Below the pieces are notes generated by a model that saw only the letters and a list, made by a program, of their open reading frames with translations, did not search any database and had not been told where the DNA came from. Of a stretch of 39,162 nucleotides of DNA, positions 1 through 39,162 are shown in pieces (position 1 is the stretch's first letter; the number at the start of each line of letters is the position of its first letter). This DNA is from Verrucomicrobiia bacterium (GTDB lineage Bacteria; Verrucomicrobiota; Verrucomicrobiia; Limisphaerales; JADLHS01). The DNA is taken from contig WYBW01000056.1 of assembly GCA_011525685.1 (NCBI GenBank), positions 1 through 39,162 of the forward strand, read 5' to 3'. The translations under genes were made by a program, and so were the position numbers.

Positions 1-275
1 CCGGCGCGATTTATCACCTCATGAACCGGGGAGATCGGCGGGAACCGATTTTCCAAGACGACGAGGATCATCGGCGCTTTCTGGAAACCCTGGGCGAGGC
101 GTGTGGGAAGACCGGCTGGCAGGTCCATGCGTTTTGTCTGATGATCGAGACCAACCATCGCTCGGCGATCGCAGCAAGAAACGACGACGACAATGGAATG
201 GATAGCGAGGCAATTGTGCATGGGCACCAGACTCACCTGGCGCACCTGTTCTACTGCCAGCAGCGCCACAAATGA
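1..275 (+). pseudogene. Broken REP-associated tyrosine transposase (RAYT / IS200-like), 5' end outside the window
   Basis: The first frame reads YHLMNRGDRREPIF, then DRRFLETL-like sequence and TGWQVHAFCLM, the conserved N-terminal part of REP-associated tyrosine transposases. The expected PNHFHL metal-binding segment is missing and replaced by unrelated residues after CLM. A later piece in another frame (about 193-280, WIARQLCMGTR) matches the C-terminal helix region of the same family. The gene therefore has an internal deletion and a frameshift and cannot make an active HUH nuclease. RAYTs are thought to mobilise REP-type palindromes, which are common in this window, so an intact copy may exist elsewhere in the genome. 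Confidence 0.7.
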
Positions 276-381
276 AAAGCACGACACTATTTATTCAGCC
301 CTTTTTGGCTACGCGATGATGAATTGCGGCAGGCTGTTACGGCAGGCTTGCCTTAACGTAATTGAAGGTAGTTCCCGCGAT

Positions 382-1830
382 TCAGGCCAGAATCCCCTCC
401 ACCACTTTCCCGAACACATCGGTCAACCGGAAGTCGCGGCCTTGGTAGCGATACGTGAGCCGTTTGTGATCAATGCCACACAGCCGCAACATGGTGGCGT
501 GCAAATCGTGGACGTGCATTTGCTGGGCGTCTTCGATGTAGCGATAGCCCAACTCGTCGGTGCTCCCCCAGGTGATTCCGCCTTTGATGCCGCCGCCGGC
601 CAGCCAGACCGAGAACGCCAGGATGTGATGGTCGCGGCCTGAGCCTTGCCCCATCGGCGTGCGGCCAAATTCGCCGCCCCACAGGATCAGCGTGTCGTCC
701 AGCATCCCGCGTTGTTTCAGATCCTTCACCAGCGCCGCGCTGGCTTGGTCGCAATCTTCCGCGCCCCATTTCATCCCGTTCTCGATGTCGCCGTGATGAT
801 CCCACGCGCGATGATAAAGCTGGATGAACCGCACGCCGCGTTCCGCCAGCCGGCGCGCCAGCAGGCAATTTGAGGCGAAGCTGCCGTCGCCCGGATTTTT
901 TACGCCGTACATTTCGAGCATTTCTTTCGGCTCGCTCTTGAAATCGGTCAGCTCCGGCACGGAGGTTTGCATCTGAAACGCGAGTTCGAGCTGGCTTATG
1001 CGCGTCTGGATTTCGGGGTCAATGGTGTCCCCGGCGAGAATGCCATTCATGCGTTTGATTTCCTCGACGACCTGCCGCTGCGTGCTTTGACAAACGCCTT
1101 CGGGGTTGCCGACGTAATGCACGGCGTCGCCCTTGGACTGAAATTGAATTCCCTGAAACTTGCTGGGCAGAAAGCCCGCGGACCATTGCCGTGCCGAGAC
1201 AGGTTGCTGGCCGGTTCGCCCCGCGGAGGTCAACACCACGAAGCCCGGCAGATTCTCCGTTTCCGCGCCCAGGCCATAGAGCAACCACGAACCCATGCTG
1301 GGCCGGCCTTTGATGATCGAGCCGGTGTTCATGAAAAAGTGGGCGGGGTCGTGGTTGATCTGCTCGGTGTGCATCGAGCGGATGATGCAGAGGTCGTCGG
1401 CGATGCCGCCGATGTGCGGGAACAGGGTGGAGATTTCCTGGCCGGATTCTCCCCACCGCTTGAACTCGCAGAACGGGCCGCGCGCCTTGAGGGCGGTGTT
1501 CTGCAACTGGGCGAGTTGCTGGCCTTTGGTGAACGATTCGGGAAACGGCTGGCCGTGGATTTCCTTGAGCTTGGGTTTGTAATCGAAGGTCTCCAAATGC
1601 GACGGCCCGCCCGCCATACAGAGGTGGATGATGCGCCTGGCTTTAATGGGAAAATGCGGCGGATGGATGATGCCGCGCCAGCGTTCCTCAGCGCGAGCCG
1701 TGCCGCCGATCACGCCGGGGTTCAGCAACGAGGCCAGCGCCATGCCGCCCAGGCCGTAGGCCGCGCGGCCCAGGAACGTTCGGCGGTTGATGTCGAGCGC
1801 AAATTGTTTTGGGTCGAGCTCTGGTTTCAT
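382..1830 (-). CDS. DUF1501 family Tat-exported protein
   Basis: 482 residues. The N-terminus carries a twin-arginine signal (NRRTFLGRAA near residues 15-23, then a hydrophobic stretch), so the protein is probably exported folded. The body has DUF1501 features of the alkaline-phosphatase/sulfatase fold: HLCMAGGPSHLETFDYKP near the start, MHTEQINHDPAHFFMNTG in the middle and LILWGGEFGRTP...GRDHH near the end, which supply likely metal ligands. It lies 142 bp downstream of the PSCyt1/DUF1549/DUF1553 gene on the same strand. This pairing is very common in Planctomycetota and Verrucomicrobiota and suggests one operon. The function is not established; roles in polysaccharide degradation at the cell surface have been proposed for such pairs. 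Confidence 0.9.
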   Translation of the reverse strand: MKPELDPKQFALDINRRTFLGRAAYGLGGMALASLLNPGVIGGTARAEERWRGIIHPPHFPIKARRIIHLCMAGGPSHLETFDYKPKLKEIHGQPFPESFTKGQQLAQLQNTALKARGPFCEFKRWGESGQEISTLFPHIGGIADDLCIIRSMHTEQINHDPAHFFMNTGSIIKGRPSMGSWLLYGLGAETENLPGFVVLTSAGRTGQQPVSARQWSAGFLPSKFQGIQFQSKGDAVHYVGNPEGVCQSTQRQVVEEIKRMNGILAGDTIDPEIQTRISQLELAFQMQTSVPELTDFKSEPKEMLEMYGVKNPGDGSFASNCLLARRLAERGVRFIQLYHRAWDHHGDIENGMKWGAEDCDQASAALVKDLKQRGMLDDTLILWGGEFGRTPMGQGSGRDHHILAFSVWLAGGGIKGGITWGSTDELGYRYIEDAQQMHVHDLHATMLRLCGIDHKRLTYRYQGRDFRLTDVFGKVVEGILA

Positions 1831-1972
1831 TGGCTCAGGTGTCTTTCTCCTCGCCCTGACCCTCTTCCCAAGAAGAGGGGACTGCCGACGGTTCTCCCTC
1901 TCCCCGAGTGAGAAGGAATAGGGTTCGTTGTTTCAGGGAATTTGATGGCGCTTCAAATTTCTCCGTCATGCT
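1831..1972. repeat. Intergenic C/T-G/A-rich palindrome between the PSD1 and DUF1501 genes
   Basis: The gap holds an imperfect hairpin (CCTCTTC / GAAGAGG near 1860-1878) and a second C/T-rich then G/A-rich stretch up to about 1920. The same composition reappears inside the gene at 5473-6657. No gene is seen. Confidence 0.4.
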
Positions 1973-4900
1973 TCAGTATCGGGTGATCGTCTCGTGCAGA
2001 TTCAGGATCACGCGGCAGACCTGTGTCCACGCGGCGAGTTCGCTGGTGTCGGCACCCGGCGGGGCGGGCGCGAGGCCGACTTTCATCAGCTTGCCCGACT
2101 CAACCGCCTCCGTCCGGTAGTGCTCGCGCTGCGCTTTGAGAAACTTCAGCAGGGAATCTTTCTCCCCCGCCTTTGCAGGGCGGGCCAGCGCGTTTTGGAA
2201 GGCGAAATCAATCCGCTGCGCATCGCTCGCGCCTTTCGCCGCCAGCACGCGCTCGGCAAACACGCGCGCGGCTTCCACGAATGTCGGATCGTTCAACAGC
2301 GTGAGCATTTGCTGCGGCGTGTTGGAGACGACGCGCTGGGCGGTACATTCCTCGCGCGAGGGCGCGTCGAAGTTGGCCAGCATCGGGTGGAAGAAGGTGC
2401 GCTGCCACCACGAATAGACGCCGCGACGATACTGTCGCTCGTCCTTTGACGGGTAATAGTCGCGGTCGGGGAACTGGAGGTTCGCGTAATAATCGGGCGG
2501 TTGATAAGGATACGCGCTGGGGCCGCCAAGGTCGGTGTTGAGCAGTCCGGCAATGGCCAGCGCGTTGTCCCGCACGAACTCGGCTTCGAGCCGGCGCGGA
2601 TTCTGCGCGGCCAGCAGGCGGTTGGCCGGATCGAGGTCCTTGAGATCAAGGCGCTGGCTGGAGCTTTGGCGATAGGTGGCCGACATCACCATCAGCTTGA
2701 TGAGGTGTTTGGTGTTCCAGCCGCTCTCCATGAATTCGACGGCCAGCCAGTCAAGCAGGTCGGGATGCGACGGCGGCTCGCCCTGCGCGCCGAGGTCATC
2801 CACGACAGCCGAAAGGCCGCGCCCGAAGAATTCCTTCCAGTAACGGTTCACCACGGTGCGGGCGGTAAGCGGGTTGTCGCGCGAGACCAGCCAGCGCGCG
2901 AGGTCCAGCCGGGTAAGACGCTGACCGTCGTGCTGGAGCGGCTGCGGCAGAAAACGTGGTGTGGCTGGCTCAACGATTGCGCCGCTCTCGTCCTGCCAGT
3001 TGCCGCGCGGCAGGACGCGCGTGACCACCGGTTCGCGCGACTCGGAGACCATGGTGAACGCGCGGCCGTCCCGGCACTCGCGCACGTCCGCCAGGAGTTT
3101 CTGAACCTTCGCGAAGGTGTCGCCGTCCCAAGCGGTGCTCAGGAGGTAGGTTTGGTTCAGCAATTCCTTCTGAGTTTTCGAGGGGGAGGACCTTGTCAGC
3201 GCCTTGACCAGAGCTTCTCCCGCACCGGAGCTCAATGGTTCAGCGGCGGCCAACGGCGAAACCGAGACTCGCGCCGAAGCAATGTTTGCGTTCCCGAGGT
3301 TCACGATCAAAACATCGCCTGCGGCCACGCGCACAGGTTTGGCCGGCAGCCAGACGGCGGTTTGCGAATCGTGATCGGGCGAAATCTGCCAGCGCCCCGT
3401 CACGCCGAGGATGGGCTGGCTCATCGCGAAGCGGTCTTGTTTGTGGTCGGCCTCGGCGTGGGAAAACGAGAGTTTGGTTTCCCGGTCGCCTTCCTTCGAT
3501 TTGAGGCTGGCGGAAAGGGCGATTGCCGTGCCTTTGAATTTCTTCGCGTCGGCGTTGGTCGCGGAGTCCGCGTGCGGCGTGAGTTCCAGCCGGATGGCAG
3601 CAAGCCAGGCCTCGGAAAGCGTCAGCGTGAAACGAGTGTTTTCCTTGGCCCGATCGCTGAACGCGACCGTCGCATCGGCATGAATCGTAAAATTCGTGGC
3701 GAGCACGGCGTTGGTGTCCTTGATTCTCAAGGCAACCTCCGGCGTGGGAGTTGACCAACCGGTGGGGAATTGTTTCAAAAAACTCCGGCTTTTCTGTCGC
3801 CAATCGTCGAACGAGGTCCGATGCTCCGAGTCGGCCTTCAATTTCGCGGATGCGGCCTCGATGCTCTTGCGGATTTCGGCGCGCAGTCTCCCGAGACGCT
3901 GCTGGAGATAGGGGCTCTCCACGACGATTTCCGGCGGGAAGGGATGATCGTTGCCCACGCCTTTCAGGTCCGGGTTGGGCGTGTAATCGTAATCGGCATA
4001 GACGCCCCACTGTTTGAGGTCCGCGAAGAACGCTTCCATCGCGTAGAAATCCTTCATGCTGAAGGGGTCGTACTTGTGATCATGGCACTCGGCGCAACCC
4101 ATCGTCGAGCCCAGCCAGGTCGCGGCCACGGTGCGCACGCGGTCGGCTTGATACTTGGCCAGATATTCCTTCGCCTGCGCGCCGCCTTCACGCGTCATCA
4201 TGTTCAGGCGATTGAAACCGGTGGCGACTTTTTGCCCGGTGGTGGGATGCGGCAGGAGGTCGCCCGCGAGCTGCTCGATGGTGAATTGATCGAAGGGCTG
4301 GTTCCGGTTGAACGCGTTGATGACGTAATCGCGATACGGAAAGATGTTTTGGTTCTGGTCGCCGTGATAACCCACCGTGTCGGCGTAGCGCACCACGTCC
4401 AGCCAGGGCACGGCCATGCGCTCGCCAAAATGGGGCGAGGCCAGCAAACGATCCACCTGCCGTTCGTAAGCCTTCGGACTCTTGTCCTTGAGGTAGGCGG
4501 CGACTTCCGCGGGAGTCGGAGGCAGGCCGGTCAGATCGAGACTCAGGCGGCGGAGCAGCGTGCGTTTGCCGGCTTCCGGCGAGGGTTTGATGTCTCGCTT
4601 TTCCAGTTCGGCGAGGATGAACGCATCAATCGGATTTCGGAGTTCGGATTTCGCATTGCGGACTTTCGGCACCGCCGGCCGTTCCGGGCGGATGTAGGCC
4701 CAGTGCGGTTGATACTCCGCACCCTCGGCAATCCACTGCCGCAAGAGCTGTTTCTGGGCGTCGGTGAGTTTCTTGTGCGAGGCCGGCGGCGGCATCAAAT
4801 CGTCCTCGTCGGCCGTGAAGATGCGGTGGATCAATTCGCTTTCGCCGGGTTGGCCCGGAACGATGGCGCCCCGCTCCACGGCGATCTCGCGAACATCCAG

Positions 4901-5089
4901 GCGAAGCTTTGCCTTGCGGGTGTTCTGGTCCGGGCCGTGACAGAGGAAACAATTGTCCGAGAGCACCGGGAGGATGTCCCGGTTGAACTGGACGGGATTT
5001 GCCCGGAGCGCCGCCGGCGCCACAAGCAGATGACCGGCGGCCAGAATCAACAGGGTGATTCGTCGAGCGCGTTGATGGCCGATGCTCAT
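1973..5089 (-). CDS. PSCyt1 / DUF1549 / DUF1553 (PSD1) cytochrome-like secreted protein
   Basis: About 1038 residues from the chosen start at 5089. That start puts a typical signal peptide ([20 protein letters not shown]) at the N-terminus; the longer upstream reading has no signal. A planctomycete-type cytochrome c motif CFLCH (C-x2-CH) follows shortly after the signal. The DUF1549 segment has [10 protein letters not shown] and, further on, [14 protein letters not shown] with a second CxxCH. The C-terminal DUF1553 part has [25 protein letters not shown] and [13 protein letters not shown]. The middle carries a poorly conserved beta-rich insert. It is expected to be periplasmic or cell-surface and c-type-haem-binding. 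It is the upstream gene of a two-gene operon with the DUF1501 gene. Confidence 0.9.
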
Positions 5090-5217
5090 AACTGGTTGCC
5101 CCGCGACCGGGCGCAAACGTGCGGGCCGCGAATCAAGCGCCACGAGGTGCGGGGTGCCGGTGAATTTCGACACAGGCGGGCGCACAAATCAAGTCCGGGC
5201 TTTGCCACGGCACACTT

Positions 5218-5350
5218 GGGACAGGCGTCGCGCCTGTCTCCATTTGCGAGAAACACTCCTCGCCAAGCCCTGCTCGTTGCTTTCCCGGGGCAATCCGAGC
5301 CGCAAGACGGAATCATGAAGTCAGATACAGGCGCGACGCCTGTCCTACGG
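5218..5350. repeat. Palindromic intergenic repeat, family R1 (GACAGGCGTCGCGCCTGTC type)
   Basis: Two inverted arms, near 5218-5242 and 5322-5350, are built on the sequence ACAGGCGTCGCGCCTGT. Near-identical arm pairs occur at 28720-28795, inside rtcB, and at 29179-29254, just after it. The rest of the 5090-5472 gap shows no gene. Confidence 0.8.
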
Positions 5351-5472
5351 TATGCCGCCGGCATGCGGTGCGGCGCAAGTTACTGGATGATTGTCACCAC
5401 CAACGGCGAACCTTAGCCTCGGTCCGCCATTGCCGGCGAAACACGAGAGTTGCCGCCTGCTGGCTCGAAAGC

Positions 5473-6657
5473 ATGACGACCGATCACTGGTATCAAATCG
5501 CAAATGCGGATGAAGTGGATTCTCCCGCGCTCTTGGTTTACCCGGACCGCGCGGAGGAGAACGTCCGTCGTATGATCAAGATGGTGGGTGACGTGAGGCG
5601 GCTGCGTCCGCACATGAAGACGCACAAGCTGCCGGAGATGATCCGCCTGCAACTTGCCCAAGGGATCACGAAGTACAAATGCGCCACCATCGCCGAGGCG
5701 GAGATGACGGCCGCCTGCGGCGGGGCGGAGGTGCTTCTCGCGCATCAGCCCATCGGCCCGAAGGTCCGGCGATTCGTCGAATTGGTTCGGAAATTTCCGC
5801 GGACGAAGTTCTCGACGATTGCGGACGAGGCCAGCGTGATTCGTGAACTGTCGGCGGCGTGTGTGCCGGCGCAGGTGACGGTGGAGGTCTTGCTCGACGT
5901 GGATTGCGGAATGCACCGCACCGGCATTGAGCCTGGTCCGAGAGCGGTGGAGCTTTACCGGTTGCTGACCCGTCTTCATGAACGCTCCCCCTGTGCGTCG
6001 CCCCCTCCCCCTGCTCTCTCCCCCGGTGGGGGAGAGGGAAAAGCCCGGGCGGGAGTCATGCCCGGCGGGCTGCACGCTTATGACGGTCATATTCGCGAAC
6101 CTGACCCGGCGAAGCGCGCGGAAATCTGCGAGACCGCGTTGGCGGCGGTTGAGGTGTTGCGGAAAGATCTGCTCCAGGCAGGTTTGCCCGTGCCGCGCGT
6201 CGTCGCCGGCGGCACACCGACGTTTCCGATTCACGCACGGCACACCGACGTGGAGTGCAGCCCGGGCACTTGTGTGTTCTGGGACGCAGGATACGGCGCG
6301 AAATGTCCGGACATGGATTTTCTAAACGCCGCGTTGGTGTTGACGCGCGTGGTCAGCAAGCCGGGTGGAAACCGCCTTTGCCTGGATCTTGGTCATAAGT
6401 CCATCGCCTCGGAGAATCCGCATCCGCGCGTGGTCTTTCTGAATCTGCCGGACGCGAAGGCGGTGTCGCACAGCGAAGAACATCTCGTGGTCGAGACCGA
6501 ACGCGCCAGGGAGATGGAACTCGGCGCGTGTCTTTACGGCGTGCCGTGGCACGTTTGTCCGACCGTGGCGTTGCACGCGGAAGCGGTGGTCGTACGTGAG
6601 GGCCGGGCGCAGCAACGATGGGAAGTCGTGGGACGGAACAGACGGCTGACGATTTGA
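5473..6657 (+). CDS. D-threonine aldolase / D-serine dehydratase-like PLP enzyme (alanine racemase N-terminal fold)
   Basis: 394 residues from the ATG at 5473. The reading frame upstream of this ATG has no family similarity. The fold-type III PLP enzyme signature is present: SPALLVYPDRAEENVRRM, then RPHMKTHK near residues 45-52, carrying the PLP lysine, then KYKCATIAEAEM and VEVLLDVDCGMHRTG. The C-terminal half has VVAGGTPTFP and WHVCPTVALH. The His-x-Cys there fits the metal ligands of the D-threonine aldolase/DSD1 family, which act on D-3-hydroxy amino acids. Around residues 170-192 the coding sequence contains a proline/glycine-rich segment encoded by a C/G-rich palindrome (see the separate entry). 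The exact substrate cannot be read from sequence. Confidence 0.85.
   Translation: MTTDHWYQIANADEVDSPALLVYPDRAEENVRRMIKMVGDVRRLRPHMKTHKLPEMIRLQLAQGITKYKCATIAEAEMTAACGGAEVLLAHQPIGPKVRRFVELVRKFPRTKFSTIADEASVIRELSAACVPAQVTVEVLLDVDCGMHRTGIEPGPRAVELYRLLTRLHERSPCASPPPPALSPGGGEGKARAGVMPGGLHAYDGHIREPDPAKRAEICETALAAVEVLRKDLLQAGLPVPRVVAGGTPTFPIHARHTDVECSPGTCVFWDAGYGAKCPDMDFLNAALVLTRVVSKPGGNRLCLDLGHKSIASENPHPRVVFLNLPDAKAVSHSEEHLVVETERAREMELGACLYGVPWHVCPTVALHAEAVVVREGRAQQRWEVVGRNRRLTI
5984..6050. repeat. Palindrome embedded in frame in the D-threonine-aldolase-like gene
   Basis: The arms CTCTCCCCC and GGGGGAGAG lie around a 3-nt loop inside the coding region. They encode a PPPPALSPGGGEG-like stretch with no counterpart in the family as I know it. 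This looks like an intergenic repeat that inserted without breaking the frame. Confidence 0.6.
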
Positions 6658-6749
6658 GGCCAGAGGACTCGTGATCGGGCCGCGGTCAGGATTGGTTTCC
6701 GCCGTTCAAACGGCTCCTCATACGCGATAAAGCTGAGATGGATCCAACC

Positions 6750-7871
6750 TCAGTCCGTCTTCTTCAACTCCTGCCACTTCCGCTGATTGAGGGTTTCATC
6801 CAAGTTCGGGTCGTAATCCTGTTTATCGGTGCTCAAGTACTTGCCGTCCGAGTTCATCCAATAGTGATTGTATCCGCTGCCCACTTTGTAGAGCTGGCCA
6901 GACGACGAATCAACGACCTTGGTGCGTTCTGTGATGGTGTCAACAAAGCGTTCGTGGGCTTTGTCGCTGGCGGTGTCTCGTTCGCGCCAGCCGGCCATCA
7001 GCGCGTCGTGGGCGGCGGTGCTGCGGTTGACAAATTCCCGCTGGCTAGCCTCGAAAGCCGCCTGGTTTCGCGCCATGCGGGCGTTGTGTTCCGCCCAGCT
7101 TCGCCCGGCTTTTTCCGCTTCCCTCCGGTTGTAGGCCATGATCTGCTGCAAATTGTAGCGCGCGTTGGCCAGGCCAAAGAGGAGTTGTTTCCTCGCCGCT
7201 TCGAAGTGCGACTTCTCCGCCTGGATTCCCGTGCTGTAGTAAGACCAGTTTTGCATCGTGCCGCTGTCACTGTGACTGATGTGCATCACGATGAAGTAAC
7301 GATCTCCTCTGGCCGTTTCCCAATCCGTGCCAATCGCCTTGATTTGCACCCGCATCGGCACGGCCTTGAACAACTGGTCGTTGTACCATTGATCAATTTT
7401 CGTAACTTCAGGGATTTCATACTGGCGAACGAACTTCAACCCCTGCCGTTCGGCCCAAGGCGTGACGTCGTGCTGGACGATCGCTTCCAAGCTCGGCATG
7501 GGTCGCAACGGGTGTCCGCTCGCGCGATAGGTCTGCTGCAACTGTGGATCGCTGGTGTAGGTGAAGAACTGCAAGGGAAAATCAATGACTTTGACGCCAT
7601 TCGGCCCGGTGATTGTTGGTTGCCCATGCTGACGATGGCTGGAAACTTTCCAGCTTGCGGGCAACGGCATTTCCACGAGCAGCGTGCCTTGTGAATCGTG
7701 GAACGGGTGCATGACCAGCTTTTCCCATGGGCCTGCAGGCGCGCCGGGTTTCCTGGAATCCTGCGCGCGGAGGCTTTCGGCGGAATTGGGTTGTTCATTC
7801 GTGGCGCCAGCGTTTTCGAGGCCGAAGCCAAGACAACTGATGGCAACCAGTGTGAAAAGCGGCTGTTTCAT
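6750..7871 (-). CDS. Secreted protein of unknown function
   Basis: 373 residues with a signal peptide (MKQPLFTLVAISCLGFGLENAGA, cleavage probably after AGA). The central part is beta-rich and the region around residues 215-300 is a long charged helix rich in Ala, Arg and Glu (AEKSHFEAARKQLLFGLANARYNLQQIM and onwards). The C-terminus ends YLSTDKQDYDPNLDETLNQRKWQELKKTD, with an SGYNHYWMNSDGKYLSTD motif that resembles short stalk-ending repeats in other secreted proteins. I do not recognise the family. It faces the D-threonine-aldolase-like gene convergently and is divergent from the EF-G gene. Confidence 0.75.
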   Translation of the reverse strand: MKQPLFTLVAISCLGFGLENAGATNEQPNSAESLRAQDSRKPGAPAGPWEKLVMHPFHDSQGTLLVEMPLPASWKVSSHRQHGQPTITGPNGVKVIDFPLQFFTYTSDPQLQQTYRASGHPLRPMPSLEAIVQHDVTPWAERQGLKFVRQYEIPEVTKIDQWYNDQLFKAVPMRVQIKAIGTDWETARGDRYFIVMHISHSDSGTMQNWSYYSTGIQAEKSHFEAARKQLLFGLANARYNLQQIMAYNRREAEKAGRSWAEHNARMARNQAAFEASQREFVNRSTAAHDALMAGWRERDTASDKAHERFVDTITERTKVVDSSSGQLYKVGSGYNHYWMNSDGKYLSTDKQDYDPNLDETLNQRKWQELKKTD

Positions 7872-8121
7872 TCGCGTGGTAGTTGGAGGGCCAGACAGTA
7901 CATGCGTGTCGTGATCACAGGGATTTCGCCGGTGATCTTGGAGGATGTTTGATGGAGAACCAAGCTGAATCTCGCCAGTGATGGCATTTCCGCTCTCTCC
8001 GAGCCGGGTTGCCGCCGGCTTTCGGCTTTCTTCGCGCTTGGCTTGCCCGATGCGGCTCCTCTACATTGGCGCGCAATTCACGCTCGTGGGGAGCGTGTCG
8101 GACGATCATCGGAACTGGCTT

Positions 8122-10212
8122 ATGAAAGAGTATCACGCGGGCGACATCCGCAACTTTGCAATCGTGGGGCATGCTTCCTCGGGTAAGACGATGCTCAGTG
8201 AGGCCATGCTGGCCTGCGCCGGCGTCATCAATCGCATGGGCAGCATCGCCGCCGGCACGACGGTGTCCGATTACCACGACAGCGAAAAGAACCGGCAGAT
8301 TTCCGTGTCCGCGTCGCTCATGCATCTCGAATGGCTCGGGAAGAAGTTCAACCTCCTGGACTGCCCGGGTTACGCCGACTTCATCAGCGAGGGCCTGGGG
8401 GCGCTGCGCGTGGGCGATTTTGCGTTGATCGTGGTGAACGCCACCCACGGTGTGGGCGTCGGCACGGACGCGGTCTGGAAGTATGCGACCCAATACGGCA
8501 TCCCGAAAATGATCGTCGTCAACGGGCTGGACAAGGAGGAGGCGGATTTTGACAACGAGTTGGTGGAGTTGCGCGCGCACTTTGGCGAGCGGGTGTTTCC
8601 GCTGGCCATGCCCGTGAATCCCGGGCCCGGTTTCAATCAGTTGCTCGATGTGATTCGCAGCGAGGTCATCACCTACGCCGGCGACCGCAGCGGCAAGTTC
8701 ACCGAAGCGCCGGCGACCGGCGATTGGGCGCAACGCGTCACGCAGGCGCATGAGCGGCTGATTGAATACATCGCCGAGTCGGACGACACGCTCATGGAGA
8801 AATGGATGGAGAAGGGCACGCTGACGGAGGAGGAATTGCGCGCGGGTTTGCACGCGGCCATCCAGAAGCAGGCCTTTGTGCCGGTGTTCTGCACCTCGGC
8901 GGAGCACAACATCGGCGTGGCGCGGTTGATGGATTTCATCGCCAAGTATGGTTCTTCGCCCGTGGATCGCCAGAAGGTCAGCGCCCTCAACGGCGAAGGC
9001 AGAGAAGTCGAGGTGTCGCTCACGGATACCGACCCGGTGTGCTACGTGTTCAAAACGATGAGCGAGGCGCAGTTTGGCGAGTTGTCGTTCTTCCGGCTCT
9101 ATTCCGGCCAGATCAAATTCGGCTCCGAACTCTACAACACCGACCGGCGCAGCACGGAAAAGATCGGTCAGATTTATCTGCTCAATGGCAAGACGCGCGA
9201 AACCGTCCCGGTGCTCAACGCCGGCGACATTGGCGCGGTGGTGAAATTGAAGGACACGCACACGGGGAACACGTTGTGCAGCGCCAAGAAACCGGTGGCG
9301 CTGCCCAAGGTGGAGTATCCCCGGCCGAACATCCACGCCGCGCTCAAGAGCACCGGCAAGGGCGAGGAGGACAAGATCGCCTCCGGCCTGGCGGCGCTGC
9401 ATCACGAGGACCCGACCTTTTTGCATCACGTGGATTCCGAGCTGCACCAGACCGTGCTGTCCGCGCAGGGCGAGCTGCACCTGGAAGTCATCGCCGATCG
9501 CTTGCGGCGGCGTTACAACGTCCATGTGGAACTCGCCGAACCGCGCGTGAGATATCGCGAGACCATCAAAGCGCGGGGGGAATCAAAGTACCGCCACAAG
9601 AAACAGACCGGCGGCGCGGGGCAATTTGCCGAGGTGTGGATGCGCATCGAGCCGAAACCGCGCGACACCGGCGTGGAGTTCACCAACTCCCTCGTGGGCC
9701 AGAACGTGGACCGCGTCTTCGTGCCCTCGGTCGAGAAGGGGGTCATGCGCGCCTGCGAGGAGGGCATCCTGGCGGGTTACCGGGTCGTGGACGTGAAGAT
9801 TGATTTCTACGACGGCAAGATGCACCCGGTGGACTCGAAGGACATTGCCTTTCAGACGGCCGGTTACTACGCCTTCAAGGAGGCGTTCGCGGCGGCGCGT
9901 CCGTGCATGTTGGAGCCGATTCACTCGGTGGAGATCCGCATCCCGGAGGATTGCATGGGCAAGGTGATGGGCGATCTTTCCAGCCGGCGCGGCAAGATTC
10001 AGGGCATGGACGTGGACGGCAGTTTCCAGGTGATCAAGGCGCACGTGCCGGCCAAGGAGCTATACCGCTACTCCAGCACCCTGCGCTCGCTCACCGGCGG
10101 GCGCGGAGTGCATACCGAGGATTTCAGCCATTACGAGGAAATGCCGCGCGACGCGGAGCAGAAGCTCATCGAGGAGAGCAAGAAGCTCCGGCAGCAACAG
10201 CAGGCCGAGTAA
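8122..10212 (+). CDS. Elongation factor G paralogue (EF-G-like GTPase)
   Basis: 696 residues from the ATG at 8122, chosen because the EF-G N-terminus (KEYHAGDIRNFAIVGHASSGKT) starts there. G1 is GHASSGKT at residues 16-23, G3 is DCPGYADF and G4 is NGLDK. Domain II follows, then the domain III-V sequence with VRYRETIKARGESKYRHKKQTGGAGQFAEV, typical of EF-G. EF-G promotes tRNA-mRNA translocation and, with RRF, ribosome recycling. The switch region (GSIAAGTTVSDYHDSEKNRQIS) differs from the canonical RGITI form. This suggests a second EF-G type rather than the housekeeping fusA, and no str-operon ribosomal genes are nearby. Gene end 57 bp from the convergent POT transporter gene. Confidence 0.9.
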   Translation: MKEYHAGDIRNFAIVGHASSGKTMLSEAMLACAGVINRMGSIAAGTTVSDYHDSEKNRQISVSASLMHLEWLGKKFNLLDCPGYADFISEGLGALRVGDFALIVVNATHGVGVGTDAVWKYATQYGIPKMIVVNGLDKEEADFDNELVELRAHFGERVFPLAMPVNPGPGFNQLLDVIRSEVITYAGDRSGKFTEAPATGDWAQRVTQAHERLIEYIAESDDTLMEKWMEKGTLTEEELRAGLHAAIQKQAFVPVFCTSAEHNIGVARLMDFIAKYGSSPVDRQKVSALNGEGREVEVSLTDTDPVCYVFKTMSEAQFGELSFFRLYSGQIKFGSELYNTDRRSTEKIGQIYLLNGKTRETVPVLNAGDIGAVVKLKDTHTGNTLCSAKKPVALPKVEYPRPNIHAALKSTGKGEEDKIASGLAALHHEDPTFLHHVDSELHQTVLSAQGELHLEVIADRLRRRYNVHVELAEPRVRYRETIKARGESKYRHKKQTGGAGQFAEVWMRIEPKPRDTGVEFTNSLVGQNVDRVFVPSVEKGVMRACEEGILAGYRVVDVKIDFYDGKMHPVDSKDIAFQTAGYYAFKEAFAAARPCMLEPIHSVEIRIPEDCMGKVMGDLSSRRGKIQGMDVDGSFQVIKAHVPAKELYRYSSTLRSLTGGRGVHTEDFSHYEEMPRDAEQKLIEESKKLRQQQQAE

Positions 10213-10269
10213 GCGAGCGCCTGTGGGGGCGGCGGAAAGCGAAACGTCTCCACTCCGCGGGCCGGGCGA

Positions 10270-11760
10270 TTATTTCACGCCTTCCATCCAGCGCTTGATC
10301 GTCTTGGCGAAGAGGATCAACAATCCGCCGGCCAGCGCGGGCAGGATGGTGATTTTCAGATACAGCCCCGGCCATCCGTCCAGGGCGTCCGCCTTGAACT
10401 CACCCGCCAGCAGGCCGGCCAGCAGGTTGCCGAGCGACGACCCCAGAAACCAGATGCCCATCATCTGGCCCACCAACCGCCGGGGAGATAGTTTCGTCAC
10501 CGAACTCAAGCCCACCGGGCTGAGGCAAAGCTCGCCGAACGTGTGCAGGAGGTAAGTCGTGATCAACCACGTCGGCATGGCCTGGTTTCCGGCAGCCACG
10601 ACCTTGGCCGCGCCGGCCATGACCACGAAGCCGGCGGCCAGCAGCAGCAGGCCTAGTGCGAACTTCAGCGGGATGGAAGGCTCGAGCAGGCGTCGTCCCA
10701 GCCAGCCCCATAGACCCGCCACCAAAGGCGCAAACACGATGATGAAGATCGCGTTCAACGACTGGTACCAGGCGGCGGGCACTTCATACTTCAGCCAGTC
10801 CACTTGCCGGTCCGTGTAGCGCTCCGCAAACAGGTTGAACGACGAACCGGCCTGCTCGAATCCCGCCCAGAACAAAGCAGCCGCCACAAACAGCACCACG
10901 ATGACGGAAACGCGCTCTTTCTCGACCTTGCTCAAGCCGCCCAGAATGAACACCCACGCGAAGTAAACCACCGCAATGCCCAGGATCACATACGCCATGA
11001 CGCCGGCAATGGCCGTCGGGTTGAACTTCACCACGCCCGCCAGCCCCAGCAGGACCAGCGAGCAGCTCGCCACACTGCCGCCAGCCAGCCCGAAACGCTC
11101 CACCCCGTGCAAGGGTGTCGGATTGCCCGGTTGGCTGCCTGCCCCGGCCAGCAAACCGCGCGACACCCGGAACTGGATCAAGCCGAGCACCATGCCCACG
11201 CCCGCCGCGCCGAACCCCCAATGCCAGCCCCAGGCCACCGCCAGCCAGCCGCACACAATCGGCCCGAGGAACGCGCCCAGATTGATGCCCATGTAAAAAA
11301 TGGTGAAGCCCGCGTCGCGCCTCGGGTCGCCCGGCGGATACAATTCACCCACCAGCGCGCTCATGTTCGGCTTCAGAATCCCGCTCCCGACCACCACGAA
11401 CACCAGGCCGAGGTAGAACGTCTGCGTGATTGGCAGCGCCAGCGTGAAATGCCCGAGCGCGATGATGATGCCGCCCAGCCAGACCGCCCGTTGCGCGCCC
11501 CACAATCGGTCCGCCAGCCACCCGCCCGGGAGCGACATCAAATACACCGCCGCCGTGTAGAGACCATAGATGGCCGTGGCGGTCTGGTCGTCCATGCCCA
11601 TGCCGCCTTTCTGCACCGTGTCCACCATGAACAACACCAGCAACGCCCGCATCCCGTAATAACTGAACCGCTCCCACATCTCAGTGAAGAACAGCGTGTA
11701 GAGGCCGCGGGGATGGCCTTTGGGCACGGGTGCGTCAGTCGTTTGATTCGAGTTGTTCAT
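10270..11760 (-). CDS. POT/PTR2 family proton-coupled oligopeptide transporter
   Basis: 496 residues with about 12-14 hydrophobic segments. The family proton-coupling motif ExxER(F)xYYG is present as EMWERFSYYG near residue 30, and the PTR2 signature appears as FYMGINLGAF with GSGILKPNMSALVGELY before it. POT transporters take up di- and tripeptides (some take nitrate or drugs) with protons across the inner membrane. No partner gene is seen, and the next gene on the same strand starts more than 260 bp upstream. Confidence 0.92.
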   Translation of the reverse strand: MNNSNQTTDAPVPKGHPRGLYTLFFTEMWERFSYYGMRALLVLFMVDTVQKGGMGMDDQTATAIYGLYTAAVYLMSLPGGWLADRLWGAQRAVWLGGIIIALGHFTLALPITQTFYLGLVFVVVGSGILKPNMSALVGELYPPGDPRRDAGFTIFYMGINLGAFLGPIVCGWLAVAWGWHWGFGAAGVGMVLGLIQFRVSRGLLAGAGSQPGNPTPLHGVERFGLAGGSVASCSLVLLGLAGVVKFNPTAIAGVMAYVILGIAVVYFAWVFILGGLSKVEKERVSVIVVLFVAAALFWAGFEQAGSSFNLFAERYTDRQVDWLKYEVPAAWYQSLNAIFIIVFAPLVAGLWGWLGRRLLEPSIPLKFALGLLLLAAGFVVMAGAAKVVAAGNQAMPTWLITTYLLHTFGELCLSPVGLSSVTKLSPRRLVGQMMGIWFLGSSLGNLLAGLLAGEFKADALDGWPGLYLKITILPALAGGLLILFAKTIKRWMEGVK

Positions 11761-11817
11761 GGTTTTGAAATGCTTCAGTCCTTCCGACGATCCCGCGCCT
11801 CAGCCCTGACGCACAGC

Positions 11818-11932
11818 TCTGGAGGGCGGTGAATTGTCACCGCTCTCACCGCCTGGCCGACTTGTCGGCCTGGCAGCACCGCGTTCAGCGGTGCGCCGGA
11901 AATTCCAAACTTGCAGTCGCGCTCCACGGCTA
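11818..11932. repeat. Palindromic intergenic repeat, family R4
   Basis: A run of short inverted repeats: GGCGGTGA/TCACCGC, GGCCGACTTGTCGGCC and GCACCGC/GCGGTGC. It resembles the longer copy at 13848-14001. No gene is seen in the 11761-12022 gap. Confidence 0.6.
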
Positions 11933-12022
11933 CAAGTCGCCTGCCCAAAGCACGGACAAGCCCGCGCCCTCCACAGCCACGCGCGGCGGGTGAGTGCTTC
12001 ATCTGCCCATTCCCCCCGCGGT

Positions 12023-13816
12023 TCATTCGCCTGCCTTCAAGCGCGCCCGCACCAACTCGGGCAGATACTTCACCGGAATCGAGCCTTCGTTCAGCACCGC
12101 TTCATGAAAGTGTCCGAGACTGAACTTGTCCCCCTGTTCGCGCTGCACCGCCTGTCGCAACCGGTAATGCGCCATGCGCCCAACGAAGTACGTGCTCAAC
12201 TGCGTCGAGCTTTGCTTCGCGCGAATCACCTTCAGCCGCGCCTCGCCCTCGGATTGAAACGCGCCCTCCACCATCAGCTTCATCGCCTCTTCATCCGTCA
12301 TGTTCTGGCAGTGCATCTTGTGATCCAGAATCGCGTTCACCACCGCCCGCAGATAAAACTTGAGTTGCATCAGCCGCAATCGCAGGTCGCGCTCGCCATA
12401 GCCCTGGTCCAGCAACGTTTGCTCGGTATAGACCGCCCAGCCCTCCACATACACACCCGACGACAACACTTTGCGGATCAGCGATGGGTTGCGATTAGCG
12501 TATTCCAGTTGCACATAATGCCCGGGATACGCCTCGTGAATGGTGAGGATTTGCAGCATGTGTTCGTTGTATTCCTCCAGAAAACTTTTCACGCGCGCGG
12601 CATCCCAGTCCGAGGGCGGCGGACTGATGGCGTAAAAGCTCGCGGCCTTGGGATCGAGCGGCGGCGCGTTCTCCAGATAGGCGATCGAATTGCCACGCCG
12701 AAATTCCGGCATTTCGATGATCTGACACAAATCCGGTTCGGGCAGCGCGAGGATGTCCCGCTCGCGGATGAACTGCTTGATGCGGTCCACCGTCGCGCGC
12801 GTGTTCTGCAACAAATCCTCCGGCTTGCCGTGTTCCTGGCTGACGGCATCGGAGACTTTCGCAATCGTAGCACGGCGGCCATCCGCGTCGTCGGGCGGCA
12901 GCGGCTGCTGGGGGAAATACTGACTCCAAAGCTGGCGCGACACCACATACATGTCGCGTTGCACGCGGTCATACTCGGCTTCCGCATCCGCCAACACCTG
13001 GTCGGCCGTCATGCCCGCGTCCAGCACCAGTTCCAGTTTCTTCGCGAATTTCCTCTTACCAATCCGCCATTCGCCGGTCGCGCGCGGCAACAATTCCTTT
13101 TCAAGGAACTCCTGATAATCCTTTAGGGCAGCGACAATCGGCGCGGCTGCAACCTTCAACTGCGAAAGCTGCGGCGTTTCACCCGCAAGCTGGAACACTT
13201 CTGTCTCATAAAACGCAATCGCCCCGCGATTCTGGCGGATGGCCGCTTCCAGGTGCTGTTTCGGGGGGCGCGTCAACGTTTGCCTCGCCGTCGCGATCGC
13301 ACCCGGAATCGCTTTCATCCTCGCGACACAATTCGCGAGGTTCGTTTCCGCGGGCAGCGTGGATTGCGTGAGCAAAGCATAGACGCTGTCGCTGATATAA
13401 CGGCCATAGGTACGCGGGTCTTCCTCGAACGGGCGGAAGTTTTCCGCCAGCCAGATGTCCCGCCGCAGGTCCTGTTGCAGAATCTCGAAATCAATCTGGC
13501 CGGCGCGCGACAGTTTTGTGTAATCCACCGCCCGCGGCAGTTCCTTGAGCGTCGCGCGCTGATGCTTCAGCCAACCTGCCCGTGCCTCCTTTGAGATGTC
13601 ATCGAGCAAATGATCGAAGCGATGATCGCCCAAGCTGGTTGCCTCCACCGGCCGCTGACGCAACGACACGTCGAGGTGTTGGCGGAAGAACGTTTCGAGT
13701 TTGGCGTCTTCAGACATCTGTGCATTTGCGCACGCGACGCTGGCGAGCAAGAGAGCGATCGAGGTCCAACGCCCCTGCCCCGGTTGTTCATCTGATGCGG
13801 ATTTCATGGATCTCAT
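12023..13816 (-). CDS. DUF885 family secreted protein, probable zinc peptidase
   Basis: 597 residues with a hydrophobic N-terminal signal (WTSIALLLASVACANA). A second Met three codons in is an equally possible start. The DUF885 hallmark HEAYPGHYVQLEYA lies in the C-terminal half, an HExxxGH type metal site, followed by EGWAVYTEQTLLDQGYGERDLRLRLMQLKFYLRAVVNAILD. These features are shared with M32-like/DUF885 metallopeptidases. It is expected in the periplasm; the substrate is unknown. The length is normal for the family. Confidence 0.88.
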   Translation of the reverse strand: MRSMKSASDEQPGQGRWTSIALLLASVACANAQMSEDAKLETFFRQHLDVSLRQRPVEATSLGDHRFDHLLDDISKEARAGWLKHQRATLKELPRAVDYTKLSRAGQIDFEILQQDLRRDIWLAENFRPFEEDPRTYGRYISDSVYALLTQSTLPAETNLANCVARMKAIPGAIATARQTLTRPPKQHLEAAIRQNRGAIAFYETEVFQLAGETPQLSQLKVAAAPIVAALKDYQEFLEKELLPRATGEWRIGKRKFAKKLELVLDAGMTADQVLADAEAEYDRVQRDMYVVSRQLWSQYFPQQPLPPDDADGRRATIAKVSDAVSQEHGKPEDLLQNTRATVDRIKQFIRERDILALPEPDLCQIIEMPEFRRGNSIAYLENAPPLDPKAASFYAISPPPSDWDAARVKSFLEEYNEHMLQILTIHEAYPGHYVQLEYANRNPSLIRKVLSSGVYVEGWAVYTEQTLLDQGYGERDLRLRLMQLKFYLRAVVNAILDHKMHCQNMTDEEAMKLMVEGAFQSEGEARLKVIRAKQSSTQLSTYFVGRMAHYRLRQAVQREQGDKFSLGHFHEAVLNEGSIPVKYLPELVRARLKAGE

Positions 13817-13847
13817 AATTCAAATGCGGCTGGTACCGCCGCAGACT

Positions 13848-14001
13848 TTGGAGTGCGCGGACTTGGTCGCGCTTTTCGGAGGCGACGGGTCGCCGTCAAA
13901 CGCGCTGAGGCGCCCTGACTTCTCCGCGAGCCGCTGGTCGCGGCTCTGCTCGGCCGACAAGTCGGCCAAGCGGGAAAAGCGGTGACGAGTCACCGCACTC
14001 C
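13848..14001. repeat. Palindromic intergenic repeat, family R4 (long copy)
   Basis: The element opens with TTTGGAGTGCG and closes with GTCACCGCACTCCAA, so its ends are inverted. Several smaller palindromes are nested inside (GACGGGTCGCCGTC, GCCGACAAGTCGGC). Shorter relatives lie at 11818-11932 and 17651-17725. It fills the gap between the DUF885 gene and the GH39-like gene. Confidence 0.75.
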
Positions 14002-14085
14002 AAGGCCTTGCTGCGCCATCGGTCTCCACATGCTGGGACACCAGCTTGGCTCTCGGAGTGGGCGTCATCGAAATCCTTCTGTTCG

Positions 14086-15804
14086 TCACCACTCCAGCAC
14101 CACCAAAGACACACCTTGCCTGGGCAGCGAGAACTTAAGCACCGCGTTGCCTTGCCCCACGCGCACGGTCGCCGGCGCATCCTCCAGCTTCGCGAGATGC
14201 GAGGCTTCCTGAAGCTGGTTGTACTGGCGCTGATTGGGGGCGATGGGCGAGCCCATGCGGCGCCAGGCGTCATACGGGTTGCTGTGGAACTCGTCCACGC
14301 GATAGTGCGTGAGCCTGGCCTCGCTGACCGACCCGGGCAATCCGGCCACGGCCAGTTCCACGGCGGCGGCGTCACCTTTGATGTCATCGTCGTGATAATG
14401 CCAGACCATCACGCAAAGTTTGTTTCCGTCCTGACTGGCCAGCGCCCCGACGTCGGGTTTCTCGCGCACGCCGCGGCGCATGATGTCGTCCAGTGGCACG
14501 GCGGTGTCACTTTCGGCGGTGAGCCGTTGCCCGTCCATCTGGCTGTACATGCGCAGAATGTTGAAGACCGCCAGCGGCAGGCCGCAACTGGCGAGCTGGC
14601 GAAAGCCGGCGAAGTAAGGTTGATCCTCAAAGGTGAACGCCCACGTCAGCGCGCCCGCGAAATTGACGCCGTGACGGTCGGCGAGATCGTGTTTGCGCGC
14701 GAAGCTGGCGGCGGTGTAACTCGAATAGACTGTGCCGTTGCGGTAGCTGAACGACGGGCCCTGACAGGCCGCACAGCCCTCGGGATCGGATTCGCCAATG
14801 ACGATGGGCGTGTTCTTCAACTCGGGAAACGACGCGACCAGGCGGAAGCCGATGTCAATTCTGCTCAAATGCGTCCCGATGCCCATGCGGACGTGATTGT
14901 TCGTGTAGCTCGGCTGGCCTTTGGCGTGGAACGACACGAAGTCGAGCGGCGTGCCGACCTGGCCGGTGACGTGATTCGTCCCGCGCAGGCAATGCTCGAA
15001 GAATTCCCGCGTCCATTGGCCCGCGCCCGCCGAATCCGGTCCCCCGACCCGCGCCGTGGGCAGGGCGCGGCGCACAGCGTCAATGGCGTGGTCGTGCAAC
15101 TTGTAAAACTCCTGTCGCGTGCCGGTAAAGTATCCTGGTCGCGTGGGACTGCCAATGTCGGCCTCGTTCCACGTCTGCCAGTACCATTGCTCGACCTCCT
15201 CCTTGCCGTAGCGCTCGACACAATGCTTCACCCATTGATAGACGAGTTCGCCCCATCTGGCGTAATCCTTCGGCGGATAAGACCAGCCGGTGTAAATGCG
15301 TTCGTACGGCAGGCCGGGCCGCCATTCGTGGCGATACGGCTCGGGCTGCGTCGAGAGCGCCTGGGGCATGAAACCGATTTGCACATAAGGCCGCACGCCG
15401 CGTTCGAGATAGGAGTCGAACATGAGATCGAGAATCTTCCAGTTGTAAACGGGTCGGCCCTGTGCGTCCTCCGTGTAAGCGTCGGTTGAGCCCCACTTGA
15501 GCGCGGGTGTGCCGTCGCCGGTGTTGAGCAGATTGTGCGTGCGGAAATAGACGTCCTTGGGACGAAGTTTGCCGTAGTCGGCGAGCAACTTCTGCCCGTC
15601 CTTCATGGTGGCGTAGTTAGGCTCGTCGCCGCCGAAGAATCTCCAGATGGGACGCAGCGGACCGATGGGACGCGAGGCGTCCACGCGAATGGCGACGGGG
15701 AAGGAATTGGTGGCGTGGGTGGCGGGGATCGCGGCCGCGAAAGCCACGGTCAGATATGCAAGATGGACGTAAGCACACACGGCACGGAATTCTGGAGCCG
15801 TCAA
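14086..15804 (-). CDS. GH39-like glycoside hydrolase (beta-xylosidase-like), secreted
   Basis: 572 residues with an N-terminal hydrophobic signal ending near ATHATNS. The (beta/alpha)8 part has YFRTHNLL, then WYWQTWNEADIG, where the NE pair fits the acid/base Glu. DFVSFHAKG follows, and then NTPIVIGESDPEG, where the Glu in GES fits the catalytic nucleophile. This layout is that of GH39 xylosidases/iduronidases. The C-terminal beta domain has VMVWHYHDDDIKGDAAAVELAVAGLP. It probably acts on plant or algal polysaccharide outside the cytoplasm. The exact sugar cannot be inferred. Confidence 0.82.
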   Translation of the reverse strand: MTAPEFRAVCAYVHLAYLTVAFAAAIPATHATNSFPVAIRVDASRPIGPLRPIWRFFGGDEPNYATMKDGQKLLADYGKLRPKDVYFRTHNLLNTGDGTPALKWGSTDAYTEDAQGRPVYNWKILDLMFDSYLERGVRPYVQIGFMPQALSTQPEPYRHEWRPGLPYERIYTGWSYPPKDYARWGELVYQWVKHCVERYGKEEVEQWYWQTWNEADIGSPTRPGYFTGTRQEFYKLHDHAIDAVRRALPTARVGGPDSAGAGQWTREFFEHCLRGTNHVTGQVGTPLDFVSFHAKGQPSYTNNHVRMGIGTHLSRIDIGFRLVASFPELKNTPIVIGESDPEGCAACQGPSFSYRNGTVYSSYTAASFARKHDLADRHGVNFAGALTWAFTFEDQPYFAGFRQLASCGLPLAVFNILRMYSQMDGQRLTAESDTAVPLDDIMRRGVREKPDVGALASQDGNKLCVMVWHYHDDDIKGDAAAVELAVAGLPGSVSEARLTHYRVDEFHSNPYDAWRRMGSPIAPNQRQYNQLQEASHLAKLEDAPATVRVGQGNAVLKFSLPRQGVSLVVLEW

Positions 15805-15871
15805 CGCAGTGAGTGAAGAGACAGCAGACCAGCGCCGTCACTCAGGCAACTTGCAACTTCACTCGACCCGC

Positions 15872-17209
15872 TTAACTCGGGTTGTCACCGACGGCCGGCG
15901 CGCTCGCCGGCGGCACCGTCTCGAACTTCGCGTTGTTCTCGAGAAATTCCATGACCTTCTCGTGCGCCAGGGAGTCGTAGATTTCGATCAGTCCGTTGCG
16001 CTTTTGCAGGTCCTTGAGAAACTTGTCCGGGGCGATCTGGTACATGGCCGCCAGCGTCTGCACCCGCCGCAGGATTTCCTCCTGGGCCACCTTGATGTCC
16101 TCCTTCTCGGCGATGCGCTGGACGAGGAAGGAGAGTTTGACCCGCTCCTTCGCGCCCTGGGCGGCGACGGAATAAATCTGTTCCTTCTCCTTTTCGATGA
16201 TTTCGCGGGAAACGCCGCGCTTGGAGTTTTCGCGGACGATGTCATAGACCACGTTGCGGGTTTCGTGCGCCACGGCCGATTCGGGCAGGTCAAAATTCAC
16301 GCGTTCCATCAGCGCCTTGATGATCTGGGCCCGGGTGTCCTTGCTTTGCTTGAACTTCAACTCGTTCTCCAGATCGCGACGGACGCCTTCGCGGAGTTTC
16401 TCGAGGTTCTCCGCGCCGTAGGACTTGGCAAACGCATCGTCCAAGGCGGGCAGGGCCTTCTCCTTCACTTCGACGATCTCCACCTCGTAAACGCCCTGTT
16501 TGCCCACGAGTTCCCGGGTCACGAAATCGGCGGGAAACTGCACCCGCACGGTGCGCTTGTCGCCGGCTTTCGCGCCGGTGAGCTGGTCGGCGAATCCCGG
16601 GATGAACGACTGGGGCTGCATCTCCACCCAAAAGCCTTTTTGTTCCGTCAGGCCTTTGGCCGTCGGCGCGGTTTCGGTGATGGGCTTGCCCTCGCAGGTC
16701 CCGGTGTAATTGACCACGGCGATGTCACCGGCGCGCAATTCGCGGTCGGCCTTCTCAAACTTGACCTGCTGTTCGCGGAGCAGATTGAGCGCCCGTTCCA
16801 CGTCCTCGTCCGTCACGCTCCGGGAATCGCGCTTGACGGGCAGGCCCTTGTATTCGGGCAGTTGGAATTCCGGCTCGGTCTCGATGGTGGCGGCGAATTG
16901 CAGCGCCTGGCCGCGGCCAAACTGGATTTCCTCGATGTCCGGGTAGCCGAGCACGTCGAGTTTCTTCTCCTTGATCGCTTCGCGGTACGAATCGCCGATG
17001 AGCTTGCGCTTGACCTCGTCCTGGATGTCCTTCTCGTATTTGCGGAGGACCATTTCCCGGGGCGCCTTGCCGGGACGGAAGCCCGGCAGGTTCGCCTGCT
17101 TCTGAAAGTCCTTGGTCATGGACTCGAAGGCTGCATCCACGGACTGTGCGTCCAGTTCCACCCGCACCAGTTTTTTGCACGGGGCCAGATTTTCGACGGT
17201 AACGTTCAC
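15872..17209 (-). CDS. tig: Trigger factor, ribosome-associated peptidyl-prolyl isomerase chaperone
   Basis: 445 residues. The ribosome-binding N-domain includes the TF signature GFRPGKAPREMVLRKY near residues 43-58. The FKBP-type PPIase domain follows (ELRAGDIAVVNYTGTCEGKPI...FIPGFADQLTGAKAGDKRTVRVQFP). The C-terminal helical arms end in IYDSLAHEKVMEFLENNAKF. Trigger factor binds ribosomal protein L23 at the tunnel exit and shields nascent chains. The clpP/clpX genes that often follow tig are not present downstream; the GH39-like gene lies there instead. Confidence 0.96.
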   Translation of the reverse strand: MNVTVENLAPCKKLVRVELDAQSVDAAFESMTKDFQKQANLPGFRPGKAPREMVLRKYEKDIQDEVKRKLIGDSYREAIKEKKLDVLGYPDIEEIQFGRGQALQFAATIETEPEFQLPEYKGLPVKRDSRSVTDEDVERALNLLREQQVKFEKADRELRAGDIAVVNYTGTCEGKPITETAPTAKGLTEQKGFWVEMQPQSFIPGFADQLTGAKAGDKRTVRVQFPADFVTRELVGKQGVYEVEIVEVKEKALPALDDAFAKSYGAENLEKLREGVRRDLENELKFKQSKDTRAQIIKALMERVNFDLPESAVAHETRNVVYDIVRENSKRGVSREIIEKEKEQIYSVAAQGAKERVKLSFLVQRIAEKEDIKVAQEEILRRVQTLAAMYQIAPDKFLKDLQKRNGLIEIYDSLAHEKVMEFLENNAKFETVPPASAPAVGDNPS

Positions 17210-17339
17210 AAGTTTAATTCGCGTTCAGACTGCCGCGCGGAAAAGCTCCGGATCAAGCGGGATTTCCCGAATCAGCGGGAGCATGAGCGTATCAGTCGGG
17301 AGGGGTCCGTCAAGCCTCCGTCCCGGACCAACACATCTG

Positions 17340-17550
17340 TGGGAGCATCTCATTTTCTTTTTGGAGGTTGCCGGGGCGATGCTGTGGCGCAGACTTCCCG
17401 TCTGCCGGATCGCGGATTTCCAATCCGCAAACGCGGCGAACGCCTGGCCTGCCACGCCGTGCCTGGGCCAGCCGACTGGAAGTCGGCAATACTGCAGGTT
17501 GGGAAAGCTGCGCTACGCCAGGAATGCCTGCCTGCAACAAACTGAGCTGT
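17340..17550. repeat. Composite palindromic repeat, family R2 (copy 1)
   Basis: Several nested palindromes: GCAGACTTCCCGTCTGC, GCGGATTTCCAATCCGC, CCGACTGGAAGTCGG and AGGTTGGGAAAGCTGCGCTACG. Positions 35325-35525 hold a closely matching copy in the opposite orientation, including the flanking GCATCTCATTTTCTT. Together with the R4-like copy at 17651-17725 it accounts for most of the 17210-17881 gap, in which no gene is seen. Confidence 0.8.
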
Positions 17551-17650
17551 GCCCGACGTTCGTTTGCCGGGATGGCGCAAAACAACGCACAACGCCCGGA
17601 GACAAGGAAAGTCCAGAGGCATGGGTTGCCGCCTGAATTCTTACCGACTT

Positions 17651-17725
17651 TGGAGCGCGGCGTTTACGCCGACTCATCATCGGCTTGTGACATCGGCGTC
17701 GAAGCGGCCTCAAGGCCGCGCGCCA
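17651..17725. repeat. Short palindromic repeat, family R4-like
   Basis: GGAGCGCGGCGTTTACGCC and GCGGCCTCAAGGCCGC are two adjoining palindromes in the leader region of the TPR gene. Confidence 0.5.
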
Positions 17726-17881
17726 CGGTTTTTAGCGCCTCTCCCAAAGGGTGAGGCTCACGCGCAGGTTGGTAAGGATTCAGGGTTGCCGGGTTCGAGT
17801 TGGGTATTTTCCGAAGCTGTAGTCGCCTGGACAGGAGGATTGACAAGCGGGCGGGTGCGCGTCACGCTGCGAGTCACTCGC

Positions 17882-18913
17882 ATGAACCACGCGCCGACCA
17901 ACCGACGGACCTTGCGCATCCTCGGCGCGCTGTTGTCCGCCCTCGCACTGGCCGGGTGGTCCGCCGGATTGCGCGCCGAAGAAACCAACGCGCCGGCGGC
18001 GGCCGAGGTGAAGGAGCGGGACGCCACCGGCATCGAGGCGCTGCGCTCCTACCTGCATCTTCAAGAGCAACTCCACGCCACGCAACTGGCGCTGGAGCGC
18101 AACCGGCTGGAAGCCGAAACCCTCGCCGCGCGCAATGCCGAGGCGGTGAGCCTGCGGCTGCAACTGATCGAGCAGGCGGTTTCGGCCCAGCGCCTGCGCG
18201 AACTCGACGCCATGCAGGGCACCAACCGCCTGCTGCTGACGCTGGCCGGTTCACTGGCGGGCGTGGGTTTCCTGGCCATGCTGCTGACCGCTTATCTCCA
18301 GTGGCGGGCGGTGAATCGGCTGGCGGAGTTCACCACGGTCCTGTCCGGCCCACGCGGGGCGTTGCGGCCAGTCCCAGCCGACCTTCCGCTGGCCAGCCCC
18401 AACGCGGTGGAGCAATCCGGTGAACGGTTGCTCGGCGCGTTGAACCGGTTGGAGGAACGCATCCACCAGCTCGAACACAGCACCCAACTCCCCCTGCCGG
18501 AAAAAGCCCCGCCGCCGGCGGCCTCGTCCGCGATTTCCCTGCCCGCGCCCGCCGCCCCGGTTGACGCCAACGGCGAGGACGAAAGCCGCTCGCGGCTCTC
18601 CTTGTTGCTGGCCAAGGGAGAGTCGTTGCTCAGCTTGGATAAGGCCACCGAGGCGCTGGCCTGTTTCGAGGAAGTCCTGGCCGCGGAGCCGAATCACGCG
18701 GAGGCACTGGTGAAGAAAGGACAGGCGCTCGCGCAACTGCGCCGGCTGGATGAGGCGCTCACCTGTTATGACCGGGCCATCGCGGCGGATGATTCGTTCA
18801 CGATTGCCTACCTGCACAAGGGCGGTCTGTTCAACCAGATGGAACGCTACGAGGAAGCGCTCCAATGTTACGAACAAGCGTTGCGTACCCAGGAAAAGCC
18901 CGCCGAGAATTGA
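17882..18913 (+). CDS. Membrane-anchored TPR protein with coiled coil
   Basis: 343 residues from the ATG at 17882. A signal or anchor segment (RILGALLSALALAGWSAG) is followed by a predicted coiled coil of about 80 residues. Next comes one transmembrane helix (LLLTLAGSLAGVGFLAMLLTAYL) and a Pro/Ala-rich linker. Two tetratricopeptide repeats are at the C-terminus (EALACFEEVLAAEPNHAEALVKKGQALAQLRRLDEALTCYDRAI and onwards). TPRs mediate protein-protein contacts, so this is likely a scaffold at the inner membrane. No specific family is recognised. The frame is open well upstream of 17882, but that part is low-complexity repeat-derived sequence, which supports the internal start. Confidence 0.8.
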   Translation: MNHAPTNRRTLRILGALLSALALAGWSAGLRAEETNAPAAAEVKERDATGIEALRSYLHLQEQLHATQLALERNRLEAETLAARNAEAVSLRLQLIEQAVSAQRLRELDAMQGTNRLLLTLAGSLAGVGFLAMLLTAYLQWRAVNRLAEFTTVLSGPRGALRPVPADLPLASPNAVEQSGERLLGALNRLEERIHQLEHSTQLPLPEKAPPPAASSAISLPAPAAPVDANGEDESRSRLSLLLAKGESLLSLDKATEALACFEEVLAAEPNHAEALVKKGQALAQLRRLDEALTCYDRAIAADDSFTIAYLHKGGLFNQMERYEEALQCYEQALRTQEKPAEN

Positions 18914-19009
18914 GCTTCAAAGAGCATCACCGTCACTTTCACGCGCCGAGGGCGTCGCATCCGCTGTCTCCCGAATGCAGGGTGATGGCGCAGCCGGGTG
19001 GCTGAACAC

Positions 19010-22000
19010 TCAAGGCTGCGCCGGGGTGACGATACGATACCACCGCGCGCCTGAACCGGTGGCCGCCGGCACAGCCAGGATCACGGGGCCGGTCTCAGTT
19101 GGCGTGGGGGCCTGCAGGAGATTCTCCCAACTGCCGGCGAGCGTATCCGCGCGCGTTTGCAGGGTGTAAGTGCGGCCGGCGACGGCGCTGAAACGGATTT
19201 CGAGGGCGGCGGGATTGCCGGCGGAAACCGCGACGGCTTCAATGCGCAGGACGCTGTCCGGGTCGCGCGGGTTCGTGCCGGCGATGAATTCTTGTTCGTT
19301 GGTGTGGCCGTCCAGGTCGGGGTCAGCCTGCGGACCGCTGATCTCCGGGTTGAGCAGCTCGTGGGGGAGGAAATGCCGGCCCAACCAGGCCGCGTAACTT
19401 TCGCCGGTCACCTCCACTGTCACGTCCGCCGTCGTGGCCAGGGCACCATCGGTGGCAGTGAGCCGCACCACGTAATTGCCCGGCTGGCTGAATGTGGCCG
19501 TGGTGGACAGGGCGTTGGCGTCCGCAAGAGCGATGTCGCCCGGACCGCTGAATTTGGCCCAGCCGAACGTCAGTTGTCCGGGCGGGATCGGCAGCCCGTC
19601 GTCCGAAACCTGACCGCTGAGGAACGCCGGCGCGGCAAGGTCCACGGTCTGGTTGGTCCCGGCGCTCACCGCCGGCGCCGCATTCGGCGGATAACCCGAC
19701 CCGGTGAGGTACAGATTGAAACCCAGGTCTGAACTCGTTGCGTTGACCTGATGAATCCGCACGGCCAGGAGGTTGTTGCCCTCGAGGAGCAGTGCCGGGT
19801 CCACCGCCTGCTCATAAAAGGTCTGTTCGTCCGTCCCGCCCACCACGCTGCTTGCGAAGGTGCTGGCGGTGATGGCGCCTTCGGGCATGTTGCTGCGGAA
19901 CACCTCCACGCCATTGAGATAAACGATGCCGCCGTCATCCCGGGAAAGACCCACTTTCAGGTCGGTGAGCGACGCGGCGTTGGTGACGCTGAACGCGCGG
20001 CGAAACCAGGTGGTCACGTGCTTGTTGTTGGCGTTGGCGCCGAAACTCACGACGGTGGCCTCGCCGTCACCGCCATAGCCCAACCGGGCCGGCCCGCTTG
20101 GCCAGGCCGAGTCGTTGTAGGCCGCAGTGTTCCAGTTGGCCGGCAGGTCGCCGCCTTGATCGTAGTACTTCCAGACGGCGCCGGCGGGCACCAGCGTGAA
20201 GGGCAGCGTCGAACGCGTGACGGTGATGACCACTTCGCTGGCGGCGGAGAGCGCGCCGTCATCCGCGCTGAGGCGCAGGATGTAGGTGCCCACCCCCGGG
20301 ATGGCGACGGTCGTGCTCGTCGAGGTGGATGACCCAAACCAAACCGCGCCCGGCCCGCTGAGTTGCGCCCAGCTCGTCGTGAAGGCGGCGGGTGGGTCGG
20401 GCAGGCCATCATCCGTCACCGTGCCGTTTAACTGGACGATGAAGGGAAACGACGCAGCGTCGTGAGCTTGTGGTGAACCGGCGTTGACCTGGGGCGGACG
20501 ATTCCCGGTGTTGGGCAGGCCGGGTGAGGGGCCGCCGGGACTGGCCCGCCAGTTGGCCGGATCATTGCCGTAGGCGGTGGCCACGAGGCGTTCAAGCGAA
20601 TGGCCGCTGTTTGCCGCAACTTCCGGCCAGGGCGAGCGAACGCGGTAACGGACCTCGTCCACGACGATTTCCGGCACGATCGGCTGGCCGTCCTCGCCCA
20701 GGTCCGGGTTGTCGGGCCTCAGCAGTTGCAGGCGTTCACCATCGCTTTGGAGCACGCCGGCAAACGGACCGAAAATCTGCACTTCCGCCGGCACGCCGAA
20801 ACGGGTCCGAAACACCACCGGGTCGCCGGACACGATCAAGAGCAGTCCTCCCGGCGCCAACTCGACGCCCGGCGGGAACGAAAAGCCCAAACCGTTGACA
20901 CGCCAGGTCAGTTGCGGGAAGTCAGGATTGTAGAGCCGTACCAATCCATTGGACACATTCTTGAGTTCGACAAACCGGGCGTCGCCCGGCAAAGGTTGAC
21001 AGTGGATTTCGCTGATCACCACCGGCCCGACCTGCGGTCCGGAGTTGGTGGTGCCGAGCGTCAGGGCGCTTTGGGCGGGATAATGCGCCTCGCCCGTGCT
21101 GATGAGATGGCGGCCAAAGGAGACGCCGTTGGCGGCCGCGCCAAAAACAAAGCCGTGGCTGTAGCCGGTGAGATCGCCCGCCGCATCGCCCGAGTAGAGG
21201 TACACCTCCTCGCCGTGCGAACTGAGCGAGAAATTGGTCGGGGTGCCGGGCAGGGTGTTGAAGTCGTATTCGTCGAACACGAGGAAGCTGTGGGCGGGAA
21301 TGACGGCGGGCGCCGGGATGCGGAACTTCTTGGGCGTGGTGCGGCGGTCCGAGAGATACCAATGGCCGACGTCCACGGGAAAAGCATTGGGATTGTGCAG
21401 TTCGATGGCGTCCACCTGGGGCAGGTCCGTGTGGGTGAGCACCTCGTTGATGAAGATGGGCGGGATGTTGACCGGCGCGTCGTCACTGCCCGGCGAACCC
21501 CCGACCGCGCTGCTGGCCCGCCAGTTGGCGGCATCGTCGGGATCGGGGTTCAGATTGGGATTCACCGGCACGAGAGAAAAACCACCGCCGTCGGCGGAAA
21601 CCGGCCACGGCTCGACATCGGAATAACGGACCGAGAAGATGGTGGTGCCAACCGCATGGGAGAGAGTGACACGCTCGCCGGAGTTGGCGAGCTGCCCGGT
21701 GTAAACGCCATCGAACGGCACGCCGGGATAACGGGAGGCGAAGCCATCGGCATTGCTGACCAACACGACAAACGCGCCCGGGGCCAGTCGCGTGCCGATT
21801 GGGAACGTGTAACGGATGCCAGCGGTGAACTGCACGCCGCTCAGGTCGAGTTCCCCGTTGCCGACGTTCTTGAGTTCGATGAACTCAAGCTGCGTGCCGG
21901 TGAATCCTTCCGACGCGGTCGGGTTGTACATCAATTCCGTGATGAACAGATCGGTGAAGGTCTGGATGACCGTGAAGGCGGCGTGGTTGAGCGCGCTCCA

Positions 22001-25000
22001 AGTGGTGCCGCTCAACACGCGGGCCTTGACTTCGGTGGTTTCCGCCAGCGCGACCGGCCCGGTGTAAACGCGCGCCGCCGGCGAAACCGCGCCGCCGGTC
22101 AATCGCGGGTCGGATCCGTCCAGCGTGAAATAAATCGTGCCGGCGGGAGCGCTCATCGTGAGCGGAAATCCGTTGGTGATGGGGCCGCCGTGCTGGTTGA
22201 AGCTGGGGGCGGTGACGTTGGGATAGAGGCCGGCGGTGCGAAGCTGGTTCAGCACGACGGCGCTGCGTTGGGGGAGATAATTGTTGAGCACGTTGTTGAC
22301 GGCGTTGAGCCAGTCGGCCCGGGTGAACGGCGGCTCGCGTTTGGCGTCGCCCCAGCGGGCGGATTCGCCGACGACGGCGCGGTCAATCTGCGCGGTGCGG
22401 TTGGTGAAGAGGGTCCGCACGCGCAAGGGGGTGAGCAAACCCTGGTTGAAGAAGTGGCGATGGACGTGATCGGCGACGCGGAGGCGGAACTCGGCGTTGG
22501 CCTGGAGTCGCTGGAAGACCCACTGGGGATTGCTGTAAAGCACCGAGGAGTTGCCGGCGTTGAAGGGGCCAAGACGGTTTTGATTCAAGTCGAGCAACGT
22601 GTGTTCGGCGTCGTGGACGAAGAACCGGAAACCGTCGGTGCCGAGCCGGTCGCGCACGCCGTAAAAATTGTTGGGGCGGTCATTGCCGAGGAAGTTGGAG
22701 ATGGGCGCGTCGAGGTTGCCGCCATAGAAGATGACGAGCATGTAATCAATGAGATTGGGCACATCCACGAGGTTCTCGTTTGCCGGATTGCGCGTGCCGT
22801 CGGGGTTGTTGCCCTGGACGAACTGGTAGGCGGCATCGGAGGCGAAACCCGCCAGGCCAAGCTGGTAAAGCCGCGTCCATGCGTCGAGGTTGCCGTCGGT
22901 GGCGTTGATCGTGTATGGCCCGGCCTCAACCTTCACGACGTCGTAATCCTCGCGCCGGCCGCCGAAATAGGTTTCACCGTAGGAAGCCTCGGGTCGTTCG
23001 CAGGTGTTGAACAGCCCCCAGTATTGTCCGTTGATGTAAAGGTGATAGAACTCCCCGCGCTCGCCCTGATGGCCCATGGCCAGTTGCAGGTCGCGGTTGA
23101 CCTGGTCGCGCACGAAGATGCCACGACTGTCGCCCTGGAAGCTCCACGAGTAATTCTGGAACGTGCGCAGGTCCAGCTTGTCGAATGAATCCGTGCCATT
23201 GTCGCCAAAGAGCGGGTATTCGAGCTTGGCCGCGCCGTACTCGCTGCGGAAGAAGAAGCGGAACGCGTGCTTGGGATTGGCCGTGCTGCGGCTGAACCCG
23301 CCGCGGATGCGGATGCCGGCTGGCACTTGAAAACCCGGCGTGCCGTCCGGATGAATCAACTCCAGCGAACATGGCCGCTCCCAGTCGCGACCGTCCTGGC
23401 CGGGGTTGGCGTAAATGCCCGTGGCCGGATCGAACAGATCCATCAGGTCCATCACGATGGAGAAAGTGGGGATCGTCTTGAGATCATTCGTGATCGTGGC
23501 CGCGTAAAGCGGGTTGTTGACGACATTGGGGTCCATGCCGTAGTCCACGACGTTGGCTCCCCAACTCGTCGGCCAGCCCGGCGGAGCGGCGCCGGTGGGC
23601 GATTGTTGAATCACGTCGCTGACGAAGACATAGGTGTGCGTGACCGGCATGGAAGGCTCGTATTGATCCCGGAACGCCGCCGCGCGCACCGTGCGCGTGC
23701 CCGTGATGGCCAGCGGACCGGTATAGGTAAAACCGTTGGTCAGCGACGGAGGGGTTCCGTTGGTCGTGTAGCGGATGGTCGCCCCCGCCGTGGTGGTCGT
23801 CAGCTCCAGGTTGAACGGCGCGTCGTAGAAGCCGCGCTCGACATTGAACCGCGGCACACTCACGAAACCAGCCACGCCGTCGCCGTTGAGCGCGCCCGGT
23901 GTGGGTTGGGTGAAATAAACCTGGGTCAACGCGCTGACCTGATATTCGACCAGTTGCGGCAGGATGAGGAAGTTGCCATCAGCGGCGGACACATTCAGCC
24001 CGTGGACGGCAAGGAGGTTGTTGCCGGTCGCCAGCGAGGCAAGATGGTCGCTCACGTTGATCTCCTCATGCACCAGATTCAGGGCCGGGGGCCGGGCGTT
24101 GGTGGCCGCCGAGTTCCACTGGAGCGTCGCGGGCGCATGGCGCCGCGCGACTTCCTGGCCGTTCAAATAGGCCACGAACCCGTCGTTGTACTGCATCCGC
24201 AACGTGAGCGATTCCAGCGCGGCAGGGTTGTTGACCGTGAACGGCACGCGCAGGTAAGCGGAAGCGTTCACATTCTTCATTTGCGCTTCCAGGTCCGTGG
24301 CGATGCTGGGACGCAGGCTGCTGCCGCCACCGCCTGCCACCGGCACGGAGCGGACCGCCAGTCCGCCGTTGGCAGTGTCGCCGACGAGCCGGAAGTTGGT
24401 GGCGTCCCAAACCGAGCGGCTGCCGGGAGCGGCGAATAGTTCCAACCCCGCGCCTCCGCCTCGTTCGTAATAGACCAGCCGCAACGCGTACTCGCCGGCG
24501 GCCGGGGCGTCAAAGACGCCGAGCGTGTCAGCCGGACCGCGGGGGTCGGGGAAGGAGATCACAAAACTGTCGCCCACATTCAGCCGGAAACCATCGTCGC
24601 TATTGACGCCGAAGGTCCATGGGCCGGCGCTGGGAATCTGGACGGTGGCCGTCACTTCGACGACAAAGTCGTTCACATCCACGCCCATGGTCTGGCCGGG
24701 AAAGGAGTTGTTGTTGCCATAGCGGCCGTCGCTGCCGGTGCTGAAATAGTTGATCACCGAGGCGTTTTCGGTGGCGAGGCTGACTTGCTGGGAGGGATTG
24801 GCCAGCACGCCGTCGGCGGCCGCCAGATTGTTGACCAGGATGTTGGCCTTGTAATTCCGGACCGCGAAGCCGGCGATCTCGGTTTCATAACCGATGCCCG
24901 TCGGGCCGGCCTGCCACGTGGAATGATTGAAGCCCGGCTGAATCCAGGTGTTGCCCAACACGCCGCTGGCGGGCACGTGGACGCGCGCCTGGGCGCCCGC

Positions 25001-25492
25001 CGCGAGCCAGGTGTTGGTGGCGACGACCTGGCCCAGCCCGTAGGAGACGTCGCGAAATTGTTCCGGGAACTGTGGCGCGAACGCCGCCGCGACCGTTACG
25101 CCGTCGGGCATCACGAGGGCCAGATATTCGCCGTTGGCGCTCAGGCTGAAGTTGGAGTGCAACTCCGCACCGGCGACCGCGCGGTTCTTGCCGGAGGCGA
25201 ATACCAGAAGAAGGCCCTTCGCCGGCAGTGCGACGGCGGGCAACCGCCATTTGGTGAGTTGGGAAGCGTTGTCGGTCAGATACCAGCCATCCAGATTCAC
25301 CGTCGAGTTGCCGGTGTTGTACAGCTCGATCCAGTCGGAGTAGTCTCCGTCCACGTCAGCCAGTGTCCGGCCGTTGCTGGCCATGAATTCAGAAATGACC
25401 ACCTGGCCTGGGGAAACGAAGGAGGCGATGAGCAATCCCACCAACACGAAACCGGAAAGCCGCAGGAGGCGTCCGCGAACATATAACGTCAT
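19010..25492 (-). CDS. Giant secreted CotH-kinase / lamin-tail-domain protein
   Basis: 2160 residues from the start at 25492, which gives a proper signal peptide (MTLYVRGRLLRLSGFVLVGL and onwards). Approximate order: lamin-tail domain (VVISEFMASNGRT...DWIELYN), a PA14-like region (WTFGVNSDDGFRLNVGD), a chitobiase-type beta domain (IRYTTNGTPPSLTNG), a CotH region (FQVPAGIRIRGGFSRSTANPKHAFRFFFRSEYG ... HLYINGQYWGLFNTCERP), several more lamin-tail-like repeats, PKD-like repeats and a galactose-binding-like part. It ends in a domain with DPDLDGHTNEQEFIAGTNP, a calcium-type motif. CotH proteins are atypical kinases in spore coats. In Verrucomicrobiota such giant proteins are probably surface or matrix proteins; the role here is inferred only. 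Confidence 0.88.
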   Translation of the reverse strand: MTLYVRGRLLRLSGFVLVGLLIASFVSPGQVVISEFMASNGRTLADVDGDYSDWIELYNTGNSTVNLDGWYLTDNASQLTKWRLPAVALPAKGLLLVFASGKNRAVAGAELHSNFSLSANGEYLALVMPDGVTVAAAFAPQFPEQFRDVSYGLGQVVATNTWLAAGAQARVHVPASGVLGNTWIQPGFNHSTWQAGPTGIGYETEIAGFAVRNYKANILVNNLAAADGVLANPSQQVSLATENASVINYFSTGSDGRYGNNNSFPGQTMGVDVNDFVVEVTATVQIPSAGPWTFGVNSDDGFRLNVGDSFVISFPDPRGPADTLGVFDAPAAGEYALRLVYYERGGGAGLELFAAPGSRSVWDATNFRLVGDTANGGLAVRSVPVAGGGGSSLRPSIATDLEAQMKNVNASAYLRVPFTVNNPAALESLTLRMQYNDGFVAYLNGQEVARRHAPATLQWNSAATNARPPALNLVHEEINVSDHLASLATGNNLLAVHGLNVSAADGNFLILPQLVEYQVSALTQVYFTQPTPGALNGDGVAGFVSVPRFNVERGFYDAPFNLELTTTTAGATIRYTTNGTPPSLTNGFTYTGPLAITGTRTVRAAAFRDQYEPSMPVTHTYVFVSDVIQQSPTGAAPPGWPTSWGANVVDYGMDPNVVNNPLYAATITNDLKTIPTFSIVMDLMDLFDPATGIYANPGQDGRDWERPCSLELIHPDGTPGFQVPAGIRIRGGFSRSTANPKHAFRFFFRSEYGAAKLEYPLFGDNGTDSFDKLDLRTFQNYSWSFQGDSRGIFVRDQVNRDLQLAMGHQGERGEFYHLYINGQYWGLFNTCERPEASYGETYFGGRREDYDVVKVEAGPYTINATDGNLDAWTRLYQLGLAGFASDAAYQFVQGNNPDGTRNPANENLVDVPNLIDYMLVIFYGGNLDAPISNFLGNDRPNNFYGVRDRLGTDGFRFFVHDAEHTLLDLNQNRLGPFNAGNSSVLYSNPQWVFQRLQANAEFRLRVADHVHRHFFNQGLLTPLRVRTLFTNRTAQIDRAVVGESARWGDAKREPPFTRADWLNAVNNVLNNYLPQRSAVVLNQLRTAGLYPNVTAPSFNQHGGPITNGFPLTMSAPAGTIYFTLDGSDPRLTGGAVSPAARVYTGPVALAETTEVKARVLSGTTWSALNHAAFTVIQTFTDLFITELMYNPTASEGFTGTQLEFIELKNVGNGELDLSGVQFTAGIRYTFPIGTRLAPGAFVVLVSNADGFASRYPGVPFDGVYTGQLANSGERVTLSHAVGTTIFSVRYSDVEPWPVSADGGGFSLVPVNPNLNPDPDDAANWRASSAVGGSPGSDDAPVNIPPIFINEVLTHTDLPQVDAIELHNPNAFPVDVGHWYLSDRRTTPKKFRIPAPAVIPAHSFLVFDEYDFNTLPGTPTNFSLSSHGEEVYLYSGDAAGDLTGYSHGFVFGAAANGVSFGRHLISTGEAHYPAQSALTLGTTNSGPQVGPVVISEIHCQPLPGDARFVELKNVSNGLVRLYNPDFPQLTWRVNGLGFSFPPGVELAPGGLLLIVSGDPVVFRTRFGVPAEVQIFGPFAGVLQSDGERLQLLRPDNPDLGEDGQPIVPEIVVDEVRYRVRSPWPEVAANSGHSLERLVATAYGNDPANWRASPGGPSPGLPNTGNRPPQVNAGSPQAHDAASFPFIVQLNGTVTDDGLPDPPAAFTTSWAQLSGPGAVWFGSSTSTSTTVAIPGVGTYILRLSADDGALSAASEVVITVTRSTLPFTLVPAGAVWKYYDQGGDLPANWNTAAYNDSAWPSGPARLGYGGDGEATVVSFGANANNKHVTTWFRRAFSVTNAASLTDLKVGLSRDDGGIVYLNGVEVFRSNMPEGAITASTFASSVVGGTDEQTFYEQAVDPALLLEGNNLLAVRIHQVNATSSDLGFNLYLTGSGYPPNAAPAVSAGTNQTVDLAAPAFLSGQVSDDGLPIPPGQLTFGWAKFSGPGDIALADANALSTTATFSQPGNYVVRLTATDGALATTADVTVEVTGESYAAWLGRHFLPHELLNPEISGPQADPDLDGHTNEQEFIAGTNPRDPDSVLRIEAVAVSAGNPAALEIRFSAVAGRTYTLQTRADTLAGSWENLLQAPTPTETGPVILAVPAATGSGARWYRIVTPAQP

Positions 25493-25884
25493 GCGGCTCA
25501 ATATACACGGCACGGCGGACGTGGCAAACCCCCCGAAACCGGTGCCAAGCGGGTCGGTCAACCGATTTGGCCTGCTCCCCTCCTGCCTGACGCGGCGGAG
25601 AATCATCTCGTTTTCTGGCGGGGTGAGTGTTGGGAGAAGCGGATCAATTCCTCAAGTGCGCGATCCCGTTGTTTGCGAACCACGATTTGCATCAAGCGAT
25701 TCGGATATTTGGAATCAAGATTTGCCACCCCCGCGAAGTATAAGTGGACTGTAACCACGCCCCTGTGATAAACGTCTTCCACGTTCGATGAGATACTGCA
25801 TGAACATATCAGCCACGATTTGGCCGACCATGTCGGTCGCGAAAGCGACACGTCATAGTCGGTTGAACCCCGGCTGTGCGTTTA
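25493..25884. other. Intergenic region upstream of the giant protein gene, no confident gene
   Basis: A short minus-strand reading (about 25603-25851) contains YFAGVANLDSKYPNRLMQIVVRKQRDRALEELI, which could be a remnant of a coding sequence. It has no recognisable family or clear start. It must also contain the promoter of the giant gene. Confidence 0.3.
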
Positions 25885-26012
25885 GCCTTGGGCTATCCAG
25901 GTCGTATCGTGGGCAACGCCCCGAAGCAGGCTTGGATAATCCGGAGGTGAGCAGGTAACGAATCGAGCCACGATCTTTCCACCCTGCTTACCTCGTGTAG
26001 GCAGGGTTTTTT
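25885..26012 (+). ncRNA. Candidate small structured RNA ending in an intrinsic terminator
   Basis: Several self-complementary segments are visible: TATCCA/TGGATA, ATCGTGG/CCACGAT and the small hairpin GGGC-AAC-GCCC. They are followed directly by a strong terminator. No open reading frame fits. It does not match SRP RNA (no GGTCAGG...GGAAGG...AGCAGCC), tmRNA or a riboswitch I can name. The 5' end is a guess. Confidence 0.35.
25982..26012 (+). terminator. Rho-independent terminator
   Basis: CCCTGCTTAC pairs with GTAGGCAGGG, allowing T:G, and is followed by six T residues. Confidence 0.8.
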
Positions 26013-26157
26013 GTTTCCCTGAAACGGATGGTGAATGACGGCAACGAAAGGTGAACAGTCTGTGAACGATAACCAAGCGACGTCTCGATGATGTCAGCCG
26101 TAGCAAAACTAAGAATGGCGCAGGAGAGCCGAGGCTTTCCACCGGTGGGGTCTGCCC

Positions 26158-26231
26158 ATCGCTCGCCCTGTGGAGTAGGGGTGACGACGCTGCCCGCGAG
26201 GCTGCGGGGCATTACTCCACGGGGCGAGCGA
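26158..26231. repeat. Inverted repeat with nearly 20-bp arms
   Basis: TCGCTCGCCC then TGTGGAGTA is mirrored by TACTCCACG then GGGCGAGCGA about 35 nt later. It lies in the otherwise gene-free stretch 26013-26418 upstream of the tRNA block. Confidence 0.7.
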
Positions 26232-26379
26232 AGACGCGCGCCGGGATGGTTTGAAACGCTTTTACATTTTAAGGGCTTCGGAGGAGGTGTGCCCCCAAAC
26301 ACCGAAACAGCCGCCGTGAATCCGCGGGCTGGGATCGAGTAGATCGCCAGGAGGTGTTTGTTCTTTGTTGAAATGGCAT

Positions 26380-26410
26380 GGGCCGGGAGCAGCGATGCTT
26401 CCGGCCCTTT
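26380..26410 (+). terminator. GC-rich hairpin with short T-run just upstream of the first tRNA
   Basis: GGGCCGGGAGC / GCTTCCGGCCC with a 6-nt loop, then TTT. It could be a terminator for upstream transcription or a processing hairpin for the tRNA precursor. Confidence 0.45.
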
Positions 26411-26418
26411 CAATTTCC

Positions 26419-26493
26419 GCGGTTGTGATTTAACAGCCAGAATACCTCCCCGCCACGGAGGATGTCCGGGTGCGATTCCCGGCAACCGCACCA
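26419..26493 (+). tRNA. tRNA-Gly (anticodon GCC), non-canonical
   Basis: The acceptor GCGGTTG/CAACCGC is perfect, A73 and encoded CCA follow. The anticodon stem is CCTCC/GGAGG with loop CCGCCAC. The T-stem is CCGGG/CCCGG with loop TGCGATT, so position 55 is G. The D-arm region (ATTTAACAGCCAGAAT) forms no normal stem and has no GG. Position 33 is C instead of U. Confidence 0.85.
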
Positions 26494-26494
26494 T

Positions 26495-26605
26495 CCTTCG
26501 CTCTAAGCCAACGTCGGTTTGGCGGGTCAGAGGGGAAGGATGCCCTCCATAGCCTTGTGCGAAGGAGGGACACATTCATGGCTTAGAGCTACGGATGGCG
26601 GGCCA
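26495..26605 (+). repeat. tRNA-tail hairpin element, copy 1
   Basis: Begins one base after the CCA of tRNA-Gly. The outer helix pairs CCATCC with GGATGG and GCTCTAAGCC with GGCTTAGAGC. The compensatory change TAAG/TTAG, against TGAG/CTCA in other copies, supports pairing. The central part keeps the CCTCCATAGCC...GCGAAGGAGG hairpin and the end is GGCGGGCCA. Confidence 0.8.
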
Positions 26606-26613
26606 ATTTCCAC

Positions 26614-26687
26614 AGGCCGCGCGCCAGCTCGCGCAGCAGAGTCTCCAAAACTCAGCCCGCTCGGGGCAGCACCGAGGCGGCCTGCCA
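26614..26687 (+). tRNA. tRNA-Trp (anticodon CCA), non-canonical
   Basis: Acceptor AGGCCGC/GCGGCCT, G73 as expected for Trp, and encoded CCA. The anticodon arm is GAGT-CTCCAAA-ACTC with U33. The T-arm is CTCGG-GGCAGCA-CCGAG, a highly unusual T-loop. The D-arm is poorly formed. Confidence 0.8.
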
Positions 26688-26694
26688 TTTTCAC

Positions 26695-26766
26695 GGGGTC
26701 GTGGCAGACAAGTAATGCACCTGCCCTGCAAGCAGGTTGATGAGGGCGCGATACCCTCCGACTCCA
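26695..26766 (+). tRNA. tRNA-Ala (anticodon TGC), non-canonical
   Basis: Acceptor GGGGTCG/CGACTCC contains the G3:U70 wobble, the alanyl-tRNA synthetase identity element. A73 is present, CCA is not encoded. Anticodon arm CCTGC-CCTGCAA-GCAGG has C33. T-arm GAGGG-CGCGATA-CCCTC. The D-stem is only GCA/TGC. It starts 7 nt after the Trp gene. Confidence 0.82.
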
Positions 26767-26866
26767 GTCTTTTGCGGCGAGGATTGAGGATGGTTGATTG
26801 AGGATGGCCAGAACTGCCACTGCTATCTTCTATCCTCCATTTTCCATCTTCGTCCCAATTCAGAAC

Positions 26867-26939
26867 TGCGGGGAGAATGAGATTCAGGCGAGCCTCATAA
26901 GCTCTGCCTCTGTGGGCGCAACTCCCACCCCCGCTACCA
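26867..26939 (+). tRNA. tRNA-Met (anticodon CAT), non-canonical, 1:72 mismatched
   Basis: Positions 2-7 GCGGGG pair with CCCCGC, while 1 and 72 are U and U and do not pair. This recalls the unpaired 1:72 of bacterial initiator tRNA. A73 and CCA are encoded. Anticodon arm GAGC-CTCATAA-GCTC lacks the three G:C pairs of a true initiator. T-arm GTGGG-CGCAACT-CCCAC. Confidence 0.78.
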
Positions 26940-26940
26940 T

Positions 26941-27050
26941 CCTTCGCTCTGAGCCGACGCGCAGTCGGATCAGAGTGAAGGATGTCCTCCATAGCCTCGT
27001 GCGAAGGAGGACGTGCGTGCTTCCGGCTCAGAGCTTGTGATGGCAGGCCA
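26941..27050 (+). repeat. tRNA-tail hairpin element, copy 2
   Basis: Starts one base after the CCA of tRNA-Met and ends GGCAGGCCA. The outer helix is GCTCTGAGCCG/CGGCTCAGAGC plus CCATC/GATGG. The inner hairpin is CCGAC-GCGCA-GTCGG. Confidence 0.8.
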
Positions 27051-27059
27051 AGGCTTTCT

Positions 27060-27135
27060 GGATCCGTAGCTCAATCAGCGGAGCAACCCGTTGTCTGCGG
27101 GAAGGCTGTGAGTGCAAGTCTCACCGGGAGCGCCA
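27060..27135 (+). tRNA. tRNA-Asp (anticodon GTC), non-canonical, acceptor mismatches
   Basis: A good D-stem GCTC/GAGC, but loop AATCAGCG lacks GG. Anticodon arm CCCG-(TTGTCTG)-CGGG. T-arm GTGAG-TGCAAGT-CTCAC. G73 fits Asp; CCA is encoded. Acceptor GGATCCG against CGGGAGC is mismatched at pairs 2:71 and 3:70. Confidence 0.75.
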
Positions 27136-27230
27136 TTTTCCAAATCTCACCGCGACGCCGTGTCCCAAGGTTTTCGGCGGCGCGTTTCTCCACTCCGGCG
27201 TTCTAGTCAACCGCTCGGAGTCAATTTTAT

Positions 27231-27306
27231 CGGAGCGTAGCTCAGTCTTTAGAGCGCCCGGCTTGGGACCGGGAGGCCGCAGGTGGAAATCCTGCCGTTC
27301 CGACCA
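27231..27306 (+). tRNA. tRNA-Pro (anticodon TGG), non-canonical
   Basis: Acceptor CGGAGCG/CGTTCCG with the C1:G72 pair typical of Pro, A73, encoded CCA. D-stem GCTC/GAGC with loop AGTCTTTA. Anticodon arm CCCGG-CTTGGGA-CCGGG with G37. T-arm GCAGG-TGGAAAT-CCTGC, so 55 and 56 are both G. Confidence 0.88.
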
Positions 27307-27315
27307 TTTCACAGT

Positions 27316-27455
27316 GCTGCCGTGGCCGAACACATCAGGCATCCGTCTTCTAAGCGGACTTCATGCAGGTGGGACTGCGGTTCGCGACAGCGAACATCGT
27401 TGCATGGGGCATCTAACCAGCAGGACTCGGGAAGTCCATCCTGCCGGCAGCGCCA
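27316..27455 (+). tRNA. tRNA-Arg (anticodon TCT) interrupted in the T-loop
   Basis: Acceptor GCTGCCG/CGGCAGC is perfect; G73; encoded CCA. D-stem GCC/GGC. Anticodon arm TCCGT-CTTCTAA-GCGGA. The T-stem GCAGG (27365-27369) pairs with CCTGC (27440-27444), but 70 nt lie between instead of 7. Removing 27375-27437 leaves the 7-nt loop TGGGAAT, of the type seen in neighbouring tRNAs. The primary gene is 140 nt. Confidence 0.8.
27375..27437 (+). other. 63-nt intervening sequence in tRNA-Arg(TCT)
   Basis: Begins CTGC and ends AAGTCC. It aligns without gaps to 38908-38970 in tRNA-Ser(GCT), 49 of 63 identical. The first CTGC can pair with GCAG at intron positions 46-49. The last 15 nt form the hairpin GGACT-CGGGA-AGTCC, so both ends are brought together. 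An internal hairpin TTCGC-GACA-GCGAA lies near its 5' side. Confidence 0.72.
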
Positions 27456-27456
27456 T

Positions 27457-27531
27457 TGCCAGGTGGTGTCAAAGTAGCACGGCGGCCTGTTAAGCCGTTC
27501 GGTGTTGGTGCGAGTCCAACCCTGGCAGCCA
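27457..27531 (+). tRNA. tRNA-Asn (anticodon GTT), non-canonical
   Basis: Acceptor TGCCAGG/CCTGGCA with U1:A72 and G73 as in Asn tRNAs, encoded CCA. Anticodon arm GCGGC-CTGTTAA-GCCGT. T-arm GTTGG-TGCGAGT-CCAAC. D-stem GTG/CAC. It starts 1 nt after the Arg gene. Confidence 0.87.
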
Positions 27532-27535
27532 TTTT

Positions 27536-27627
27536 CAGGGTGTAATGTCAGCAGCAGACGGCCTGGTTTGGAACCAGGAGGGTGCTTGCGCACGGCCACC
27601 AAGGTGCAACTCCTGCCACCCTGACCA
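27536..27627 (+). tRNA. tRNA with anticodon TGG (Pro-type) but with a long variable arm
   Basis: Acceptor CAGGGTG/CACCCTG, A73, encoded CCA. Anticodon arm CCTGG-TTTGGAA-CCAGG gives UGG (Pro). Position 37 is A, not the G usual for Pro. The region after the anticodon stem holds a hairpin GTGC-TTGC-GCAC, a class II variable arm otherwise found in Leu, Ser and Tyr. T-loop TGCAACT with a partly mismatched stem. A Ser(GGA) reading would need a shifted anticodon stem and is less likely. Confidence 0.6.
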
Positions 27628-27632
27628 TTCTT

Positions 27633-27721
27633 GGAAGGCAGGCAGATATAAGCTGGCTGCACCTGTCTCGAAAACAGGATCGGCATCGCCGAGGTCGGAG
27701 CATTACCGACGCCTTCCGCCA
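27633..27721 (+). tRNA. tRNA-Ser (anticodon CGA), non-canonical
   Basis: Acceptor GGAAGGC/GCCTTCC, G73, encoded CCA. D-stem GCAG/CTGC. Anticodon arm CCTGT-CTCGAAA-ACAGG. Class II variable arm CGGC-ATC-GCCG as expected for Ser. T-arm GTCGG-AGCATTA-CCGAC, with A54 and G55. Confidence 0.87.
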
Positions 27722-27722
27722 T

Positions 27723-27796
27723 CGTCCTGTAGCTCAATAGCAGAGCACCCGGCTGATAACCGGGAGACCGCGGAGCATTACCACGCGAAGGGACCA
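27723..27796 (+). tRNA. tRNA-Ile (anticodon GAT), non-canonical, acceptor poorly paired
   Basis: D-stem GCTC/GAGC with 7-nt loop AATAGCA. Anticodon arm CCCGG-CTGATAA-CCGGG. T-loop AGCATTA, like the preceding Ser gene, with one T-stem mismatch. CCA follows A73. The acceptor halves CGTCCTG and CGAAGGG form only 4 of 7 pairs, two of them G:U. This may be a chimera or a degenerate gene. Confidence 0.65.
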
Positions 27797-27832
27797 CTCT
27801 TCGCTCGCCGAGTATCGGCCCGGCGAGCTCAC
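27797..27832 (+). repeat. Hairpin between tRNA-Ile and tRNA-Phe
   Basis: Starts CTCTTCGCTC, resembling the start of the tRNA-tail elements. The arms are GCTCGCCG/CGGCGAGC. It may be a shortened relative. Confidence 0.5.
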
Positions 27833-27907
27833 CCCCGAGTAGCTGAGGCAGATTAGCGCCTCCCTGAAGAGGAGGAGACGTTGGCGCGATACCAACTTCG
27901 GGGACCA
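27833..27907 (+). tRNA. tRNA-Phe (anticodon GAA), non-canonical
   Basis: Acceptor CCCCGAG/TTCGGGG with one G:U, A73, encoded CCA. D-stem GCT/AGC. Anticodon arm CCTCC-CTGAAGA-GGAGG. T-arm GTTGG-CGCGATA-CCAAC. Confidence 0.83.
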
Positions 27908-27913
27908 ATTCAT

Positions 27914-27987
27914 CGTAGCGGCGATTCGGTAGAACGCCGCATAGCCTCAATCGAAGCGAAACGGCGTTCTGCCGAGACGCCGCTACG
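27914..27987. repeat. Inverted repeat directly upstream of rtcB
   Basis: CGTAGCGGCG plus GGTAGAACGCCG on the left mirror CGGCGTTCTGCC plus CGCCGCTACG on the right. It ends 12 nt before the rtcB ATG, so no Shine-Dalgarno lies in free sequence and folding could affect translation or separate rtcB from the tRNA transcript. Confidence 0.75.
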
Positions 27988-27999
27988 CTCTTAACAACC

Positions 28000-29175
28000 A
28001 TGCAAACTCTCACTGAAGTCACCGTGCGCCTTTTCGCCTCGGCCCGAAGCTGGATCGAGGGCGAAGCGGTGCGCCAACTCTATGCCACCGCGAAATTTGA
28101 TGGAGTGCGACTCGCGGTGGGCTTCCCGGATTTGCATCCGGGCAAAGGCACGCCGGTCGGCGCCGCCTTCGTGACCGAAGGCGTGATCTATCCGCACCTC
28201 ATCGGCGGCGACATCGGCTGCGGCATGGCGCTCTTCAAGACGGACCTCGTTCGTCGCGACGCCAAGCTCGACCGTTGGGCAGATTTGCGCTTCAACCTCG
28301 AACACCCGTGGGACGAGTTCGTGGACGGCTTCCTGGCCGAACACGATCTGGAGTCCACGGAGTTCGACTCGGCGCTCGGCACCATCGGTGGCGGAAATCA
28401 CTTCGCGGAGTTGCAGGCCGTTGAGGAGATCCTCGACGCCAGCGCATTCCGCAAGGTCGGCCTGGGCAGGCAGCAACTGGTGGTGCTCGTCCACAGCGGC
28501 TCACGCGGCCTGGGTGAGTCCATCCTGCGGGCTCACGTGGAACAGCACTTCGGTGACGGCGTGGAAGCCGAATCGTTCGCGGCGGAGGCATACCTCCGCG
28601 ACCACGATTATGCTCTGCGCTGGGCCAAGGCAAACCGGGAACTCATCGCCCGCCGCTTCGTGGCGACGCTCGGTGCGGAAGCCGAATGCCTCTGGGACGG
28701 TTGTCATAACAGCATCATTCGTAGGACAGGCGTCGCGCCTGTCTCCAATCAATGCGCGGTCGAAGAATGGAGTCAGGCGCGACGCCTGCCCTACGTTCAC
28801 CGCAAAGGTGCTGTCGCGGCAGACACCGACTTCCTTGTCATCCCCGGTTCACGCGGCTCGTTGAGTTATCTCGTGAAACCGACGGGTGATGGCGAAAGTC
28901 ATGCGTGGTCACTGGCTCACGGTGCGGGTCGGAAGTGGGCGCGTAGTGAGGCGCGCCTCCGCATGCGCGAACGGTTCCACCGTCACCAGTTGGTGCAGAC
29001 CCCGCTGGGCGGTCGGGTGGTCTGCGAAGAGCGCGACCTGCTCTACGAGGAAGCGCCGGGCGCCTACAAGAAGATCGAGACGGTGGTTCAGGACCTCGTT
29101 GATGCCGGACTGGTGTCCGTCATCGCGACGTTGCGACCACTCCTCACTTACAAGACGCGCAAGGCGCGTGGTTAA
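28000..29175 (+). CDS. rtcB: RtcB family RNA ligase (RtcB2-like)
   Basis: 391 residues. RtcB joins RNA 2',3'-cyclic-phosphate or 3'-phosphate ends to 5'-OH ends using GTP and Mn2+. Seen motifs: PDLHPGKGTPVGAAF, the metal-binding GGDIGCGMA, GGGNHFAEL, HSGSRGLG, CHN (His236), RKGAVAAD, PGSRGSLSY and HGAGR with the histidine that becomes guanylylated. The start (WIEGEAVRQLYATAKFDGVRLAVGFPDLHPG) resembles the shorter RtcB2 branch, often paired with PrfH. No prfH is in this window. Residues about 240-266, between CHN and HRKG, are encoded by an R1 palindrome inserted in frame. The gene sits inside the tRNA array on the same strand, so its substrates may be these RNAs (inference). Confidence 0.92.
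   Translation: MQTLTEVTVRLFASARSWIEGEAVRQLYATAKFDGVRLAVGFPDLHPGKGTPVGAAFVTEGVIYPHLIGGDIGCGMALFKTDLVRRDAKLDRWADLRFNLEHPWDEFVDGFLAEHDLESTEFDSALGTIGGGNHFAELQAVEEILDASAFRKVGLGRQQLVVLVHSGSRGLGESILRAHVEQHFGDGVEAESFAAEAYLRDHDYALRWAKANRELIARRFVATLGAEAECLWDGCHNSIIRRTGVAPVSNQCAVEEWSQARRLPYVHRKGAVAADTDFLVIPGSRGSLSYLVKPTGDGESHAWSLAHGAGRKWARSEARLRMRERFHRHQLVQTPLGGRVVCEERDLLYEEAPGAYKKIETVVQDLVDAGLVSVIATLRPLLTYKTRKARG
28720..28795. repeat. R1 palindrome inserted in frame within rtcB
   Basis: CGTAGGACAGGCGTCGCGCC ... GGCGCGACGCCTGCCCTACG, the same arms as the intergenic copies at 5218-5350 and 29179-29254. It adds roughly 25 residues to a loop of RtcB. Confidence 0.85.
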
Positions 29176-29178
29176 CAA

Positions 29179-29254
29179 CGTAGGACAGGCGTCGTGCCTG
29201 CCTCCATTTCAGTTCGTCTCAAATGATGGAGACAGGCGCGACGCCTGTCCTACG
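29179..29254. repeat. R1 palindrome immediately downstream of rtcB
   Basis: Same length and arms as the copy inside rtcB. It starts 3 nt after the stop codon and may act as a 3' end hairpin. Confidence 0.85.
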
Positions 29255-29262
29255 TCCGTTTC

Positions 29263-29340
29263 GTCCGTGAATGCAAAGCAGCTCGCGCAACCAGCCCTTC
29301 AAGCTGGTCCTAGCCGGTGCGAGTCCGGCCACGGATGCCA
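29263..29340 (+). tRNA. tRNA-Glu (anticodon TTC), non-canonical
   Basis: Acceptor GTCCGTG/CACGGAT, G73 as in Glu, encoded CCA. Anticodon arm CCAGC-CCTTCAA-GCTGG with C33. T-arm GCCGG-TGCGAGT-CCGGC. Confidence 0.85.
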
Positions 29341-29344
29341 TTTT

Positions 29345-29422
29345 GCTCTCAAGGTGTAATTAGTTCTGCACGCCGCTCTGCGAAGGCGGAGGTTCGTGGT
29401 GCAAATCCACGTGAGAGCGCCA
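29345..29422 (+). tRNA. tRNA-Arg (anticodon GCG), non-canonical
   Basis: Acceptor GCTCTCA/TGAGAGC, G73, encoded CCA. D-stem GTG/CAC. Anticodon arm CCGCT-CTGCGAA-GGCGG. T-arm CGTGG-TGCAAAT-CCACG. GCG is unusual in bacteria, where CGN codons are normally read by an ACG (inosine) tRNA. Confidence 0.83.
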
Positions 29423-29430
29423 CTTTCCAA

Positions 29431-29503
29431 GCCCCCGTGCCTCAGCAGCCACAGGGCGGGTTTCGTAAACCCGTATTCGTCGGTGCGAGTCCGACCAGGG
29501 GCT
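29431..29503 (+). tRNA. tRNA-Thr (anticodon CGT), non-canonical
   Basis: Acceptor GCCCCCG/CAGGGGC (one mismatch) with G1:C72 and C2:G71 as in Thr. U73; the next bases are TCA rather than CCA. Anticodon arm CGGGT-TTCGTAA-ACCCG. T-arm GTCGG-TGCGAGT-CCGAC. D-stem CCT/AGG. Confidence 0.82.
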
Positions 29504-29507
29504 TCAG

Positions 29508-29606
29508 CCTTCGCCAATTGCGTCAACAGTTGGCGAAGGCTGCCCACCATAGCTTCAGCGAAGGCGGGCTTGTTCGCTGGTCTGCCTGGCTACGGCTGGC
29601 AGGCCA
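29508..29606 (+). repeat. tRNA-tail hairpin element, copy 3
   Basis: Starts 4 nt after the discriminator of tRNA-Thr. The inner arms AGCCTTCGCCAA/TTGGCGAAGGCT are perfect. The outer helix is CAGCC/GGCTG, a compensated change against CCATCC/GGATGG in other copies. Ends GGCAGGCCA. Confidence 0.8.
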
Positions 29607-29614
29607 CTTCGAAT

Positions 29615-29690
29615 GGTGATCATGATGTAATCAGCAGCATCACGCCCCGTGAAGGCGTTTGTGCCGGTGCGAATCCGGTTGGTCACCCCA
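29615..29690 (+). tRNA. tRNA-His (anticodon GTG), non-canonical
   Basis: G-1 at 29615 faces C73, the His identity pair. Acceptor GTGATCA/TGGTCAC; encoded CCA. Anticodon arm ACGCC-CCGTGAA-GGCGT with C33. T-arm GCCGG-TGCGAAT-CCGGT. D-stem ATG/CAT. Confidence 0.88.
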
Positions 29691-29691
29691 A

Positions 29692-29786
29692 CCTTCGCCC
29701 ACTTTATTCAAGTGGGTGAAGGTTGCCCTCCGTAGCTTCAGCGAAGGAGGGCTGTCATTTGCCAATCGGCTACGGTTGGCAGGCCA
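29692..29786 (+). repeat. tRNA-tail hairpin element, copy 4
   Basis: Follows the CCA of tRNA-His by 1 nt. Outer helix CCAACC/GGTTGG, where the CCA belongs to the tRNA. Inner arms AACCTTCGCCCACTT/AAGTGGGTGAAGGTT. Ends GGCAGGCCA. It lies 5 nt from the next Y RNA. Confidence 0.82.
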
Positions 29787-29791
29787 ATCTC

Positions 29792-29918
29792 GATGGGCCG
29801 AAGTTGATCGGTTATCCTCCACCATAAGGAGGGCGTAGCGTCTTGGGCGAACGTTCAAGCGATCCGGGTTCGATTCCCGGCATGGAGTGCCTCCGTTCGA
29901 TCACGCCACTTGCCCATC
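29792..29918 (+). ncRNA. Y RNA with tRNA-like domain (YrlA-type), copy A
   Basis: The terminal helix pairs GATGGGC with GCCCATC. The Ro60-binding type strand GGGCCGAAGTTG then GGTTATC is present, with ACTTGCCC on the 3' strand. These match the bulged helix of known Y RNAs (CCGAAG...GTTATC and ACTTG). Inside are a CCTCC-ACCATAA-GGAGG hairpin and a canonical T-arm CCGGG-TTCGATT-CCCGG. An acceptor-like hairpin (ATGGAG-TGC-CTCCGT) follows. The D-like arm is not clear. Confidence 0.82.
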
Positions 29919-29994
29919 TGATTCTGTGGAACGTCACTGAGACGTTTTCGCAAACAAACCGCGTCCGCGGTGCAGCCGCTACTGCATCACGGAT

Positions 29995-30068
29995 TTTCCC
30001 GTAGTTCAACCGCGAACGAACACCCGGAGAACATCCGGGAAATGTGGGTTCGATTCCCATCGGGCGCG
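29995..30068 (+). tRNA. tRNA-like RNA, anticodon position AAC, acceptor tip unpaired
   Basis: Canonical T-arm GTGGG-TTCGATT-CCCAT, D-stem GTTC/GAAC and anticodon-type arm CCCGG-AGAACAT-CCGGG. The acceptor pairs only at positions 4-7 (CCCG/CGGG); positions 1-3 are TTT against CGC. Position 33 is G, and no CCA is encoded. AAC would read Val, but the loop is abnormal. It may be a pseudo-tRNA or another regulatory tRNA mimic between two Y RNAs. Confidence 0.5.
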
Positions 30069-30076
30069 CTTATTTG

Positions 30077-30186
30077 GACGGGCCGGTGAGTCTGGGTTGT
30101 CTGGATGAAGCGGGAAACCGCGAGCGGGTTCAAATCCTGCCCCAGCCGCCAACATGGCTGGATTCCCAACACGCTTTTTGTCCGTC
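30077..30186 (+). ncRNA. Y RNA with tRNA-like domain, copy C
   Basis: Terminal helix GACGGGC/GTCCGTC, with GGGCCGGTGAG and GGGTTGTC on the 5' strand and TTTTTGTCC on the 3' strand. It is a divergent version of the Y motif. The tRNA-like part has a canonical T-arm GCGGG-TTCAAAT-CCTGC followed by an acceptor hairpin CCAGCC/GGCTGG whose loop contains GCCA. A GCGG-GAAA-CCGC tetraloop hairpin precedes it. The T-arm-to-acceptor order is that of YrlA tRNA mimics. Confidence 0.68.
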
Positions 30187-30194
30187 TTACTTTT

Positions 30195-30324
30195 CGACGG
30201 GTCGCAGGATTGGGTTATCGCTTAAGACGACGTGGTCGCCGGTTCGAGTCCGGCCTCCGGAACCAAGTGCCGGAGTAGCTCAGTGGTAGAGCACGTAAAC
30301 TCCCAGTTCGTTTCTTATCCGTCG
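30195..30324 (+). ncRNA. Y RNA with tRNA-like domain, copy D
   Basis: Terminal helix CGACGGGT/ATCCGTCG, then CGCAGG and GGGTTATC on the 5' strand and TTTCTT on the 3' strand. The tRNA-like domain has T-arm GCCGG-TTCGAGT-CCGGC, then an acceptor hairpin CTCCGG/CCGGAG enclosing ACCA. Next is TA and a fully canonical D-arm GCTC-AGTGGTA-GAGC with GG. So acceptor and D-arm follow the T-arm, a circularly permuted order. Confidence 0.78.
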
Positions 30325-30540
30325 GTCCTTTCAGCGGGCCGTAGATTATGGCCTGGCATTACTTACTGATACGAGCTCGCATCCGTCCATCAACGGTGCT
30401 CCAGAGGGATTGGATCAAGGGACTGTCAGGATCGTCGCTTCTACCAGGAAGGCAGAGTGTGCTGCTGCAACTCCTAGACGAGTGTAACCTTGGGACGGGT
30501 TGCTACGTAGAACATCTTTGAATAGAAGAACTCTAACCTG
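30325..30540. other. Spacer without recognised feature
   Basis: Upstream region of the next gene. A GGCC...GGCC palindrome near 30334-30351 is visible, nothing else I can name. Confidence 0.3.
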
Positions 30541-31539
30541 ATGAAACTGAAAACGATTCTTGGGATCTCTCTCCTGCTGGCGGTGGCCACCGTGGCTTTG
30601 GTATGGCAGAAAGTACGAACGCAAGAACTCCGGAGCGACATCGAATCCTTGCGACGGGAGGCAGCACAACTCCCGGAACTCCAGACGGAACTGGAACGGT
30701 TGCGCAAGATTGAGGTGAAGGACTCCGAGTTGGTGCGGCTAAAAAGCGAAGGAACCAAGCGGGACCGGGAGTTGATGCAGTTGCGCGGCCGATTGGGGGC
30801 GTTATTGCGCAACCAGGCAGAGGTGGCTTCGATGGCGACCAACACGGCGATGCGTGGCCCCAGCAACAGCACCTCCACAGTGGGGTCGGAAGGTACGGCT
30901 ATTCCGGGGCAATCGGAAAACTCACCCGATTGGCTGCGAGCCACAGTGGACCTGAATGTTGATGCCCAGATCGCGCAAGCCCGGGAGCGACTCCAACTCA
31001 ACCCTGAGCAGGAACAGTCAATACGCACCGCAGTAAGCCAAGCCCTGAATGCAGGCCAGGAAGACCTCCGCAAAGTGCTTTCGGGCCAGGCGCAACCGGA
31101 GGACGTTCCCACCACTTTGGAATGGGCCAAGGGATTGGAGCAACAAATCCTTGCGGTGCTGGCGCCCGAGCAGCAGGCGGCCTATTACCGCTACAAGGAG
31201 CAGGACATCCAAGCTAATGCCCGCCTCATGGCCAATGATGAATTGCTGAAGATACAGAACAGTCTCGGGTTGTCACCAGAGCAACAGGACCAAGCCTTCG
31301 GGGCGTTGTATAACCACGCGGTGAGCCAGCTCAATCCGGACGAAGCCTCGCTCGCCGAACGGCCGCGCAATCCCATAGCCGCCTTGGCCTGGGAGAACAG
31401 CCGTAAACTCCAGGCCCTTGAGACAGCCCTGAGCTCGCAACAGTTGGAGTCGTATCGCCGCATTCAGGACTTGCAAGTCCAGTATTGGAGATCAGTGGCG
31501 GCGGGCAACGCTGCCCCGGCGACGGGCAACAAGCCCTGA
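30541..31539 (+). CDS. Membrane-anchored coiled-coil protein of unknown function
   Basis: 332 residues. One N-terminal membrane segment (TILGISLLLAVATVALVW) is followed by a long coiled coil (residues about 25-100, RTQELRSDIESLRREAAQLPELQTELERLR and onwards). A low-complexity Ser/Thr stretch comes next, then a helical domain (LNPEQEQSIRTAVSQALNAGQEDLRKVLSG ... ILAVLAPEQQAAYYRYKEQ) that resembles Spy/CpxP-like periplasmic helices in its LTPEQ pattern. I associate such proteins in Verrucomicrobiota with ECF sigma genes, but no sigma gene is adjacent here. Its place between two Y RNAs may be chance. Confidence 0.75.
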   Translation: MKLKTILGISLLLAVATVALVWQKVRTQELRSDIESLRREAAQLPELQTELERLRKIEVKDSELVRLKSEGTKRDRELMQLRGRLGALLRNQAEVASMATNTAMRGPSNSTSTVGSEGTAIPGQSENSPDWLRATVDLNVDAQIAQARERLQLNPEQEQSIRTAVSQALNAGQEDLRKVLSGQAQPEDVPTTLEWAKGLEQQILAVLAPEQQAAYYRYKEQDIQANARLMANDELLKIQNSLGLSPEQQDQAFGALYNHAVSQLNPDEASLAERPRNPIAALAWENSRKLQALETALSSQQLESYRRIQDLQVQYWRSVAAGNAAPATGNKP

Positions 31540-31571
31540 CACTTCCACCACTGATTCACCGCTCGCACTTT

Positions 31572-31695
31572 GATGGGCCGAAGTTGTGGGTTATCGCGTG
31601 TTGTTGGTTCGAATCCAATCCCCGGAGGAATTCGGGGTAGCTCAACGGTAGAGCAGCCTCCGCAAGGAGTAATTCCACGGCGTCCCTTGCCCATC
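31572..31695 (+). ncRNA. Y RNA with tRNA-like domain, copy E
   Basis: Terminal helix GATGGGC/GCCCATC, Y motif strand GGGCCGAAGTTG and GGGTTATC, 3' strand CCTTGCCC. The tRNA-like part has T-arm TTGG-TTCGAAT-CCAA, an acceptor hairpin CCCCGGA-GGAA-TTCGGGG (seven pairs allowing G:U), then TA and a canonical D-arm GCTC-AACGGTA-GAGC with GG. A CTCC-GCAA-GGAG hairpin takes the place of an anticodon arm. This is the clearest of the set. Confidence 0.88.
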
Positions 31696-31713
31696 AGTAA
31701 TTCTGCGCGAAGC

Positions 31714-32307
31714 CTAAAGCTTTGCACTCAACCGCCGTTCCACCGTCGCCAGTATTCCCTCCAGTTTGTCGAGCGATTCCGGCGCGCCTTTGAGTTCGAG
31801 CAGCGGTTTCAGTTCCGTCCGGATTTGCGTCAGGTTCAGCTTGCCGTGCTGGCGGGTTAACACGCGCTCGACGTCGCCCCAGTCCAGATCACGTCCGGCA
31901 AAAGCTTTGTGAACGACCAGATCCTCCGCCGAACAGGTGAACAGTAGTTGATCCGTCGCCCACCCCCACTCGGAAGCGCGTTGCACCGTGCGTTCCTCGA
32001 AAGGCAAACCGCCCAGCGCCGCGTCCACGCCGATGCCTTGGCTCGTTTCAAGCAACAGCACGCGATGGGCGAGCGCGAACTCTCGCGCGTCAGGTCGGCG
32101 AGGGTTGAATTCTTTGAGCAGCGCGTCCACGAATTGTTCCTCGCGACCGAATTCCGTCAGGAGGGTGAGGTCAACGTCCTGCGTGAGTCGTGGTTCGCCC
32201 CAGCGTTGCAATGCAACGCCGCCGATGAAACAAAAGCGCCAGCCTTGGCGCCAACAGAATCGCTGTATTTCGCCCGCCGCCGCGAGCACGCCCGGCAAGT
32301 GGATCAT
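31714..32307 (-). CDS. Nucleotidyltransferase, AbiEii/MNT-like toxin
   Basis: 197 residues. The nucleotidyltransferase core [24 protein letters not shown] has the GG and D-x-D catalytic signature. C-terminal [28 protein letters not shown] fits AbiEii-type proteins. Such enzymes, in type IV or type II-like modules, transfer nucleotides to RNA, some to tRNA acceptor ends. The start overlaps the end of the upstream 73-residue gene by 4 nt, so the two are translationally coupled. The target here is unknown, but the neighbourhood of tRNA genes is suggestive. Confidence 0.8.
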
Positions 32308-32525
32308 GCTCCGCGTCCCTTTTGAAAGATGGCCTGCTGTTCCACGAGGCCGGACCAGTCGGGTCGCTCCCGCCAGCCTTCGACCGCGCCAAGCATCTGG
32401 ATGATGCGGCGCGCCCGTTCCTCGGTCATGGCCGCGAGTTCCTGCGCCTTGAACGCCTCCACCGCTTCCCAGCGGGCGAAGTACTCCGCGCGGGCCTCGT
32501 TCAGTTCGAGCGGGTCGGAACTCAT
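32304..32525 (-). CDS. Small partner of the nucleotidyltransferase, putative antitoxin
   Basis: 73 residues from [16 protein letters not shown]. The frame continues upstream, but this Met is the last before a helical domain. Highly charged and all-helical ([36 protein letters not shown]). It overlaps the downstream toxin-like gene by 4 nt (ATGA). Role inferred from gene arrangement only. Confidence 0.65.
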
Positions 32526-32624
32526 GGCCGCATTATACCCGCGCCAGCCACGACTGTCAGCAAGCCTTTCCATCGCAGCGCGTGCCGCGTTGGTTCAACC
32601 GCAACCCTCAAACCCGGAGGCCGT

Positions 32625-32807
32625 ATGGCAAATCACATCCATGACTCACAAGACTCAAACTTCGAGATCACCAGCAAACGGCGCAAAGGATTCCCATCCG
32701 AAACGCAGGTGAAACGCGGCGTGCGCATCGTTCACGGAAACAAGGAGCTGCTTGAAAAGCTCGGCGGGAATGACCTCTGCCCGTGCGGTTCCGGACGCAG
32801 CTTTTAG
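32625..32807 (+). CDS. Small SEC-C motif protein
   Basis: 60 residues, with a clear GGAGG Shine-Dalgarno six bases before the ATG. It ends [14 protein letters not shown], which is the first half of the SEC-C zinc motif (CPCGSGxxF/Y) without the usual K-x-CC end, so it may be truncated by a few residues. SEC-C motifs bind zinc and occur at the end of SecA and in many small proteins that bind ribosomes or SecB. It lies just upstream of the Ro60 locus. Confidence 0.65.
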
Positions 32808-32875
32808 GAACTGTTGCCTCCGCTCCGGACGATACGACGGCGCCAGGCGGAATCACTTTTTTTCGCGAATGAATC

Positions 32876-32942
32876 TCGGAGCGCGGCTCTGTGAGCCGCA
32901 GCACACCGAAAACATTCTGCGGGTCACAGACCCGCGCTCCAA
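32876..32942. repeat. Palindromic repeat, family R3 (copy 1)
   Basis: GGAGCGCGGCTCTGTGAGCC at one end and GGGTCACAGACCCGCGCTCC at the other. A related copy with an extra nested palindrome lies at 37818-37928. Confidence 0.75.
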
Positions 32943-32943
32943 T

Positions 32944-33009
32944 CTGCGGGCCGAAGAACATGGGTTATCACTGCAAATGACCACCCCACGTTCACCAACT
33001 TGTCCGCAG
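32944..33009 (+). ncRNA. Minimal Y RNA upstream of Ro60, without tRNA-like domain, copy F
   Basis: Terminal helix CTGCGGGC/GTCCGCAG, then CCGAAG and GGGTTATC on the 5' strand and CAACTT on the 3' strand, the Y RNA consensus. The inner helix pairs GAACATGGG with CCCACGTTC (one mismatch). It is 66 nt, 59 nt before the Ro60 start codon on the same strand. This is the classic arrangement of a Y RNA gene next to its Ro protein gene. Confidence 0.85.
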
Positions 33010-33068
33010 TTCCACACAACACATCCGTGCCGGGAGTTGGCGGCGCACACAATAGAATGGAGGCCAAT

Positions 33069-34715
33069 ATGGCTATCAATTATGCAAAGCTCTTCAACCG
33101 CCGTGTCACGCCGCAGTCGCAGCCGATTCCAGGTTCGACCCAGGTTCGCAACTCGGCCGGCGGCTACTCGTGGGAAGTGGATGACTGGACGCGGTTCGAC
33201 CGCTTCCTGATCCTGGGTGCCGAGGGCGGAACGTATTACATCGGCGAACGCGATCTCGTGAAGCAGAACCACGATGCGCTTGTCCGCTGCATCAAGGCCG
33301 ATGGCATTCGTGCAGTGAACCGCATCGTGGAAATTAGCGATGCGGGTCGCGCGCCGAAGAACGACCCGGCCATCTTCACCCTCGCACTTGTTGTGACGCA
33401 CGGTGACGCATCGGCGAAGGCTCAAGCGTTCGCGAACCTGAACAAGGTCTGCCGCATCGGCACGCATCTGTTCCACTTCGCCGAATACGTGAACGCCATG
33501 CGCGGCTGGGGCCGTGGTCTCCGCAATGCCGTGGGTCACTGGTATGTGGACCGCGGTGCCGAAGACCTCGCGCACCAGGCCGTGAAGTATCAGCAGCGCG
33601 ACGGCTGGTCGCACGCGGACCTGCTCCGCCTTGCCCACCCAAAGGCACCAAGCCGTGAACACGAGGCGGTGTTCCGCTGGATGCTCACCGGGGCGGACTC
33701 GCTCGGTGAACGCGAGGTGAAGCGCAAGGTTCGTGGCGAAGACCGCATCGCGAAGTATGCGGCGGTTGGTGAACTGCCGAAGCTCATCGAAGCTTTCGAG
33801 CAAGTGAAGCGCGCCACGAACGTCATCCAGGTCGGGAAGCTGATTGACGAGTTCGACCTGCCGCGTGAAGCCATCCCAACGCAGTGGCTCAACGAGGTCG
33901 CAGTGTGGGAAGCGTTGCTCCAGCGCATGCCGATGACGGCGATGATCCGCAACCTCGGCAAGATGACGAGCATCGGCCTCGTTCAGCCGTTCAGTGACGC
34001 AGCCAAGCTCATTGTCCGCAAGCTGGGCGACGAAACGGCGCTGAAGCGTGCGCGCATCCACCCGTTGGCGGTGTTGATCGCCGAAAAGGTGTATGCGCAG
34101 GGCAAGGGCGAGAAGGGTTCGCTCACCTGGAAGCCGGTGCCGAAGATCGTTGATGCACTGGACGCGGCGTTCTATGCCACGTTCCAGAACGTCGAGCCGT
34201 GTGGCAAGCCGGTGCTCCTGGCACTGGATGTCAGCGGTTCGATGGGTGGCGGTTCGGTAGCAGGCTCGTGCCTGACTCCGCGTGAAGCCAGCGCGGCGAT
34301 GGCATTGGTGACGGCGGCAACCGAGGAGGAATACCACATTATGGGATTCTCGAATCGGTTCATCCCACTGAACATCTCGCCGCGCATGCGTCTGGACGAC
34401 GTGGTGAAGCGCATCAGCAACCTTCCATTCGAGGCGACGGACTGCGCTCTGCCGATGATCTGGGCTCGCGAAAACGCGGTGAACGTTTCGGCGCTCATCA
34501 CCTACACGGACAGCGAAACGTGGGCGGGCAACATCCATCCGGCGCAGGCGCTGCGTCAGTATCGCAGCGAGTTCGTCGGCGACGCGAAGGCAGTTGTTGT
34601 GGGCATGACCTCCAACGGCTTCACCCTCGCCGACCCGAACGACCGGGGCATGCTGGACGTTGTCGGTTTCGACACGACTGCCCCGGCAGTGATCGCGGAC
34701 TTTGTCCGTGACTAG
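33069..34715 (+). CDS. rsr: Ro60 / TROVE-domain RNA-binding protein
   Basis: 548 residues from the ATG at 33069, preceded by a GGAGG Shine-Dalgarno. The N-terminal two thirds are a TROVE ring of helical repeats (FDRFLILGAEGGTYYIGERDLVKQNHDALVRCIKADGIRAVNRIVEIS is the typical opening). The C-terminus is a vWA domain with an intact MIDAS, DVSGSMGG at residues 387-394. Ro60/Rsr binds misfolded RNA ends in its central hole and Y RNAs on its outer surface, and works with exonucleases in RNA decay and rRNA maturation. The adjoining Y RNA genes and the nearby rtcB fit this role. Confidence 0.95.
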   Translation: MAINYAKLFNRRVTPQSQPIPGSTQVRNSAGGYSWEVDDWTRFDRFLILGAEGGTYYIGERDLVKQNHDALVRCIKADGIRAVNRIVEISDAGRAPKNDPAIFTLALVVTHGDASAKAQAFANLNKVCRIGTHLFHFAEYVNAMRGWGRGLRNAVGHWYVDRGAEDLAHQAVKYQQRDGWSHADLLRLAHPKAPSREHEAVFRWMLTGADSLGEREVKRKVRGEDRIAKYAAVGELPKLIEAFEQVKRATNVIQVGKLIDEFDLPREAIPTQWLNEVAVWEALLQRMPMTAMIRNLGKMTSIGLVQPFSDAAKLIVRKLGDETALKRARIHPLAVLIAEKVYAQGKGEKGSLTWKPVPKIVDALDAAFYATFQNVEPCGKPVLLALDVSGSMGGGSVAGSCLTPREASAAMALVTAATEEEYHIMGFSNRFIPLNISPRMRLDDVVKRISNLPFEATDCALPMIWARENAVNVSALITYTDSETWAGNIHPAQALRQYRSEFVGDAKAVVVGMTSNGFTLADPNDRGMLDVVGFDTTAPAVIADFVRD

Positions 34716-34727
34716 CGGACGGTTCAA

Positions 34728-34786
34728 GGACGCCAAGAGGCAAACCACGCGGGCGGAGGTGAAAGCTTCCGCCCGCACCTTGCAAC
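34728..34786 (+). repeat. Direct repeat flanking the RelE/ParE module, left copy
   Basis: GGACGCCAAGAGGC then GAAAGCTTCCGCC. It matches GGATGCCAAGAGGC and GAAAGCTTCCGCC at 35553-35606. Confidence 0.65.
34749..34776 (+). terminator. Hairpin after the Ro60 gene
   Basis: GCGGGCGGA / TCCGCCCGC with loop, 33 nt after the stop. No clear T-run. The surrounding 55 nt are duplicated at about 35553-35606. Confidence 0.55.
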
Positions 34787-34794
34787 TGATTTTC

Positions 34795-35055
34795 CTACTT
34801 ACGATAAATTTCACGCCGATGACCGACACTCAGCAGGTGAAGGAGGCCTTTGGCGCGGTCGAAATCATAAATGACGCGGTAATCGCCGACTCGGATGCGG
34901 TAGGCATCCACTCCTTTCATTCGATGATGCGCGTGCTTGTCCAGCGCCATTCCCAACCGGTCAATGCTGGATTCGATGCTGGCCTGGATGGAAACTGGGA
35001 GTTTGAAAAAATCCGCGTCGAAGTCCCGCGAGTAGATTTGGAGCGCGGCGCTCAA
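34795..35055 (-). CDS. RelE/ParE family toxin
   Basis: 86 residues. Typical ParE/RelE fold sequence: QIYSRDFDADFFKLPVSIQASIESSIDRLGMALDKHAHHRMKG...AYRIRVGDYRVIYDFDRAKGLLHLLSVGHRREIYRK. The motif YRIRVGDYRVIYD is the family hallmark. RelE-type toxins cleave mRNA on the ribosome while ParE-type poison gyrase, and sequence does not separate them safely. It overlaps its antitoxin gene by 4 nt. Confidence 0.88.
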   Translation of the reverse strand: MSAALQIYSRDFDADFFKLPVSIQASIESSIDRLGMALDKHAHHRMKGVDAYRIRVGDYRVIYDFDRAKGLLHLLSVGHRREIYRK

Positions 35056-35252
35056 TGGCCGGCTTCAGACTTGCGCGTGCGCGAGTACACACCGTCGGCG
35101 ATTTCCTGTTTGGCCCGCAGGATTTTGCCTTTGAACTCATCGCTGACTTCCAACTGGTCTTCGATGAAATCGTCCAGCCACTCGCGAACTGACTGCAAAT
35201 CCTCCAACGGTAATTGGGTGAGGGCTGATTCGATTTCTTTGACCGTGCTCAT
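35052..35252 (-). CDS. Antitoxin of the RelE/ParE module (addiction module component family)
   Basis: 66 residues from MSTVKEIESALTQLPLEDLQSVREWLDDFIEDQLEVSDEFKGKI and onwards. The pattern EIESALTQLPLEDLQSVREWLDD is typical of small antitoxins paired with ParE/RelE toxins. It lies upstream of and overlaps the toxin gene. Confidence 0.8.
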   Translation of the reverse strand: MSTVKEIESALTQLPLEDLQSVREWLDDFIEDQLEVSDEFKGKILRAKQEIADGVYSRTRKSEAGH

Positions 35253-35324
35253 GCCGCATAGAATGGCCGAATTCAGATCGCAATTCAAGTCTCGATGCGG
35301 AACGGTGTGTGTCGGAGGCGCATC

Positions 35325-35525
35325 TCAGTTTATTACAGGTTGGAATTCCCGGCGTAGCGCGGGTTTCCCAACCTGCGGTATCGCCGACTTCCAGTCGGCT
35401 GGCCAAGGCACGGGGTGGCAGGCCGGGAGTTCGCAGCGTTTGCGGATTGGAAATCCGCGATCCGGCAGACTGGAAGTCTGCGCTACAGCATCGGCCCGAC
35501 GCCCCCTGCAAGAAAATGAGATGCG
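35325..35525. repeat. Composite palindromic repeat, family R2 (copy 2, opposite orientation to 17340-17550)
   Basis: Contains the same nested palindromes as copy 1 in reverse order, including GCGGATTGGAAATCCGC and GCAGACTGGAAGTCTGC. High identity over about 200 nt, 18 kb apart. Confidence 0.8.
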
Positions 35526-35552
35526 CCCGTGTGTCGGTGTGTGTTCGCCTGC

Positions 35553-35606
35553 GGATGCCAAGAGGCCAAAGACGAGGGCGAAGATGAAAGCTTCCGCCTG
35601 CGCTTA
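35553..35606 (+). repeat. Direct repeat flanking the RelE/ParE module, right copy
   Basis: See the left copy at 34728-34786. Together they bracket the toxin-antitoxin pair and the R2 repeat, as though about 770 bp had been inserted with duplication of the Ro60 3' flank. Confidence 0.6.
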
Positions 35607-35610
35607 AAAG

Positions 35611-36681
35611 TTGCGAAGTAACGGCAATTGCAGACCATCCAACATTGTGACGGGCATCATCATATTTTTGGTCGCAGCGTTGAGCGTCTGGAAGACGGCG
35701 GAGTATATTTCCGGGTTCATCGAGGAACAATGGCTTCTCGACCCTCAGAAACGTGCTCTTCAAGAGAAATTCGAATCGTGGTGGTTTTCTGTGGCCGAAT
35801 CCAAACCACGCTATTTTGCAGTCGCATTCGCTCGTAGTATGGCGGAAGGACTTACGGGCTTTTTTGGAAAGCGCCTACTTTCAAAGCGGTCATTCGTTCG
35901 CTCAGTGACAATTGGCACTGGGTTGCTAATGGCATCGCTCGCGTTTTCCAGCGTCTTCGGAACGGCCGTCAATCCTTGGAAGGAATTTCAGCAAACGGTT
36001 GACATGATGAAGAGCGCATCCGACCGAATCCAACCCCAGCAAGCAGCTACCGATGGTGAGACGAAGGAGGAGGCGGAAGCTGTACGCCGCCTTAAAGTTA
36101 TTGCAGAGCGGTACGGCGGCTTGCACTGGAAGATCGCTTACTGCATGACGTTTTTTGCTACACTACTGACTTCAAATGCTATTTCGTTCTTTCTCTCAAT
36201 TGCATTCAGTCGACTTGTCTTGCAAGAGATCGTTGCATCAGGACGCATATTCGCAGCGTGTTCCCTTTTAGCGCTGAACCTCTTTTTAGTCGCCTCGACT
36301 TCCACACTTTTGTTGCTGATCAACACGATAATCGCGTATCCGGTGCTCTGGCTTGTCGTTCCATTAGCCTATCTCTTATCCAGAGCGTCAGTTTACTGTA
36401 TGCTCGCGGTGTTCTTTGGTGGTGGAATTGCTGCATGGGCGTTTGGAAATCCCTTTCTTCAAATGGTTTCCTTCATCGCCTTTCTACCCTGTCTTGGCGC
36501 AATCCTCATTTGTACGATTTCGCTGGTGGCTCAATTGAATCGAAAACGATTCCACAGGCTTTGTTGTGCATTCCTTTTTCGATGCACTGGAAAGAAACCT
36601 TTGAGCTTTATTGTCGGCATTCTGGGCGGCATCGGCGTAGTGATTGCGCTGGTCTGCCGATTACTACAGGGGATGTCGTAG
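35611..36681 (+). CDS. Multi-pass membrane protein of unknown function
   Basis: 356 residues if the TTG at 35611 is used; a GTG at 35647 is also possible. Membrane segments near the N-terminus (IVTGIIIFLVAALSVW), in the middle (SVTIGTGLLMASLAF, IAYCMTFFATLLTSNAISFFLSIAF, LFLVASTSTLLLLINTIIAYPVLWLVVPLAYLL) and at the C-terminus (LSFIVGILGGIGVVIALV). Base composition is visibly more A+T-rich than the neighbours, which suggests recent transfer. No family recognised. Confidence 0.7.
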   Translation: MRSNGNCRPSNIVTGIIIFLVAALSVWKTAEYISGFIEEQWLLDPQKRALQEKFESWWFSVAESKPRYFAVAFARSMAEGLTGFFGKRLLSKRSFVRSVTIGTGLLMASLAFSSVFGTAVNPWKEFQQTVDMMKSASDRIQPQQAATDGETKEEAEAVRRLKVIAERYGGLHWKIAYCMTFFATLLTSNAISFFLSIAFSRLVLQEIVASGRIFAACSLLALNLFLVASTSTLLLLINTIIAYPVLWLVVPLAYLLSRASVYCMLAVFFGGGIAAWAFGNPFLQMVSFIAFLPCLGAILICTISLVAQLNRKRFHRLCCAFLFRCTGKKPLSFIVGILGGIGVVIALVCRLLQGMS

Positions 36682-36688
36682 GGAGAGC

Positions 36689-36759
36689 ATTCCGTTTGGC
36701 CGCGCAGGCGGCGGCCGGCAAAACCGCAGAGCCTGGTGCGATTCCAGCCCGGGATTCCA
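36689..36759 (+). tRNA. tRNA-Cys (anticodon GCA), non-canonical, short
   Basis: Acceptor ATTCCGT/CCGGGAT with one mismatch, U73 as in Cys, encoded CCA. Anticodon arm GCGGC-CGGCAAA-ACCGC with G33 and one mismatch. T-arm CTGG-(TGCGATT)-CCAG. It starts 7 nt after the stop of the membrane protein gene. Confidence 0.68.
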
Positions 36760-36806
36760 ACCGAGTTGAGGGTTTTTGGTTGAGGGTTGAGGAAACCGCG
36801 GCCGCG

Positions 36807-37277
36807 TCACCCGATTGATACGACTTTTAAGCCCTCGGCCTTGGCCAGTTGCGCCTGACGGCTATCGGTGGTCAGGAATAATTCACTTTCGAGTGTGAGC
36901 GCGCTGGCCACGTGGAGGAGATCAATCGCTCTCGCGCCCAGACGTTCGGTGTGAGCCGTGGAAAGATTTGCAGCGCGCGTGATGACAACGTCCATGTCCA
37001 GCGTCACGTCGAGCAGGGCGCCGCGAGCAACGAGATGTTCGAGCCGCGCCAGTGCGGCGTCGCGTTCGCGCGCGACATGCTGGCGGTCGCCGGAGGAAAT
37101 CGAGCGGCGCTGATGAAAGGCGCGTTGCCGGATGGCATTCCGCACTTCCAGCGCGTGCAGGGGCAGATAAAACAACTTGGGCGAGCCAAGCCGACGGTAT
37201 TCGGCAACGACTTGAGGCGAGTCTGCTTCGCCGGTGACCAAACGGAGGATGAAGCTGCTGTCGGCGTAGGTTCTCAC
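36807..37277 (-). CDS. PIN-domain ribonuclease toxin (VapC-like)
   Basis: 156 residues. The acidic PIN residues are visible: YADSSFILRLV with D6, E44 in LEVRNAIRQRAF, D120 in GARAIDLLHVA and D138 in LTTDSRQAQLAKAEGLKVV. VapC-like PIN nucleases cut RNA, several of them initiator tRNA or other tRNA anticodon loops. The gene overlaps its antitoxin gene by 4 nt and sits between two tRNA-Cys genes, which makes a tRNA target worth testing. The target itself is inference. Confidence 0.85.
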   Translation of the reverse strand: MRTYADSSFILRLVTGEADSPQVVAEYRRLGSPKLFYLPLHALEVRNAIRQRAFHQRRSISSGDRQHVARERDAALARLEHLVARGALLDVTLDMDVVITRAANLSTAHTERLGARAIDLLHVASALTLESELFLTTDSRQAQLAKAEGLKVVSIG

Positions 37278-37519
37278 CGGCGGGATTCTTCAAGCAGTTT
37301 GGCCGCGCTGATTTTCGACGGTTTTTCGCGCAGCACTTCGTCCAGGACTTCGTCAATCGCCCGGCGGCGCTCGGCTTCATCGGTGTCCGTGCCTTTTGCC
37401 GGGTGGAGAATCCAGAGGGGTTCGCCGTTGTCGGTGACTTGCACGGGGTTGCCGGTGCGGGTCATGCGCTTCACTTTCAGCGGCTCGCGGACCAGCGTGC
37501 GCAGCGTGATCGTCTTCAT
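37274..37519 (-). CDS. Antitoxin of the PIN toxin (Phd/YefM-like)
   Basis: 81 residues: MKTITLRTLVREPLKVKRMTRTGNPVQVTDNGEPLWILHPAKG. The N-terminal DNA-binding pattern and NGEPLWIL resemble Phd/YefM antitoxins. The C-terminal helix (RRRAIDEVLDEVLREKPSKISAAKLLEESRR) should bind the toxin. First gene of the two-gene module. Confidence 0.8.
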   Translation of the reverse strand: MKTITLRTLVREPLKVKRMTRTGNPVQVTDNGEPLWILHPAKGTDTDEAERRRAIDEVLDEVLREKPSKISAAKLLEESRR

Positions 37520-37554
37520 GTGTCAGACACTAATGGCTGACAATAATTGTGTCA

Positions 37555-37629
37555 ATCCCGTTGGCCTAGCAGCCGAGGCAGTGGTCTGCAAAACCACGCA
37601 GGTGGGTGCGACTCCTGAACGGGACTCCA
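37555..37629 (+). tRNA. tRNA-Cys (anticodon GCA), non-canonical, second copy
   Basis: Acceptor ATCCCGT/ACGGGAC with an A1:C72 mismatch, U73, encoded CCA. D-stem GCCT/AGGC. Anticodon arm GTGGT-CTGCAAA-ACCAC. T-loop TGCGACT on a weak stem. Confidence 0.83.
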
Positions 37630-37635
37630 TTTGTC

Positions 37636-37807
37636 CGGGCATAGGTGTTGAGAGAAACACGCCGGTCTTTCATCCTTCACTCCCCCTGTAAGTTGGTGCG
37701 AAGGATGCCCTCCATAGCCTTGTGCGAAGGAGGGCTTTTCGTTGTTCTGCCCAAAGCTTCGGATGGCAGGCCAACCGGAGTAGAGGGCGCACTACCCTCA
37801 TGGCTGT
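37636..37807 (+). tRNA. tRNA-Glu-like (anticodon TTC) interrupted by a hairpin element
   Basis: Acceptor CGGGCAT/ATGGCTG (one mismatch, one G:U). D-stem GTGTT/AACAC. Anticodon stem CCGGT (37662-37666) pairs with ACCGG (37774-37778), loop CTTTCAT. The T-arm GAGGG-CGCACTA-CCCTC follows after a 4-nt variable region. The 100 nt between the loop and the 3' strand of the stem are a tRNA-tail element. Without it a normal-length tRNA remains. No CCA is encoded. Confidence 0.65.
37674..37773 (+). repeat. tRNA-tail hairpin element, copy 5, inside an anticodon arm
   Basis: Starts CCTTCACTCC and ends GGCAGGCCA like the other copies, with the CCTCCATAGCC...GCGAAGGAGG hairpin. It sits after anticodon-loop position 38, directly before the 3' stem strand. 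Confidence 0.8.
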
Positions 37808-37817
37808 CAATTTTGTC

Positions 37818-37928
37818 GGAGCGCGACTCTGTGAGTCGCAGCAGGCCCGATTGGTGGGGTGAGCGTCCTGGCGAGTCGGCTCGTCAGTAGCCTCGCCCCA
37901 CCTTCTGCGGGTCACCGACCCGCGCTCC
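37818..37928. repeat. Palindromic repeat, family R3 (copy 2) with nested palindrome
   Basis: Outer arms GGAGCGCGACTCTGTGAGTC and GGGTCACCGACCCGCGCTCC. Nested inside is GGTGGGGTGAGCGTCC...CTCGCCCCACC, probably a second repeat inserted in the first. Confidence 0.75.
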
Positions 37929-37930
37929 TG

Positions 37931-38012
37931 AATTTTCCGCGACGCGAAAACCGGTGCCGGTCATGACTTCACAGGCTTGACCGCGGCGGTTCAACTCCGC
38001 CTTCGCGTCGCG
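37931..38012 (+). ncRNA. tRNA-like RNA with 12-bp terminal helix
   Basis: CCGCGACGCGAA pairs perfectly with TTCGCGTCGCGG. Inside are a canonical T-arm GGCGG-TTCAACT-CCGCC, a short hairpin CCG-GTGC-CGG in the D position, and GGTCA...TGACC around a 14-nt loop that contains TTCA. No CCA. The acceptor helix is too long for an elongator tRNA, and the anticodon arm does not fit a tRNA-Sec. The 5' Y motif is missing, so it is not called a Y RNA. Confidence 0.5.
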
Positions 38013-38032
38013 GTCTTTGCAGACGGCCGCCA

Positions 38033-38107
38033 GGGTTGCAAACTTTGACAGTGAAGTCCCGGCTCTTAACCGGCGAGAACTCGGTGCGAATCCGAGGCGA
38101 CCCACCA
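38033..38107 (+). tRNA. tRNA-Lys (anticodon CTT), non-canonical
   Basis: Acceptor GGGTTGC/GCGACCC with one G:U, A73, encoded CCA. Anticodon arm CCGG-CTCTTAA-CCGG. T-arm CTCGG-TGCGAAT-CCGAG. D-arm weak. Confidence 0.84.
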
Positions 38108-38108
38108 T

Positions 38109-38218
38109 CCTTCGCTCTGAGCCAACGCCTAGTTGGGTCAGGGCGAAGGATGCCCTCCATAGGCTTGGCGAAGGAGGGCTTGTTTCTATATCGGCTCAGA
38201 GCTATGGATGGCGGGCCA
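38109..38218 (+). mobile_element. tRNA-tail hairpin element, copy 6, leading into a GIY-YIG gene
   Basis: Follows the CCA of tRNA-Lys by 1 nt. Outer helix CCATCC/GGATGG and GCTCTGAGCC/GGCTCAGAGC. An alternative inner hairpin ATCCTTCGC...GCGAAGGAT with CCAAC/GTTGG inside is also possible. Its last base (GGCGGGCCA) is the A of the nuclease start codon. The nuclease copy could be the autonomous form of the family. Confidence 0.75.
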
Positions 38219-38481
38219 TGTTTTACACGTACGTGATCGAGAGCTTGAGCTATCCCGAGCAGCGTTACATCGGTCACACCGCGGACCTCCGGCGGCGCAT
38301 CGCAGATCACAACGTCGGGAAGTGTCCGCACACATCCAAGTTCATGCCTTGGAAGATCAAGTTGTATGTCGCGTTCGAGACGATTGAACAAGCTCAACAT
38401 TTCGAGCGCTATCTGAAAAGTGGTTCCGGTCACGTTTTCGCTAAGCGCCATCTTTGGAAGCAGAGCGAAACTTCAAAGTAA
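38218..38481 (+). CDS. GIY-YIG endonuclease, single-domain (UPF0213/URI type)
   Basis: 87 residues. The GIY-YIG core is FYTYVIESL (first strand) and QRYIGHTADLRRRIADHNVGK, with the conserved Arg in LRRRIADHN. The catalytic Glu is in ETIEQAQHFERYLKSGSG, and the Lys-rich tail is typical. Stand-alone proteins of this type occur widely in bacteria and related domains act as homing nucleases. The start codon overlaps the end of a tRNA-tail element by one base, with no Shine-Dalgarno in free sequence. The longer upstream frame runs through tRNA-Lys and the element and is not considered coding. Confidence 0.9.
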   Translation: MFYTYVIESLSYPEQRYIGHTADLRRRIADHNVGKCPHTSKFMPWKIKLYVAFETIEQAQHFERYLKSGSGHVFAKRHLWKQSETSK

Positions 38482-38517
38482 CACTTCTTCCCGCAGTCCT
38501 TTTGCTCGGTGCTTTCC

Positions 38518-38594
38518 GCATCCGTGGTGAAATCTATTATCATCCTCCGCTTCGAACGGAGAGTTTGCAGGTGGGAGTCCTGCCGGATGCACCA
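38518..38594 (+). tRNA. tRNA-Arg (anticodon TCG), non-canonical
   Basis: Acceptor GCATCCG/CGGATGC, A73, encoded CCA. Anticodon arm CTCCG-CTTCGAA-CGGAG. T-arm GCAGG-TGGGAGT-CCTGC, with G55 and G56. Confidence 0.87.
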
Positions 38595-38602
38595 ATTTCA
38601 AT

Positions 38603-38679
38603 GCCGCGTTAGCCCAACTACCAGAGGCGCTCCGCTCAGAACGGAGAGGTCGGGGGTGGAAATCCCTCACGCGGCACCA
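38603..38679 (+). tRNA. tRNA-Leu (anticodon CAG) without long variable arm
   Basis: Acceptor GCCGCGT/ACGCGGC, A73, encoded CCA. D-stem GCC/GGC. Anticodon arm CTCCG-CTCAGAA-CGGAG. The variable region is only AGGTC. T-arm GGGGG-TGGAAAT-CCCTC. Bacterial tRNA-Leu normally has a class II variable arm. Confidence 0.82.
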
Positions 38680-38683
38680 TTTC

Positions 38684-38758
38684 GCCCACGTAGTCCAACG
38701 CAGAGACGGCGCACTTAAAACGCGCACAGTGCCGGTGCAATCCCGGTCGTGGGCACCA
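38684..38758 (+). tRNA. tRNA-Leu (anticodon TAA) without long variable arm
   Basis: Acceptor GCCCACG/CGTGGGC, A73, encoded CCA. D-stem GTC/GAC. Anticodon arm GCGCA-CTTAAAA-CGCGC, with A:C at the loop-closing position. Variable region ACAGT. T-arm GCCGG-TGCAATC-CCGGT. Confidence 0.78.
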
Positions 38759-38759
38759 T

Positions 38760-38834
38760 CCGCGTGTAGCCCAAGGCAGAGGCGTTCCGCTCAAACCGGA
38801 AAGGTTGCAAGTGCAAGTCCTGCCACGCGGACCA
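38760..38834 (+). tRNA. tRNA-Leu (anticodon CAA) without long variable arm
   Basis: Acceptor CCGCGTG/CACGCGG, A73, encoded CCA. D-stem GCC/GGC. Anticodon arm TTCCG-CTCAAAC-CGGAA. Variable region AGGTT. T-arm GCAAG-TGCAAGT-CCTGC with one mismatch. 1 nt after the previous gene. Confidence 0.82.
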
Positions 38835-38838
38835 ATTT

Positions 38839-38989
38839 GGAATGTCCACCGGTCAAGCGTGCCGGGCCTGTTTGCTAAACCGTGCGTGCCTTCGGGCAAG
38901 TGATGCACTGCAGTTCGCGATAGCGAACCAGACCGTTTGGGGCATCTCACTTGCAGGACTTGGGAAGTCCACTCCACGGCATTCCGCCA
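38839..38989 (+). tRNA. tRNA-Ser (anticodon GCT) interrupted in the T-loop
   Basis: Acceptor GGAATGT/GCATTCC, G73, encoded CCA. Anticodon loop TTGCTAA on a weak stem. Class II variable arm TGCC-TTCG-GGCA as expected for Ser. The T-stem keeps only GTG/CAC. Removing 38908-38970 leaves the T-loop TGCAACT, the same loop as in another tRNA of the array. Primary gene 151 nt. Confidence 0.7.
38908..38970 (+). other. 63-nt intervening sequence in tRNA-Ser(GCT)
   Basis: Same length and same ends as 27375-27437. In the helix formed by the two ends, GG/CC of the Arg copy is replaced by AG/CT here, a compensatory change. The 3' hairpin is GGACT-TGGGA-AGTCC. Confidence 0.72.
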
Positions 38990-38990
38990 G

Positions 38991-39040
38991 GCGCGCGTAG
39001 CTCAAAGAGAGCCGGCGGCTTTATACCCCGCGTCGCACTA
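38991..39040 (+). pseudogene. Truncated tRNA-like fragment
   Basis: GCGCGCG-TA, D-arm GCTC-AAAGA-GAGC and an anticodon-like arm around CTTTATA are present, but no T-arm or 3' acceptor follows. It breaks off where unrelated sequence containing GGTTGTTGAACAAAGG starts. Confidence 0.5.
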
Positions 39041-39162
39041 GCAGGTTGTTGAACAAAGGCCTTTTTTGAGGCCCGACTCATTCTAATGACTCGGTATTCC
39101 CATTTGACGCGTGATCTCAGCCGGATTTTTGTCTGTTCACGCCGCCCGCTTCGGCGTTCTCA
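39041..39162. other. Right edge, possible end of a mobile element
   Basis: GGTTGTTGAACAAAGGCC, at the break of the truncated tRNA, is reminiscent of terminal sequences of some insertion sequences. A GGCCTTTTTTGAGGCC hairpin follows. The window ends before any transposase can be seen. Confidence 0.3.

Follow-up and report, generated by a model that had tools for sequence, protein, structure and literature searches.

Two tRNA genes in the window, the 39,162-nt stretch of Verrucomicrobiia DNA analysed here, are each interrupted in the T-loop by 63 nt, and we consider it likely that these inserts are copies of a non-autonomous palindromic mobile mini-element that favours T-loops and enters its target, [G/C]A^A, without duplicating it. 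The first-pass annotation had located them correctly: the coordinates, the interrupted T-loops and the gapless alignment of the two copies with 49 of 63 identities were all confirmed, as was the RtcB gene nearby (Table 1). With the insert present, neither gene is reported by ARAGORN or Rfam. Once the insert is removed, ARAGORN calls the Arg gene as tRNA-Arg (TCT), and our own pairing test on the Ser gene gives 7 of 7 acceptor pairs, 3 of 5 T-stem pairs and the CCA. A genome of the same genus, G001, carries both genes uninterrupted: tRNA-Arg(TCT) at L225:5405-5481, identical to the joined exons at 76 of 77 positions and with the T-loop TGGGAAT, and tRNA-Ser(GCT) at L225:15955-16042, identical at 84 of 88, both without gaps. 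These insert-free tRNAs independently prove that the boundaries are exact; judged by sequence comparison, both 63-nt inserts are exact insertions into tRNA T-loops.

Table 1. Features of the window and of element copy 1
Feature	Position	Strand	Evidence
tRNA-Arg(TCT), 5' part	27316..27374	+	ARAGORN on joined flanks; joined exons 76/77 vs uninterrupted G001 tRNA
Element copy 1, 63 nt, in T-loop TGGGA^AT	27375..27437	+	Gapless alignment, model match, G001 empty site
P1 5' strand CTGCG, copy 1	27375..27379	+	Five-copy covariation
P2 hairpin GTTCGC-GACA-GCGAAC, copy 1	27380..27395	+	Five-copy covariation
Core TGGGGCATC, conserved, copy 1	27405..27413	+	Columns 31-39 of alignment A1
P1 3' strand CAGCAG with bulged A, copy 1	27418..27423	+	Double changes at 3/5 pairs
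P3 hairpin GACT-CGGGA-AGTC, copy 1, adjoins P1	27424..27436	+	Covariation
tRNA-Arg(TCT), 3' part with CCA	27438..27455	+	ARAGORN on joined flanks; G001 comparison
RtcB RNA ligase, within tRNA array, context gene	28000..29175	+	PF01139, E 4.6e-70
Ro60/TROVE protein, within tRNA array, context gene	33000..34715	+	Same analysis as for RtcB
tRNA-Arg(TCG), uninterrupted	38518..38594	+	Empty-site homologue of interrupted tRNA in G002 (L118)
tRNA-Ser(GCT), 5' part	38839..38907	+	Joined-flank pairing test; G001 comparison
Element copy 2, 63 nt, in T-loop TGCA^ACT	38908..38970	+	Gapless alignment, model match, G001 empty site
tRNA-Ser(GCT), 3' part with CCA	38971..38989	+	Joined-flank pairing test; G001 comparison

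A second tRNA array of the same genome, on contig C76, holds three more copies (Leu GAG, Thr GGT and one unclear site). A model built from five copies (R1) found a sixth own copy and matches in at least 15 of 57 genomes; since the model recovers both, the family is not a product of chance. Six copies in the own genome score at E below 1e-4. Copies are found in at least 62 of 320 genomes across the order and in at least 2 of 288 in a sample of the phylum; the own genome is included in all three counts, which are lower bounds, since the 57-, 320- and 288-genome searches scored up to 93, 16 and 18 candidates per genome, respectively. In one complete genome of another order the model has 40 matches with E no higher than 1, and E is below 0.01 for 31 of these. 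A pattern scan of a species-genome collection returned 30 records; Verrucomicrobia or subdivision-3 taxa are named in 27 of the titles, Akkermansia in two, and just 'bacterium' in one. Viral pattern scans returned 105 stretches (103 listed loci), and the model, applied to 40 of them, yielded one partial match (E 0.074); copy 1 has no blastn match among plasmids and phages. In the literature consulted, mostly at the level of titles and abstracts, we recognised neither this repeat nor any short insert in the T-loop of a bacterial tRNA. The copies studied below come from genomes near the window and are not a random sample; 102 were examined for their sites, of which 99 are 60-66 nt long, and 94 distinct copies for covariation. 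The copy at L155 looks truncated by eye.

The family has a conserved fold of three helices. In the alignment of five copies (A1, made by MAFFT), columns 1-5 pair with 44-49 to form P1, of 5 bp with one bulge, and the core columns T31, GGGG and TC are invariant. In P3, four base pairs close a [C/T]GGGA loop; this hairpin adjoins P1 in the window copies and lies 1-3 nt from it in many others. Over the 94 distinct copies the three helices covary, with both sides changing at 13 of 15 pairs; the 179 double-change cells compare with a mean of 49 in shuffled data, and none of 500 shuffles reaches 179. Two other alignments, A3 and A6, are biased towards the structure of the model, to which they were fitted. 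Taken singly, the two inserts fold no better than shuffled sequence (z of -1.5 and -0.9). P2 and P3, though not P1, appear in the minimum-energy folds; P1 rests on covariation. The pairing of the start of the insert and the hairpin at its 3' end, both proposed in the earlier annotation, thus hold up in the covariation of P1 and P3, which together would bring the two ends of the element together. The P2 hairpin was absent from that annotation's list of structures. An argument about strand from wobble counts is weak: G.T pairs number 22 against 10 A.C in 13 pairs picked post hoc, and 49 against 45 over all 15.

The earlier annotation had read the inserts as T-loop introns, and had named beforehand homologues lying outside tRNA T-loops as a finding that would refute this. 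Among the 102 copies, 17 lie in sense orientation in T-loops or T-loop remnants and 4 more lie antisense in tRNA-like T-loops; the remaining 81 are not recognised as T-loop sites. The sense sites were counted by hand-chosen strings, and the hosts at L123, L214 and L220 look like tRNA remnants; 'outside tRNAs' here means not recognised as tRNA. For 6 of the 102 copies, ARAGORN by itself calls a tRNA once the flanks are joined. A combined acceptor and T-stem score of 14 is reached at 8 of 100 sites (0.1% in the null), and an antisense score of at least 13 at 4 of 100 (0.2% in the null). Confinement to T-loops is true of five of the six own copies and false for the family, and the four antisense sites refute a sense-only orientation in T-loops. 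One of these is the sixth own copy, on C76, which we rejected as an intergenic hairpin when a test of the opposite strand placed it in a tRNA-like T-loop. The antisense sites L122, L128 and L166 probably represent one inherited insertion, since they share both site and element type.

The target consensus is [G/C]A^A. Empty sites were found in G001 for Arg, Ser and Leu, and between other genomes for Arg(TCG), Thr and Val; copies are thus present or absent at orthologous sites of close relatives, with exact junctions, as expected of a mobile element. Where an empty site could be compared no target duplication is seen, as at the Arg site against G001, and the 5' end of the element pairs internally rather than with the 3' end, which together led us to reject a classical MITE of a DDE transposon, with its target-site duplication and terminal inverted repeats. 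A preference for hairpin loops in general was also rejected (the result was equalled in 223 of 500 shuffles): sites outside sense T-loops show no significant hairpin preference, and a finer test is significant only when the sense tRNA sites are included. The T-loop excess is therefore not fully explained.

Interruption of these tRNAs would probably be tolerated as the loss of a spare gene, with intact Arg(TCT), Ser(GCT), Thr(GGT) and Leu(GAG) tRNAs present at other loci of the genome. Compared with G001, the joined exons of Arg, Ser and Leu are 98.7, 95.5 and 97.3% identical, and eight uninterrupted tRNAs of the array, aligned over at least 65 nt, 90.8-100%; the interrupted tRNAs are thus no more diverged from G001 than those eight neighbours. 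When G268 is the reference, identity is 83% for the interrupted Thr and 84% for the interrupted Ser, below most array tRNAs. Both differences between Leu and its uninterrupted G001 gene, and two of the four in Ser, lie in the T-arm beside the insert. That the insert is a retained T-arm extension giving these tRNAs a new function, its helices perhaps sitting on the T-stem as a junction, we regard as highly improbable, given that G001 has the same tRNAs without it, that several host tRNAs are degenerate, and that the same element occurs outside tRNAs and antisense in T-loops.

Copies also lie in protein genes. Two complete RlaP genes carry in-frame, stop-free copies, one of 63 nt in antisense and one of 66 nt in sense orientation; an FtsX-type reading frame has an in-frame copy of 63 nt, and a truncated HsdM gene has in-frame copies of 72, 69 and 63 nt. 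These cases were found by looking for spanning frames and are biased accordingly, the contrast being supplied by out-of-frame copies, which among those examined occur only in restriction genes (hsdR pieces) broken by further stops. Alignments of the two RlaP proteins took in 14 and 13 of 119 listed relatives each. The antisense insert is missing in 14 of 14; for the sense insert, eight of the 13 lack it, four have a different insert, and one (P0210, 77% identical in alignment A5) has the same insert with substitutions. Family models support hsdR in the upstream piece of L151, both pieces of L144 and the downstream piece of L173, and L164 has a weak Pfam match only; hsdM was assigned by eye in L199 and L163. 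We rejected hsdR and hsdM as spliced hosts.

Copies outside recognised tRNAs, antisense in T-loops and in frame in protein genes mean that the claim of a T-loop intron is not borne out. A mobile mini-intron, cut from the tRNA transcripts by self-cleavage or a nuclease, its exons joined by RtcB and all other copies being by-products, now seems improbable to us, even though the fold would juxtapose its ends, the best-scoring sense sites regain a 7-nt T-loop once the element is removed, T-loop copies are mostly sense, the tRNA array includes RtcB and Ro60 in the window as well as in L225 and L218, and, relative to G001, three of the four interrupted tRNAs studied have diverged no faster than their neighbours or could not be compared. 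The antisense T-loop sites make this reading less likely and that of a mobile element more likely. Also against splicing are the majority of copies, which are not recognised as tRNA insertions, the stop-free in-frame copies in open genes (one of them antisense), the restriction of the out-of-frame copies examined to genes with further breaks, the intact tRNAs with the same anticodons, and the T-arm differences beside the insert in Leu and Ser. The interval 27300-27460, around the Arg copy, matches no Rfam covariance model at an E of 10 or less, those of group I and group II introns included. Marginally less probable again is that this is the smallest known mobile intron, a 63-nt RNA excised with the help of the array RtcB that reverse-inserts into RNA loops and is copied back to DNA, the antisense copies being dead landings. 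Copies 1 and 2 do lie within tRNA genes, as group I, group II and archaeal tRNA introns do, but unlike those introns the element occurs in frame in proteins and antisense in some T-loops, and is not confined to RNA genes. The small dispersed repeats of Nostoc, of 21-27 nt, show compensatory changes and nested insertions, and an RNA intermediate has been suggested for them; they are tiny like the element and share its compensatory changes, yet are shorter and belong to another phylum.

A special case of the non-autonomous mobile element, in which a REP/REPIN-like or IS200/IS605-derived element is moved by a RAYT-type Y1 (HUH) transposase, is possible though rather unlikely. The lack of target duplication, the short hairpins and the tetranucleotide GYRG at the base of P3 would fit. 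The own genome has eight Y1 genes, and such genes occur in 37 of 38 genomes with the element, a count taken over element-bearing genomes that gives no correlation. However, no mobilising enzyme was found: 38 Y1 loci were examined, 8 own and 30 from relatives, in which more than 150 are listed, and no strong copy lies near any of the 38 (best E 0.015); G130 has 12 copies and no Y1 match. Lone 3' halves, the trace of an autonomous version, were absent from the fetched loci. REP repeats (GTAG- and CGTC-tagged) are described as 20-40 bp long with an unpaired tag, and REPINs as REP doublets linked to RAYT genes (PMC3733652, PMC3116915). As portrayed there they resemble the element in being short, hairpin-forming, interspersed, in part intragenic, and nested or clustered; the element, at 60-66 nt, differs in its size, its dissimilar P2 and P3, its paired 5' end and the absence of a Y1 neighbour at the 38 loci, and its GYRG is base-paired (in P1), whereas the GTAG tag is described as unpaired (PMC3733652). 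The GC clusters of yeast mitochondria are described as short palindromes (e.g. 42 nt), strain-variable and merging, of which the enzyme is not known, with short duplications of AG or ACT at their flanks (PMC4478555); no flanking duplications were seen at our element.

Our best reading is that the element behaves like the Rickettsia palindromic elements, described as small transposable repeats within protein-coding sequence that do not abolish the protein (PMC6649704, citing Ogata 2000 and 2002). It resembles them in its in-frame, stop-free insertion in open genes (RlaP twice, the FtsX-type frame, HsdM three times) and differs in its T-loop excess, its length of mostly 60-66 nt and its three covarying helices, the comparison being one of description and not of sequence. 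The element would spread non-autonomously, probably as a folded single strand, which an enzyme supplied in trans would join at [G/C]A^A after cutting there. T-loops may be favoured at least partly for offering that target, and within proteins, read-through of the element likely adds about 21-24 residues.

With this, Verrucomicrobia subdivision 3 gains a family of tiny elements that are probably mobile, share a three-helix fold, have a defined target and occur in excess in T-loops. Long insertions in T-loops escape tRNA finders, and where a conserved protein carries a small in-frame insert, this may be mobile DNA. The family makes testable how elements of this size move when they bring no transposase themselves, the fold serving as a search model, G001 supplying the empty sites and the complete genome of another order its 40 matches.

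ARAGORN called 11 tRNAs in the window, which makes up all of contig C29 in a genome of 6.73 Mb and 199 contigs, and missed both the Arg(TCT) and the Ser(GCT) gene, each interrupted in its T-loop. The insert coordinates given in the first-pass annotation hold, as does the gapless alignment of the two inserts, in which we count 49/63 identities. Genome G001, of the same genus, has an array tRNA-Arg(TCT) without the insert, 76/77 identical to the joined exons and with no gap, and an array tRNA-Ser(GCT), again without insert or gap, that is 84/88 identical. These uninterrupted genes are the best proof of the insert boundaries. The tRNA-Arg(TCT) of genome G008 is uninterrupted too, and is flanked by the same Pro and Asn neighbours. 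The Arg site has neither a target duplication nor a deletion. The element is an insertion, and its presence is polymorphic among relatives.

With the Arg gene as query, one copy was located on C76, a contig of this genome that carries a second tRNA array, and reading that contig gave three copies: in tRNA-Leu(GAG), in tRNA-Thr(GGT), and at a third site whose tRNA is unclear. The covariance-model search that had been proposed, run with a model of these five copies, returned a sixth copy from the same genome and matches in 15 of 57 genomes, its own included. A second model, built from 32 copies, matched 62 of the 320 genomes of the order (own genome counted) and, in a phylum sample, two of 288, one of them the own genome. 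The second is G397, a single contig of 3.8 Mb from a different order in the same class. G397 has 40 weaker related matches (L321-L350), many of them lying within a larger dispersed repeat, with four pairs ∼76-79 nt apart and, by eye, one apparent T-loop copy (L350). In named genomes, a pattern scan picked out 30 records, with 27 titles naming Verrucomicrobia or subdivision-3 taxa, two Akkermansia, and one only 'bacterium'.

Positions of the element copies and associated features
Sequence	Positions	Feature
Window	26419-39040	tRNA array
Window	27231-38834	array genes with T-loops other than TTCRANY (by eye); Leu genes
Window	27316-27455	tRNA-Arg(TCT), interrupted
Window	27375-27437	element, Arg T-loop
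Window	32942-33010	marginal Rfam match
Window	38839-38989	tRNA-Ser(GCT), interrupted
Window	38908-38970	element, Ser T-loop
C76	7928-7988	sixth own copy
L126	1400-1600	apparently nested copies
L235	935-2311	HsdM gene with three copies

The element folds, in our model, into three helices: P1 (5 bp), in which its 5' end pairs with the GYRG preceding P3; P2, a short hairpin; and P3, a hairpin whose 4-bp stem closes a GGG-type loop and which adjoins P1 in the own copies but lies 1-3 nt off in many others. The stretch from P2 to the 3' strand of P1 contains a conserved core; the own consensus has TTGGGGCATC there, and many other copies have GGGGCAACT. Four pairs are changed on both sides among the first five copies, and 13 of the 15 pairs are so changed among 94 distinct rows from 97 copies. 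The cells with both-side changes number 179 against a shuffled mean of 49, none of 500 shuffles reaches 179, and this covariation is lost when the pairing is slid by 1-3 columns. The foot pair of P2 (columns 7-23) is mostly unformed; single copies fold no better than shuffles, with P1 missing from the minimum-energy fold, and Rfam gave no match at the Arg copy.

The first-pass annotation read the insert as an intron, spliced from the tRNA T-loop with the exons joined by the nearby RtcB. In favour of this, the predicted fold would keep both ends of the insert close to each other, and 7-nt loops are restored at the best sense sites. However, homologues outside recognised T-loops, named beforehand as evidence against an intron, form the majority: among 102 distinct copies whose flanks we compiled, 17 are in sense T-loops or T-loop remnants, and most were not recognised as lying in a tRNA. 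At 43 distinct sites outside sense T-loops, A precedes the element in 37 and follows it in 34, and 42 have G or C at position -2; a hairpin preference at sites outside sense T-loops did not reach significance. In one locus (L126), a copy is apparently nested within the last hairpin of another.

T-loops are nevertheless hit in excess, and in both orientations. A sense score of 12 is reached by 13 of 100 sites against 2.2%, and one of 14 by eight against 0.1%; on the opposite strand, an acceptor-plus-T-stem score of at least 13 occurs at 4/100 sites against 0.2% in the null. The 61 tRNA matches of the own genome cover an estimated 4.5 kb of its 6.73 Mb, yet five of its six copies are in T-loops. 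The copy found sixth, on C76, lies antisense in a T-loop, since the other strand reads as a tRNA-like gene with 7/7 acceptor pairs, 5/5 T-stem pairs and CCA. The other antisense copies, L122, L128 and L166, come from three genomes and share one site in tRNA-Tyr-like array genes, whose anticodon reads GTA by eye; their P2 sequences differ in each. The ratio of 17 sense to four antisense copies leans towards an intron, while the occurrence of both orientations argues against one.

Stop-free, in-frame copies inside protein genes also count against splicing. Genome G140 has two adjacent genes for the RNA repair pathway protein RlaP (PF10127, nearly the whole profile matched), one with a 63-nt antisense copy and the other with a 66-nt sense copy. 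The antisense insert is missing from all 14 selected relatives aligned; for the sense insert, eight of 13 selected relatives lack it, four have a different insert, and one (P0210) has the same insert with substitutions. The RlaP homologues aligned carry various in-frame inserts, some repeat-like (e.g. SSGLRPPSPQSGEG), at the same or nearby loops, where other small repeats have thus inserted recurrently. In an FtsX-type frame there is a single in-frame copy, which lies within another repeat, and genome G098 has an HsdM gene with three, of 72, 69 and 63 nt, in one open frame with a truncated end. Further small inserts lie in that HsdM frame, one splitting the NPPF motif. The spanning-frame search is biased to in-frame cases, in that 58/102 copy lengths are divisible by 3 and, over every combination of copy, orientation and frame, 44% keep the frame and contain no stop. 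Splicing would permit out-of-frame copies in intact genes; in this small set we saw none. Copies that disrupt the frame lie in genes with further breaks, namely hsdR (L151, L144 and L173 by family match, L164 by a weak one) and hsdM-like pieces (L199 and L163, by eye). Partly by eye, copies from several records occupy identical codons in each set, after GD and before SI[YN]D in hsdR, and after GD and before VEQ in the hsdM-like pieces, which suggests a hot spot in restriction genes.

The RtcB that had been noted nearby is encoded inside the window's tRNA array, and the homologous arrays of G001 (L225) and genome G267 (L218) likewise contain both RtcB and Ro60, a point in favour of an intron. 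Among its tRNA genes the window's array also has a Ro60/TROVE protein and a weak match to an AbiEii-type nucleotidyltransferase, and it resembles an island for RNA repair or stress tRNAs. An RtcB operon has been linked to Ro proteins. Even with no intron, RtcB likely has a role here: damaged tRNAs are described as regulating an RtcB operon (PMC7790460) and, in Anabaena, a stress-induced tRNA array is repressed jointly with rtcB (PMC10272220). By eye, array T-loops read, for example, TGGAAAT, TGCGAGT or TGCAAGT instead of TTCRANY, and genes with Leu anticodons have no long variable arm. The marginal Rfam match, to an sRNA family of nematodes (38.3 bits against a cut-off of 38), is presumably due to chance.

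The joined Arg, Ser and Leu exons diverge from G001 no more than uninterrupted neighbours do, which favours splicing. However, both Leu differences and two of the four Ser differences lie in the T-arm beside the insert, and the joined Thr and Ser exons have somewhat lower identity to genome G268. Intact Arg(TCT), Ser(GCT), Thr(GGT) and Leu(GAG) tRNAs are also present in the own genome. Together with the T-loop copies in both orientations and the in-frame copies in protein genes, these intact tRNAs lead us to argue against an intron.

We favour instead a non-autonomous element that an enzyme acting in trans would move in the form of a folded single strand, given its exact junctions, the lack of duplication and the adjacency of its ends in the model. 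An excess of G.T over A.C is a weak argument as to strand, being 22 to 10 in 13 pairs chosen post hoc but only 49 to 45 when all 15 are counted. Genes for Y1 transposases occur commonly in the element-bearing genomes examined, but at 38 such loci examined no strong copy was near one. Literature searches turned up nothing that we recognised as this family, its fold of three helices or its excess in T-loops. The kind is known: a Rickettsia study (PMC6649704) describes tiny palindromic mobile repeats that, like this element, occur also within protein-coding sequence. On the reading we favour, the element would move as a single strand with its enzyme supplied in trans, in-frame copies would be translated, and the interrupted tRNAs would lose function.
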